From contig CANXME010002538.1 of assembly GCA_948144175.1 (NCBI GenBank), positions 959,501 through 1,023,500 on the forward strand: 64,000 bases of DNA, written 5' to 3'. A program made the position numbers and the translations under genes. Source of the stretch: Closterium sp. NIES-65. Lineage: Eukaryota > Streptophyta > Zygnematophyceae > Desmidiales > Closteriaceae. Below the pieces are notes generated by a model. The model was not told where the DNA came from, did not search any database, and was given only the letters and a program-made list of their open reading frames with translations. Shown piece by piece: positions 1 through 64,000 of the stretch. Numbering within the stretch: position 1 is the stretch's first letter; every line of letters starts with the position of its first letter.

Positions 1-1
1 T

Positions 2-1972
2 CCTTACACTGGTCCTACTGGAGGTCTTGCTGAGCGTCGTGAGCCTGCGTCTCGTCCCGCGTCGCCTATTCGTGCTTCTCGTGCTAGTGGTCGTGGTTCG
101 CGTCAGCGTCCTTCTCCTGTCCCTGGCACGCACCGGATGTCTTTGCATCCGTCCACTGCTCCTCTGTGTGCCTCTTTGCCTTCTCCTCCTGCGTCCTCTC
201 TTCCTGCGCTTGCCGACCCGGAGTCGGACTCTCTTCGTGCTGCCAGTCCTACTGTGATGCGTCTCCTTGCTACTGTCGTCACTGACCCCTCTTTTGAGTC
301 CACTGCTGCGTCTGCTCTTGTTGCTGAGCTCGTAGACTTTGCTGCGCGCTGTCGTCTAGACTACGCTGCTAGTCTTGTTGCTGAGTCTGCGTCTGTCTGT
401 CCTCCGTCCGTCGGGGGTGAGTGTGCTCTTTGCACGGACGTCCTTGAGGAAAGGCAGGAGGAGTTCCAGTGTCTGGCTGCTTTTTCACCTCATCTCGCGT
501 CCGCACTGCTTGCCCCTGGGGGAGACCCGGATGCACTAGACATCCCGACTCCGCGCTGTTACGCGGTGGCCGTAGAGGGTCCCTACTCCTCTCAGTGGCA
601 GGCAGCTATGGATGCAGAGATGGCTTCCTGGAAGTCCACAGGCACCTACGTTGACGCGGTTCCCCCTCGTGGGGCGAACATCGTCAGTGGCATGTGGATC
701 TTCAGGGTGAAGCGGCCGCCGGGCTCTCCACCTGTCTTCAAGGCGCGGTACGTTGCTCGTGGCTTCAATCAGCGGCAGGGAGTTGACTACTTTCAGACCT
801 TCTCTCCCACCCCGAAGATGACCACTCTTCGGGTGCTGCTGCACATAGCCGCTCAGTGCGACTACGAGCTTCACTCTCTTGACTTCAGCACTTCTTTCTT
901 GCAGGGTAGCCGGCACGAGGAGATCTGGCTGCGCCGTCCACCTGGCTTCACTGGGACTTTCCCTCCTGGCACCCAGTGGAGCCTCTGATGGCCAGTCTAC
1001 GGTCTCCGCCGGGCACCGCGTAAGTGGCACGACACACTGAGGACTACGCTTGCGGCTCTTGGGTTTGCTCCCTCTACTGCTGACCCGTCGTTGTTTCTGC
1101 GCTCCGACACCTCTCTGCCGCCGTTCTACATCCTCGTGTACGTCGACGACTTGGTCTTTGCCACAGCTGACACTGCAGGACTCGCCTACGTGAAGTCTGA
1201 GCTGCTGAAGAGACACACGTGCACAGACCTGGGTGAACTGCGCAGCTACCTTGGCTTGCAGATCTCCTGGGACAGAGCACGCCGCACCATTACCTTGACT
1301 CAGTCACACATGGTGCAGCAAGTCCTTCAGCGCTTCGGCTTAACGTACTCCTCGCCTCAAGCCACTCCTCTGTCTACTCGCCACTCGCTCTCAGCTCTGC
1401 CTTCGAATGAGTCCGTAGAGTTGAGTGGCCCGTACCCAGAGCTTGTTGGCTGCCTCATGTACTTGATGACCTGCACACGACCTGACCTTGCATACCCTGT
1501 TAGCATTCTTGCACGCTATGTTGCTCCTGGGAGACACCGACCAGAGCATATGGCTGCAGCGAAGAGGGTGTTGCGCTACTTGTGCAGTACGTCGGGCATG
1601 GGGCTAGTGCTTGGAGGGCGGAGTCCAGTGGTCCTCACTGGGCACGCGGACGCTCTTTGGGCTGACGACCAGGCTACTCAGCGGTCGTTGCAGGGTTACA
1701 CCTTCAGTCTTGGTTCCGGCTCTGTTTCGTGGCGGGCTACTCGCTCGTCTTCTGTTCTCGGCTCCAGTTGTGAGGCTGAGATCTACGCCGGGGCCATGGC
1801 TGCACAGGAGCTTCGCTTGCTCACCTACCTGCTGACTGACCTTAGAGAGCCGCCTCGTTCTCCTCCAATGCTGTACGTAGACAACAAGGCCATGCTGGCC
1901 TTGTGTCAAGAGCTGCGAGTAGAGCACAGAACGAAGCACATTGCTCTCCGCTACTTTCTTGCTAGCCCATAA
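2..1972 (+). pseudogene. Ty1/Copia pol fragment (RT-RNase H), cut by window edge
   Basis: One reading frame runs from position 2 to 1972, broken only by TGA at 986-988. It encodes the low-complexity linker after integrase, then the RVT_2 reverse transcriptase (conserved block around FSPTPKM at about 805-820, catalytic YVDD at about 1139-1150) and Copia RNase H (SSCEAEIYA near 1755, LYVDNKA near 1872). The frame stops abruptly just after RYFLA, about 50 residues short of the normal C-terminus seen in the elements at 45-60 kb. At the internal stop, sister copies read CGA CGG where this one reads TGA TGG, two C-to-T changes at CpG sites, which fits methyl-cytosine decay. The 5' part of the element lies outside the window. 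It is a dead fragment. Confidence 0.9.
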
Positions 1973-2045
1973 GGGGTACAACCCAATTAGGGTTAGTACT
2001 TGTACTCAGTTGATTCATAGTCCATTCATTCTCGTTCTCATTTCC
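1973..2045 (+). repeat. Truncated Copia LTR (3' portion)
   Basis: The sequence GGGGTACAACCCAATTAGGG followed by TTAGTACTTGTAC matches the centre of the 132-bp LTR of the element at 29026-39957, read in its sense direction, and runs on to an LTR-like end near TTTCCTCA. It directly abuts the truncated RNase H frame on the left and an inverted integrase fragment on the right, so the 3' UTR and first half of the LTR have been lost. Confidence 0.7.
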
Positions 2046-4185
2046 TCAAAGCTCAGCAACTAAGGCAGACGCAGAAGTGGACACAAAGGAAGGGTCAGTG
2101 ACAGCGGTGGCCACAAGAAGCATGACAATAGGACTAGCAGCACGAAGAGAGTCAGACTTAGGGTCAGCAAGGGCAGGAAGAGAGGACGTGGGAGGAGAAA
2201 GTAGAGGGACATGAGGTGGAGCAGTGGAAGGACGAAGCGTCATCTAGTGAGTGCCTGGGACAGCAGGAGGATGCTGACGCGGGACACGACGACCAGTGCG
2301 AGCAGCACAAACAGGTGACGCAGAACGAGACTCAGGCGAGACAGGACGAGACTCAGGCTCACGACGCTCCGTAAGACCTCCTATTGGACCAGTGTAGGGA
2401 GAAGGACCAGGGAGTGGCGAGGTAGGCTGTAACTATGACTGCGACTGGACAGGCGGAGGACACTCAAAGGGGGGAGCAGGACAAGGAGGAGGCGGCTGAC
2501 CTAGAACATGCTGAAGGAGCGGAACGAAGTACGGCCGCGGCCGTGAAGCGCCTCCAGAACCACCAGAGACAGCACCAGAACCCCCAGCAGCAGCTCCAAC
2601 TCCTGTAGCACCATGAGCAGCTCAAGTAGTGCCAACTCCAGTACCCCTAGTAGCGCCAGCTCCAACCGCACCGTCGGCTCCAGCACCTACAGGAGGACGA
2701 GCGTCAGCACCTCCAGCTCAGCACCAGGCAGTAGGCCCAGCGTCCTTGGCTCCACCGGCAGCTCGAGTAGCTCAGCACCTCCAACTCCAGCACCAGCAGT
2801 ACCTCCAGCAGATTTAGCACCAGTAGTACCTCTAGTAGCGCCAACTCTTGAAGCTCAAGCACTAGTAGTACCTCCAGCAGAACCAGGGCCTCCAGCGGGC
2901 GACACCCCAGCGCTAGGAGCACCGCTCCGGAGGCTGCAGCGCCGAGAGTACCACTCACGCAGCTGTTGTGAAGAGGGAGCGCCACCAGGCGCAGCACGGT
3001 CAGTCTCAGCTCCCCCAGGCTCAGCACCCTTAGTCTCAGCACCCCAAGGCTCAGTACCCCCAGGCTCAGCACCCCCAGTCTCAGCACCCCCAGGCTCAGC
3101 ACCCCCAGTCTCAGCACCCCCAGTCTCAGGACAAGAGTCGACAACTACCTTGACAGGCTCGACCGGGTCTACCTGGGAAACACCTGAGGGAGTAGGACCC
3201 TTGGGAGGGAGGGGGTCTACCAAAGCGATACTTGCGGTGAGGAAGAGAGGCGGGGGGGGGGCTGGCGCAGTGCAGTAGGGGAACAGACAGTAAAAGGGTA
3301 CCGAGTCGTCAAAATTGATGTCCTGAGAGGGGAAGACATGGCGCGAGGTGGGGTGGTAGAACTGCCAGCCAGGCGCGTCAGGGACAAAGCCAAGGAAGAC
3401 ACAGGGAACAACACGGGAGGAGAGCTTGTCCGCGGACGTATCGCGGACAAAGGCTCGACATCCCCAGACCCGGAACATAGACGCATCGCCAACCTCCCCG
3501 ACCAACGCAATGTGGGCGAGGTCTCCGAAGCAGAGATACGGGGCGAGAGGTTGAGCTGATGTGCAGCTTACTGCACTGCAAACGGCCACAGGAAATGGGG
3601 GGCAGCCGCATGGATCATGGAGGTACGAGCGACCGCGCCAATGCGGCGCTCAGCAACCCCATTGTTCTGTGGAGAGGCCGGAAGCGTGAATATGTGGCTA
3701 ATGCCATGCTCCGCACAGTGGGCTGCCAAGAGGTCGGAGAAAAACTCACCACCCCTGTCCGAGTGCAGACGCAGGACACGATAGTCCGACTAGAACCGCT
3801 TGCGGAGCTGGAGACGAGTAGCGCGGATCCAAGGGATCAAAACATCAGGGACCTCACCCTTGGTGCACAAAAAGAAGACCGTGGTGTAGCGCATGTAGTC
3901 GTCGACGACCAGCAGGAAGTACCGTTCGTGGCCTTTTCCACGGACGCAGGCTGGGCCCCACACGTCCAGGTGGAGAGTCTGCAGGGGAGCCTCTGTGGGA
4001 GGGAACGAGGAGTGAGGAGTGGTGCGCTATTGCCCCTCGACACAGGGAAGACAGGGAGGAGCAGGCGAGGGTGGGAGGGGAGAGAGAACCCTGGGAAGAC
4101 CAAAGACAAGGTACCGGGAGTTCATGCCACGAAGGCGCTGCACCGAGGGGTGACTAAGGCGGTGGTGAACAAGGCTACAGCAACC
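2046..4185 (-). pseudogene. Inverted Ty1/Copia fragment (integrase to linker to start of RT region)
   Basis: Read on the - strand this begins in the GAG-pre-integrase block (HHRLSHPS near 4165) and passes through the integrase core, whose frame is broken several times. It then stays open at 2855-3589 through the integrase C-terminus (VWGCRAFVRDTSADKLSS), the proline-rich segment and the GGAEP-type pentapeptide repeat, and ends in the TLRPSTAP...VAEL segment before RT. Both ends are truncated and no LTR is attached. It sits in opposite orientation between the body and the 3' end of a + strand Copia, either as a nested insertion or as a rearrangement. Confidence 0.8.
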
Positions 4186-4189
4186 TTAT

Positions 4190-4517
4190 TGACGCTGGTG
4201 CTCGGTTGCTCCACGTGTCGTTGTTTCTGTATATACTTATGATTTCTTGAACTGGCCTTGTTGTTTTCTGTTTGTGCACGGGGTGTGTGGTGACTTTGAG
4301 ATCCATCCTGAGCTTTGTTTTGTTGTTTTTATTGACTGGTCTGGTGACCGCTCTTCTTCTTGCTTGTTTTGATGCACCTCACTTAGCCTATGTGCGTATG
4401 TCAAATGTCATAATATCTTGTTAGGCTGCAGTGAGTAGCATTGTGGGGAGTACAACACATTTTTAGGGTTGCTATTTATACTGCTCCCATCCATAATGCA
4501 CTCATTCCGGTGTTACA
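4190..4517 (+). mobile_element. 3' UTR, polypurine tract and LTR of a + strand Copia
   Basis: Positions 4190-4398 resemble the 3' UTR of the Copia at 45-52 kb: a TATATA-containing start, GAGATCCATCCTGAGC, a TTGACTGGTCTGGTGACC block, and CACTTAGCCTATGTGCG just before the LTR, where intact copies have CACTTTGCCTATGGGGGTG. The LTR starts TGTCAAATG at 4399 and ends GTGTTACA at 4517. It contains the family core AGTACAACA...TTTTTAGGGTTGCTATTTATAC. The end at 4517 is inferred from the TG...CA rule; the matching 5' LTR is not in the window. Confidence 0.65.
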
Positions 4518-5461
4518 ATGTGATAACGTCGTACATAAACCTACAAATGATATTACGTCGGAAAGCAAGAATAACTACTCAGGGGCATACAGTATTGTAC
4601 AATTTGTACCTTTTACAGAGTAACACAACCTAGCCTAACATATGCACGTAAAAATATGGAATGTATTAATTCACAATATGTGAAATCCTAGGTACCCTGT
4701 AAAAATTACAGCAATAGAAAGCACATGTGTTACATAAACTAGGAAATTTTATTTGAATCATTCTATACAGACCATCGGGCTGTTTTTTACTACTGCTGTT
4801 ATCGACTGCTTCGATTGTTGCTATGTCGCATATTCTCCGCCGAGATGGCCGCCCTCCCTTCCAAACAAAACCTAACTCGTCAAATCCGTGAGGTTGGGGG
4901 TACATTATTCAGCGCGGTGCTGCTGGTTGCAGAGGAGCGCTGTGCTTCTTGACAAAACCTTCTACAGGCTCGGGAGCTTGTTGGAACCTGCACTGCTTTG
5001 GTGCTTTCATGCCAAGCCGTGAAGATTTCGGTTCGGAGTTCATTCGGGCATGCTTTCGCTGTGTTGAAGTGCAATCCACACAACCCACATCCGAGGCTCG
5101 CGTCATCCTGAAGTCACATTCTCACCCATCATTCTTGCCTACCCTCGCCCCGCTCCCCGCCAAATTCGCGTTAGCATCTTATCCTCCAATTAGTCCGAGT
5201 CCCGGCCGTATTTCTCGCAGCCATGCGCATCCACGCCCTCGCCTCCCAGTATCACGCCCCTGCTTCCCATCCCCTCGTTCAACCCAGTCTACAAATAGAG
5301 CCCTTCGATACTTACACCCGTCAACTCCTCGTGACCTCCTCGTCTTCTCGTTTGTTCACAGCACGCTCCGTCTTTTCATCGCCGCCTACCGGTGACTAAA
5401 ATCTGTTTGAAGCTGATTTTGAGAATTCTCATCTACCCCGTGACTCATTCTCCCTGCGTGG
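4518..5461. other. Intergenic region upstream of the NEN-like gene
   Basis: The first 280 bases are AT-rich and contain no convincing gene. From about 4790 the composition turns GC-richer and blends into the presumed promoter and 5' UTR of the exonuclease gene that starts at 5462. Short open frames here have no recognisable domain. A TATA-like ACAAATAG lies near 5290, about 170 bases before the ATG; this is weak evidence for a promoter. Confidence 0.4.
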
Positions 5462-8400
5462 ATGGCGCCATCTCTCCCCAGCTCTCCCCCGCGTGCCGGC
5501 GCGAGTTCGAGCGCGAGGCGGCGCGCGATAGTGTTTTACGACGTCGAGACGACCGTGCCGGCCGCGCGAGGCGAGAAGCACGCGATGCTCGAATTTGCCG
5601 CTGTTGAGCTCGAAATCGAGGGTTTCTACGAAACTTCGAGCTACTCCACGTACCTGCGGCCGCCGGAGGGAGTCCGTATTTCGCGACGGACGGTGGAGAT
5701 CAACGGGATCACGAGCGACACGGTGCGCAACGCGCCGAGCTTTGGCGAAGTGGCGGATAGGATTTACGAGCTCATGGACGGTACGCCTCGATGACGTCAC
5801 CTCTTACATCGCTTTTCTACCCTGGCTTGCTCGCAGTCACTTTCATCGCGATCACTCATTCCCGCTCCCCTCCCCACCGCCTCTTGCTGTTTTTCTACGG
5901 CGTGAGCCACATGATTAGGCATCTCAAGGTCGCAGTCGCCTTGCGTCATCCCTTATTTAATCAGATTGGGATCCCCTTACCGTCGTGCTCCACGTCTCTC
6001 CTCTCCGTGCTCGTTTGGGCACCAGGGAAGGTGTGGGCGGGCCACAACATCAGCCGGTTTGACAACGCGCGCATCCGAGAGGCCTTCAGCAGCCTGGGCC
6101 GAGCGCCGCCTGTGCCGGCTGGCGTGGTGGACACGTACGACCTGCTGAGGAGAGAGTTCGGCACGCGAGCTGGCAACATGAAGGTGTGCTGTGTGATGTG
6201 CGAGTGAGAAGCGCCAACATGTTACATGACTGGGAGGTGGTGGAATCATGAATAAGAGTGAGGGTGGGGTGGCAAGGGCAGTGGATGGAGGCCATGCTAG
6301 CATATCTCCAGGCTGTTCCTTCCAGCTGGGGTGGTAGCCTCGTAGACCTGCTGAGCAGGGAGTTGGGCATGTGGGCTGGCGACATGGAGGTGGCATGGAG
6401 GTGACGGGTGCTGCTGTGTTGTGGGTCGTGTGGTGTGCGAATAAGAGGTGGTAGCATGAACGATGAAGGTAAGGGTGGTGTGGTAAGGGCTGTAACAGGA
6501 GCACATGTTACATGTGGCATGGTTCCACGCATGCCTTCGCCCAGCGTAGTGGACACATACGACCTGCTCGGGCAGGAGTTAGGTACTCAAGCAGGCAGCA
6601 AGGTGGTATGGGCAGGGCAGTACATGGTGGCGAGGCGAGGCGAGGCGAGGCGAGGCGAGGCGAGGCGAGGCGAGGCGAGGCGAGGCGAGGCGAGGCGAGG
6701 CGAGGCGAGGCGAGGCGAGGCGAGGCGAGGCGAGGCGAGGCGAGGCGAGGCGAGGCGAGGCGAGGCGAGGTGAGGCGAGGTGAGTCGAGGTGAGTCGAGG
6801 TGAGTCGAGGTGAGTCGAGGTGAGTCGAGGTGAGTCGAGGTGAGTCGAGGTGAGTCGAGGTGAGTCGAGGTGAGTCGAGGTGAGGCGAGGTGAGGCTAGG
6901 GCAAATGTGTGGTGCTTGGCGAGGAGGGAGTTGGGCGCCAGGCGGGATGGCATGAATGTGAGGACTGGCAGGGCAATGGGCGAATGTCGTGTGGGCGAAT
7001 GTCATGTGGGCGAATGTCGTGTGGGCGAATGTCGTGTGGGCGAATGTCGTGTGGGCGAATGTCGTGTGGGCGAATGTCGTGTGGGCGAATGTGAGGACAG
7101 GCAAGGCTCGCCCGTGCCTGCGTGTGAGGAGTGTGCGTGGTGACAAGGGAGGTGGGAACAAGGGCGGGTGATTCCAAGGTATGGATCTCACACACGCACA
7201 ACCAGGCGGCGAGGGTAAGGGTTGGTAGGCGCAGCGCATGGAGTGGTGGCCACGTGGGCATGTGGGCTCGTGACATGGAGTTGGGCATGTGGGCTGGCGA
7301 CATGGAGGTCACATGGAGGTGACGGGTGCTGCTGTGTCGTGGGTCGTGTGCTGTGCTGTGCGAGTGAGAGGTGGTAGCATGAAGGATAAAGGTAAGGGTG
7401 GAGTGGTAAGGGCGGTAACAGGAGCACATGTTGGCATGGCACATGGTCCTGCCCATGCCGTCCGGCCAGAGTAGTAGACACGTACGACCTGCCCGGGCAG
7501 GACTTGGGCAATCGAGCAGGCAGCGAGGTGGTATGGGCAGGGCAGTAGATGGTGGCGAGGCCAGTAGATGGTGGCGAAGCTAGGGTGCATGTGCGCGCCT
7601 GTGCTGCCTGGCGAGTAGGGAGTTGGGCGGCGGCAGGCGGGGCAGCATAGCATGAGTGAGGACTGGGGCAGTGGACGAATGTGGTGTGAGGGTTGGACAA
7701 GGATCGCCACTGCCTGCGTTTGATGAGTGTGTGTGATGAAAGGTGAGCTCGGCACAGGGGCGGGTGATTCCAAGGTATGGATCTCACACACGCACAAGCA
7801 GGTGGCGAGGGCAAGGGTTGGTAGGTGCAGCTATTGACTGGTGGAGTGGTGGCCACGTGTGCCCTGTTACCGGGAGAAGAGGGACGTGGAGGGATACAGG
7901 TGGCAAGGGAGGCGTCAGGGCTGGTCATTGCAATCGCACTGCTTCTTTCTCGTCAAGGTCCTCTGGCCTTCCTTTCACCATCTTCCTCCGATCATGTTGT
8001 CCTCATCAATCTTCTCAATGCACTCCTCCTCCTCCATGCCATCTGTTCGTTCCCTCCCCTTCATCCCAAAAGATGGCATCGCTGGGAGCCTACTGCGGCC
8101 TGGGCATGCAAGTGCACAGGTGGGCCCTGAGTCAAGCTGAGTCAGCCGTGAGATGGGTTGAGTCAAGCTGAGTCAGCCTTGAGATGGGTTGAGTCAAGGT
8201 GAGTCAGCCGTGGGATGTCAAGCACGGAGGTGGGATTCACTTTTCGAGTCGGGAGTTGTGAGTCATGAGCTGTGAGTGGGGAGTGAGCTCAAGACCTGAG
8301 GGAGAGGCTCAAGTAGTGCGAGTTGACCTGAAGGTGCTGCTGCTCCTGTCAGTTTGCGTATAGCCCTACTCGTGGCTCTTGCTGTTGACTACGTTGACTT

Positions 8401-9357
8401 CGCTTACTGCGTTGACTGTTTGACCCTGTTGCATGTTGACTGCGTTGACTCTGTTGGCTGTGTTGACGTGATGTCTATATCGACTGCATGGCATGGCAGG
8501 GCGATGGAGGACGTGAGGATGAACATTGACGTTTTCAAGCAGTGCTCCGCCATGCTCATGCTGGTGAGCTGCCCTTGCTGTGCCATGGCCCATGCTCGCA
8601 TGCACACTTGCTGCCTTTCTCACATACACTACCACATGTATTTGTCACATAAGGAGTGGTGGAATCATTGTGGTCCAATCGTTTTCCAGCTACAATTATG
8701 TGATGTTTACACCGCAACCGTGGTCCTATGGTCTAGTGGTCATGACGTCAGACTCTGAATCTGAAAGGCCGAGTTCAATTCTCGGTAGGACCTCCCTTTT
8801 CGGGGACTGCCAGAGACCAAACCGTCACTCAGAAATGTTTGAGGTTGACGTGTGAGCAAAATAAGAAGGCAGTTTCCTGTGGGAATGTTGTGAGAAATAC
8901 ATGGGTCTAAGTATTTCTTGCATACTCTTTCCCTGCATCACATCGTCACCTTTACCTCCTCCATCCCACTTTCTCCCCTTTCATCCACCTCTCCCCTTTC
9001 ATCCACCTCTCCCCTTTCATCCACCTCTCCCCTTTCATCCACCTCTCCCCTTTCATCCATCTCTCCCCTTTCATCCACTCGTCGTATGCAGGAAATGTGT
9101 CACCCTACTCTCTTCCACGCGCCCTCTACCCTGCCTCGCAGCAAGACACCCCCACGACACACCGCCACCGCTGATGCGACTGCAGCTGTGAAGGCAGCAG
9201 CTGCTTCAGCAGCCAACGCAGTGGCAGCAGCAACACCAGCAACACAGAAACCAGCAGCAGCAACACCAGCAACACAGAAACCAGCAGCAGCAACACCAGC
9301 AACACAGAAACTAGCAGCAGCAAAGAACGCCTCACCAGCAGTCTCATCCTTAGTAGG

Positions 9358-9431
<74 letters not shown>

Positions 9432-12129
9432 AATCAGCAGCAGGTGTATCCTCACCCAGTGCTCAATCTCCTGCTGTTAGTGCCGCTGCGTCATCGGCTG
9501 TGGTGGTGTCTGCCACGTCAGTTTTGCTAAGTCGGGCGTTAGAGTCCTTGAAGATTGACTCTGCTGCCACGTGTCAGAATCTGGTTGCTGGTGCCAGCCA
9601 AGCCAAGTCGGAGGAGGGAGATGCTGAGGGGGAACTTGAGGATGGGGAGGTGGTGGGGAAGGAGGAGGAAGAGGAGGAAGAGGAGGAAGAGGAGGAAGAG
9701 GAGGAAGAGGAGAAAGAGGAGGAAGAGGAGGAAGAGGAGGAAGAGGAGGAATGGGAGGAATGGGAGGAATGTGATTATAAGGAAGCAAGATTCCACAAGA
9801 AAGACAAGCACACAGAGAGCATTCCTTTAAGCAAGGGAGAGGGCAAAGAGGGCGGCGAGGCACAGGGGGAGGGGGGGAGGGAGGAGCAGGCGGGGGAAAG
9901 GCAGGCAGGTGTCGAGTGCGTGGTGTGTCCGCAGTGGTGGCAGCAGCAGCAGGAGCAGCACGCCAAGGAGGGCGGCCCCTGGGCCATCACTTGCGCTCAC
10001 TTCGACCCCTTCTGGCTGCAGGCACTGTGCGTGCCTGCTGCTGCTGCTGGTAGTGGTGCTGCAGGCGGCAATGCAGGGAACGGCAGCAGCAGAGGCAGCA
10101 GGGGCAGCGGGTGGGGAGGGGGCAGGCGGTACAGCTTGAGGGGAGGGATTGCTCGGGTGTACCCGAATGGCCTCACGCCACAGCCACCATCTGATGCTCA
10201 TGATGCCGGTGCTGCAGTGGAGGGTACGCCGGCGCGTGTGCTGCTGTTGTACAATGGGCGGTCACTGCACGTGAGGGAGTGTGGAGCGAGGATCAAGATG
10301 AGGTGCGTGGTGCTCACGAGTGTTGATGTCTGGGGTTCATTGGAATGAAGAAATTCTCTAGACTGAGGCATGGTGACGTGTGTTGACCATGAGACAAGCT
10401 GTCTTTCGATGGGACGATGACGCTAAGGTCATGGCGGTGAGGGCACTTGTGACGAGGTTGCGCTGAAACGATGAGAGGATTTGAGCACGGTGAGTGGGAG
10501 TGTGCCTGGTGGATGCTGAACGAGCTCGATAAGAGCATACGATTTTAACAACTTTGTTCTTTCCCTCCTCGCGCCTCTCCGGTGCATTCCTATATTCCTT
10601 TGCCTCTTCATCATGCACCGAAACCTGCTTTTCCTCTTCTGGCCTTGTAGTGGTGCCTGTCAACTTTAGACTTCTCAATCTTCCACATCCTCATCTCCTG
10701 TCCTGCCTAATGCACAAATCCCCTCGCCTCGCGTCCTCTCTCCACCTCTCTCCCCTCCCCTCCCCCACCAGTGTGTCGTACTGCTTTGGATCTGATGAGG
10801 CGACGGGCTGCCCGTCCTTCTCCCCTCTCCCCCTCTCTTGCCATCTCCACATTCCCCGCCCTCTCCCCCCCTCCCCTCCTCCCACCAGTGTGGTACCGCT
10901 TTGGATATGACGAGGCGACTGGCAGCCCGTCCTTCTCCCTCCATCCCCACCTCCTGGCTATCTCCCCCCTCTTCACCCGCCTTCCAATCTTCCCCTCTTC
11001 CCCCTCTCAAATGGTCCGTTGTATTAATTCAGCAGGGGTACAGATATGCAGTTCTATCCATGATAACCTCGATCCCATAAGCCCATCAACTCACACCTCA
11101 CCCCCCCCCCCCTCCCCCCCTCAGCCCCCGAGAGAGAGAGAGAGAGGCGGTCCGACACCCACTTCTCTCTCTTTCCTCCCCTCTCCCCCGCTAGTGTGTC
11201 AGACCATTTTGCCTTTGACGGGGCAACAGGCTGGCCGTCCTTCACCCCTCTCGCCCTCTCCCCCTGTCTCATCCGTCCTCCTTACCAGTGTGTCGGACCG
11301 CTTTGCCTTTGATGAGGCATCAGGGCGCCCGTCCTTCTCTTTGCTCCTCGCCGTCTCGCCCGCCGCTGCTGCCGCCATCACTGCTTGCTTCGACGCACTG
11401 CTGGCATGCGTGGGGAGTGGCAGCAGCAGTGGGGGGGATTGCAAGGAGGCAGCAGCAGCAGGGGTAAAGGGCGCGGAAGAAGAGGAGAGGCGTGGTGGGT
11501 GCAGGGAGGAGGTGCGGTCGCCCTTTGTGGCGACATGGGAGGACGAGGATGGCAGGAGAGTGATCCGCGTCAAGTGAGTCTAGTCTGGTGCTTTGGCATC
11601 ATCATGGTCTGGCTCTTGATGAACTATGTGCCTTTTAACCGTTATTCTAGACGCACCGCTTCCACCTCCGTGCTATTGCTCACACAATTGCACTCCCCCC
11701 CTTCAATTTCCTGCAATATTCTCCCTCTACCTCTTCCCCCTCCCTCTTCCCCTCCTCCTCCCTGTTTTAACTCATTCCCCACCGCATCTTGCCAGGCTGG
11801 CAGCTGATGGCGTGAGGGGGAATGCTGAGTGGCGCACCAAGTTCTTCTCCTGTGCTGCACCGCACACAACCGCTCTCAACCCAGCCAATGTCAGCACCGG
11901 CTCTCCCACAGGCGCCACCAGCAACGACAGCAAGCAGCAGTCACCCGCATCGCAGCAGCTTCACCCTGTGGACCCGCAGCAGCTGCACCTGCCCGTTGAC
12001 CCACACATGGTGGCCGCGGCTCTACCAGCAGGGGCGGTGGTGGACGTGGCCTTCCTCGTCGACTCCTACTGTGTCAATGGCACCAGGGGGCTGCGCTTCG
12101 TGGCAGATGTGATTGTAGTGAGGGGGTGA
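5462..12129 (+). CDS. NEN-type DEDDh 3'-5' exonuclease, seven exons
   Basis: I predict exons 5462-5780, 6026-6183, 8073-8119, 8500-8563, 9092-10302, 11289-11573 and 11796-12129. All have GT-AG introns and compatible phases, giving about 805 residues. The DnaQ-like domain is spread over exons 1-4: FYDVETT (D27, E29), WAGHNISRFD (D119) and VHRAMEDVRMN (H174, D179), which together form the DEDDh set. The order and spacing match the plant NEN1-4 family (NAC45/86-dependent exonucleases), nucleases linked to nuclear breakdown in sieve elements; that role cannot be assumed here. Exon 5 is a long low-complexity insert with Ala/Thr repeats and a glutamate run. Exons 6-7 resemble the family's C-terminal domain, ending AAALPAGAVVDVAF...FVADVIVV. 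Exons 5-7 are less certain than 1-4; exon 6 has three upstream look-alike acceptors. Confidence 0.85.
6629..6898 (+). repeat. (GGCGA)n pentamer array passing into a 10-bp TGAGTCGAGG array
   Basis: About 28 perfect copies of GGCGA occupy 6629-6770. They are followed by ten copies of TGAGTCGAGG (6781-6880) with TGAGGCGAGG variants at both edges. The 10-mer looks like a dimer of the pentamer with two substitutions that then amplified on its own. It lies in intron 2 of the NEN-like gene. The open frames through it are artefacts of a repeat that lacks stop codons. Confidence 0.95.
6978..7092 (+). repeat. 15-bp tandem repeat GGGCGAATGTCGTGT
   Basis: Nearly eight head-to-tail copies with one substitution (GTCATGT in the second), still within intron 2 of the exonuclease gene. 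Confidence 0.95.
8129..8217 (+). repeat. 31-bp tandem repeat in intron 3
   Basis: Three copies of a unit beginning GAGTCAAGCTGAGTCAGCC and ending GAGATGGGTT. They start ten bases after the predicted exon 3 donor at 8120. Further downstream in the same intron a loose GTTGACTGCGTTGACTCT-type repeat runs from about 8385 to 8470. Confidence 0.9.
8722..8793 (+). tRNA. tRNA-Gln (CTG) inside intron 4 of the NEN-like gene
   Basis: A 72-base cloverleaf can be folded by eye. The acceptor stem GGTCCTA pairs with TAGGACC, and the discriminator base is T as in plant tRNA-Gln. The D arm contains GGTCTAGTGGTCATGAC. The anticodon stem TCAGA/TCTGA encloses loop CTCTGAA with anticodon CTG. The T arm is CCGAG/CTCGG with TTCAATT. 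A and B box-like sequences (TGGTCTAGTGG, GAGTTCAATTC) are present, CCA is not encoded, and a short T run follows at 8797-8800 as a Pol III terminator. It lies in sense orientation between exons 4 and 5. Confidence 0.93.
8972..9079 (+). repeat. 18-bp pyrimidine repeat before exon 5
   Basis: About six copies of TCTCCCCTTTCATCCACC fill the polypyrimidine tract just upstream of the predicted exon 5 acceptor (AG at 9090-9091). An expanded tract directly before an acceptor may strengthen splice-site recognition; that is inference. Confidence 0.9.
9231..9760 (+). repeat. Coding microsatellites within exon 5
   Basis: Three copies of a 30-bp unit (GCAACACCAGCAACACAGAA core) at 9231-9315 encode ATPATQKPAA. 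A (GCAACA)n run at 9361-9429 encodes alternating Ala-Thr. A GAGGAA-type run at 9660-9750 encodes about 30 acidic residues. All keep the exon frame. Such inserts are commonly disordered; NEN proteins of land plants have no comparable stretch that I know of. Confidence 0.85.
10763..11250 (+). repeat. Three degenerate copies of the exon 6 acceptor and exon start inside intron 5
   Basis: The true acceptor at 11287-11288 is followed by TGTGTCGGACCGCTTTGCC and GATGAGGC...CCGTCCTTC. The same layout, a C/T tract then CAG or TAG, TGTG, CGCTTTG-like sequence, GA(T/C)GAGGC and CCGTCCTTC, occurs at about 10771, 10889 and 11194. With the incoming exon 5 phase, the copy at 10771 would read SVSYCFGSDEATGCPS but reaches a stop before the next copy. 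The copy at 10889 lacks two bases, which alters the frame. I treat all three as relics, while noting that cryptic splicing is possible. Confidence 0.75.
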
Positions 12130-13648
12130 GCGCACTGGTGTTGCCTGCATCAGCCGATGGGGAACGGACCGGCCCCACAAATGGCGCGTGCATGAGCTAG
12201 AGGTGGACGTGATACAGGAATTGCTTGCCCGCCCTCTCCCTCTCGAGTCACGACCCCCACTGCATGGCCTTCCATTTCCCTCCTGCTGTCGCCACTGTAG
12301 GCGTGGCTTGTCGGGGTGATGCTCTCTGTGTGTAGGGGATTGGAGAAATGGTCAAGGACTTGCTGTAGGCTTATAGCAGATGTGATTATAGCGAGGGCCA
12401 TGGAGCCCTGGAGGCAAATGATGGAGGCTAGGGATTCTGGAAAGGCATGATAGATTAGAAATATATATTGGAAAAATGACATATTTCTATTGCTCTTGAA
12501 CCTTCAGGTGTTGCATTCACCACATGCCCTGCCCATCTCGCCCACTTATAGCTTTCGACCGCACTGCCTGCCTGTCTTCACGCATGCCCTTTCACTACAA
12601 TCCCTACCACACGCCCCTCACTAGAATCACGTCATCCTTTCCCAGCAGTCGCAGCACCCCTTCAAGCTCTGAGCACCTGGCCACACCGACCTTCCCCAGA
12701 CGGAACAAGCTGCCCAGGCCCGTTCGTGTGCAGCGATGTGCTGTGCAGCGATGTGCTGTGCAGCAATGTGCTGTGCAGCCTTGAAGAATGTTTGTTGGGG
12801 CATGGAACGAGGGAAAGGGAGGAGGGAGAGGGAGGAGGGGAGGTGGCGCAGGCAAGGCAAATGGACGAGCTCCATAAGGGAGGGCGAAAAGGAAGCTGGG
12901 CGGAGGTACTGTACTGAGCACTCTCGTGCCGACCGGACACGGAGCTCTATCGCACTAAGATCTATGCAATGCTATGGCAACACCAGTAACTGCCACGTAT
13001 TCTGCTGGCCCTTCTTTCCACCGTTGCACCGTGCACCCTTGCATTGCGCTTTCAGTGCAGCAGATGTGTCATGGTGCGGTGCCGGATGGGCACATACACT
13101 CAGTTTAGTGTGAAACAACAAACACAAAATTAAACAGCAAACATCCAACAGGTGCAATTTGAAGCAAAAAGGTCTCAGCTTAATGCCAAATTCGCCACAT
13201 GCTCTAGAGATCCATGGGTAGTGGTAGTGACGGGCGCGCCAAATTCTAGGCAACACAAGCAGCAAACTGCTGTACGGAAGTAGATTGGCATGCAGAGCAG
13301 GATGAACTTGGCTCTGTCTGTGCACCTGTCGAATCGAGAATGCAGAGAAGGAGAGGTGATGACAGGCAGGGAAAGACAAGGAAGATGAAGGCTGAAAAAG
13401 AGGCCACGCATCATGCTGCCTGAAATGACGCACAGTTCTGAGGATGGCAATTGTGACCGGTCAAAGGGATGAGGGTAGGATCAATGGATGACGCCAGTGA
13501 GGGTAAAGGAAAAAGGGCAAGGCATAATAAATGGTAGCTTGGAAGATAAGCGGGGGAACCAGCCTCTGTCCCCACTCACCTGCACCATGTGTGCATGTGT
13601 GCCCCACCCACCTGCACCCCACCCACCTGCACCGCGGCCACAACAGCC
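12130..13648. other. Intergenic region between convergent genes
   Basis: This holds the presumed 3' UTRs of the exonuclease gene (+) and the F-box/LRR gene (-). The only clear structure is 3.5 copies of a 15-bp unit, GTGCAGCGATGTGCT, at 12728-12780. No convincing additional gene is seen. Confidence 0.5.
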
Positions 13649-16042
13649 TCATTCAGCAGCAAGCGAGACCTCCAGCGGACGCAGCTGCACCAGACCCGCA
13701 GGAAGGGAGGGGAGGGAGGTGTCCTGCAGCAGCACCAACTGCTGCACGTGGGTGAGGCTCTCCGGGAGGTGCTGCAAGGCGCTGCAGCGAATCAACTCCA
13801 CTTTGCGCAGCCGGGACAAGCAGCTCACGCCCTCAGGTAGTGAAGTGAGCTGTGGTGCATGGATGGTCAATGACGTCAGCCTTGAGAGCTCTAGTATGGC
13901 ACGTGGCAGCTCTTCCGGCGCCCATGAAAGAAGCTTCAGCTGCCGTAGGTCTGGCACCGCTGCTGCCATGTTTACCGGGAGGCTGCAGATTCCCGGCGCG
14001 TCTATGAGCAAGCTGCGCAGGCGAGGAAGAACATTTGAGGGAAGCAGGAATTCCTGACTCATTCCTTGGAGACGCATCTCGAGCTCCTCCAGCTGATTCA
14101 GGGGCGCCTGGCTTACTCCTTCAAACTCCTGCTCCAGCTGCTGAATCGGCCCCTGCTGTCCCAGGACCAACAACCTCTCGGCCGCTGCATGCCCACATAC
14201 AACCCCAACGCACTTCAGCTTCAGCACCCTCAGCTGTGACAGCTTGGAAATATCCACAACAAGGGAAGAGCCTTCCCTGAAGGGCCCCAAGCAGAGAGTC
14301 TCAAGAGAAGGGGGCAGACCAGCAGGGGCTTCACTCAGCTGCCGACATCCCGTCAGCTCCAGCCGCTTCAGCCCCACGAGCGCATCCAGCCCCATGGGTG
14401 CTTCCGAGAGCGAGTTGCAGTTTCTGACCTCGAGGGTGTGAAGTGCAGTAAGCCGCGTTAGAGAGCCAGGAAGCTGGCTGACTGCAAGCTGATCGATCTT
14501 CAGCTCCTGTAGACTGCTCAACTCCCCCAAGGCTTCTGGAAGCTCGGCTGGCCAGCATTTGTTCAGGTCAAGGCTTGTGAGGGAGGAGATGGTGGTGAAG
14601 GAAGCCGGAAGCCGGCAGCCATGCAACCTGAGGGCCTCCAAGCTGCCAAGGCCCCCAACATTCTCTGGCAAGTCAAGACCCTGATGTGATTCGGAGATGC
14701 AGAGCACCTTGAGAGCCGTGAGACACAAGGCATCTGCTGGCACCTGCCAAAACTCCCAGCACTTAGTTATGAAGAGTGCTTCCAGAGTCGTAAGATGAGA
14801 GAATGAAGGCGGGAGTGCGGTTAAAGGCAGATCCTCCAGCACCAGGACTTTTAAAGCGGGCAGGTGATCGAAGCTGCTGGGTAAGGTATGAAATTCGTAA
14901 CAGCCTGAGATGATGAGAGTTTCCAGGCTCAGAAGAGTGACGGTTTCAGGCAGGTGAGTGAAATCATCGCATCCGCCAACCGTCAGCTTGCGAAGGCACG
15001 GCATAAATTCTCCGATGCAGTCTGGAAGGGTTTCTAACCCTCTGCAGCCGGTGATGAGCAGCTCCTCTAGCCCCGCGAACTGCCATGCTGATGAGAAGAC
15101 CATGGCGTCCTCATAAGGACAGCTCCTTAAGAACTCGAGAGATTTAATGCACGACGGCAGCGGCACGCTTGCGGCACACGTCGGCTGATGGTTAGAGCGC
15201 GGGGTGAAGGTGGAAAGATGGGCCAATCGCGGGAGGTGGAGGAGTTTGGACAAGTGCTGACGGGTGATGGGGACTGTGATGTACGCAGTGGTGAGCGCAG
15301 TGAGGTTCTCGAAACCTGGACTCTCCAACAGTGAAGCGTTATTGACAACAAGGCAGTCCAGATGTCTGAGCTGGAAGACTGAGTCCGGTAACTTTGTTCC
15401 TCTTGGGAGGCAGAAGAGGGAAAGCTGCTTCAAGTCCGGGAGCTTCTGGATGAACAAATCCAATCCCTCCGTACTTATACGATTCCTCTCCCTCCGATAA
15501 TGGTAGCACACAGGAAGTCCGTCGCCCTCGATCCCCGGTAGTGCAAAGGTCCTCCCCACGTGGAGGCGAGTCAGCTTCGGGCACGAATCAGCGAGGTGAG
15601 CGAGGAAGGCGTCGCCGATGCTGTTGTCGCTGAGATGCAGATGAGTGAGGTTCGGGAAGCACGCGACGGCAGCTGAGACATCTTCGCAAGATACCGCGAG
15701 GCCTTCTTTAACGAGCAGCGTGGTCACGTGAAGCTTCATCACGCGGCGCCAACGACTGCAGACGGACGCCGCGATGAAGAGATCTTGAGTCACGTCTGAG
15801 TCTGGAGGAGAAGCTGGCACTGGCGTCTTGTCTATCACATTTGTTTGATTTGAATACTCATCGGAAAGCGACCAATAAATAAAACTTGAGGTCCAGACGC
15901 TGTCAACGTAGGATTCGCAGGAAACGGGCTGCTTGAAGGAGCGCGTAATGATCATAAGGAGAATATCGTCTGGCAGACTGTGGATGCTCGTAGGAGTCTC
16001 CATCTTGGATACCAAAATGAGAAATTGCGATTGGAACGACAA
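13649..16042 (-). CDS. F-box/leucine-rich-repeat protein, intronless
   Basis: A single 797-codon frame. The N-terminus has an F-box-like module, HSLPDDILLMII near residues 22-33 and LFIAASVCSRWRRVMKL near 88-104, separated by an unusually long insert of about 45 residues. The rest is leucine-rich repeats of about 23 residues, first of the polar LTHLHLSDNSIGD type, then many copies of the form L..L.I.GC..(L/F)..LP, as in plant intracellular Ras-group or NLR-type LRRs. A role as substrate receptor of an SCF ubiquitin ligase is the usual inference for F-box/LRR proteins. No NB-ARC, kinase or membrane segment is visible. A second Met at 16003 (METPTSIHSLPDD) sits directly before the F-box and is the likelier start. 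No frame damage is seen. Confidence 0.85.
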   Translation of the reverse strand: MSFQSQFLILVSKMETPTSIHSLPDDILLMIITRSFKQPVSCESYVDSVWTSSFIYWSLSDEYSNQTNVIDKTPVPASPPDSDVTQDLFIAASVCSRWRRVMKLHVTTLLVKEGLAVSCEDVSAAVACFPNLTHLHLSDNSIGDAFLAHLADSCPKLTRLHVGRTFALPGIEGDGLPVCYHYRRERNRISTEGLDLFIQKLPDLKQLSLFCLPRGTKLPDSVFQLRHLDCLVVNNASLLESPGFENLTALTTAYITVPITRQHLSKLLHLPRLAHLSTFTPRSNHQPTCAASVPLPSCIKSLEFLRSCPYEDAMVFSSAWQFAGLEELLITGCRGLETLPDCIGEFMPCLRKLTVGGCDDFTHLPETVTLLSLETLIISGCYEFHTLPSSFDHLPALKVLVLEDLPLTALPPSFSHLTTLEALFITKCWEFWQVPADALCLTALKVLCISESHQGLDLPENVGGLGSLEALRLHGCRLPASFTTISSLTSLDLNKCWPAELPEALGELSSLQELKIDQLAVSQLPGSLTRLTALHTLEVRNCNSLSEAPMGLDALVGLKRLELTGCRQLSEAPAGLPPSLETLCLGPFREGSSLVVDISKLSQLRVLKLKCVGVVCGHAAAERLLVLGQQGPIQQLEQEFEGVSQAPLNQLEELEMRLQGMSQEFLLPSNVLPRLRSLLIDAPGICSLPVNMAAAVPDLRQLKLLSWAPEELPRAILELSRLTSLTIHAPQLTSLPEGVSCLSRLRKVELIRCSALQHLPESLTHVQQLVLLQDTSLPSLPAGLVQLRPLEVSLAAE

Positions 16043-16058
16043 GGCGAAAAGAGGAATC

Positions 16059-16122
16059 GGAGGATTAGGAGGTACTAGTACTTGGGAGTAATTGGAGGAT
16101 TAGGAGGTACTTGTACTTGGGA
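16059..16122. repeat. 29-bp direct repeat upstream of the F-box/LRR gene
   Basis: GGAGGATTAGGAGGTACTAG plus TACTTGGGA at 16059-16087 recurs with one change at 16094-16122, within about 80 bases upstream of the longest possible start of the F-box/LRR gene. It could be part of its promoter. Confidence 0.9.
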
Positions 16123-17195
16123 AGGAATCGGCCAGATCCCTCCGAGAACCCCCCTTTGCCGCTGCAGGATTTCTCTCGCGGGATTTCCTTTTTCCCGCAG
16201 TCGCGTAGCGGGCGGGGCACGCGAGGGCAGGGTTTAAAGGTTTAAAGCTGCGGTCTACATTCTAAAAGGTATTTTCGGAGGGTAATCTAAGTGCACACCC
16301 TTTGGCCCAACATGATTCGAGAGCGAAGTGAGCTTCTTCCCCAAACACCGTTGCGAGAAATTCAAACACCTCTGGCGATGACAAACGATTTCGTAAGCTG
16401 GTTTGCTTGGGGGAAGTAATCCGCGGAATCGCGGAAGACCCTGCGCCCAACACAAAACAACCAAGCGGGGAAGAAAACGCTTGCCCTGATAACCATAACT
16501 CCCAAACGTGCAACTTCACCTCACCACTCTAGGCTGCAAATCCCCGCTGGCTGCAGGCAGCGCATCAGAGTGCACCACGCCACCAAGTGATACACTGTCG
16601 CGAAATACGCGGGGAGTGCGTAGTGTAGTGTTTGTTTCACGCAGCCACGCTGATAGCCGCGATTCATTCTAGCAGCGTGTAGCGTAACGTCTGGTTCACG
16701 CCACCCCACTCAAACATGAACGATTCTGGTCAGGTGCGCGTACCGTATCGTCTTCTTCAAGCCACCACGCTAAGCCGCGAATCCCGCACGCTACGTCTGT
16801 TTCGCGACGCCACGCTAAGAGCCGCGATTCCCGCTAGCGTCACCCGTAGCGCCTGTTTCACGCCACCCCACCACACAGTCGCAATTCTCGCCATGTGCAA
16901 CTGTCGTATCGCCTTTCCCACGCCACCACACTCGCAGCCGCGATCGTTGCTAGGAGAGTACAGGGTAGCGGCCGTTCCTGTGGCAAACCCATTGGGGAGT
17001 GACGGAACCACGCCACTGTTTTCTCTACCGCGTTATTAGTTAGACAGTAGTTATCGCACGTCCGATAGCCTTATGCGGCGATCCACACTCATGAAGCCAT
17101 ACGGGGTGCGGAGTGAACATAGGATGCCCAGCGGGTTCCCAGCGCAGCGTCATCGCCTGCGAGTCGCGTCGCCTTTGTCACGGCGTCCTCGCCAC
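16123..17195. repeat. Degenerate ~60-bp tandem repeats, GC-rich
   Basis: Between about 16560 and 16960 a motif set recurs roughly every 60 bases: TGTTTCACGCCACC, CACGCTAAG, GCCGCGATTCCCGCTAGCG and GTAGCG, with heavy divergence. The remainder (16123-16559 and 16960-17195) has no recognisable gene. A 20-bp word at 16241-16260 is found again in reverse at 28403-28422. Confidence 0.6.
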
Positions 17196-17197
17196 CT

Positions 17198-17510
17198 TAG
17201 GTCGCGAGTCCCTTCCCCCCAGGTCGCGAGTCCCTTCCCCCCAGGTCGCGAGTCCCTTTCCCCCTAGGTTCCGCAAGTCCCTTTCCCCCCAGGTCGCACC
17301 TCACTTTCCCCCTAGGTCGCACCTCACTTTCCCCCCAGGTCGCACCTCACTTTCCCCCCAGGTCGCACCTCACTTTCCCCCCAGGTCGTACCTCACTTTC
17401 CCCCCAGGTCGCATGTCCTTTTCCCCCCAGGTCGCACCTCCCTTTCCCCTCAGGTCGCACCTCCCTTTCCCCCAGGACGCACCTCCCTGTTCCCCCAGGT
17501 CGCACCTCCT
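17198..17510 (+). repeat. 23-24-bp minisatellite (TCGCACCTCACTTTCCCCCC)
   Basis: About 13 copies of a unit AGGTCGCACCTCACTTTCCC plus a C run, with variants (GCGAGTCCC, GTACCTC, GCATGTCC) at the ends. The open frames through it are repeat-driven. Confidence 0.9.
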
Positions 17511-19200
17511 CCTCCTATCTCCTCCCGTCCCTCCTCTCTCAGCTCATTCTATCTCCTCCCTTCCCTCGACCCCAGCTTTCCCTCACGTCTCCCCCTCCTT
17601 CCCCCCATTTCACCGTTCTCTACCCCATTTCCCCACAACTTTGTCTACATTTCCCCCCTCCCCCCTTCCGCCACCCGCGTCTGCAGCCTCGTCACCGCCA
17701 CGGAACCGCCAGATGCGCGTTTGACGAGATGCGCGAGATGCAGCCATTCATGCGCCAGCACCTTTCCTCATCCCTCCGAACCTTTCCTCTCCGCCCTCCG
17801 GTAGTGGCGAGTGCGGGCGTGGTGATTGAGTCTGCATTAGTCCCGTGGCAGAATGCGGGGTTGCGAGGGGCAGAGGCGTAGTGGGTGCGGGTTTAGGAAG
17901 GGAAGTGCATCTTGCACTCAACTGCGCTCACACGAACCCGCGCATTCCTCCTCATCCCTCCAATCCCCGTCATCCTCTCTCCGCCCTATCCTTCTCTCTC
18001 CCCCCTGTCCTTCTCTCTCCCCCTTGTCCTTCTCTCCCCCCCCTGTCTTCCTCTCTCCCCCCTGTCTCTCTCTCCCCCCTGTCCTCTCTCCCCCCTGTCC
18101 TTCTCTCTCCCCCCTGTCCTCCTCTCACCCCCCTGTCACCCTCCTCCCGGCCTGTCCACTCCCCTGGCGTCGACCCCATGAGCCTCAGGGTGAGCAACCT
18201 CTAGCAGACCGTGTATCTCCTCCTCTCATCCTCCTCCTCTTTCCCCCCTGTCCTCCTCTCTTCCCCGTCCTCCTCTCTCCCCCGTCCACCTCTCCCCCCC
18301 CTGGCCCCCCCAACCCCTCTCTCGGGAGATTTCCAACATTCCCTCTCACCCGTCTTCCTACCTCCTCATTTCCCTCTCCCCACTGCTTCCTATCCCCTCC
18401 TTCGGCTCCCCCTTTTCCGTCCCTACTCTCTTCCCATCTCCCAACAACTCTCATCCTCCTCCTATCTCCTCCCATCCCTCACCACCTTCCTTCTTATCAC
18501 CCTCACACCCTCACTCCCCTCTTTCTATCTCCTCCCTTCCCTCTCCCCCCTCTCTCCGGAAAATTCCCCTTTCCTCCCCCCATTTCCCCCCTCCAACCCC
18601 TCATTCCCATCCCTCCTTTCACTCATTTCCTCCCCTGCTCCCCCATTTCCCAGTGCGCGTGGCTGCTGCTCGCTTCGCCTGCGTTCGCCAACCGCCCTTT
18701 TGCCTCCTGCGCCTGCAGGCGCGCGTGACCGCCAACTGCGCGTTTGACGACGCGCACAAGATGTGCACATTCATGAGCCGCGTGACAGCAGCGTGGGTGA
18801 CAGAGGCAGAGGCGTGGCGGGTGCGGGTAACGGGAGGGAAGTGCATCTCGTACTCAACTGCTTTCGCACGAACCCTCGCATTCCTCCTCATACCTCCAAA
18901 CCACTATCCATACCTTTGCTGTCATTCCCCTCAGATTCCTTTCTTTCCCCTTCCTTACCTTTCTTTCCCGTCCCTCCCCTCCTCCTCCCTGCACTTCCCT
19001 CCCCATCGTCTCCTTTCCTTTCCCTTCTAATACCTTTCCCTCACCTCCCTTCCATTCCCTTCCATTCCCTTCCCTTCCCTTCCCTTACCTTTCCGTCCGC
19101 GTCTCTTCTCCTCCCATGCTCCCATCTCTCATCCCTTCCTCATGCCCTGTCCTTTCCCATCTCCCCTCCCTTCCCCCATCCTTTCTGCGGATTACTATGT
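17511..19200. repeat. Polypyrimidine-rich DNA with a duplicated exon-like island
   Basis: The + strand is largely C and T, made of CTCTCTCCCCCCTGTCCTT-like units (17980-18140) and similar. Two mixed-composition islands interrupt it, at about 17695-17965 and 18715-18905. They are diverged copies of each other, sharing GCGCGTTTGACGA, GGCAGAGGCGT, GTGGGTGCGGGT or GCGGGTGCGGGT, GGAAGTGCATCT and CGCATTCCTCCTCAT. The right copy keeps an open stretch (VTANCAFDDAHKMCTFMSRV); the left one is broken. I do not recognise the peptide. Confidence 0.6.
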
Positions 19201-19827
19201 GCAGGGCAAAGCTGTGTCCTGCTCTCTTCAAGAAGCGGTGTTCCGGAAAAGAGACCTTTACATTATAACCAAACGTCACCAATGCCATCACTAGGATGTA
19301 AAAAACCTTTGCCAACGCTCGTCCCTTTTGGATGTACAGAATTCTTGTTTGTGAAACTTGATGTACTTGATGTTTGGATATGGCATCTGTCCTCACTATC
19401 CTAAATGTAGCTATTACCTAGCTTGTCTTGTTCATTGCTTCATAATCGACGAGCTGCACCACAGAAGGGACAGGGAAGGGGGGAAGGAGAAGCCAGGGGG
19501 AGCAGAAACAGATTGTAAGAAATTAGGGGCAAGGAAGGGGAGAGCTAGCGCACAATAACAGGGGTAACAGAGTAACAGATGCCTTATGGAGAATCTGAGG
19601 GTTTTAGAGGACAGGAAACAATGGAACAAGGGGGAAAGTAACAACAGAGTGTTGGCAGCCGGGAAACAAAAGGTAAGCTGGGGGGAAACACAGGGTAATC
19701 AGGGAAAACCACAGTTCGAGCAGGAAGGAAACAAAGGTAAGCATGGGTAAGGGAGAAACGGGAAAGAAGTTTGAGTAAGGGAGAGACGGGAAAAGGCGGA
19801 GGTGGGAGTAAGGGAGAGGGGGGAAAG
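19201..19827. other. Transition to purine-rich DNA, no gene seen
   Basis: From about 19450 the + strand becomes G/A-rich, with recurrent GGGAAACAAAGGTAAGC-like and GTAAGGGAGAGACGGGAAA-like words. No domain-bearing frame was found. Confidence 0.5.
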
Positions 19828-19956
19828 TGTCAAATGTTGCACATTGATATGATAGGCTGTAGTGAGTTGCACTCTAGGGGGTACAGCTTCTAGGGTTGCT
19901 TATTTGTACCCCACTCGTTTCTATTCCAACCATTCCGTTGCTAACCACTCTTGAGA
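19828..19956 (+). mobile_element. Solo Copia LTR with 5-bp target duplication
   Basis: This 129-bp block starts TGTCAAATGTTGC and carries the family core GGCTGTAGTGAGTTGCAC...GGGGGTACAG...TAGGGTTGC...TATTTGTACCCC, as in the LTRs of the full elements. It is bounded by GAAAG at 19823-19827 and GAAAG at 19957-19961. Its last bases are TTGAGA rather than the TTCTGACA of its relatives. No internal region lies beside it, so it is most simply a solo LTR left by LTR-LTR recombination. Confidence 0.8.
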
Positions 19957-19961
19957 GAAAG

Positions 19962-20520
19962 AGATGGGAGCAACGAGAGAGGGGAAAGAGGTGGGAGTAA
20001 GGGAGAGGCGAGAGGGCAGAGGTGGGAGTAAGGGAGAGAGTGCACACAGGAGAATGCCCACCACACAGCCCTTCTCCTCCCCCTTTTCTCGCTGATTATT
20101 CCCTCCCCCCACTCCTAACCGCCCCCCCCTCCTCCACCCCCTTCTCACTGCTTATCCCCCACACAGCCCCATCCATTCCTTGCGTCTCTTGCAGCTAATC
20201 TACCCCCGCCTTCCGTCTGTTGACCTCCCTCGCAGATCGCTGCTACCCCTCTCACCTTCTCGCTCCCATCCCCCTATCACCTTCATGTTATCGCCTCCTC
20301 GCTGCACCCTTCACGTTTTTTACGCTACTCAATCCTGGACAGCGGTGGACAGCGTTATCCTGCTCGCATGCCTTTCTCCCGCCTCTGCTCGCTTTTTATT
20401 TCCCCGCGCCTGCTCGTCGCCCTTTCTCCCGCAGAGACTAGCTTGCTAAACCCCGCGCCGACTTGCATGCCTTTCTCCCGCCTCAGCTCGCTTCATATCC
20501 CCCCGCGCCTGCTCGGAAAT
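19962..20520. other. Low-complexity DNA with CGCCTGCTCGC-type repeats
   Basis: A purine-rich stretch gives way near 20050 to pyrimidine-rich DNA. Near 20380-20510 the words CCCCGCGCCTGCTCG and GCCTTTCTCCCGCC alternate. The same words reappear at 20995-21190. No gene was found. Confidence 0.5.
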
Positions 20521-20990
20521 GCGGGGAGATGAGAGGGGGTTGAAGGGAGCAAGGCACTGCTACGAGAGGGGGTGGGAGGGAGCAAGGTAGAGATACGAGA
20601 GGCGGAGAGACAAGAGGGGAGTGAAGGGAGCAAGGCGGAGAGACAAGAGGGGAGTGAAGGGAGCAAGGCGGAGAGACAAGAAGGGAGTGAAGGGAGCAAG
20701 GCGGAGAGACAAGAGGGGAGTGAAGGGAGCAAGGCGGAGAGACAAGAGGGGAGTGAAGGGAGCAAGGCGGAGAGACAAGAGGGGAGTGAAGGGGATATGG
20801 GAGAGGATAAAAGGGAGCAAGGCAGGAGGCAGAGAGAAGGGAGGGGATAAAATGGAGCAAAGCGGATATGGGAGAGGATAAAATGGAGCAAGGCGGATAT
20901 GGGAGAGGATAAAATGGAGCAAGGCGGATTTGGGATAGGATAAAAGGGAGCAAGGCGGATATGGTATCATGGAATACGGAAGAGGGAAAG
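20521..20990 (+). repeat. 33-bp and 31-bp purine-rich minisatellite, block 1
   Basis: At about 20575-20800, six to seven copies of a 33-bp unit (GGCGGAGAGACAAGAGGGGA plus GTGAAGGGAGCAA) are near-perfect. They pass into a related 31-bp unit (GGCGGATATGGGAGAGGATA plus AAATGGAGCAA) repeated at 20808-20970. Since 33 is divisible by three, several frames on both strands stay open; I do not call them genes. Confidence 0.92.
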
Positions 20991-21299
20991 GGGGGGGTAT
21001 GTTATTCCCCCGCGCCTGCTCGCATGCCATTCTCCCATTTCTGCTCGCTTGTTATTCCCCCGTGCCTCCTCGCTTGCTATTCCACCTCTGCTCGCTTGCT
21101 ATTCCCTCGCCCCTGCTCGCATGCCTTTATCCCGCCTCCTCGCTTGCTATCCCACCTCTGCTCGCTTGCTATTCCCTCGTGCCAGAGCTATGCATGGGGT
21201 AGAGAGGGGAGTAAGGCAGGGAGGGGAGAGGGTAGAGAAGGGAGCAACGGATTTATGTATGGGGACAGGGTACAGGTAAGAGTTGGGAGCAAGGCGCAT

Positions 21300-22560
21300 G
21301 ACGCGAGGGGATAGAAGGCAGCAAGGCGGATATGGGAGGGGAGAGAAAGGAGCAAAGCGGAAATGACAGTGGAGAGAAGGGCGCAAGGAGGAGACATGAG
21401 AGGCGAGAGAGGGGAGCAAGGCGGAGTTATGAGAATCAATAGAAGGGAGCAAGGCGGAGATATCAGAGGGGAGAGAAGGGAGCAAGCAAGAGATACGGGA
21501 GGGGAGAGAAAGGAGCGCGGCGGAGATATGGGAGGCGAGAGAAGGGAACAAGACGGAGCGGCGAGTGGGGATAGAACGGAGCAAGGCAGAGATGTGAGAG
21601 GGGAGAGAAGGGAGCAAGGCAGAGATGTGAGAGGGGAGAGAAGGGAGCAAGGCGGAGATATTAGAGGGGAGTGAAAGGAGAAAGGCAGAGATATGAGAGG
21701 AGAGAGAAGGGAGCAAAGCGGAGTGACGAGAGAGGAGAGATGGGAGCAAGGCGGAGATATCAGAGGGGAGAGAAGGGAGCAAGCAGAGATACGAGAGGGG
21801 AGAGAAAGGAGCGCGGCGGAGATATGAGAGGCGAGAGAAGGGAGCAAGACGGAGCGGCGAGTGGGGATAGAACGGAGCAAGGCAGAGATGTGAGAGGGGA
21901 GAGAAGGGAGCAAGGCAGGGTCACACGAGGGGAGAGAAGGGAGCAAGGCGGAGATATTAGAGGGGAGTGAAAGGAGAAAGGCAGAGATATGAGAGGAGAG
22001 AGAAGGGAGCAAAGTGGAGTGACGAGAGAGGAGAGATGGGAGCAAGGCGGAGTACCAAGAAGGGAGAGAAGGGAGAAAGGCGGAGATATCGGAGGGGAGA
22101 GAAGGAAGCAAGGCGGAGATATCGGAGGGGAGAGAAGGAAGCAAGGTGGAGATATCGGAGGGGAGAGAAGGAAGCAAGGCGGAGATATGAGGGGAGAGAA
22201 GGGAGAAAGGAAGGGTCACAAGGGAGGAAGAGAAGGGAGCAAGGCGGAGCGACGAGTGGGGATAAAAGGGAGCAAGGCGAAGCAAGGAGAGGAGAGAGAA
22301 GGGATAAAGGCGGGGATATGAGAGGAGAGAGAAGGGAGCAAGGCGGAGATGTGAGAGGGGAGAGAAGGGAGAAAGGCAGGCATCACAAGGGGGGGAGAGA
22401 AGGGAGAAAGGCGGAGATGTGAGAGGGGAGAGAAGGGAGCAAGGCAGGCATCACAAGGGGGGGAGAGAAGGGAGCAAGGGGGACATACGAGAGGGGTGAG
22501 ACGGGATCAAGGCGCAGATACGAGAGGGGTGAAAAGGGATCAAGGCGGAGTAATAAAGGG
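21300..22560 (+). repeat. 33-bp minisatellite, block 2, with ~296-bp higher-order period
   Basis: About 37 copies of a 33-bp unit, consensus GGCGGAGATATGAGAGGGGA plus GAGAAGGGAGCAA. Variant units recur in order: TTAGAGGGGAGTGAAAGGAG occurs at 21661 and again at 21957, followed in each case by the same series of about eight variants (AAAGCGGAGTGACGAG or AAAGTGGAGTGACGAG, then a GGGATAGAACGGAGC unit, and so on). That gives a higher-order repeat of about nine monomers. Long frames on both strands (for example 21188-22285 on the - strand) are by-products of the 33-bp period. Confidence 0.9.
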
Positions 22561-23821
22561 TAAAAGTGCAGAATGCGGGATGAGGAGGAGATGGAAGTAA
22601 GAGAGACCCCGTGGAATCTGGGAGAGCACGGCATAAGGCTGACAGTTGAGAGGGGAACGCGAAAGAGGAGGTGGAGGAGCGGGGAGTATGTGTGCGACAG
22701 GGTGAATGACTAAAATACGCAGTGCGGCATGAGGGGAGTTTGGGAGGGGCGGTAAAACCGGAGTGCAAGTGTCATGGCTAGTTGCGACCGCCTCATGCTG
22801 AGCGCCAGTTGACCGTCGAGCTGCGAGCAGAGGCGATAAGCGCCCACCAGAGATTGTAGCAAGACGGGGCGTTGCAGGGGAAACGGTGGGAATCCCGCGG
22901 ACGAGTGCACATGCGGTACGCGGTGAGCGGATAGCGTACGATGAAGGCGCTAGGCTGATTGCGGCGAGCCGAAAGCGGGACAGTGTATGCGCTACGATTA
23001 AAGCAATGCGCGGTTGGAGGGGATTTTTACGTTCTAGGCTGACCGATGTAGGCGGAAAGCGGGATATTAATGCGCTGCCGATAAAAGCGACGTGCGGAAA
23101 GCGGGAAGGGAAGCCGCTGTGCTGAAATCAGTTCGCCGCTGGGGGGTTATGGTGGCCGTACGATGTAAGCGGCGCCTGGAATTTGGGATATGAGTGAGAT
23201 TAGCACTAAGCGGCGTTCGGAAAGCAGGATATTTCAGCTCAAACATGAACGCGGGGCGCTGAGCTTTTCTCACACCGGTGAATTCCTCCCGTTCTCAGGA
23301 CGAATGCAAGTCGTCCGGTTGTCATTAGGCGGGGACTGGAAAGAGGCGGATAAAGGGGTGGCGCGAAACTACTAGCTCACCGCCTTGATGCAAGCTGGCG
23401 ACGAGCTCGGCGATATCGAGCTGCTCGGCGACCTCGCGAGAGCGCAAACCCTAAGCGAGGCAGAACGCAGCGACGATGAAAGCGGGGAGAACGAGGGTTC
23501 CGAAGCCTGTCGATTCCGCAAGCATAACGCGGCGACGAGCGCAGAGCACTAGCCGACGGATCGCGTTGGGGAAATGCAGCTGAGAGTGCGGAGCGGAAAG
23601 GGGTGACGATGGTTAGAGACTTGAGCGGACGGTGTCGCTATTACGTAGTGGGAGGGTTGGGCGTTGCTGGTTATGTATGGCTGCTATTCTCTATTACTTC
23701 TAGTCTACGTGAAGGATATGCTGGCTGTCGAGTGAATTCTGGCTCACATGACTCGCTTCAGTTTTGGTCTACAAACTGATTTGGAGTGGCTCAAGTGATA
23801 ACCTGAACCCCGTGACCCACC
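22561..23821. other. Gene-poor DNA with GCGGAAAGCGGGATA-type degenerate repeats
   Basis: Words such as CGAAAGCGGGACA (22970), GCGGAAAGCGGGATA (23053), GCGGAAAGCGGGAAG (23093) and CGGAAAGCAGGATAT (23217) recur at 40-120-base spacing with similar flanks, suggesting an old tandem array. From about 23390 to 23700 the composition becomes ordinary. No supported gene. Confidence 0.5.
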
Positions 23822-23826
23822 CAACC

Positions 23827-24062
23827 TGTTATGAGTTGTGAAAGAAGAGAGTGCACAGAACTCAATAATGCGGAAGTGATTACAACGTCTGATTGAACAA
23901 CGAGGCCTAGGCATAATATAGCGAGGCTAGCTAGGCTGGGTTCGCGATGTCGCGAAGTGGTCGGGTGCAGGTTCGGGGTTGGAAAACCCGAAGGCGACGC
24001 GGTAGTGGCTTGGAAGGCGAGGTCATCGGACCGAGCCTGGATTTCCGAAAGTCGGAGTTGTA
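23827..24062 (-). repeat. Truncated 3' LTR of the Gypsy element
   Basis: Matches 28023-28258 with two substitutions. The first 45 bases in element orientation are missing, and the integrase frame runs directly into it at codons for KYNSDF. Confidence 0.9.
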
Positions 24063-26624
24063 TTTCGGATCTCGATCGCTGATGATCGCCGAAGGTAACC
24101 CGTGTAGGCGTACGACGGTGGAGATGAACAGTTTTGCTGTATCTTCGGCTGTGATCGTCGTGCGGCATGGGGCGAAATGCGCCATTTTCGTTAGGCAATC
24201 GACGACGACCAGCACCGAGTCGTTGCCGCTTGTGCCAGCCGGTAGCCCCGTGACGAAATCCATCGTCACCTGTTGCCACGGTCGTTCGGGTGGCTCGAGG
24301 GGTTGCAGCAGCCCAGCTGGTCGTTGTCTTGACGATTTCATTGCTTGGCAGGTCGGGCAGGTTGACACGTAGCGCTGCACGTCGGTGAGCATGTCCGGCC
24401 AGTAATAATTGCGTTGCAACAGCTTCAGTGTTTTGTCGGTGCCGAAGTGCCCGGAGAGGTTGGAGTCATGAACCTCCTGCGTCAGCAGCTCCCGTAAAGG
24501 TTGGTATGTTGGTACCCAAATCCGGTTCGTACCGGCTTTTAGGTAGTACTTGCCGTGTAGTGTAGCAGCCTGCTGTTGCGAGTTCCGAAAAAATCGGTCG
24601 ATCTTGTAGCCGTGGGTGAATAATCCTGTTAGTATCGGGTTGGTGTGGGCGATTAGTACCGCCGCGTTCTGCATGGATGGTCGTGTGAGGGCGTCGGCGA
24701 TGTTGTTGGCGCCCTTTTTGTACGTGATGGTGTACCGAAAATTGGACTCGAGGAAGTCCAACCACCGGATTTGTCGCGGGTTGAGAGTGGGTTGCGTGCG
24801 CATGTACTGTAGCGATTTGTGGTCGGTTCGGATGGTCACGTCCGCTCCCGTGAGGTAGCAGCGCCAGACTTTGAAGGCATGGACGATGGCTAGCATCTCC
24901 TTGTCGTGGATCGGGTAGTTGCGTTCGGGCGGGTGCATCTTGCGTGACTCGTAAGCGATGGGTTGCAGCCCTTGGCCGAAATCCTGCAGCAGGACGGCGC
25001 CGATGGCGAAATCGCTGGCGTCCGTGATGACTTCGAACGGTCGAGATGGGTCGGCGAGGCGGAGGACAGGGGGTGACTGCAAAATATTTTTGAGGGCGTC
25101 GAAGGCGGACTGCTCCCTCTCCCCCCACCGAAAATCACTGTCGCGATGCAGCAGGTCGGTCAGTGGCGTGGTTATCCCTGCCATGTTGGGGACAAAACGA
25201 CGAACGTAGTTAACAAACCCCAAAAAACTTTGCAACTCAGGGATATTAGTAGGCGGCTTCCACTTAACGATGGCGTCGGCCTTACGCGGGTCAATTTTAA
25301 TTCCGTCGCCCGAAACCACGTGCCCCAGAAACTCTAATTCCAGCTTCAGAAATTCACACTTAGACCCCTTGGTAATCAGCCGATTTCCCTGCAACCGCCG
25401 GAACACCTCCTCTAAATCCCTTAAATGGTCTTCCTTTGTCGCGCTGTACACCAGGATGTCGTCCAGGTACACGATGACCTTCTTGTCCAGCATGTCCCGA
25501 AAAATGCCGTTCATGGTGAGCTGGAACGTCGAGGGCGCGTTTGTCAAGCCGAACGGCATCACTGTGAACTCGTAACTGCCGTAGCGGGTGCGGAAAGCGG
25601 TCTTCGGGCAATCGTCGGCGAACACGCGAATTTGGTGGTAGCCTCCTCGCAGGTCAATTTTCGAGAAGTAGCGAGCTCCGCGAAGTTGATCGAGCAGATC
25701 GTCGGTTCGCGGGATCGGGTAACGCGATTTTATCGTGACCCGATTTAGCGCCCGATAATCAATGCACATTCGTAGGCCCCCGTCCTTCTTCGACGTGAAC
25801 AGTATCGGCGCTGCATACGGCGACGTGCTTGGCCGGATGAAACCCTTGGCCAACAGGTAATCCAGCTGGGCGCGCAACTCGGCGAGCTCTGGTTGGCTGA
25901 GCCGCCACTGTGACCGTACAGTTGGTTGTGCCCCTGGCTCCAGCTGGATCCGGTGATCTTCAGGTCGTTGGGGGGGCAGGCCATTCGGAAGGTCATCCGC
26001 GAAAATTTCGGGATACCTCCGAATGATGCTCGCCAATTCCTCGGGGACTGCCGCGCAGAGGGTGTCGATGTCCGCGATTTTCTCGGAAGCTGCCACCTCG
26101 TACAGGTGCACCAAGAAGGCTTGAGCTCCGCTGTTCATCGCACGCTGCATGTTGATCGCGTTGACACGTGTCGTCACCGGCTCCGGCTCCGTCCATTTCG
26201 GAAGCGTCGTCGTTCCTCCGTATCCCCGTACGACGCACGCCCCAGTCGTCCAGTCGATCGTCGGATTAAATCGCTGCAGCCAATCCCTCCCCAGCAGCAC
26301 ATCGCAGCCGTCCAACGTCGTCGCCAACATTCGCATGCCAAACCCGAATTTGTCGCCGCACTGTATCCGAACTTTTCGCGCTTCATCTCGGATGGCCAGC
26401 GGTGTCCCGTCCACTAATCTTGCATCGATCTCCGGCAGACACCTGGTCAGCTTCACCCCAATTTTTTTGGCCGTTGCCAGGTTGACGAGACTGTGGCTCG
26501 CCCCTCCGTCAACGAAGATTTTTATTTTATGTCTGTTAACCCTCCCTACCACCAGCACAGGGTAGTCCACGTGTTCACCCACGTTATTCGTCCGGTTCTG
26601 GTCGATAGCTCTGATCAGTACCAC
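23931..26624 (-). pseudogene. Gypsy Pol (PR-RT-RH-INT), truncated in integrase
   Basis: The frame is open for 897 codons. The protease has [10 protein letters not shown] near residue 38, with DGGA where DSGA or DTGA is usual. The RT carries [13 protein letters not shown] and the catalytic YLDD near residue 391. RNase H has [12 protein letters not shown] and [10 protein letters not shown]. The integrase HHCC region ends CPTCQAMK. The first core Asp is in MDFVTG and the second in ISDRD; then the frame passes into LTR sequence, so the catalytic Glu and the whole C-terminal domain are missing. The last 45 or so codons are read-through of the LTR. The upstream end of the frame has no ATG (the listed start is GTG), consistent with expression by frameshifting from Gag. 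Confidence 0.88.
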
Positions 26625-26683
26625 GACCCGGTGTGGATGGTGATTGTCGGGCGACAGGGTCTCGTCAGTAGGTGGCCCTTCTG

Positions 26684-27814
26684 CTACTGACTCGGCTCTT
26701 TTCCCGACCCTTCTCCGTCGTTCTTCTTTCCCTGCTTAAGCCGCGGGCAGTCTTTCTTTAGGTGGCCCAGCTGGTTGCATAAGAAGCACGGCCCTAAGGC
26801 TCGGCTAGGTGCATCCACGCCGTTGATCGTGGGCGGTTGCGTCGATCCACGAAATCGAGGGCCCTCCCGGGAGCTCGATCTCGCCCACTTCAGCAGCGCA
26901 TCCGTTGACTCGGCTTCCCGGACAGCGTCGTTGAATGTGCGTGGCCGGGTTCGTCGGACCTCGAACTGTATTTCGTACTTCAGGCCCGCCACGTAGCGAT
27001 CCAACCGCTCCGCATCACTCATGTCGTCCACCTGGTCAGCCAAGTTGCAGAATTTGCTGGTGTAGTCCTGGACCGAAGCCAACTGCTTCCAGGTACGCAG
27101 CTGCATGCGAGCAGAGTCCGAGGCGGATATGTGCTCGAATCTGGTTCGCAAGGCGGCGCCCCACTCATTCCATGTGCGTATCGTGGCCGTCCCAAAAATC
27201 GATGTTGCCTGATGCGTGACAGGTGTCGAAGTCCCGTCGTTCGCACGTGCTATTCCTGCCGAAGTCCCTTCGTGCTGCAGCGTTCGCCTCCACCACTCCA
27301 GCGCGGGCCCTCGCAACAGTGAAACTGCGAAATTAATGCGGGTGGCATCGTCATAAATCATAGCAGCATTAAAAAACACCTCCATACTGAACAACCATGC
27401 CGAAACAGTGACAAATTTGTCGGTCGGGTTGAACGGGGGCGGGTTTGTCGGCTTGATTTTCACGAAAGCCGTTGCTGCCATATGAGCCGTTGGCGTCGCT
27501 GCAGGCGTTGCCGTCGTTGTCGCTGCTGCACGTGTCGGCGCTGCACGCGACTGTTGCGGTGACTGTTGCTGCTGCGTCTGCCTCGCTTCGTCCACATCTA
27601 TCTCGCCTTCTAAGTCGTCCCAGAGCCGGTCTTCTGGAGCAGTGCCGCTACTTGCGTCGTCCCCGACAAGCGACTCTTGGCGCGCTTCACCACGCGCCTG
27701 GTGTAGTTCGGCGTTTTCCTTCTGGAGACGCTCCATTTCTGCAGACATAGTCTGCATGGTGGCCTGCATCTCCCGGAACTGTCGCATCATCTCGTTAAAC
27801 TCCGCCTGGTCCAT
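26684..27814 (-). CDS. Gypsy Gag
   Basis: The 376-residue frame starts at the first Met after the PBS. Residues 1-40 form a predicted coiled coil ([20 protein letters not shown]). A Gln/Ala/Thr-rich linker follows. The retrotransposon gag capsid domain is at about 135-320 ([39 protein letters not shown]). A CCHC zinc knuckle, [14 protein letters not shown] (CX2CX4HX4C), is near residue 345. Pol lies in a different frame just downstream, so a frameshift or reinitiation would be needed for Pol expression, as in many Gypsy elements. Confidence 0.9.
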
Positions 27815-28007
27815 GTGGCGCAGACTTCGTCTAACGGGCAGGGGGTGGCTCGCGATTTTTCTGACCTGGTGAAGGCGTTAATGCGTATCGTAGTCGGAGT
27901 GGAATAATCTGATCTATTCCACGAGCCGACCGCTTAACAGCCCACCGAGTCTATCGCTCCCCCTTCTACAAACTACCCCGGAAACGCGAGGGTAACCTAG
28001 GACTTTA

Positions 28008-28020
28008 GGCTCTGATACCA
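28008..28020 (-). other. Primer-binding site of the Gypsy element (initiator tRNA-Met type)
   Basis: On the - strand TGGTATCAGAGCC follows the 5' LTR after two bases. This is the classic plant LTR-retrotransposon PBS complementary to the 3' end of initiator tRNA-Met. Confidence 0.9.
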
Positions 28021-28022
28021 AG

Positions 28023-28303
28023 TGTTATGAGTTGTGAAAGAAGAGAGTGCACAGAACTCAATAATGCGGAAGTGATTACAACGTCTGATTGAACAACGAG
28101 GCCTAGGCATAATATAGCGAGGCTAGCTAGGCTGGGTTCGCGATGTCGCGAAGTGGTCGGGTGCAGGTTCGGGGTTGGAAAACCCGAAGGCGACGCGGTA
28201 GTGGTTCGGAAGGCGAGGTCATCGGACCGAGCCTGGATTTCCGAAAGTCGGAGTTGTACGCGTACGGAGTGACCCAGTAAGGAATCCGTAAAAATTCCTT
28301 ACA
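28023..28303 (-). repeat. 5' LTR of the Gypsy element
   Basis: This 281-bp LTR reads TGTAAGG...CTCATAACA on the element's strand and has TG...CA ends. The last 236 bases, in the element's direction, are shared with 23827-24062. Confidence 0.9.
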
Positions 28304-28308
28304 CAACC

Positions 28309-28850
28309 CTTCCGCCTAGATTGTTGGTTTCTCCGCAGGGGTTCCCGCAGCCACAAAGTTACCGTGTTTTCAAGTGATAAACTTTCCCTCCCCGCTCCAA
28401 GTATGTAGACCGCAGCTTTAAAGGTTTTTATTAGGTCGTGACCTGAATACAAACATGCAGCACAGATGAGGATACAGGCTGAGCCTAGCTCCCCGGAGGG
28501 AGCACGTGATACCACGTCATCCTCCTGCTACAAGAGCAGAGATGTCCTAGGACAAACATCTAGCCGACATGTGGTAAGGTGGCGGGGGGGCCGGATCACG
28601 GTGGGTGGAAGATATCATCGAGAAGCCAGGTGGCGCGGAGGTCCGGGTGTATGGCAGGCGTGTTGGGGTCAGGAAAAACAAGAAGGGACAACTTCAGCTG
28701 CGATCCAATTTAGCCAGCGCGGTTCGCAAATGCGATCCCCAGTGGAAGAAGCTGAGGGGTCGTTATCTGCCCGCGGTCAGAAAACATAAACCCCATCTGG
28801 ATGGCATACGATTAGGGGAGCCCCAGCCCTAAACACGGGGAGCCCCAACC
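28309..28850. other. Short unique segment between the Gypsy element and the LINE 3' end
   Basis: Probably LINE 3' UTR and/or host flank. It contains two copies of GGGGAGCCCCARCCCTAAAC at about 28815-28858, including the telomere-like CCCTAAA. An arm of an imperfect inverted repeat (28695-28741) pairs with 28888-28935. A word at 28403-28422 is the reverse complement of 16241-16260. No poly-T marking a LINE tail was identified. Confidence 0.4.
28605..28832 (+). CDS. Hypothetical small basic protein, uncertain
   Basis: A 75-codon ATG frame rich in Lys and Arg (VYGRRVGVRKNKKGQLQLRS). I do not recognise a family. Part of it (GQLQLRSN) resembles the translation of the inverted arm at 28888-28935 (GQFELRSN), so it may be a remnant of a repeat rather than a gene. 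There is no visible promoter or neighbour support. Confidence 0.2.
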   Translation: MEDIIEKPGGAEVRVYGRRVGVRKNKKGQLQLRSNLASAVRKCDPQWKKLRGRYLPAVRKHKPHLDGIRLGEPQP

Positions 28851-29025
28851 CTAAACACGGGCAGCCGCATGATTCTGCCCGAAAAGAACGCATTTGCAAA
28901 CACACTCTGGGGAAATTGGATCGCAGTTCAAATTGACCGAAACAAGAAACCTGTGAGCTTGGGCCAGCTTGGCAATCCGTGTCGCTTTAGCCTTTTTCTT
29001 CTTGGAGCCTTTGGAATATCTCCAC
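28851..29025 (-). pseudogene. LINE ORF2 C-terminal tail, cut off by Copia E2
   Basis: Removing E2 (29026-39957) and one TCCAC copy lets the LINE ORF2 frame continue from ...LLAFKILMW into RYSKGSKKKKAKATR and stay open for about 56 codons to a TAG at 28851-28853. The basic KKKKAK stretch is plausible for a nucleic-acid-binding tail. Assignment to ORF2 rests on the frame and target-duplication logic only. Confidence 0.6.
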
Positions 29026-29157
29026 TGTTAAGTTGAGAGAATGAGATGCACTATGAATCGAAACAAAGATACAAGTACCAACCCTAATTGGGTTGTACCC
29101 TCTACAGTCTACCCCACAGCAGCCTATATTACATGCATCAGCAAGTATAATCTGACA
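29026..29157 (-). repeat. E2 3' LTR
   Basis: 132 bp, TG...CA. It differs from the other E2 LTR at the fifth base (A versus G) and in GCAAGTAT versus GCAAATAT. The core contains AACCCTAATTGGGTTGTACC. Confidence 0.95.
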
Positions 29158-29379
29158 CACCCCCATAGGCAAAGTGGGGGAGAAAAAGGGGTCACAAGAC
29201 CAGTCAAGAAGAGCAAAGCAAGGCAAAACAAGCTCAGGTTGGATCTCAAGGATACCACACAAATTTCGAGCACAAGTTCAAGGCCACAAGGCCAGTTCAC
29301 ATGCAGTAGAGCATATATATATAACAAGCCTAAAGAAGTAAGAGCAGGTATATATATATATGCAACAGTACAAGCAAGG

Positions 29380-32300
29380 TCAAGAGGTGAGCAAGTGAGG
29401 CCCAGTGGGCACAAGACCAAGTAGAGTGCAAAAGCGCTGATGGTCACGAGGCGGAAGTGCCTTGGTGAACACATCAGCAGTGTTGGCCTCAGTGGCCACG
29501 AAACGCAGAAGAAGCTGACCGCGCTGCTGCAGCTCTCGAGCAAGGAAGTAGCGCAGAGCAATGTGCTTCGTCCTGTGCTCCAGTCTGTGCTCCTCACACA
29601 AGGCAATGGTTGCCTTGTTGTCGACGTACAGCACTGGAGGAGAACGAGGCCGCTCTCCAAGGTCAGTCAGCAGGTAGGTGAGCCAGCGAAGCTCCTGGGC
29701 AGCCATGGCCGTGGCGTAGATCTCAGCCTCACAGCTGGAGCTGAGAACAGAAGAAGAGCAAGTAGAGCGCCAAGAGACAGAGCCAGAGCCAAGACTGAAG
29801 GTGTAACCCTGGGACGACCGCTGAGTAGCCTGGTCGTCAGCCGAAGAAGCGTCTGAGTGCCCAGTGAGCACAGGCCGCTCTCGCCCTCCAAGCACTAGCC
29901 CCATGCCTGACGTACTGCACAAGTAGCGCAACACCCTCTTAGCTGCATCCATGTGCTCCTTCCGGTGACGGCCGGGAGCAACATAGCGTGCTAAGATGCT
30001 GAGAGGGTATGCGAGGTCAGGTCGAGTGCAGGTCATCAGATACATGAGGCAGCCCACAAGCTCTGGATACGGACCACTCGACTCTACGGACTCATCCGAA
30101 GGCAGAGCTGAGAGCGAGTGTCCCGTAGGCAGAGGAATGGACTGAGGCGAGGAGTACGTGAAGCCGAAGCGCTGAAGGACCTGCTGCACCATGTGTGACT
30201 GAGTCAGGGTGATGGTGCGCCGTGCTCTGTCCCGGGTGATCCGCAAGCCAAGATAGCTTGTCAGTTCACCCAAGTCTGTGCACGTGTGTCTCTTCTGCAG
30301 CTCGGACTTAACGTGGGCGAGTGCGGCAGTGTCCGCAGTGGCAAAGACCAAGTCCTCGACGTACACGAGGATGTAGAACGGCGGCAGCGAGGTGTTGGTG
30401 CGTAGAAACAGCGACGGGTCAGCAGTAGAAGGAGCAAACCCAAGAGCCGCAAGTGTAGTCCTCAGTGTGTCGTGCCACTCGCGCGGCGCCTGGCGGAGAC
30501 CGTAGACTGGCCGGCGGAGGCTCCACTGGGTACCAGGAGGGAACGACCCAGTGAAGCCAGGAGGGCGGCGCAGCCAGATCTCCTCGTGCAGGCGGCCCTG
30601 CAGGAAAGCAGTGCTGAAGTCAAGAGAGTGTAGCTCGTAGTCACGCTGAGCAGCGACGTGCAGCAGAACCTGAAGAGTGGTCATCTTCGGGGTCGGGGAG
30701 AAGGTCTGAAAGAAGTCAACTCCCTGTCGCTGACTGAAGCCATGAGCCACGTAGCGCGCCTTGAAGACAGGCGGAGAACCCGGCGGCCGCTTCACCCTGA
30801 AAATCCACATGCCACTGACGATGTTCGCCCCAGGAGGGGGAACCTCGTCTACGTAGGTGCCTGTGGACTTCCAGGAGGCCATCTCTGCGTCCATGGTTGA
30901 CTGCCACTGAGAGGAGTAGGGACCGGCCATCGCCTCAGCGTAAGAGCGTGGGGTCGGGATGTCTAGAGCATCCGGGTCTCCCTCAGGGGCAACAAGCATG
31001 GACACGAGATGGGGCGAAGCGGCGGCTAAGCACTGAAACTCCTCCTGCCTGTCCTCAAGGACGTCCGTGCCAAGAGCACAGTCACCCCCGACGGACGGAG
31101 GGCAGGCAGACGCAGACGCAGCAGACGCAGACTCAGTAGACGCGGACGCGGCAAACTCTGACTCAGCAACAAGACTGGCGGCGTAGTCTAGACAACACGC
31201 GGCAGCAAAGTCAACCAGCTCAGCAACCAAGGCAGACGCAGCAGCTGACTCAAAGAAAGGGTCAGTGACAGCAGTAGCAAGAAGACGCGTGCCAGTAGTA
31301 CTGGCAGCACGAAGAGAGTCCGACTCCGGGTCGGCAAGAGTAGGAAGGGAAGACGCAGGAGGAGAAGGCAAAGAGGCACGCAGAGGAGCAGTGGACGGAC
31401 GCAGAGACATCTAGTGCGTGCCAGGGACAGGAGGAGGACGCTGACGCGAACCACGACCACGAGGGCGAGCAGCACGGACAGGCGACGCAGGCCTAGACGC
31501 AGGCGCACGACGCTCAGCAAGACCTCCAGTAGGACCAGTGTAGGAAGACGGAGCAGGTAGGGGGGAGCCGGGCTGTAGCTGGAGCTGGGACTGGACAGGC
31601 TGCGGACACGCTAGGGGAGGAGACGAACTAGAGGAAGACGGGAGACCAAGCACCTGCTGAAGGAGCGGAACGAAGTACGGCCGAGGCCGCGCAGCAGCTC
31701 CAGACACAGCAGGGACAGCACCAGGACCAGTCGTAGCTCCAACACCAGCACCACCATTAGCACCAGCAGCACCCTCAGCAGGACCGCCAGCAGCAGACTC
31801 AGCGACAGCACCAGCACCCCCGGCGGCAGCACCAGCACCAGCAGCAGCCCCAACCCCAGTACCTCCAGCAGCGCCAGGAGTACCCTCAGCAGGACCGCCA
31901 GCAGCAGACTCCGCGGGAGCACCCTCAGCAGCTCCAGCTCCAGAGGCACCTCCAGGCCCGGCAGCTCCAGTACTCCCAGTACGAGCACCTCCGGGACCTG
32001 CGGCACCAGCTCCCTCAGCAGCAGTAGAAACTCCAGCACCCGCAGCACCTCCAGCAGCAGCAGCTCGCCTCCAGCGCCGGGCAAACCACTCACGCAGCTC
32101 CAGTAGAGAAAGCTGCTCCTGGCGAGAAGAAGGACTTGGAGAACCGCCAGGAACAGCACCCACAGGCTCAGCACCCCCAGACTCTGCAACTCCAGGCGCA
32201 GCACCCCCAGGCACAGCACCCCCAGGCTCAGTACCTCCAGGCTCAGCACCCCCAGGCTCAGCACCCCCAGGCTCAGCACCCCCAGTCTCAGCACCCCTAG

Positions 32301-34085
32301 GCTCAGCACCCCCAGTCTCAGCACCCCCAGGCCCCACAACCCCAGGCTCCGCACCCCCAGGCTCCGCACCCCCAGCAGCACCAGAGTCACCAGTGACCTC
32401 GACAGGCTCGACCGCGTCTATGTGAGACACACCTGAAGGGGCAGGGCCCTGAGGGGGGAGGGGGTCTACCAAGGGAGGACCTGGGACCAGGAAGAGAGGG
32501 CGGCGGGGGGAGGGACAGAGTGCGGTAGGGGAAGAGCCGGTAGAAGGGAACCGACTCGTCGAACGTGACGTCCTGGGAGGACAGAACACGACGAGAGGTG
32601 GGGTGGTAAAACTGCCACCCAGGTGCGTCAGGGGGGAAACCCAGGAAGACGCAAGGAGCAGCACGACGGGACAGCTTGTCCGCAGACAAGTCGCGGACAA
32701 ACGCCCGAGATCCCCAGACACGGAACGCCGACGCATCGCCAACCTTCCCCGTCCACAGTAGAGATGGGGAGGTCTCCGGTCTGGAGACCCTGGGCTGAAG
32801 GTTGATCTGATGCGCGGTGTACCGAACCGCAAACGGCCACAGAAAATGGGGGGCAGCCGCATGCACCATTGACGTACGGGCGACGTCCATGACAATGCCG
32901 ATGCGGCGCTCAGCAATCCCATTCTGCTGTGGAGAGTCCGGAAGCGTGAAGGTCTGGCGGATGCCTCGTGCACGACAGTAGGCTCGCAGGAGGCCGGAGG
33001 AGAACTCTCCGCCTCTGTCCGAGTGCAGACGCAAAACAGGAAAGTCCGAGCCAAAGCTCCGCCTGAGCTGGAGACGAGCTGCGCGGATCCAGTCGATCAA
33101 CACCTCAGTGACCTCACCCTTGCTGCACAAGGGGAAGACTGTGGTGTAGCGCGAGTAATCGTCAACCACCAGCAGGAAGTAGCGCTCGTGACCCTGCCCA
33201 CGGACGCGGGCTGGGCCCCACACGTCCATGTGAAGTGTCTGCAGCGGGGCCTCCGTCGGAAGGAAGGAGGAGGAGTGAGGGGTAGCCCGCAGGCGACCCT
33301 CGACACAGGGGACACAGGGAGGGCCAGGCCCCGGAGGAAGGGGAGGGAGGGACCGGGGAAGACCAGAGACAAGGAGGCAAGAGGCCATGCCCCGAAGACG
33401 AGGCAGGGAGGGGTGACCCATGCGGTGGTGCCACAGGAGGGTCTCGTGGGACAGGCTGCGACACGAGCAGGGGGCAGACTCAGGACCAGACCTGGACGCT
33501 GCAGCAAACACCTGACCCAACGCAGCTACCTGGCCAGACGCAGAAGGAGGAGACGGAACAGTGAGTGTGTACAAGCTCGACCCCGGCCCACGTGTGAACG
33601 TGGTCAAGTGCCGACCCGTGTCCGCGTCCGTGCAGTGGGTGTCCCGTCGGCGCGCAGGGGTGAACTGGTTAACCCCTACATCCTGTAGGTCAGGACCCGC
33701 CACCAAGTTCGTAGAGAACGAGGGGAGGTAGAGACCGGACAGGGAGCCAGACGGGACCGCTGGGCACGGAAGGACAGTAGAGTAGCGAGCCAGAACAGGA
33801 CCCCCAGAGGGGTCCGCCAGAGAGACTGCCACTGGCTGACTAAGCGGCGTGAGTGTGGTGCGGTCTCGAAAGAAGGAGCGAGACGCTCCTGAGTCAAGAG
33901 TGAAGGTGAGGGAGGGAGGGGCCGACGCAGTACCTGAGAGAGCAAACTCACCAGTACCTGAGGACACAGACTCACTGGCACCTAGAGCAACAACCTCACC
34001 AGCACCTGGAGCAGTGGCCTCAACAGCACCTAGAGCCGCGGTACCAATGCCCGGGTCGGGCGGGAAACACCGGTAACAGTCACCC
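29380..34085 (-). pseudogene. E2 second PR-INT-linker copy plus RT and RNase H
   Basis: Starts at GDCYRCFPPDPG (34085) in frame with the preceding RT fragment. It repeats protease, integrase and linker, then completes RVT_2 (catalytic YVED near 30350, where relatives have YVDD) and RNase H, ending at 29380. Lesions: a 1-bp indel near 32500 in the proline run, and CAG to TAG at 31411-31413 before MSLRPSTAP. The RT motif change from YVDD to YVED would be expected to harm polymerase activity. The first copy reads CAC CAG ATG at the equivalent of the TAG. Confidence 0.85.
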
Positions 34086-37000
34086 ATCTTCGGGGTCGGG
34101 GAGAAGGTTTGAAAGAAGTCAACTCCCTGTCGCTGACTGAAGCCACGAGCCACGTAGCGCGCCTTGAAGACAGGCGGAGAACCCGGCGGCCGCTTCACCC
34201 TGAAAATCCACATGCCACTGACGATGTTCGCCCCAGGAGGGGGAACCTTGTCTACGTAGGTGCCTGTGGACTTCCAGGAGGCCATCTCTGCGTCCATGGC
34301 TGACTGCCACTGAGAGGAGTAGGGACCGGCCATCGCCTCAGCGTAAGAGCGTGGGGTCGGGATGTCTAGAGCATCCGGGTCTCCCTCAGGGGCAACAAGC
34401 ATGGACACGAGATGGGGCGAAGCGGCGGCTAAGCACTGGAACTCCTCCTGCCTGTCCTCAAGGACGTCCGTGCCAAGAGCACAGTCACCCCCGACGGACG
34501 GAGGACAGGCAGACGCGGACGCAGTAGATGCAGACTCAGTAGACGCGGGCGCGGCAGACTCTGACTCAGCAACAAGACTGGCGGCGTAGTCTAGACGACA
34601 CGCGGCAGCAAAGTCAACCAGCTCAGCAACCAAGGCAGACGCAGCAGCTGACTCAAAGGAAGGGTCAGTGACAACAGTAGCAAGAAGACGCGTGACAGTA
34701 GGTCTGGCAGCACGAAGAGAGTCCGACTCCGGGTCGGCAAGAGTAGGAAGGGAAGACGCAGGAGGAGAAGGCAAAGAGGCACGCAGAGGAGCAGTGGACG
34801 GACGCAGAGACATCTGGTGCGTGCCAGGGACAGGAGGAGGACGCTGACGCGAACCACGACCACGAGGGCGAGCAGCACGGACAGGCGACGCAGGCCTAGA
34901 CGCAGGCGCACGACGCTCAGCAAGACCTCCAGTAGGACCAGTGTAGGAAGACGGAGCAGGTAGGGGGGAGCCGGGCTGTAGCTGGAGCTGGGACTGGACA
35001 GGCTGCGGACACGCTAGGGGAGGAGACGAACCAGAGGAAGACGGGAGACCAAGCACCTGCTGAAGGAGCGGAACGAAGTACGGCCGAGGCCGCGCAGCAA
35101 CTCCAGACACAGCAGGGACAGCACCAGGACCAGTCGTAGCTCCAACACCAGCACCACCAGTAGCACCAGCAGCACCCTCAGCAGGACCGCCAGCAGCAGA
35201 CTCAGCGACAGCACCAGCACCCCCGGCGGCAGCACCAGCACCAGCAGCAGCCCCAACCCCAGTACCTCCAGCAGCGCCAGGAGTACCCTCAGCAGGACCG
35301 CCAGCAGCAGACTCCGCGGGAGCACCCTCAGCAGCTCCAGCTCCAGAGGCACCTCCAGGCCCGGCAGCTCCAGTACTCCCAGTACGAGCACCTCCGGGAC
35401 CCGCGGCACCAGCTCCCTCAGCAGCAGTAGAAACTCCAGCACCCGCAGCACCTCCAGCAGCAGCAGCTCGCCTCCAGCGCCGGGCAAACCACTCACGCAG
35501 CTCAAGTGGAGAAAGCTGCTCCTGGCGAGAAGAAGGACTCGGAGAACCGCCAGGAATAGCACCCACAGGCTCAGCACCCCCAGACTCTGCAACTCCAGGC
35601 GCAGCACCCCCAGGCACAGCACCCCCAGGCTCAGTACCTCCAGGCTCAGCACCCCCAGGCTCAGCACCCCCAGTCTCAGCACCCCCAGGCTCAGCACCCC
35701 CAGTCTCAGCACCCCCAGGCCCCACACCCCCAGGCTCCGCACCCCCATGCTCCGCACCCCCAGGCTCCGCACCCCCAGCAGCACCAGAGTCACCAGTGAC
35801 CTCGACAGGCTTGACCGCGTCTACCTGAGACACACCTGAAGGGGCAGGGCCCTGAGGGGGGAGGGGGTCTACCAAGGGAGGACCTGGGACCAGGAAGAGG
35901 GGCGGCGGGGGGAGGGACGGAGTGCGGTAGGGGAAGAGGCGGTAGAAGGGGACCGACTCGTCGAACGTGACGTCCTGGGAGGACAGAACACGCCGAGAGG
36001 TGGGGTGGTAGAACTGCCACCCGGAGGTGTCAGGGGGGAAGCCCTGGAAGACACAGGGAGCAGCACGACGGGACAGCTTGTCCGCAGACAAGTCGCGGAC
36101 ACACGCCGGAGATCCCAACGGAACGCCAACGCATCGCCAACCTTCCCCGTCCACAGCAGAGCTGGGGAGGTCTCCGGTCTGGAGACCCTGGGCTGAAGGT
36201 TGATCTGATGCGCCGCGTACCGAACCGCAAACGGCCACAGAAAATGGGGGGCAGCCGCATGCACCATGGACGTACGGGCGACGTCCACGACAATGCCAAT
36301 GCGGCGCTCAGCAATCCCATTCTGCTGTGGAGAGTCCGGAAGCGTGAAGGTCTGGCGGATGCCTCGTGCACGACAGTAGGCTCGCAGGAGGCTGGAGGAG
36401 AACTCTCCGCCTCTGTCCGAGTGCAGACGCAAAACAGGAAAGTCCGAGCCAAAGCTCCGCCTGAGCTGGAGACGAGCTGCGCGGATCCAGTCGATCAACA
36501 CCTCAGTGACCTCACCCTTGCTGCGCAAGGGGAAGACTGCGGTGTAAGGCGAGTAGTCGTCAACCACCAGCAGGAAGTAGCGCTCGTGACCCTGCCCACG
36601 GACGCGGGCTGGGCCCCACACGTCCATGTGAAGTGTCTGCTGCGGGGCCTCCGTCGGAGGAAAGGAGGAGGAGTGAGGGGTAGCCCGCAGGCGACCCTCG
36701 ACACAGGGGACACAGGGAGGGCCAGGCCCCGGAGGAAGGGGAGGGAGGGACCGGGGAAGACCAGAGACAAGGAGGCGAGAGGCCATGCCCCGAAAACGAG
36801 GCAGGGAGGGGTGTCCCATGCGGTGGTGCCACAGGAGGGTCTCGTGGGACAGGAGGCGACATGAGCAGGGGGCAGACTGAGGACCAGACCTGGACGCTGC
36901 AGCAAATACCTGACCCGACGCAGCTACCTGGCCAGACGCAGAAGGAGGAGACGGAACAGTGAGTGTGTACAGGCTCGACCCCGGCCCACGTGTGAACGTG

Positions 37001-37483
37001 GTCAAGTGCCGACCCGTGTCCGCGTCCGTGCAGTGGGTGTCCCGTTGGCGCGCAGGGGTGAACTGGTCAACCCCTGCATCCTGCAGGTCAGGACCCGCCA
37101 CCAAGTTCGTAGAGAACGAGGGGAGGTAGAGACCAGACAGGGAGCCAGACGGGACCGCTGGGCACGGAAGGACAGTAGAGTAGCGAGCCAGAACAGGACC
37201 CCCAGAGGGGTCCGCAAGAGAGACTGCCACTGGCCGACTAAGCGGCGTGAGTGTGGTGCGGTCTCGAAAGAAGGAGCGAGACGCTCCTGAGTCAAGAGTG
37301 AAGGTGAGGGAGGGAGGGGCCGACGCAGTACCTGAGAGAGCAAACTCACCAGTACCTGAGGACACAGACTCACTGGCACCTAGAGCAACACCCTCACCAG
37401 CACCTGGAGCAGCGGCCTCAACAGCACCTAGAGCCGCGGTACCAATGCCCGGGTCGGGCGGGAAACACCGGTAACAGTCACCC
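30683..37483 (-). repeat. Head-to-tail 3.4-kb duplication inside E2
   Basis: The units are 30683-34085 (3403 bp) and 34086-37483 (3398 bp), almost identical apart from scattered substitutions and small indels. At the central join, AACAGTCACCC (Gag side) abuts ATCTTCGGGGTCGG (RT side). The parental ends show essentially no shared homology, so unequal homologous recombination is an unlikely origin. Confidence 0.92.
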
Positions 37484-38875
37484 TCCTCACTAATAGTCAC
37501 AGCATACATGGCACGAAGAATAGCATCAAAGTCAAGATCAAAGATAGCTACTCCTGCCCTAAACAGCTGGTCCCAGCGAGGGATCCCAGTGGCGTCAGGA
37601 AACTGGCGGCGCCAAGCGTCAGTCAGGCGGCCAAAGCAGCGCTGGGTGGAGTGTGGACCACCACACGGCTCACCCGTACGGTCGCCAGTGCGCAGGACGT
37701 AGGTGCACGGACCAGTACCCCCACCCCGCTGACGCGCAGTGTACCACTCACGGAGCTGCTGCGGGGAGAGGGTCTCCCGACCACGCTGCTGCTGCTGCTG
37801 CTGACGCTGACCACCACCGGAGCCACTCCTCTGCGACGAGCCACGACCTCCGCTGCCGCCTCCTCCGCCTCCGCCGCCACCACCTCCGCTACCACCGCCA
37901 CTCCCTCCGTCGTCACCGCCACCGCCGCCCCCGCCTCCACTCCCACCACCACCGCCGCCGCCGCCCCCGCCTCCACTGCCGCCGCTAACACCTCCACTCC
38001 CGCCACCACTACCGCTACCACCCCCACCTCCTCCGCTGCCTCCACCGCCGCCTCCACCACCCCCGCCGCCTCCACCACTGCCCCTGCCCCCCTTGCCCTT
38101 GCCAGAGCGACGTCTCCCACTAGGGGCAGACGCCGCTCCGACCGACTCAAAGCCAACGAGGTCGGCCGTAGCAGCAGAGGCGACAGAGGGCAGGAGGGGG
38201 GAGGGGGAACACCCCTCAAAGATGGGGGTGCGCGGGTCACCACGAGAGGCCCCTACAGCGAGAATGCTCTTCTCAGCCGCTAGGAGGGACTTCTCGAGGA
38301 GGTCAACAGTGAGAGTGGTGGGGCAAACTGAGAGGAAGTCGTCCCTGACTCCGTGAAGGGAGTCAGGGAGGCGGGTGACAATGTAGTAGAGGGTGATGTA
38401 CATGGGGGGGGGGGGTCTTGGCGCAGAACTCAGCAGGAAGTGCAGCGCAGTAGCGAGCGTCACTAGTGCGCAGGTGGGTAATGAGGTCGGCGACTGTGGC
38501 AAAGGAAGCAAGGTCGAGAAAGAGGTACGGTAGCATGAGGCGGCTCAGTGCAGCTGTGGCAGGGGAGGAGTAGCGTGCAATAACGGCGTCGTACAAGGTC
38601 TGAGCACTCTTGTACGACCCAAAGTGTGCACGCTCAGAGGGAGGGAGGTGGCGACGCACAGCAAGACGTGCAGCAGCATCGCGGGTGGCCCACTGTGAGC
38701 GAACAGTGGCATCCTCAGTAGCAGCAGGGGCGGGAGAGGCACCAGAAGTGAGATCAAAGAGAGAGAGGCCGTCGGCTCTGTCGCACTGTAGGAAAAGCAG
38801 TAGGTCGTCCACCCACACGTCAAAGTCAATGGCTCTGCCCTCAGCGTCAAAGGTGAGGACACTGGGGGTAGCCAT
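34086..38875 (-). pseudogene. E2 Gag-PR-INT-linker, first copy
   Basis: Gag starts at ATG 38875 (MATPSVLTFDAEGRAIDFDV) with a UBN2-type Copia gag domain. A run of 12 G at 38404-38415, against 10 in E3, shifts the frame at ...PPP-MYITLYY. A glycine-rich stretch (about 37860-38095) and a modified zinc knuckle (C-X12-C-X3-H-X4-C, ending CGGPHSTQRC) follow. The protease has TLDSGASRSFF, and integrase has HMDVWGPARVRG, HSDRGGEF and QNGIAERRIG. Near 36110-36122 a 4-bp deletion relative to the second copy shifts the frame again. The linker carries GGAEP pentapeptide repeats. The segment ends at FSPTPKM (34086), where it joins in frame to a second Gag end. Confidence 0.85.
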
Positions 38876-39796
38876 GACAGCAGTAGGGTGAGGGTAGTGC
38901 TCAGTGCTCACCAGACAGGGTAGTGCAGACGGCCAGGGCGGCTCGGGCGGCTCGGCGGCTCGGCTGCTGGGCGGCTCGGGCGGCACGGCTGCAGGGCGGC
39001 TCGGCTGCTGGGGCGGCTCGGCTGCTGGGGCGGCTCGGCTGCTGGGGCGGCTCCGGTGCTGGGGCGGCTCAACTGCTGGGGCGGCGCGGCTGCTGGGGCG
39101 GCGGGGCCAGTAGATGCAGTAGCGGGGCCAGGAGATGCAGCAGCGGGTCCGGGAGATGCAGTGGCGGGGCCGGGAGACGCAGCGGCGGGGCCGTCAGGTG
39201 CAGTAGCGGGGCCGGCAGATGCAGCAGCGGGGCCGTCAGGGGGACGGCGGGGCCTGCAGGTGAGGCGACGGGGCCGGCAGGTGCAGCTGAGGGGCCGGCA
39301 GGTGGGACGGCGGGGCCGTCAGGGGAGGTGGCGGGGCCGTCAGGTGCAGCTGCGGGGCCGTCTGAAGGAGCGGCGGGGCCGGCAGAGGGGACGGCGGGGC
39401 CGTAGGTAGCAGCGGCGGGGCCGGCAGAGGGGACGGCGGGGCAGTCAAGCGCAGCGGCGGGGCCGGTAGAGGGGACGGCGGGGCCGTCAGGAGGGACGGC
39501 GGGGCCGTCGAAGGTAAGCGCGGGGCCGTCAGAGGCGGCGCCGGCGTCGCGAGGGTAAGAGGGGGCGGCGCGGGCGGCGCAAGGGCGACGCGGCGCGGCC
39601 GGGAGGTAAGCGCGACGCGGCCGGGAGGTCAGCGTGACGCGACCCGGGTCGCGCGCGCTAAAAAAAAATGTCGCGCGCGCGACTCGCGGGGGGCCACAAG
39701 GGCAGCTCGAAAAGCCCTAGGGGGAGCGCGCCTCGGGGAGAGTAGGGCGCGCTCCGGGCAGGTGAAAGTTCGTTGTGGTGGGCCCTAAAAAAAAAC
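38876..39796 (-). repeat. E2 5' leader, GC-rich minisatellite
   Basis: The leader is made of GCGGCGGGGCCGTCAGGTGC-type and GCTGGGGCGGCTCG-type repeats in + orientation. Near the PBS lies a block with an A run, GCGCGCGACTCGC and GGGGAGAGTAGGGCGC that is conserved with E3. Long apparent frames here are repeat artefacts. Confidence 0.8.
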
Positions 39797-39825
39797 GGTC
39801 CTTAGGAAGGACCCGCTCTATACAA
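39797..39825 (-). other. E2 primer-binding site and adjacent hairpin
   Basis: On the - strand TTGTATAGAGCGGGTCC directly follows the 5' LTR and resembles the complement of the initiator tRNA-Met 3' end with mismatches. GGTCCTTAGGAAGGACC (39797-39813) can fold into a short hairpin overlapping the PBS; the same hairpin sits beside the E3 PBS. Confidence 0.7.
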
Positions 39826-39957
39826 TGTTGAGTTGAGAGAATGAGATGCACTATGAATCGAAACAAAGATACAAGTACCAACCCTAATTGGGTTGTACCC
39901 TCTACAGTCTACCCCACAGCAGCCTATATTACATGCATCAGCAAATATAATCTGACA
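39826..39957 (-). repeat. E2 5' LTR
   Basis: 132 bp, starting at the TSD TCCAC (39958-39962) and ending just before the PBS at 39809-39825. Confidence 0.95.
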
Positions 39958-42900
39958 TCCACATAAGGATCTTGAAAGCTAGCAGGAAGTAGTGTAGAAC
40001 TTGAAAGAGGGCATCCCCGATCTTGGTGGGTGTCTGCCTATAGCGAAAACTGCAGCGCGCGTTCCAGATGGTCTTAGCAGCTGCACCGACGAGCAGACTC
40101 CACGGCGCTCCTTGCCCTACTCCAGTCGAAAGTGGAAATAGAGTCAGTTCTGGTGCGGTGGTGATTCCCAGGTGAGTTTTGGCGGACCGTTGGAGGGCGG
40201 TAATGACTGATTTGGCCACCCCGCATTCGAACATGAGGTGCGGAATAGTCTCAAGCTGGCCGCTGGTGCATCCGGCACAGACGCCCTTGTCACGGCCGAA
40301 ACTTAATCTGGAGCCGGACGGGAGAGCCAGCGCGTATAGACGAAAGAGCACATCGCGCTGTGAAGACGGCTGCTCCGATAGAAAAGCGTGTTTGAGTTCT
40401 GGGAACCGCGGCGGGCCAGGGCTGGGGAGCATGTTGGTCCAGCGCGGTGGATGGGATAGTTCCTGCAGTGTATATAGCAGGTCACGGATGGCGGCTAATG
40501 ACGGAAAACCTTCAGTGAGCAGCGGAAAACGAGCCGCCAGCCCTGCGCCAGAGCAGAAAGAGCCCCCCAACCATCTGTTAAAGACATGAACTGGAACGGT
40601 ATCATATGGTGAGAGGAGGCGACGTTCCACTGCGTCCTTGTCGATCCGACCTGTAGTGTCAACCAAAAACATGTTAGCAAAGAAGTTACCATCCGGCAAG
40701 GGGCTTTCTACTTTGAAGGCAGCCTTTGGCGGGGAGAACATGTCCGATGCGAGCAGAACCCAATCGCCTGTGTACAGGGGAACTAAGCTGTGTGAAGACG
40801 CAAGGGCGGCTCACCATTCTTTGGGCATGGCATCATATATCTCATGGAGGATCCTGCGGCTGCAGGGGTAGGTGCGGGGCGGGTATTGGGCCATGATTTC
40901 TTGATCCGTGAGACGACGAGCACCGGCAGCATCTCGGCGAACAATGTGACCAGCCCGTACTTCTTCTTTAAGCAGGAAGACCTTGTCTTTGAGCCGCCCG
41001 AACGGCCGCCCGTCCGGCTTAAGGATGAACCTGCTGAAAGGGACAGGTTCTGCTAGAAGGCACCAGAACTCTTGACGTGGGGAAGACTCTTCCAGTGCCA
41101 CTTCCAGAAGGCAGGTAACCTCTTCCCGAACACGTAGGGGGATGGAGGAGGGAAGGGCAGGGGCAAAATCCGTATGAGAAAGGTAGCCATGCAGTCCGAA
41201 GGGGAGGGGAACACATGTCCTTGCAACTGAAGCGCAGGGAAGAGGCGAGAAACGACGCAGGGCTCGTTGGATATTGAGGGCTTTAATCTGTATAGAGGGC
41301 CGGATAGCACCCAGCCCGCCATGCTCGACCTTGTGTATATCACCGTGTGAGTAAGGAGACGGGTTGTGCGTCCTGCTGAGATGAATTTGGAAGCGGACAG
41401 GAAGTTGCCAACCGTATCATCCATTGCTCTGGTGGTGAGGGAAGGAGGTGGTTGGAACCGTCCTGGAAAGGAGAGGGTAGAGTTGAGGTTTTCGGAAGCC
41501 AGCAGTTTCCGGCAGGAAGAGGAGGCATGAAGATGTGAGAGAAGATTGGCAGTGCGTTTGATTTTTGATAGCGCGTGGTTCCACGTAGTGTCTGTACGCC
41601 CGGAGCTCCCAACGAAGATGCCGAGAATCCTCTCGAACTCCGCGGTTTGTCGGATAGGGATATCGCCTGCTCGGGAGATGGTAGAGGGGTCGATGTTAAA
41701 GGGGATGAGTGAGCACTTAGCCCAGTTCGGGTGCTCTCCTGAGATCGACGCGAAGGAGAGAAGGGCATGGGAGGCGATGCGTAATTACTCGTCAGAGTTT
41801 ATAAAAATGGTGACATCATCGGCGTAACAGGCCATCAGCCGTTTCTGTGTGCGGGAGAAAGGGAAACCAGGGAGGAAACATGAGGTGTAACGATGAAATA
41901 CTTCCACCACACATAGGAAGAGAATCGGGGCCAGCGGACACCCCTGTCGGACTCCTGTCATAACGGGGATGGGGGGGCCACAGAGGTTGTTCACCGAGAT
42001 TCGGGTTGTCGTGCCGGAGTGCATGAGTCTGACCCATTGTATAAATGGGGCCGGGAGACCAAGGTGAGACAGGCACGAGAAGAGAAATTCTCTGTCGACC
42101 ATGTCATATGCTTTGCGAGTATCGACTGTAAGGGCCAGGAGGGGCAGGGATTGAGCAGTGGCCCAGTCAAAGATATCAAGCGTGTCATTTAAGGTGTCTC
42201 CTATTCGTCTTGATTTGATGAAGGCGGTCTGCGAGTGATGGATGAGAGAGGGCAGGAGGGGCTGGAGCCTGTTGGCCAAGCAAATCGCAAGGACTATATA
42301 GTCCGTATTCATGAGTGTGATTGGCCTTAGATTATCCACCACAGTGGCGTCACTTTTCTTCGGGATAAGCACAGTACGGCCCTGCAGCATGGAAGGGGGG
42401 AGACTGTTGTGAATACTGAGAAGCAGAGAGTGTAAGGCCGGGGAGAAGTGAGGGCGAAAGGACCGGAAAAGCTCCCCGGGAAGGCTGTCAGGTCCCGGGG
42501 TCTTCCCTTTGGGCAGAGAAGCAATGGCCTTAGAGACCTCTGCCAAGGAAAAGGGGAGCGAGAGCCGAGAGGCTGCCGCCTGTGGTAGCTGCGTAGGGGG
42601 CACGTAGGTCCAAAAGGAGAGATCTTTAAGGACTGTCTGAGTACCACTGTAGAGGGTTCGGAAAAAGGAGGTACATAGGGAGGACATTCCGGGTAGGTCG
42701 GAAATGAGTTCTCCTGAAGGGGCTTTCAGGGAAGGAATTAGGGACGCTTTTATTCTGCTGTTGACACCTTCCATGAGAGATGATACACCCATCTCACGCG
42801 GTCCTTCGACTTTGAGCTTGGCCTTGAGCGCCAGCTCTGCGGACCGGCTAGCCTCATACCTTTGGAACTGCAGCGAGGCGATACGGAGGCGCTCCTTGGC

Positions 42901-44088
42901 CACCACGTCCGTAGGATTGATTGCCAGATGAATGCGGAGCTGGCCTGTAAGGTTCTGCAGGTGGGAGGTGGTTTTCCTGATCCGGGTTTTTTCTTGCCCC
43001 GCGAAGCTTTTGAGTTGACGGCATAGCGTGTTCTTCCACACATCCCACTCTGCGGCCGTGGGTGAGGGGGGAAGGGAGCGACAGGCGGAAATGACGAGAT
43101 GACCCAGTTGCGGTCGTTTGAGAATGACGTGAGGAACGCGCCAGGGCCGTGGGGCCATGTTAGGGCTGTCGCACTGAAGAGCACAGTAAGGCGAGAGGTT
43201 ATGATCTCACACTTTGCTAGAAACTGAAACATAATCAGCATCGAGTAGTCGAGATGCGAGGGGTGCGGTGATATAGATTCGGTCAAGGCGCGATGCGGAA
43301 GGCGGTGTGTCGCCTTGGTCAGTCCTGGGGATGGCAAAAAAGGAAAACATAGTAGCCGTTGGGTGAATTTTCCGGAATGAATCGACCAGGTGGTGGTTGT
43401 CCAGAATAGAGGAAAGGATCGCTCCCTCAGATACCTCGTGACTGAGCAATGGACGATTTCTATCTTCAGGCGCGCATACCGCGTTAAAATCTCCTGCTAG
43501 AATGGTGCCGGCCGCCGCGGAGGGGGCGTCAAGCCCAGACGCGAAAATGGCTCGCCACCGTTGTCGTCGGAGGGTTGGGGTGCAGGGAGCGTAGGCAGCG
43601 ATGAGACGAAATTGTTCCTGAAGGAAGTTGACATGGACAGTCAGCAACCGACCGTCAAGAGAGGGTTCGGTAGAGGACACACTGATGTTTTGATTAAAGA
43701 TCAGAATAGCAATACCACCGGGTTTAGCACGGTCAGTGAAAGCAGGGGGGCACTGAGCATAGGAAGAAGGTTTGAAAGACATAATGAGGCGGGGAAAGTT
43801 ACTTGTGAGAGGAGTGTCGATTAAAATGAGTATGTCTGTTTTTCTGTCACATTTAGAAAGCCACGAGCGGAGATCATACATTTTTTGTTGCTTGTTGATA
43901 CCATTGACATTAATGCATCTGATGGTCAGAGGTATTAACGTGGTGAACCAGTGAAAGCCCCCACATGCCACAGCATGTGCATCCACGGGGCAGGAAGGCG
44001 AAGGATGTGGCAAAACCCAGACCAGGCAGACAACCTCTCTAGTGCGTAATGACTCTTTTGCAGAGAATACATCGTGAGGGCACAGCAA
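39958..44088 (-). pseudogene. LINE ORF2: AP endonuclease, reverse transcriptase, zf-RVT
   Basis: The endonuclease (44088-43207) shows RCINVNGINK, AYAPC, LAGDFNAV and SRLDRIYI; the position of the usual catalytic Glu (QETH in L1) reads IDTPL. The frame stops at TGA 43207-43209, where an SDH motif is expected, then continues in the same frame through RT (43158-41785): KGKTPGPDSLPGELF, NLRPITLMN, RQGCPLAPILF and catalytic CYADDV. Further lesions are TAA at 41785-41787, a frameshift near 41100-41150 and TGA at 40811-40813. The C-terminal part has a zf-RVT-like CAGC...HLMFEC (about 40220-40280). Three nonsense codons and one shift make it dead. It is cut at 39963 by Copia E2. Confidence 0.9.
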
Positions 44089-44167
44089 GAGAGTAAGCTA
44101 TGCAGCACATGCACTAGCTGGGAGACCACCCTGGCGCAGACAGAAGCCTGGCCATAAGAGGTCACAC

Positions 44168-45026
44168 CTACTGCAGGAACGCAGAGATGCGCGGGTGTTG
44201 CAGGAGAGTGGTGACCCTCCAGGCACCATATTTGTCCTTTGCTGCAGGGAGGTGCGCGGAGTCCTGAAGGTGCTTGTGGTGGAGCTCGGAGCTGAGGTGG
44301 TACATAGCACTGTCCAGTGCCAAACCACACTCGAAATCGCACATGGAGCACGTCCAGACCTCCACATCCATATCGATCCCAATCAGGAGAAGGCCGGGAT
44401 CCTTTTTGAAGGCTGCGGGAGCAGGCTGCTGTCCAATCAGACGTCCTGCGCGTTTGCGGGTGGGAAGGGCCAAGACAGGAAAAGAGAGGAGCGTAATAAA
44501 AGGATACTTGTCCTGGTGAAGCATAAGGAGAGGGCAGGGTAACCGAGTGATTATGAGGAGACAGAACCTGAGAATAGCAATGAACCAAATCCACAGGAGC
44601 AAAAAGATCGAGAGCAAGGATAGCCAAGGCGAAACCAAAGAACAAAGGCACCAGCAAGCGAGACCAGTACCGTTCACATTCTGAAGCTGTGCCACCAAGA
44701 AGGTGTGTCGGTTGGGAAGCCGCGCGCGGCGGGTGAGAGCAAAGCACGCATGATCAGCCACTCGATGGTTGCTGGTGCACATAGTGCACGCATGGGATGA
44801 GATGTTGAGCAACACAGGATCCTCCTGCTTGGGGAGCCAGAGGACTGCCGGGATTCGATCGAAGGCAGCATCGCCCTCCGCGGCCACGGGGAGGCCGAGC
44901 AGTTGAGAGTACGCAAAGTCGTCGTACGGGTCCCTGAGCCGGTGGAACAGGCGGAGGTCGGCCAGCCAAGGCAGCCCAGCCTCGGTCCTGCCCGCCAGGA
45001 GGGTGCTTCGAAGGCGATCAGGAGAG
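44168..45026 (-). pseudogene. LINE ORF1, C-terminal part
   Basis: Read from 45026, the frame giving PDRLRSTLLAGRTEAGLP then RDPYDDFAYSQLLGL is open to the stop at 44168. It contains a CCHC-like HACTMCTSNHRVADHAC, a strongly hydrophobic stretch (LVSPWLSLLSIFLLLWIWF), and a C2H2-like WTCSMCDFECG...HHKHLQDSAH. ORF2 begins 80 bases downstream. The upstream part continues at 52453 beyond Copia E1. Plant L1-type ORF1 proteins often carry CCHC knuckles; the hydrophobic stretch is odd for an RNA-binding protein. Confidence 0.75.
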
Positions 45027-45156
45027 TGTCAAACATTATATGTTTCTATGTTTCTAGGCTGTAGTGAGTTACACCATAGGGGGTACACCAGATTAGGGTT
45101 TCCTATTTGTACTGTTGTTCCTGTTAGTCACCACATTCCTGTTCCTCATTCTGACA
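45027..45156 (+). repeat. E1 5' LTR
   Basis: 130 bp from TGTCAAACATT to CATTCTGACA. It contains GATTAGGGTTTCCTATTTGT, which includes a telo-box in reverse orientation. Confidence 0.95.
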
Positions 45157-45175
45157 TGGTATTACGAGCCTAGGT
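45157..45175 (+). other. E1 primer-binding site
   Basis: TGGTATTACGAGCCTAGG directly follows the 5' LTR. It resembles the initiator-Met PBS (TGGTATCAGAGC) with one extra base and substitutions, so the priming tRNA is uncertain. Confidence 0.6.
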
Positions 45176-46791
45176 TCCACCTAGGACCGAAACGTTAGGG
45201 CCCACCGTTTCCGCTAGCCGCGCCCTCGTGCGCCGACTTTTCCTACCTGCGCCCTCGTGCGCCCTCGTGCGCCTCTCTCTGCTAGTGCGCCCTCGTGCGC
45301 CTGTCGTACGCCCTCGTACGCACTCGTGCGCCCTCGTGCGCCCTCGAGCCGCCCCTGCAGGTCCGTTAGGCCCCCAAGCTGCCTCTGCAGGCCCGTTAGG
45401 CCTGAGAGAAGCCTCTGCAGGTCCGTCAGGCCCCCAAGCCGCCTCTGCAGGCCCGTCAGGCACGGGAGAAACCTCTGCAGGTCCGTTCGGCCCCCGAGCC
45501 TCCTCTGCAGACCCGTCAGGCCCCCCCCGAGCCGCCCCTGCAGGCCCGTCAGACCTGAGAGCCGCCCCTGCAGACCCGTCAGGGCCACGCGCGGCCTCTA
45601 CCCGACCGCGCGCCGCCCCTGCAGACGTTCGCCGCCTGCCGCGTCGCCCTGCCCGCGGCGTCGCCACCTCCTCGCGACGTCGTCGCCCTGCCCGCGACGC
45701 AGCCCCTGCTCGCGGCGACGTCCCCTGCCCGCCGCGTCGCCCTGCCCGCGGCGTCGCCGCCTCCTCGCGGCGTCGTCGCCCTGCCCGCGACGTCGTCGCC
45801 TACCCGCGGCGTCGTCGCCTAACCGCGGCGTCGGCGCCTGCTTGCCGCGTCGCCCTGCCAGCGGCGTCGCTTCCTGCTCGCGGCGTCGCCCGACTCGCGG
45901 CGTCGCGACCTGCCCGCCGCGTCGCCCTCCTCGTGGCGTCGCGACCTGCCCGCCGCGTCGCCCTGCCAGCGGCGTCGCCACCTGCTCGCCGCGTCGCCCC
46001 TGACCTAAAACTGCAGCGGCAGCCCCTAGAGCCGCCCGCCACTGCAGCAGCAGCCCCTGGAGCCGCCCGCCGCTGCAGCAGCCGCCCCTGGAGCCGCCTG
46101 CCACTGCAGCCGCCGCCCCTGGAGCCGCCCGCCGCTGTAGCAGCCGCCCCTGGAGCCGCCCACCGCTGCAGCAGCCGCCCCTGGCCCCTGGAGTCGCCAC
46201 CGCTGCAGCAGCCGCCCCTGGAGCCACCCGCCGCTGCAGCAGCCGCCCCTGGAGCCGCCACCGCTGCAGCAGCCGCCCCTGGAGCCGCCTGCCGCCGCAG
46301 CCGCCGCCCCTGGAGCCGCCCACCGCTGCAGCAGCCGCCCCTGGAGCCGCCCGCCGCTGCAGCAGCCGCCCCTGGCCCCTGGAGTCGCCACCGCTGCAGC
46401 AGCCGCCCCTGGAGCCGCCCGCCGCTGCAGCAGCCGCCCCTGGAGTCGTCACCGCTGCAGCAGCCGCCCTTGGAGCCGCCCGCCGCTGCAGCAGTCGCCC
46501 CTGGAGCCGCCCGCCGCTGCAGCAGCCGCCCCTGGAGCCGGCCGCCGCTGCAGCACCCGCCCTTGGCCCCTGGAGTCGCCACCACTGCAGTAGTCGTCCC
46601 TGGCGCCTGGAGCAGCTGCCGTCGCGGCCCTGCCCCGCCCTGCGCCTGTAGCGGCCCCGCTGTCACCGCTGTCTTACGCCTGCCGTGCTGACCACTGGTG
46701 AGCACTGCCCTGCCTGCACTGCTAGCGCTGCTACTGCTGCTCCTGCTTTTACTGCCGCTACTGCTTCTACTGCTGCTCCTGGCTTAGCCAG
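45176..46791 (+). repeat. E1 5' leader, GC-rich repeats replacing the Gag N-terminus
   Basis: Three repeat types succeed each other: CCTCTGCAGGCCCGTCAGGC (about 45350-45590), CTGCCCGCGGCGTCGCC (about 45640-46000) and GCAGCAGCCGCCCCTGGAGC (about 46020-46620). No frame here shows the UBN2 gag domain present in E2 and E3. Long Arg/Pro/Ala frames on both strands reflect the absence of stop codons in the repeats. Confidence 0.8.
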
Positions 46792-49700
46792 ATGCAGCTC
46801 CAGGGTCGTCCGCGTGTCTCCCTCACGTCGCAGCAGCTTCGTGAGTGGTACGCTCAGAGTAGAGGGTCGCTGAGTCCTGCTCGCTGCCCGTACGTTATTC
46901 GCACGAGTACTAGGACTGGTCAGCCCTGCGGGACGCGTAGTCACACAGAGTCCCACTGCTTCGCCCGTCTGGGCGACGGTTGGCGTACAGAGTTTGGCGA
47001 CGACGCTGAGCTCCCTGACTGGGTGGAGCTACTTAGGCAGAGGGTAGATATCTATGCTTCTGACTATGATGCTATCCTCACTGCCATGTATGCCTTGTCT
47101 ACTAGTCCAGAGGGTGCCTGTCGCCTGCGTGTGCCGCCCGACCCCGGTATCCGGTCTCCTGCGCTAGGTACTGGTGAGGCTGCCGCTCTAGGTGCTAGTG
47201 TGTCTGCTACCCCAGGTGCTGGTGACGCAGCTGCTCTAGGTGCTTGTGCGTCTGCCCCCCCTGGTACTGAGTCGACTGCAGCACTGCACACCTTCACACT
47301 GGACTCAGGTGCTTCTCGCTGTTTCTTTCGTGACCGCACTGCCCTTGAGCCGCTTGCTCGGCCAGTTGCTGTCTCCCTCGCTGACCCCTCTGGGGGTCCG
47401 GTCATTGCGACCTCCTCCACTGTCCTTCCTTGTCCTGCGGTCCCGTCGGGCACACTGTCAGGTCTCCACCTCTCCTCGTTCTTTACGAACCTGGTGGCAG
47501 GTTGCGCACTCCAGGACGGGGGGGTTCACCAGTTCACCCCTGCCTACGAGCGCGTGACACACTGCACGTGTGCTCGTACGGGCCGTCACTTGGCTACCTT
47601 CACTCGGCAGCCGGGGTCGGACCTGTACACACTGACCACTGAGTCCCCTCAAGTCGCTGCGTCTGCGTCAGCGTCCGCGTCAGGTCAGCTGTCTGCCCCC
47701 TGCTCGTGTCGCTCTCTGGCGCACCAGACTGTCCTCTGGCACCACCGCCTTGGCCACCCGTCTGTGCAGCGGCTTCGTGCCATGCACTCCAGGTACCTTG
47801 TCTCTGGTCTTCCCAGGGTCCTTCCTCCCCTCCCTTCCTCGCCTGCTCCTCCCTGCCTTCCCTGTGTTGAGGGGCGGCAGCGCGCCGCTCCTCACTCCTC
47901 CTCGTTTCCCCCGACGACTCCTCCCTTGCAGACGCTCCACCTGGACGTGTGGGGCCCAGCCCGCGTCCGTGGTCAGGGTCAGGAGAGGTACTTCCTGATA
48001 GTTGTCGACGACTACTCGCGCTACACCACGGTCTTCCCCTTGCGCACCAAGGGTGAGGTCCCTGATGTTTTGATCCCTTGGATCCGCAGAGCACGTCTTC
48101 AGCTACGTGAGCGTTTTCGCTCGGAGTTTCCTGTCCTGCGCTTGCACTCTGATAGAGGTGGTGAGTTCTCCTCCGACCTCTTGGCAGCCTACTGTGCTGA
48201 GCATGGCATTCGCCAGTCGTTCACGCTTCCGGCCTCTCCACAGCAGAATGGGGTTGCAGAGCGCCGCATTGGCCTGGTCATGGAGGTCGCTCGTACCTCC
48301 TTGATCCATGCGGCTGCCCCCCACTTTCTGTGGCCGTTTGCGGTCCGGTACGCTGCGCATCAGCTCAACCTCTGGCCCCGTGTCTCCTTGCCGGAGACCT
48401 CGCCCACCTTGCTGTGGACGGGGGAGGTTGGCGATGCGTCACGCTTCCGAGTCTGGGGATCCCGAGCCTTTGTTCGCGACACATCCGCGGACAAGCTCTC
48501 CCGTTGCGCAGTTCCCTGTGTCTTTCTTGGCTTTGTCCCAGACGCGTCTGGTTGGCAGTTTTACCACGCCACCTCGCGCCGGGTTCTGGCCTCTCAGGAC
48601 GTCACTTTTGACGAGTCAGTCCCCTTCTAGCGCCTGTTCCCCTACCGCACTGCCCCGCTCCCTCCCCCGCCTCTCTTCCTCGCTCCAGGTGCTGCTGTGG
48701 TAGACCCCCTCCCCCCTCAGGGTGCCGCTCCCTTAGGTGTCTCCCAGGTAGACCCGGTTGAGCCTGCCGAGGTAGCTGTCGACTCGCGTCCTGCTAGGGG
48801 TGCTGAGCCTGAGCGTGCTGAGCGTGGGGGTGCTGAGCCTGGGGGTGCTGAGTCTGTGGGTGCTGAGCCTGGCGGTGCTGAGTCTGGGGGTGCTGCGCCT
48901 GGCGTTGCTGAGTCTGGGGGTGCTGGGCCTGGAGTTGCTGAGTCTGGGGGTGCTGAGCCTGGAGTTGCTGCGTCTGGGGGTGCTGAGTCTGGGGGTGCTG
49001 AGTCTGGGGGTGCTGAGCCTGGAGGTGCTCCCTCTCCACAGCAGCTGCGTGAGTGGTACTCGCGGTACTGCAGCCTCAGGCGGGGCGTGTCTCGGACTCG
49101 CGGTGCTACTGGAGTTGGTGCTCGTGTTTCCCTGCCGCGGCGGGAGCCGCCCTCTACCCCACAGCTCCGGGAGTGGTACGCTTGGCACATCAGTCTCCGG
49201 AGTGGAGCTGCTGGTCCTGGGGTCCCCGGAGTTGACGCTGCTACTGGTGCTGCGGACCCTGGTGCTGGAGGTGCTGCTGCTGCGGGCGGTGCTGCTGGAG
49301 GTGCTACTGGTGCTGCTGGAGGTGCTGCTTGTGCTGAGGACCCGGGCGTTGGAGCTGCTGCTGGTCCTGCTGGAGGTACTGCTGGTGCTGCTGGAGGTGC
49401 TGCTTGTGCTGAGGACCCGGGCGTTGGAGCTGCTGCTGGTCCTGCTGGAGGTGCTGCTGGTGCTGCGGACCCTGGTGCTGACGGTGCTGTTGGTGCTCGT
49501 GTTTCCCCACCGCGGCGAGAGCAGCTTCGGGAGTGGTACGCTCGGCACATCAGTCTCCGGTGTGGAGCTGCTGGTGCTGGGGTCCCCGGAGTTGACGCTG
49601 CTGCTGTAGGTGCTGCAGGAGGTGCTGCTGGTGCTGCGGACCCTGGTGCTAGAGGTGCTGTTGGTGCTGAGGACCAGGGCGTTGGAGCTGCCGGCGGTAC

Positions 49701-52086
49701 TACTGGTGCTGCTGCTGGTGCTGAGGACCCTGGGGTTGGTGCTGCTACTGGTGCTGCGGACCCTGCCGCTGGTGTCTCTGCTGGTTCTGGAGTTGCTGCA
49801 CGGCCCCGGCCGTACTTCGTTCCGCTCCTTCAGCAGGTTCTTGGTCAGACTCCTCCTCCTTGTCCTCCTCCCTCCTTAGAGTGTCCGCCGTCTGTCCAGT
49901 CACAGCCACAGTTACCGCCTGCCTCCCCTCTCCCTGGTCCTGCTCCTTACACTGGTCCGACTAGAGGTCTTACTGAGCGTCGTGAGCCTGAGTCACGTCC
50001 TGTGTCGCCTGCGTCTCGTCGAGTGTCGCCTGTTCGTGCTGCTACCACTGGTCATCGTGTCCCGCGTCAGCGTCCTCCTGCTGTCCCTAGCACTCACCAG
50101 ATGGCGCTTCGTCAGTCCACGGATCCACAGAGTGTCCCTCTCCCGTCGCCTCCTGCGTCCTCTCTTCCTGCCCTTGCTGACCCGGCGTCGGACTCCCTTC
50201 GCGCTGCCAGTCCTACTGTCACACGTCTCCTGGCTACGGTTGTCACCGACCCTTCCTTGGAGTCCGCTGCTGCGTCTGCCTTAGTTGCTGAGCTGGTCGA
50301 CTTTGCAGCTGCGTGTCGTCTAGACTACGCTGCGAGTCTTGTTGCCGAGTCTGAGTCTGTCTGTCCTCCGTCCGTCGGGGGTGAGTGTGCCCTTGGCAAT
50401 GACGTCCTTGAGGACAGGCAGGAGGAGTTTGGTTGCCTTGCCGCTGCTTTGCCCCATCTCGTGTCCATGCTTGTTGCCCCTGAGGGAGACCCGGATGCAC
50501 CAGACATCCCGGCCCCACGCTCTTACGCAGAGGCGATGGCTGGTCCCTACTCCTCTCAGTGGCAGATAGCCATGGACGCAGAGATGGCTTCCTGGAAGTC
50601 CACAGGCACTTACGTCGACGAGGTTCCCCCACCTGGGGCGAACATCGTCAGTGGCATGTGGATTTTCAGGGTGAAGCGGCCGCCAGGTTCTCCGCCTGTC
50701 TTCAAGGCGAGGTACGTCGCTCGTGGCTTCAGTCAGCGTGAGGGGGTTGACTTCTTCCAGACTTTCTCCCCGACCCCGAAGATGACCACTCTTCGGGTTT
50801 TGCTGCACGTCGCTGCTCACCGTAACTACAAGCTCCACTCTCTTGACTTCAGCACAGCTTTCTTGCAGGGCAGCTTGCACGAGGAGATCTGGCTGCGCCG
50901 CCCACCTGGCTTCACTAGGTCGTTCCCTCCTGGTACCCAGTGGAGTCTCCGACGGCCAGTCTACGGTCTCCGCCAGGCGCCACGTGAATGGCACGACACA
51001 CTGAGGACTACACTTGCGGCTCTTGGGTTCGCTCCTTCTACTGCTGACCCGTCGCTGTTTCTGCGCACCGACACCTCGCTGCCGCCGTTCTACATCCTCG
51101 TGTACGTCGACGACTTGGTCTTTGCCACTGCTGACACTGCTGGTCTCGCCCACGTGAAGTCGGAGCTGCAGAAGAGACACACGTGCACAGACCTGGGTGA
51201 ACTGACAAGCTATCTTGGCTTACAGATCACCCGGGACAGAGCACGCCGCACCATTACCCTGACTCAGTCACACATGGTGCAGCAGGTCCTTCAGCGCTTC
51301 CGCTTCACGTACTCCTCGCCTCAGCCCACTCCTCTGCCTACGGGACACTCGCTCTCAGCTCTGCCTTCGGATGAGTCCGTAGAGCCGAGTGGCCCGTATC
51401 CAGAGCTTGTGGGCTGCCTCATGTACCTGATGACCTGCACTCGACCTGACCTCGCATACCCTCTCAGCATCTTAGCACGCTATGTCGCTCCCGGCCGTCA
51501 CCGGAAGGAGCACATGGATGCAGCTAAGAGGGTGTTGCGTTACTTGTGCAGTACGTCGGGCATGGGGCTAGTGCTTGGAGGGCGAGACCGGCCTGTTCTC
51601 ACTGGGCACTTAGACGCTTCTTGGGCTGACGACCAGGCTACTCAGCGGTCGTCTCAGGGTTACACCTTCAGTCTTGGCTCTGGCTCTGTCTCTTGGCGTT
51701 CTACTCGCTCTTCTTCTGTTCTCAGCTCCAGCTGTGAGGCTGAGATGTACGCCACGGCCATGGCTGCCCAGGAGCTTCGCTGGCTCACCTACCTGCTGAC
51801 TGACCTTGGAGAGCAGCCTTGTTCTCCTCCAGTGCTGTACGTCGACAACAAGGCTGCCATTGCCTTGTGTCAGGAGCACAGACTGGAGCACAGGACGAAG
51901 CACATTGCTCTGCGCTACTTCCTTGCTCGAGAGCTGCAGCAGCGCGGTCAGCTTCAGCTGCGTTACGTGGCCACTGAGGCCAACACTGCTGATGTGTTCA
52001 CCAAGGCGCTTCCGCCTGTTGTCCATCAGCGCTTTTGTACTCTTCTGGGCCTTGTGCGGACTGGACCTCACTTGCTTTCTTCTTGA
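46792..52086 (+). pseudogene. E1 polyprotein (Gag C-terminus, PR, INT, RT, RNase H)
   Basis: One frame of 1765 codons is broken only by TAG at 48628-48630, where relatives encode Tyr in SVPFYRLFPY. It begins at Met in SQMQLQGRP, near the zinc-knuckle-like CGTRSHTESHC. The protease DSGA is at 47302-47313. The pre-integrase block is HQTVLWHHRLGHPS, and the integrase DDE residues lie in LDVWGPARV, HSDRGGEF and QNGVAERR. A linker of GGAEP/GGAES pentapeptides (48800-49040) leads into Gly/Ala-rich repeats. RVT_2 has YVDD at 51103-51114, and RNase H ends at 52086. Without Gag it could move only in trans. Confidence 0.9.
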
Positions 52087-52322
52087 CTTGGCGTGTATTG
52101 TGATCACTATATATATATATACCTGCATGTTTGCCCTTGCTAGGTTGTGATCATTGTACCTCTTGCTCTATTATAAACCTGCATGTGAACTGGTCTTGTG
52201 ACCGTTTGCTTGTGCTCGAAATTTGTGTGGAATCCTCGAGATCCACCCTGAGCTTGTTTGCCTTGCTTTGCCTTGACTGGTCTTGTGACCCCTAGGTCTC
52301 CTCCACTTTGCCTATGGGGGTG

Positions 52323-52452
52323 TGTTAAACATTATATGTTTCTATGTTTCTAGGTTGTAGTGGGTTACACCATAGGGGGTACACCAGATTAGGGTTTCCT
52401 ATTTGTACTGTTGTTCCTGTTAGTCACACTATTCCTGTTTCTCATTCTGACA
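52323..52452 (+). repeat. E1 3' LTR
   Basis: 130 bp from TGTTAAACATT to CATTCTGACA. Seven substitutions separate it from the 5' LTR (about 95% identity by eye). It is immediately preceded by the polypurine tract. Confidence 0.95.
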
Positions 52453-53111
52453 GAGAGTAGCCCAGGGGCACGTTGCGAAGGACCAGGTGCGTCTCGCCCC
52501 TGGCCCGAGCGAGCGTGAACTCCTCGTTCGGATCAGTGAAGACCTTGACTTCCATCGCACGATTGTTAGACAGACGCACAGTAACCGGAAACAGATTGCG
52601 GAAAATTCTGGCATCGTTGGCAGAGGGCCAGGAGAAAGAATGCCAGGAATAGGTGCTGCGAGGGAGCCGCAGGGCCTCACCAGTTGCGGACTCAAACGAG
52701 GGGATGACGCCGTTGAAGGCCTGACTGTTGATGAGAGAGGAGATGCGCGTGAGAACAGCTGCACGAACCTCTTCCGCCGAGGCTTCGGGGAAAATGATGT
52801 CGACCAACAACTGCGTGTTGCGTGTCACCGCCTGCAGGATCGCCCCGACCGATGTACGGTGGCGGCGAAGATTCCGGTAGAGAGCGTTAGGAGCAAGGTC
52901 CGTGGCCAGTGCAGTGGCAACAGGCGCAGGTTCAGGTTCCGGCGGCGCAGGACGAGAGTTTGGAGCAGGCGCCTGTCGAGGCGTGGGCTGAGCAGGCGCG
53001 CGAGCAGGCGTGGGCTGAGCAGGCGCGCGAGCAGGCGTGGGGCCCGTGGCGGCAGAGCTGCCGGAAGAGCTTGCGCGAGGGATCAGATGAGGCGCCGAGT
53101 GAGACGCCGCG
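52453..53111 (-). pseudogene. LINE ORF1, middle part
   Basis: Read from 53111, the frame ASHSAPHLIPRASSSG runs on through a Pro/Ala/Arg-rich repeat (PTPARAPAQ, twice) to VTRNTQLLVDIIFPEASAEE and ...LVLRNVPLGYS at 52453. The last part looks like a folded nucleic-acid-binding domain. Joining to 45021 at the GAGAG site preserves the frame. It also joins in frame to 60786 on its N-terminal side. Confidence 0.75.
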
Positions 53112-53243
53112 TGTGAAATTATGAAACAGGAATGAAATGACTAAGTCTGAAAACAGTACAAATAGCAAACCCTAAGTGGGTTGTACCCCCTATGGGATAC
53201 CCCACTGTAGCCTACACAAACAGGTAAGCTATATGTTCTGACA
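53112..53243 (-). repeat. E3 3' LTR
   Basis: 132 bp with TG...CA ends, containing AAACCCTAAGTGGGTTGTAC (telo-box). Confidence 0.96.
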
Positions 53244-53447
53244 CACCCCCATAGGCAAAGTGGGGGAGAACAAGGGGTCACAAGACCAGTCAAGCAAAGC
53301 AAAGCAAGCTCGGGGTGGATCACAAAGTCACCACACAGTCCGAGCACAAGAGCAAGGCCAAAGGCCAGTTCACATGCAAGAGTACAGACATATATATAAA
53401 GCAAGACAAGCAAGAGCAGGTATATATATGTCACAGTACAAGAAAAG

Positions 53448-56400
53448 TCAAGAAGAGAGCAAGTGAGGCAAGACAGGCACAAGACCCAGCTGGGTACAAA
53501 AGCGCTGATGGTCACAAGGCGCAAGTGCCTTGGTGAACACATCGGCAGTGTTGGCCTCAGAGGCCACGTACGCAAGTCGCAACTGACCACGCTGCTGCAG
53601 CTCACGAGCAAGGAAGTAGCGGAGAGCAATGTGCTTCGTTCTGTGCTCCAAGCGCTGCTCTCGACACAAGGCCAGCATGGCCTTGTTGTCTACGTACAGC
53701 ACTGGAGGAGAACGAGGCCGCTCTCCAAAGTCAGTCAGCAGGTAGGTGAGCCAGCGAAGCTCCTGTGCAGCCATGGCCCCGGCGTAGATCTCAGCCTCAC
53801 AACTGGAGCCGAGAACCGAAGACGAGCGAGTAGACCGCCACGAGACAGAGCCGGAACCAAGGCTGAAGGTGTAACCCTGCGACGACCGCTGCGTAGCCTG
53901 GTCGTCAGCCCAAGAAGCGTCCGCGTGGCCTGTAAGGACCACTGGACTCCGCCCTCCAAGCACTAGCCCCATGCCCGACGTACTGCACAGGTAGCGCAAT
54001 ACCCTCTTCGCTGCAGCCATGTGCTCTGGTCGGTGTCTACCAGGAGCAACATAGCGTGCAAGAATGCTCAGAGGGTATGCAAGGTCAGGTCGTGTGCAGG
54101 TCATCAGGTACATGAGGCAGCCAACAAGCTCCGCATACGGACCACTCGACTCTACGGACTCATCCGAAGGCAGAGCTGAGAGTGAGTGGCGAGTAGGCAG
54201 AGGAGTGGCCTGAGGCGAGGAGTACGTGAAGCCGAAGCGCTGAAGGACCTGCTGCACCATGTGTGACTGAGTCAAGGTGATGGTGCGGCGTGCTCTGTCC
54301 CGAGTGATCTGCAAGCCAAGGTAGCTGCGCAGTTCACCCAGGTCTGTGCACGTGTGTCTCTTCAGCAGCTCGGACTTCACGTAGGCGAGTCCAGCAGTGT
54401 CCGCTGTGGCAAAGACCAAGTCGTCGACGTACACGAGGATGTAGAACGGCGGCAGAGAAGTGTCGGTGCGCAGAAACAGCGACGGGTCAGCAATAGAAGG
54501 AGCAAACCCAAGAGCCGCAAGCGTAGTCCTCAGTGTGTCGTGCCACTCACGCGGTGCCTGGCGGAGACCGTAGACTGGCCGTCGGAGGCTCCACTGGGTG
54601 CCAGGAGGGAAAGTCCCAGTGAAGCCAGGCGGACGGCGCAGCCAGATCTCCTCGTGCAGGCTACCCTGCAGGAACGCAGTGCTGAAGTCGAGAGAGTGAA
54701 GCTCGTAGTCGCGCTGAGCGGCTATGTGCAGCAGCACCCGAAGAGTAGTCATCTTCGGGGTGGGGGAGAAGGTCTGAAAGTAGTCAACTCCCTGCCGCTG
54801 ACTGAAGCCACGAGCAACGTACCGCGCCTTGAAGACAGGTGGAGAGCCCGGCGGCCGCTTCACCCGGAAGATCCACATGCCACTGACGATGTTCGCCCCA
54901 GGAGGGGGAACCTCGTCAACGTAGGTGCCTGTGGACTTCCAGGAAGCCATCTCTGCATCCATAGCTGCCTGCCACTGAGAGGAGTAGGGACCCTCTACGG
55001 CCTCCACGTAAGAGCGCGGAGTCGGGATGTCTAGTGCATCCGGGTCTCCCTCAGGGGCAAGCAGTACAGACGCGAGATGAGGTGAAGCAGCCGCTAGACA
55101 CTGTAACTCCTCCTGCCTGTCCTCTAGGACGTCCGTGCCAAGAGCACACTCACCCCCGACGGACGGAGGACAGACAGACGCAGACTCAGCAACAAGACTA
55201 GCAGCGTAGTCTAGACGACAGCGAGCAGCAAAGTCGACGAGCTCAGCGACAAGAGCAGACGCAGCAGTGGACTCAAAAGAGGGGTCAGTGACAACAGTAG
55301 CAAGTAGACGTGTGACAGTAGGACTGGCAGCACGAAGAGAGTCCGACTCAGGGTCGGCAAGCGCAGGAAGAGAGGACTGAGGAGGAGAAGGCAAAGGGGC
55401 ACGCAGAGGAGCCGTGGACGGACGCAGAGACATCCGGTGCGTGCCAGGGACAGGAGGAGGACGCTGACGCGAACTGCGACCACTAGTGCGAGCAGTACGA
55501 ACAGGCGACGTGGGACGAGACGCAGGCTCACGACGCTCAGCAAGACCTCCAGTAGGACCAGTGTAAGGAGAGGGAGCAGGCAGTGGAGAGGAAGGCTCTA
55601 GCAGGGACTGCGACTGGACAGGCTGTGGACACTCTACTGGAGGAGAAAGACCAAGAACCTGCTGCAGGAGCGGAACGAAGTACGGCCGAGGCCGCGCGGC
55701 AGCTCCAGACTCAGCAGGGACAGCACCAGTACCCTCAGCGACAGCACCGGCGCCACCCACACCTCCAGCGGCAGGACCTCCAGCAGCACCAGCAGTAGAA
55801 CCACCGCCAGGACCGACAGCAGTAGTCTCAGCACCAACACCCTCAGCAGCTCCAGCTCCAGGAGGACCCGCAGGCCCAGCAGCTCCGGGACTGGCAGTAC
55901 CAGCACCCTCGACGGGCGAAGAAGCACCAACTCCAGCTCCAGCAGCACCCCCAGACTCAGCAGCACGCCTCCAGCGGCGAGCGAACCACTCGCGCAGCTC
56001 CAGTGGAGAGAGGGGCTCCCGGCGAGGCGCAACAGGAGAAACCCCAGGCTCAGTAGCTCCAGACGCAGCACCCCCAGGCTCAGCAGATCCAGACGCAGCG
56101 CCCCCAGGCTCAGCAGCTCCCAGCTCAGCACCCCCAGACCCAGCACCTCCAGGCACAGCACCCCCCGGCTCCGCACCCCCCGACTCAGCACCCCCAGGCT
56201 CCGCACTCTCCGCAGCAGCACCCCTAGGCCCAGCACCCTCAGGCTCAGCTCCCTCGCGCACAGCACCCCCAGAGGCAGCACCCCCAGGCTCAGCACCCGC
56301 AGCAGCACCAGAGTCACCAGTAACCTCAACAGGGTCAGCGGCGTCTACCTGGGACACACGTGAGGGAGCAGGAACCTGAGGGGGGAGGGGGTCTACCGGG

Positions 56401-59400
56401 GGGGGAAGCGGTACCAGGAAGTCCGGGGGAGGGGGGGGGGAGGGAGTACGGTAGGGGAAGAGACGGTAGAAGGGGACGGACTCGTCGAACGTGACGTCCT
56501 GGGAGGACAGAACACGACGAGAGGAGGGGTGGTAAAACTGCCACCCAGGGGCGTCAGTGGGGAAGCCAAGGAAGACACAGGGAGCAGCACGAGGAGACAG
56601 CTTGTCCGCAGACAAGTCGCGGACAAACGCCCGAGATCCCCAGACACGGAACGCAGACGCATCGCCAACCTTCCCTGTCCACAGCAAGGCTGGGGACATA
56701 GCAGGCCTAGAGACCCGGGGGTGAAGGTTGAGCTGATGCGCCGCGTACCTCACAGCGAACGGCCACAGAAAATGGGGAGCAGCCGCATGCATCATGGACG
56801 TACGAGCGACATCCATGACCATGCCAATGCGGCGCTCAGCAATCCCATTTTGCTGTGGTGAGTCCGGAAGCGTGAAGGTCTGGCGGATCCCTCGTGCACG
56901 AAAGTAGTCTCGTAGAAGGCGAGAGGAGAACTCTCCACCTCTGTCCGAGTGCAGACGTAGAACAGGAAAGTCCGAGCCGAAGCTCTGCCTGAGCTGGAGA
57001 CGAGCCTCGCGGATCCAGTCGATCAGCACCTCAGTGACCGCACCCTTGCTGCGCAAGGGGAGGACTGTGGTGTAACGCGAGTAGTCATCAACCACCAACA
57101 GGAAGTAGCGCTCGTGACCCTGCCCACGGACGGGGGCTGGGCCCCACACATCCATGTGAAGCGTCTGCAGGGGAGCCTCTGTCGGGGGGAAGTGGGAGGA
57201 GTGAGGAGCAGCCCGGAGGCGACCCTCGACACAGGGGACACAGGAAGGTCCTGGCCCGGAGGGGAGAGGAGGGAGAGTCTGGGGAAGACCAGAGACAAGG
57301 ACACGGGAAGCCATGCTCCGAAGACGGGGCAGGGAGGGGTGGCCAAGACGGTGGTGCCACAGGAGAGTCTCGTGAGACAGGAGACGGCAAGAACAGGGGG
57401 CAGACTCAGGACCTGACCGGGACGCTGCAGCAAGCTCCTGACCTGACGCAGCTACCTGACCGGACACAGGGACAGGAGGAGGCGAGGTGGTCAGAGTGTA
57501 GAGGCTCGACCCCGGCCGACGCGAGAACGTGGCCAGGTGCCGGCCTGTGCGTGCGTCCGTGCAGTGGGTCACCCGCTGACTCGCAGGAGTGAACTGGTGG
57601 ACCCCCGCATCCTGTAGGGCTGCACCACTCACCAAGTTCGTCGAGAACGAGGGAAGGTACAGACCAGACAGGGCGCCCGAAGGGGCAGCCGGACACGGGA
57701 GGACAGTGGAGAAGTGAGACAGGACAGGACCCCCAGAGGGGTCCGCCAGGGAGACCGCAACCGGCCGGCCAAGAGGCGTGAGGGTAGTGCGGTCTCGAAA
57801 GAAGGAGCGAGAAGCTCCGGAGTCAAGTGTGAAAGTGAGGGAGGACGAGGGCGACTCAGTACCTGAAAGCGCAGTCTCACCAGTACCTGAGAGCGCAGAC
57901 GCACTGGCACCTAGAGCAGCAGCCTCACAAGCACCTAGCGCAGCAGTACCAATGCCCGGATCGGGCTGGAAACACCGGTAACCCTCATTCTCATCACTAA
58001 TAGTCACAGCATACATAGCAGCAAGGATAGCATCGAAATCAAGATCAAAGATCGCAACACCAGCCCTAAGGAGCTCATCCCAACGAGGGATCTCACTGGC
58101 CCCGGGGAACTGCTGACGCCAAGCGTCCGTCAGGCGGCCAAAGCAGCGCGAGGTGGCGTGGGCACCCCCACACTGCTCACCCGCGCGGTCGCCGGAACGA
58201 AGGACGTAGGTGCAGGGACCAGTACCCCCACCCCTCTGGCGCCCAGCGTACCACTCACGAAGCTACTGGGGCGGAGGGATGTCACGCGAGCGCTGCTGCT
58301 GCTGCCGCTGCGAGCGCTGGCCACCACCACCGCCACTACGCTGCTGAGTGCCACCCCGGCCAGATCCGCTCCCTCCACCACCTCCTGCTCCTCCGCCGCC
58401 GCCTCCACCGCCTCCACCGCCTCCACCGCCTCCACCTCCTCCGCCCCCACCTCCGCCGCTGCCACCTCCACCACCGCCGCCACCACCACCACCTTCTCCG
58501 CCGCTGCTGCCACCACCACCACCACCACCACCACCACTACTCCCGCCGCCACCCCCACTCCCACTGCCGCCACCTCCGCCACCTCCACCGCTCCCTCCAG
58601 CTCCACTCGCGCCCCTGCTTCCCTTGTTCCTGCTGGAGCGACGTCTCCCACTAGGGGCAGACGCCGCGCCGACCGACTCAAGACCAAGCAGGTCGGCAGC
58701 GGCAGCAGAGGCAACAGAGGGCAGCAAGGGTGAAGGAGAGCACCCCTCAAAGATGGGGGTGCGAGGGTCACCACGAGAAGCCCCTACAGCAACTATGCTC
58801 TTCTCAGCTGAGAGGAGGGCCTTCTCGAGGAGGTCAACGGTGAGAGTGGTGGGACAGACAGCTAGGAACTGGTCCCTGACTACACGAAGGGAGTCAGGGA
58901 GGCGCGCGACTACGTAGTAGAGAGTGATGTACATGGGGGGGGGGTTCTTAGCGCAGAACTCAGCAGGAAGGGCGGCGCGGTAGCGAGTGTCACTAGTGCG
59001 GAGGTGCGTAATGAGGTCAGCGACAGTGGGAAAGGCAGAGAGGTCAGGAAAGAGGTAGGGAAGCATGAGACGAGTCAGTGCAGCAGTGGCAGGGGAGGAG
59101 TAGCGCGCAACTACAGCGTCGTACAAGGTCTGAGCACTCTTGTACTGACTAAAGTGCGCTCGCTCGGAGGTAGGGAGGTGGCGACGCACAGCAAGACGTG
59201 CAGCAGCATCGCGGGTGGCCCACTGAGAGCGGACAGTGGGATCAGCATCAGCAGCAGGAGCAGGAGAGGCGCCAGAGGTGAGGTCAAAGAGAGAAAGGCC
59301 GTCAGCTCTGTCGCACTGTAAGAACAGCTGCAGGTCATCTAGCCAGACCTCAAAATCAATGGCGCGACCCTCCGCGTCAAACGCTAGGACACTAGGGGTA

Positions 59401-59405
59401 GCCAT
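53448..59405 (-). pseudogene. E3 Gag-Pol polyprotein with one in-frame TAG
   Basis: The 1986-codon frame starts at ATG 59405 (MATPSVLAFDAEGRAIDFEV). UBN2-type gag domain about 1-170; glycine-rich stretch about 240-370; TAG at codon 381 (58263-58265), where relatives have CAG in QQLREWY; zinc-knuckle-like segment near 400-415. Protease DSGA at about 528; pre-integrase HETLLWHHRLGHPS near 700; integrase DDE residues in HMDVWGPAPV, HSDRGGEF and QNGIAERR (about 760-865). A linker with GGAEP and GGAAS repeats follows, then RVT_2 with YVDD near 54430 and RNase H to the stop at 53448. All domains look complete. Gag-Pol readthrough of the TAG cannot be excluded, but the CAG of the sister copies argues for a point mutation. 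Confidence 0.92.
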
Positions 59406-60624
59406 GGCTACGACAGTAAAGCAGTGCAAGCAGTAGGGGAAGAGCACGCAGTGACAGTGGGACTGTGCTCACCAGGCAGGGCAGGTCGTGCAACTCGACA
59501 GAAAAGGCAGCTCGGCGACCGGGCGGCTCGGGTGCACAGCGGCTCGGCTCCCGGGCGGCTCGGCGACAGGGCGGCTCGGGTGGAGGGCGGCTCGGCTCCC
59601 GGGCGGCTCGGAGGCAGGGCGGCTCGGGTGCAGGGCGGCTCGGCTCCCGGGCGGCTCGGCGGCTGAAGGGCGGCTCGGCTGCTGCAGGGCGGTTCGGCTG
59701 CTGTGTCGTGGCGGGGCCGGGACAGGAGACGGCGGGGCCGTCAGGGTGCAGCGGCGGGGCCGGGACAGGAGACGGCGGGGCCGTCAGGGTGCAGCGGCGG
59801 GGCCGGGACAGAGGACGGCGGGGCCGTCAGGGTGCAGCAGCGGGGCCGGGACAGAGGACGGCAGGGCCGTCAAGTGGGACGACGGGGCCGTCAAAAGGGG
59901 GGACGGCGGGGCCGTCAGGTTGCAGCGGCGGGGCCGGCAATGTGCAGCGGCGGGGCCGTAAGAGGTGCAGCGGCGGGGCCGGGAAAGGGACGGGCGGAGC
60001 CGTCAGGTGCAGCGGCGGGGCCGTCTGAGGTGCAGCGGCGGGGCCGGGAAAGGGACGGGCGGAGCCGTCAGGTGCAGCGGCGGGGCCGTCTGAGGTGCAG
60101 CGGCGGGGCCGGGACAGGGACGGGCGGAGCCGTCAGGGTGCAGCGGCGGGGCCGAGACGGGGACGGGCGGGGCCGGTACAGGAAGCGGCGGGGCCGTCAA
60201 GGTGCAGTGACGGGGCCGTCTGAGGTGCAACGGCGGGGCCGGGACAGGGACGGGCGGGGCCGTTGAGGTGTAGCGGCGGGGCCGTCTGAGGTGTAGCAGC
60301 GGGGCCGGCCGGGCCGGGCCGTCAAAAATCGAACGGCGGGGCCGTCAAACGCAGGGCCCGCGGCCGCGACGAAGCGGCCGCGTGGCCGATTCGAGGGCGG
60401 CGGGGCGCAGCCGGGCCGAAAGTGGCGGCGCGGCGCGGCCGTAGAGCCCGCGCGACGTGGGCCCGAGCCGCGCGCGCTAAAAAAAATTTGCGCGCGCGAC
60501 TCGCAGGGGCCCACACGGGCAGCGCGAGCCGCACTAAGGGTAGGGGAGGGGGGGGAGCGCGACTCGGGGAGAGTAGGGCGCTCCGGGCAGAGCGAAATCT
60601 GTGGGTGGGCCCAAAAAAAAATTC
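59406..60624 (-). repeat. E3 5' leader, GC-rich minisatellite
   Basis: It contains GGCTCGGCTCCCGGGCGGCT-type repeats (59510-59690) and GCAGCGGCGGGGCCGTCAGG-type repeats (59710-60300). Toward the PBS is a non-repeated block with AAAAAA, GCGCGCGACTCGCAGGGGCC and GGGGAGAGTAGGGCG shared with E2. No independent gene is called. Confidence 0.8.
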
Positions 60625-60653
60625 GGTCCTTAGGAGGGACCTGCTCTATACCA
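60625..60653 (-). other. E3 primer-binding site and adjacent hairpin
   Basis: On the - strand TGGTATAGAGCAGGTCC abuts the 5' LTR and matches the complement of the initiator tRNA-Met 3' end with one base missing after TGGTAT. GGTCCTTAGGAGGGACC (60625-60641) forms a small hairpin overlapping it, conserved in E2. Confidence 0.8.
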
Positions 60654-60785
60654 TGTGAAATTATGAAACAGGAATGAAATGACTAAGTCTGAAAACAGTA
60701 CAAATAGCAAACCCTAAGTGGGTTGTACCCCCTATGGGATACCCCACTGTAGCCTACACAAACAGGTAAGCTATATGTTCTGACA
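60654..60785 (-). repeat. E3 5' LTR
   Basis: Identical to 53112-53243 over all 132 bases as far as I can compare by eye. Confidence 0.96.
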
Positions 60786-61035
60786 CCGCGGCAACGCCAG
60801 AGGTACCAGCAGCCGAAGGATGCCCCTCACTGCACAGCTTTTTAGTGGCGGGTTCACCCGTCGAGGTCGACTGAGCACCGGCAGGAACGGAAGAAGCAGC
60901 TCCATCGTGGAGATCGAGAAGGACTCCGTTAGGAAGATCCTCGAGGAACTCGTCTCCGAGTTCACCAAGCATTTCGTCTCCCGCAGGGATCTACCCTTCC
61001 GTCATGGCGTGATCAGGATTGTGCTCAGTAGCCAT
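60786..61035 (-). pseudogene. LINE ORF1, N-terminal part
   Basis: ATG at 61035 opens MATEHNPDHAMTEG and meets TAG at 60991-60993. The same frame resumes with a Met at 60972 (MLGELGDEFLEDLPNG) and runs to the E3 insertion. After removing E3 and E1 with one target duplication each, the frame from 60972 to 44168 totals 1695 bases (565 codons) without a stop. A TATAAATC on the - strand at 61073-61080 lies about 40 bases upstream of ATG 61035. Confidence 0.7.
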
Positions 61036-61333
61036 GGTTGCGAGGGGTAAGTATAAGCTCGCCAGAGGCCTTGATTTATACCCAACTGGAAATGGGAGGA
61101 GACGCCTCTCCAAACAGGAAGCGAGATATCGTGGAAAGGCAGCGAGCCAGATCGCGCAGCGAGAGAGGAAAGGCGGTTCGAGAAGAACTTGGTGCCTTGG
61201 CGATGGCCATAGCACCCAGAGTAGGCTGACTGGACGCCAGATCGACAGTCTGAGTCGGTAATGGGCGCATGTGCGCGAAACTTAGGAGCCAGGTAAACAT
61301 GGGGAGCCTTACGTTGGCAATGCCATAGCTGAG

Positions 61334-61820
61334 TCAAGCCGGGGTCAGGAGGACGAAACAGAAGCGCCGCAACAGGCTTGCATGGTGAAGGACATCCAAC
61401 CGTGGTCCAGTCGAGAATTCAAAAGAAGCAAAAATGGTAGTCATAAGGATAAGAAGGCAGGCTCCCAAAATTATGGAAAGAAACGACGCCACCGGCAGAC
61501 CGGGAGTAAATCCCGTAAGTTTGACACGCTGGAACAGCACAGCAACCAGAAGTTAGGAAGGAACTATTAGCAGCAGGACTCACCTTTCCCAGAAGTTTGG
61601 AGCAGAAATCCACGTCATGAGGAAGAATGAAAGAACCCAGGAACCTGTGCACAGGACACTCGTTACAAGAAAAGGGACCAAGCTTACCTCTCAGTAGAAC
61701 GTCTTCCTGTTTACTACGAATGCAAAGAGCATTTTTCGCGAGACGAACTAGCGGCGTAGAGGGACAGCCGAGGTTGCTGTAAGCGAGGACGATGAGCAGC
61801 AGGGAAGCGGAGAGCTTCAT
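61334..61820 (-). CDS. Predicted small secreted/membrane protein, two exons
   Basis: Exon 1 is 61820-61584 (79 codons) and exon 2 is 61528-61334 (64 codons plus stop). The 55-base intron has GTGAGT, a CTAAC branch-site match about 30 bases before its end, and TTCCAG; both exons are in phase 0. The N-terminus MKLSASLLLIVLAYSNLGC is a typical signal peptide or lipobox-like leader. The middle has paired cysteines (SCNECPVHRF). Exon 2 supplies one transmembrane segment (FLSIILGACLLILMTTIF), giving a type I topology with a short basic tail. I do not recognise the family. The LINE begins within about 300 bases of its stop codon. Confidence 0.55.
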
Positions 61821-63919
61821 TTTTCGGAGATCCGTTGTCCCTCTCAGATTTTCGGAGTGGCCGTGGATCAGTATCAGGGAACGTTTTGCACGCGAGGGCA
61901 GGGAGGTAGCCACCACGCGAGGTGGTCCGAGCTCGAGCTAGCGTTGACCCCACGTGCTCCCCCCTCGCCCCCTTTTCCCGTCGAGATAATCCGTCTCCGT
62001 CGACGGATTCCGTCTCGACTCGATGGCAACGAAGCAGAAAACGATAAGGCTGAAACACGCCATTGCGTGATTTCCTACAGAGCACAGCTGCCTTCGAAAT
62101 TATAAGTTGTATGTAAAAATGTAAACTTAAACAGCAAGAGAGACGCAATGAGAAGTTAAAGGGCCTGTAAAATTGGGCAAGGCGTCAGAAAAATGGCCAT
62201 AATAATGTAATTTCATCTGCATTTCTATATTTGAATTATATTTTGTTTAAAAAAAATGTTGCTTCCTATAAGGGGGTGTCAAGCTCATTCATTTACTGAT
62301 CGTAAATTTCTTCAGTTACAACATTTTGCGTTGTAACACTGAGTTTTACAAAAATGCCAGACACGATTGGCTCCCATTCACGATAGACACACCTCCTGCA
62401 CGTAGTTCGAATCGTGTGACGAACGTTACAGGAATCAGCGTGCGCATCGAACAATGGTACAGAAGCGCGCCCTGCCCACTACAGTGAGTGCCCATCGTAT
62501 TGCGCACACGGTTTTGCCAGTCTCGCCTGACACTCGCCAAAACCAGTAGTGGAAGCGCTAGCTTGGCGAAAATTCAAACCCTTCAGTTGACGAGTGAGCC
62601 GGTTAACTCGGTTTCCACGTGGCACTCGCACTGTTGAAGTCTGTGTGGGGGAATGAGTCCACACGCTAGATTTGACAAAAGGGTGGACTCGACACAGGTT
62701 GCATTCGTTCATAGGTACGGTGATCAATTTTGAACCCCGTATCGTGAGGAGGTACTAAATTTCCCGAAATGAACGAGATGGATACGCCCTAATTATCAAT
62801 CTCTCTACTACATTTGGAATGTGCTTCCGCAGTACACGCATTGTCTGTTTGAAAACGCGCAACGTAAAGCATGATTCGGTCACATGGCAAAAGTAGAACT
62901 ATTTTGTTATAGCAATTGTCTCAATCGACGAACCGGCTCTCTGTGCTATAAGATCCTACCGCCCTTTGAACATCATGTTCTGCATAAATATGCTATTCAA
63001 CGACATGAACGACGTGGCTCAAATCACGGGCCGCAGCCGAAGACGGTTCTACAACGAGAAGTATCCCTCATGCCAACGACATTAGGGTTCCTGAGGAGAG
63101 TACTCTATAACGGTGGGAGCTGAACTGTTGTGGTATCAGTGATCGTAGCTTGTGTTGTGTTCCCAATATTTGCTTGTTTCTCGAGCAACCTAGCAAGAGT
63201 TTCACTAGCAAAACGTGAATACAAAGTGTAGAATGCTCAGGAATTACAATGGTAAAGTGATTACATCTGGAACCTAGTAGCCTGGCGGCTAGGAAGGTCG
63301 ACCTCCAGCGCAGCAACAGGGTGACCTGCCAGCAGAGCATCGACGGTCTGCCAACGCAGCAGGGAGGCGGTTTGCCAACTCTGCAAGTCAACGACCTGCC
63401 AGCGCTGCGTCTGTGCAGCTTGCCAGCGCTGCAGCAAGGCGGCTAGCCAGCGTTGCAGATGCTCCACGTCGACCTCGTGATACCAGCCCAAGGTCGTCCT
63501 CGTCAAAGACTGTACTGGCGAAACTTGCACACCTGCCGTTTCACTGTCGAGCAACTTCCATCGACGAGTTCGACGTTGCTCGGTCGAACAGCGTCCGCCA
63601 AAACTAGCTCGGCAAGCAGTTCCCATTGACCAGCGCTCCTCGATGGGCCTTGTCGCCCCAGCACCTCGTGACAGGCTCGTCAGCCAGCGATGTCCGTCGA
63701 CGTCATCGTCCGGTTCTCGTCGAGCATGACTCCTGCTCGACCACAGCTCCTGTCGACCAGCGAGGGGCAACTCGAATACCACCCCGCCGTGCTCTCCGAG
63801 TCGACGCCGAGTTCGTCTTCGCTCAAGCGGGGGCGGGGCCTGTCTATTCAACAGCATTGATACAACATACAATGAAGTGTTTTCGAAGACGATACGACGA
63901 CAACTGATTGCCGTATGCT
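61821..63919. other. Gene-poor region with a 24-bp minisatellite
   Basis: 61821-62110 is the probable promoter side of the small gene. 62110-63260 is AT-richer with no supported gene. At 63324-63467 about six copies of a 24-bp unit (CTGCCAGCGCTGCGTCTGTG core) occur. On the - strand they encode an eight-residue LQRWQAAQ-like repeat within a 234-codon frame (63261-63965) whose start lies inside an LTR, so I do not call it a gene. Confidence 0.45.
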
Positions 63920-64000
63920 TGACAGAATGAACAAGAGTGAATGCACTAGGAAAGGGGTGGTACAAGAAAGAAAACCTAAAAATGTTGTACCCTATAGGAA
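63920..64000 (-). mobile_element. Partial Copia LTR at the window edge
   Basis: Starting TGACAGAATGAACAAGAGTG at 63920, the - strand reads ...GTACAACATTTTTAGGTTTT and GTGCATTCACTC...CATTCTGTCA, similar to the LTR at 4399-4517. No PBS follows on its inner side to the left, so this is a 3' LTR (body beyond the window) or a solo LTR. Confidence 0.65.

What the first reader, a model, noticed from the sequence alone, without database searches (positions are those of the whole stretch)
28851..61035. One LINE split into four pieces by three independent Copia insertions, with frame restored at every junction
E1, E2 and E3 each have perfect 5-bp target duplications and all three sit in the same - strand LINE (ORF1 twice, ORF2 once). 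Removing each element plus one duplication copy rejoins ORF1 as 565 stop-free codons from 60972 to 44168, and extends ORF2 by about 56 codons. Three hits in about 6 kb of LINE suggests either a preferred target or a heterochromatic sink.
Basis: partly seen in the sequence, partly recalled or inferred. Interest (0 to 1): 0.75.

Follow-up and report, generated by a model that had tools for sequence, protein, structure and literature searches.

The report
Copia-riddled LINE carrying an intron
Three copies of a very common jumping gene did land in one older jumping gene, which their sheer abundance can explain, but the older gene turns out to carry an intron in every copy examined, something that elements copied through RNA are expected to lose.

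Summary
Observation confirmed: E1, E2 and E3 have TG..CA LTRs and perfect 5-bp TSDs, and other LINE copies run across the three sites in 10, 9 and 6 of 10 contigs. The interpretation partly holds. The Copia family has 38,502 motif copies in 874 Mb (reversed control 0). Eight other LINE loci hold 4 insertions against 2.1-3.1 expected, at scattered sites, so no target preference is needed; this copy (3 against 0.3-0.5) prompted the claim. The "565 stop-free codons" read through a 225-bp GT-AG intron (44670-44446) and start after an in-frame TAG. The intron is the surprise. All 12 places that match the family's ORF1 exon-2 head keep the acceptor CAG; the spliced junction has 0 matches. Seven of ten aligned copies need its removal to keep frame. 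Across the family and relatives down to about 40% amino-acid identity, 51 exon pairs have no gap under 60 bases. An L1-type LINE clade therefore appears to move as unspliced RNA while needing splicing for full ORF1. No transcript was seen.

The parts
60786..61820 (-). LINE piece 1: 5' region (ORF0-like leader) and start of ORF1; conserved ORF1 ATG at 61035, in-frame TAG 60993-60991
   Evidence: Homology to C1894, C1727, C1821, C2013 and C1988 from about ATGAAGCTCTCC on; positions
52453..53106 (-). LINE piece 2: ORF1 middle (without the duplicate TSD copy 53107-53111)
39958..45021 (-). LINE piece 3: ORF1 end, ORF2 endonuclease and reverse transcriptase, most of the ORF2 C-terminus
   Evidence: Pfam Exo_endo_phos 1.4e-11, RVT_1 9.5e-23
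28414..29020 (-). LINE piece 4: ORF2 end and 3' UTR with an ACCTTTAAA-type tail
44446..44670 (-). Spliceosomal-type phase-1 intron in ORF1 (GTACTG...GCGCAG, 225 bp), open and in frame by chance in this copy
   Evidence: relatives
44168..44445 (-). ORF1 exon 2: RLIGQQPAPAAFKKDPG... with a zinc-finger-like C-x2-C...H...H (my reading; no Pfam match at cut-off in C1894)
29026..39957 (-). E1, Ty1/Copia element with an internal 3.4-kb tandem duplication; TSD TCCAC
45027..52452 (+). E2, Ty1/Copia element; TSD GAGAG
53112..60785 (-). E3, Ty1/Copia element, identical LTRs; TSD CCGCG
29021..29025 (.). TSD copy of E1 (other copy 39958-39962)
45022..45026 (.). TSD copy of E2 (other copy 52453-52457)
53107..53111 (.). 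TSD copy of E3 (other copy 60786-60790)

Best explanation
One L1-type LINE was hit three separate times by members of a single, extremely abundant Ty1/Copia family. Integrase makes a 5-bp staggered cut (established for LTR elements), so each hit duplicates 5 bp of LINE, and leaving out element plus one duplicate returns the original frame (shown by copies that lack the insert). The number of hits follows from the family's density; no targeting is needed (shown for eight other loci, inferred for this one). The LINE belongs to a clade whose ORF1 holds a GT-AG intron at a fixed, phase-1 position. New copies keep the intron (shown), so the template used for retrotransposition is unspliced (inferred), while a spliced messenger is needed to join the N-terminal part of ORF1 to its C-terminal zinc-finger-like part (inferred from frames; no RNA seen). 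This works like the two-RNA strategy of the intron-bearing plant LTR elements Ogre and EVADE.
For: Insertions: LTRs, TSDs and empty sites. Background: 38,502 motif copies at up to 2 mismatches, reversed control 0; the four Copia elements of the window each carry the motif; Poisson comparison. Same family in other LINE copies: C1821/C1812 TSD CCTCG, C1727/C2181 TSD CTTCT, C2013 TSD CTGGC and an LTR start in the C1672 3' UTR (94% identical to the E3 LTR over 88 bp). Intron: 10 of 10 aligned copies (eight loci) have G|GT (9) or G|GC (1) and CAG|G borders and 70-76% T+C; intron identity is 31-55% against 73-92% in exons over the 21 pairs of 7 copies; leaving it out keeps the exon-2 frame in 10 of 10, reading through keeps it in 3 of 10, and without a stop only in the window. 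Genome-wide: 12 exon-2 heads, the same 12 with CAG, 0 spliced junctions at up to 1 mismatch. Clade-wide: 51 exon pairs, none with a gap under 60 bp; sequence of three distant loci fits (donor and acceptor in C1819 and C2333, a TAG acceptor in C1155), whereas the RT query runs unbroken over at least 470 residues in 37 of 94 rows (my count). Mobility with the intron: C1894 and C1727 share 219 of 223 intron bases but not their flanks; C1894 has a 17-bp TSD.
Against: No transcript was seen, so splicing is inferred. In the window itself the intron is open and in frame. C2013 has a stop in exon 2 and C615 a frameshift soon after the junction, so some copies are decayed. Three hits in this one copy remain improbable for a single LINE (P = 0.004-0.013) and all nine loci give P = 0.012-0.075 unless the choice of the window is allowed for. 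Some of the 51 exon pairs are evident allelic or duplicated loci, two exon-2 rows serve twice, and nine pairs have gaps over 2 kb that may hold other inserts or be wrong pairings; 150 of 223 candidates were scored and 150 of 153 matches listed.
Confidence: 0.84

Rival explanations
1. The Copia integrase prefers this LINE (sequence or chromatin targeting).
For: 3 hits in 7.36 kb here (P = 0.004-0.013) and 7 in 55.1 kb over nine loci (P = 0.012-0.075).
Against: The excess lies in the copy that prompted the test; the other eight loci hold 4 against 2.1-3.1 expected. Insert positions and TSDs differ from site to site and both orientations occur. No family insert was seen in the fetched LINE parts of C1894, C615, C1988 and the partial C850.
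Confidence: 0.1
2. The locus is a heterochromatic or low-recombination sink where insertions of all kinds persist.
For: The 64-kb window also holds a Gypsy element about 110 bp beyond the LINE 3' end and a fourth Copia piece at its left end.
Against: Four family motifs in 64 kb (0.06/kb) is close to the genome mean of 0.044/kb, so the window is not strikingly rich in this family; an open frame with leucine-rich repeats lies in it. Chromatin could not be examined.
Confidence: 0.25
3. The variable ORF1 segment is a fast-evolving coding linker, not an intron.
For: It is open and in frame in the window copy.
Against: It breaks the frame in 7 of 10 copies and holds a stop in 2 more, an allele-like pair; borders are GT/GC-AG; the gap at the same place is about 0.2 to 1.6 kb in relatives.
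Confidence: 0.07
4. Intron-bearing copies arose by DNA-level duplication rather than through RNA, so no unspliced template is needed.
For: Two contig pairs (C1727/C2181, C1821/C1812) do share flanks and look allelic or segmental.
Against: C1894 and C1727 share the LINE but not the flanks; C1894 has a 17-bp and C1988 a 15-bp (simple-sequence) duplication next to the 3' tail, as target-primed reverse transcription gives.
Confidence: 0.08

Closest known systems
L1 clade LINEs (human LINE-1 ORF2)
   Same: ORF1 upstream; ORF2 with APE-type endonuclease and RT; best solved relatives are human LINE-1 ORF2 chains (E about 1e-59); long target duplications in two copies.
   Different: A conserved intron in ORF1; a tail of ACCTTTAAA-like units rather than poly(A). 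In human L1, spliced copies are described as retrotransposition-defective (PMC5860796, abstract and passages seen).
Plant LTR elements Ogre and EVADE
   Same: Functional introns said to make subgenomic RNAs by alternative splicing (PMC12786077, passages seen).
   Different: LTR elements, copied by another mechanism.
Penelope-like elements
   Same: Retrotransposition apparently allows intron retention; [quoted passage not shown]
   Different: GIY-YIG endonuclease (PMC3846280 passage); this LINE has an APE-type endonuclease and an L1-like RT.
Nested plant LTR retrotransposons
   Same: LTR elements inserting into older elements (PMC6911290, abstract and passages seen).
   Different: That survey concerns LTR elements nested in LTR elements; here the host element is a LINE.

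Membership tests
Ty1/Copia (E1-E3) | Integrase before RVT_2 reverse transcriptase in one polyprotein | tested here: met
   E3: gag_pre-integrs (288-347), rve (363-469), RVT_2 (1122-1355); E2: RVT_2, its integrase part only by similarity to the E3 relatives; E1 by DNA identity to E3
Ty1/Copia (E1-E3) | TG..CA LTRs and 5-bp TSD | tested here: met
Ty1/Copia (E1-E3) | tRNA primer-binding site | not tested
   Not examined
L1-clade LINE | APE-type endonuclease plus RVT_1 RT in ORF2 | tested here: met
L1-clade LINE | Nearest solved relative is L1 ORF2 | tested here: met
   (query from C1894): 9hdo E 1.4e-59; R2 proteins weaker (7e-19)
L1-clade LINE | RT phylogeny inside the L1 clade | not tested
   No reference set of LINE clades was on hand
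L1-clade LINE | Variable-length target-site duplication | tested here: inconclusive
   17 bp in C1894 (0 of 200 shuffles as long); 15 bp of simple sequence in C1988 (no shuffle control); none in the window copy or C1821; 8 bp in C1727 is within chance (28 of 200)
L1-clade LINE | Known ORF1 domain | tested here: inconclusive
   No Pfam match at cut-off for the ORF1 parts
Spliceosomal intron | GT-AG (or GC-AG) borders, frame kept only by removal | tested here: met
   borders 10 of 10; frame kept only by removal in 7 of 10, stop in 2, open in the window
Spliceosomal intron | Spliced transcript | not testable with these tools
   No RNA data

The most novel reading that the evidence does not exclude
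A whole L1-type LINE clade in a photosynthetic eukaryote has kept a phase-1 spliceosomal intron at one ORF1 position, inherited through retrotransposition. The element would use two RNAs: unspliced RNA as genome, spliced RNA for complete ORF1 protein, with splicing acting as a switch between translation and copying.
Probability: 0.6. Interest if true: 0.75.

Novelty: new variant of a known kind. Interest (0 to 1): 0.55.

Why it matters
The nesting itself is ordinary and is explained by the abundance of one Copia family. The intron is not ordinary: loss of introns is the classic sign of copying through RNA, and in the papers seen here introns kept through transposition are described for Penelope-like elements and a few LTR elements. 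A LINE clade that keeps one would mean that LINE RNA is split into spliced and unspliced pools, and makes testable how a LINE protects its genome RNA from splicing.

Tried and rejected
Target preference was tested by counting insertions in other LINE copies against the family's genome density; not needed. A first version of that count had 3 insertions in an estimated 49 kb for the eight other loci; after the LTR start in C1672 was seen it became 4 in 47.7 kb. Inserts that hold more than one element were counted once: C2013 (two family elements) and C1727/C2181 (a second Copia nested). C1812's 17-kb stack was not counted, because its Copia lies in another inserted sequence shared in part with C1821. 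Gypsy 23827-28303 (TSD CAACC) as a fourth hit in the LINE: rejected, it lies about 110 bp beyond the LINE 3' end.

Two further candidate introns in the 5' leader (GTAAGC..TAACGA..CAG and GTGAGT..CTAACT..CAG) were left open: their lengths are nearly constant in the six copies (43 or 46, and 55 in five of six) and in C1894 they stay open as coding, which speaks for coding; codon-position counts show weak periodicity in the candidate exons and none in the candidate introns, which speaks for introns, on small numbers. C1155 and C1862 looked as if they might be contiguous (spliced) copies; the C1155 sequence shows a pyrimidine tract and a TAG acceptor, so the match had run into the intron; C1862 was not read. 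The 70,632 RVT_2 first-look candidates are unscored and were not used as a count.

Rows and loci left out: one search scored 150 of 223 candidates and listed 150 of 153 matches; all 150 went into (71 exon-1 rows, 79 exon-2 rows; 51 pairs on one contig and strand within 20 kb). Of the 12 ORF1 heads the insertion count used the window and 9 others plus the partial C850; C532, C2261 and the ORF2-only hits were not mapped, nor the more distant relatives. C1727/C2181 and C1821/C1812 were merged as allele-like. Part of the C1672 5' region reads N.
Full report
What was claimed. A minus-strand LINE is split into four pieces by three Copia elements, each with a 5-bp duplication, and the frame is restored at every junction; a preferred target or a heterochromatic sink was suggested.

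Check. The three elements begin and end in TG..CA, have LTRs of about 130-135 bp and exact duplications TCCAC, GAGAG and CCGCG. LTR mismatches are 2 of 132 (E1), 7 of 130 (E2) and 0 of 132 (E3), so the insertions are probably of different ages, E3 the youngest (inference from short LTRs). E3 has gag-pre-integrase, integrase and RVT_2 domains in Copia order and E2 has RVT_2; E1 matches E3 at DNA level and holds a 3.4-kb internal tandem duplication, 97% identical. The ORF1 pieces add up to 1695 nt; their open phases fit across the junctions, and ORF2 runs on past E1 (and arithmetic by hand). Other copies in the 874-Mb genome were fetched. Joined 300-base flanks align across the E1 site in 10 of 10 contigs, E2 in 9 of 10 and E3 in 6 of 10; at E1 and E2 there is no gap within 20 nt, at E3 one of six (C1894) has 2 gap letters, and an earlier run with other gap costs placed 1-2 there in four copies.

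The LINE. From comparison with C1894, whose flanks are unrelated to those of its near-identical relative C1727, the element runs from about 61820 to about 28414, 7.36 kb without inserts. ORF2 has an APE-type endonuclease and RVT_1, and the best solved relatives of the C1894 frame are human LINE-1 ORF2 chains. In the window ORF2 has three in-frame stops and one 1-nt frameshift that the four relatives aligned lack, and ORF1 has a TAG as the 15th codon from its conserved ATG. This copy is a decayed element.

Is the LINE a preferred target? Other copies also carry the same Copia family: C1821/C1812 (TSD CCTCG), C1727/C2181 (CTTCT), C2013 (CTGGC) and, in its 3' UTR, C1672 (one end seen); no family insert was seen in the LINE parts of C1894, C615, C1988 and the partial C850. 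A 30-base pol motif found in each of the four Copia elements of the window occurs 38,502 times in the genome with up to 2 mismatches, and 0 times reversed: 0.044 per kb, or 0.066 per kb of the remainder if each copy is 7.5 kb long. The eight other loci (47.7 kb) should hold 2.1-3.1 insertions and hold 4 (P = 0.16-0.38). The window LINE should hold 0.3-0.5 and holds 3 (P = 0.004-0.013); all nine loci together, 7 against 2.4-3.6 (P = 0.012-0.075). Because the window was chosen for its three hits, the eight other loci are the fairer test. Sites are scattered along the element and both orientations occur. Ordinary abundance is sufficient; a mild enrichment is not excluded.

The intron. Aligning ten copies over the ORF1 end showed two well-conserved blocks separated by 208-226 bases that are nearly unalignable. 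The ten include two allele-like pairs, so eight loci. The segment starts G|GTAC in nine copies and G|GCAA in C1988, ends CAG|G in all ten, and is 70-76% pyrimidine. In the 21 pairs among seven copies compared, exons are 73-92% identical and the segment 31-55%. Leaving it out keeps the exon-2 frame in 10 of 10 copies; reading through keeps it in 3 of 10 and is stop-free only in the window. C2013 has a stop further on in exon 2 and C615 a frameshift, both outside the segment. Genome-wide, the family's exon-2 head occurs 12 times at up to 2 mismatches, and the same 12 places match with CAG in front; the spliced junction has 0 matches at up to 1 mismatch.

How far does it go? A 169-residue query made of both exons, with the junction after residue 78, gave 153 matches from 150 scored of 223 candidates. 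Of the 150 rows listed, 51 of 71 exon-1 rows end at residues 77-83 and 43 of 79 exon-2 rows start at residues 73-79. In 51 cases an exon-1 and an exon-2 row lie on one contig and strand within 20 kb; none has a gap under 60 bases: 25 lie between 150 and 300, 17 between 300 and 2000, 9 above 2000. Several pairs are evident duplicates of one locus and two exon-2 rows serve twice, so fewer than 51 are independent. The only row spanning the junction by 30 residues on both sides is the window's own read-through. As a control, the RT query runs unbroken over at least 470 residues in 37 of 94 rows (my count; 90 of 2743 candidates scored). Sequence at C1819 and C2333 shows G|GTAC donors and CAG acceptors in the same phase, with introns of 238 bases and about 1.6 kb (in C1819 I chose the acceptor that keeps the frame; it joins as Ala instead of Gly); C1155 shows a TAG acceptor after a pyrimidine tract.

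Does the intron move? C1894 and C1727 share 219 of 223 intron bases but not their flanks, and C1894 is bounded by a 17-base duplication next to its 3' tail (0 of 200 shuffles as long); C1988 has a 15-base one of simple sequence, without a shuffle control. No duplication was found for the window copy or C1821, and the 8 bases at C1727 are within chance. New copies therefore carried the intron, most simply through an unspliced template. An antisense template, as PMC3846280 proposes for Penelope elements (abstract and passages seen), is not excluded.

Known context. Passages of PMC12786077 describe functional introns in the LTR elements Ogre and EVADE; PMC5860796 (abstract and passages) describes splice sites in human L1 RNA and its spliced copies as retrotransposition-defective; PMC3846280 calls Penelope elements exceptional in dispersing introns; PMC6911290 (abstract and passages) treats nesting of LTR elements. 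In full-text searches for introns in LINEs I saw no listed title or abstract start that describes a conserved intron in a LINE ORF1. The listings were capped (12 of 118, 12 of 134, 8 of 48), and most subscription papers are not in that library, so this does not show that it is unpublished.

Host.

Verdict. The finding is correct as an observation and ordinary as a phenomenon. Its main by-product, a positionally conserved intron in an L1-type LINE clade, is a new variant of a known kind whose splicing remains to be shown in RNA.

Noticed in passing
window 44446-44670; clade-wide: Phase-1 GT-AG intron in LINE ORF1, kept at all 12 places that match the family's exon-2 head and at about the same residue in distant relatives.
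   Followed up: yes
window 61529-61820: The LINE starts with ATGAAGCTCTCC (MKLSASLLL, signal-peptide-like by eye) and has two candidate short introns with CTAACT/TAACGA branch-like motifs; in C1894 this frame is open into ORF1.
   Followed up: partly
window 30682-37483: E1 holds a 3.4-kb tandem duplication of its internal region (97.15% identical), making it 10.9 kb.
   Followed up: no
window 23827-28303: Minus-strand Gypsy element with TSD CAACC, next to the LINE 3' end; its left LTR seems to lack about 45 bp, and pol looks cut short there.
   Followed up: partly
5' ends of C1894 (L043), C1727 (L035) and C1988 (L046): 55 to 156 bases of copy-specific sequence lie between the target duplication and the shared LINE start (the duplication of C1727 is uncertain).
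   Followed up: partly
window 1-4167: Further piece of the same Copia family (94.5% identical to E3 over 1963 bases).
   Followed up: no
window 13649-16099: 816-residue open frame with leucine-rich repeats.
   Followed up: no
C2013 about 25972-26158 (sense-oriented join of L036-L038): A LINE 3' end lies in inverted orientation just after the C2013 LINE.
   Followed up: no
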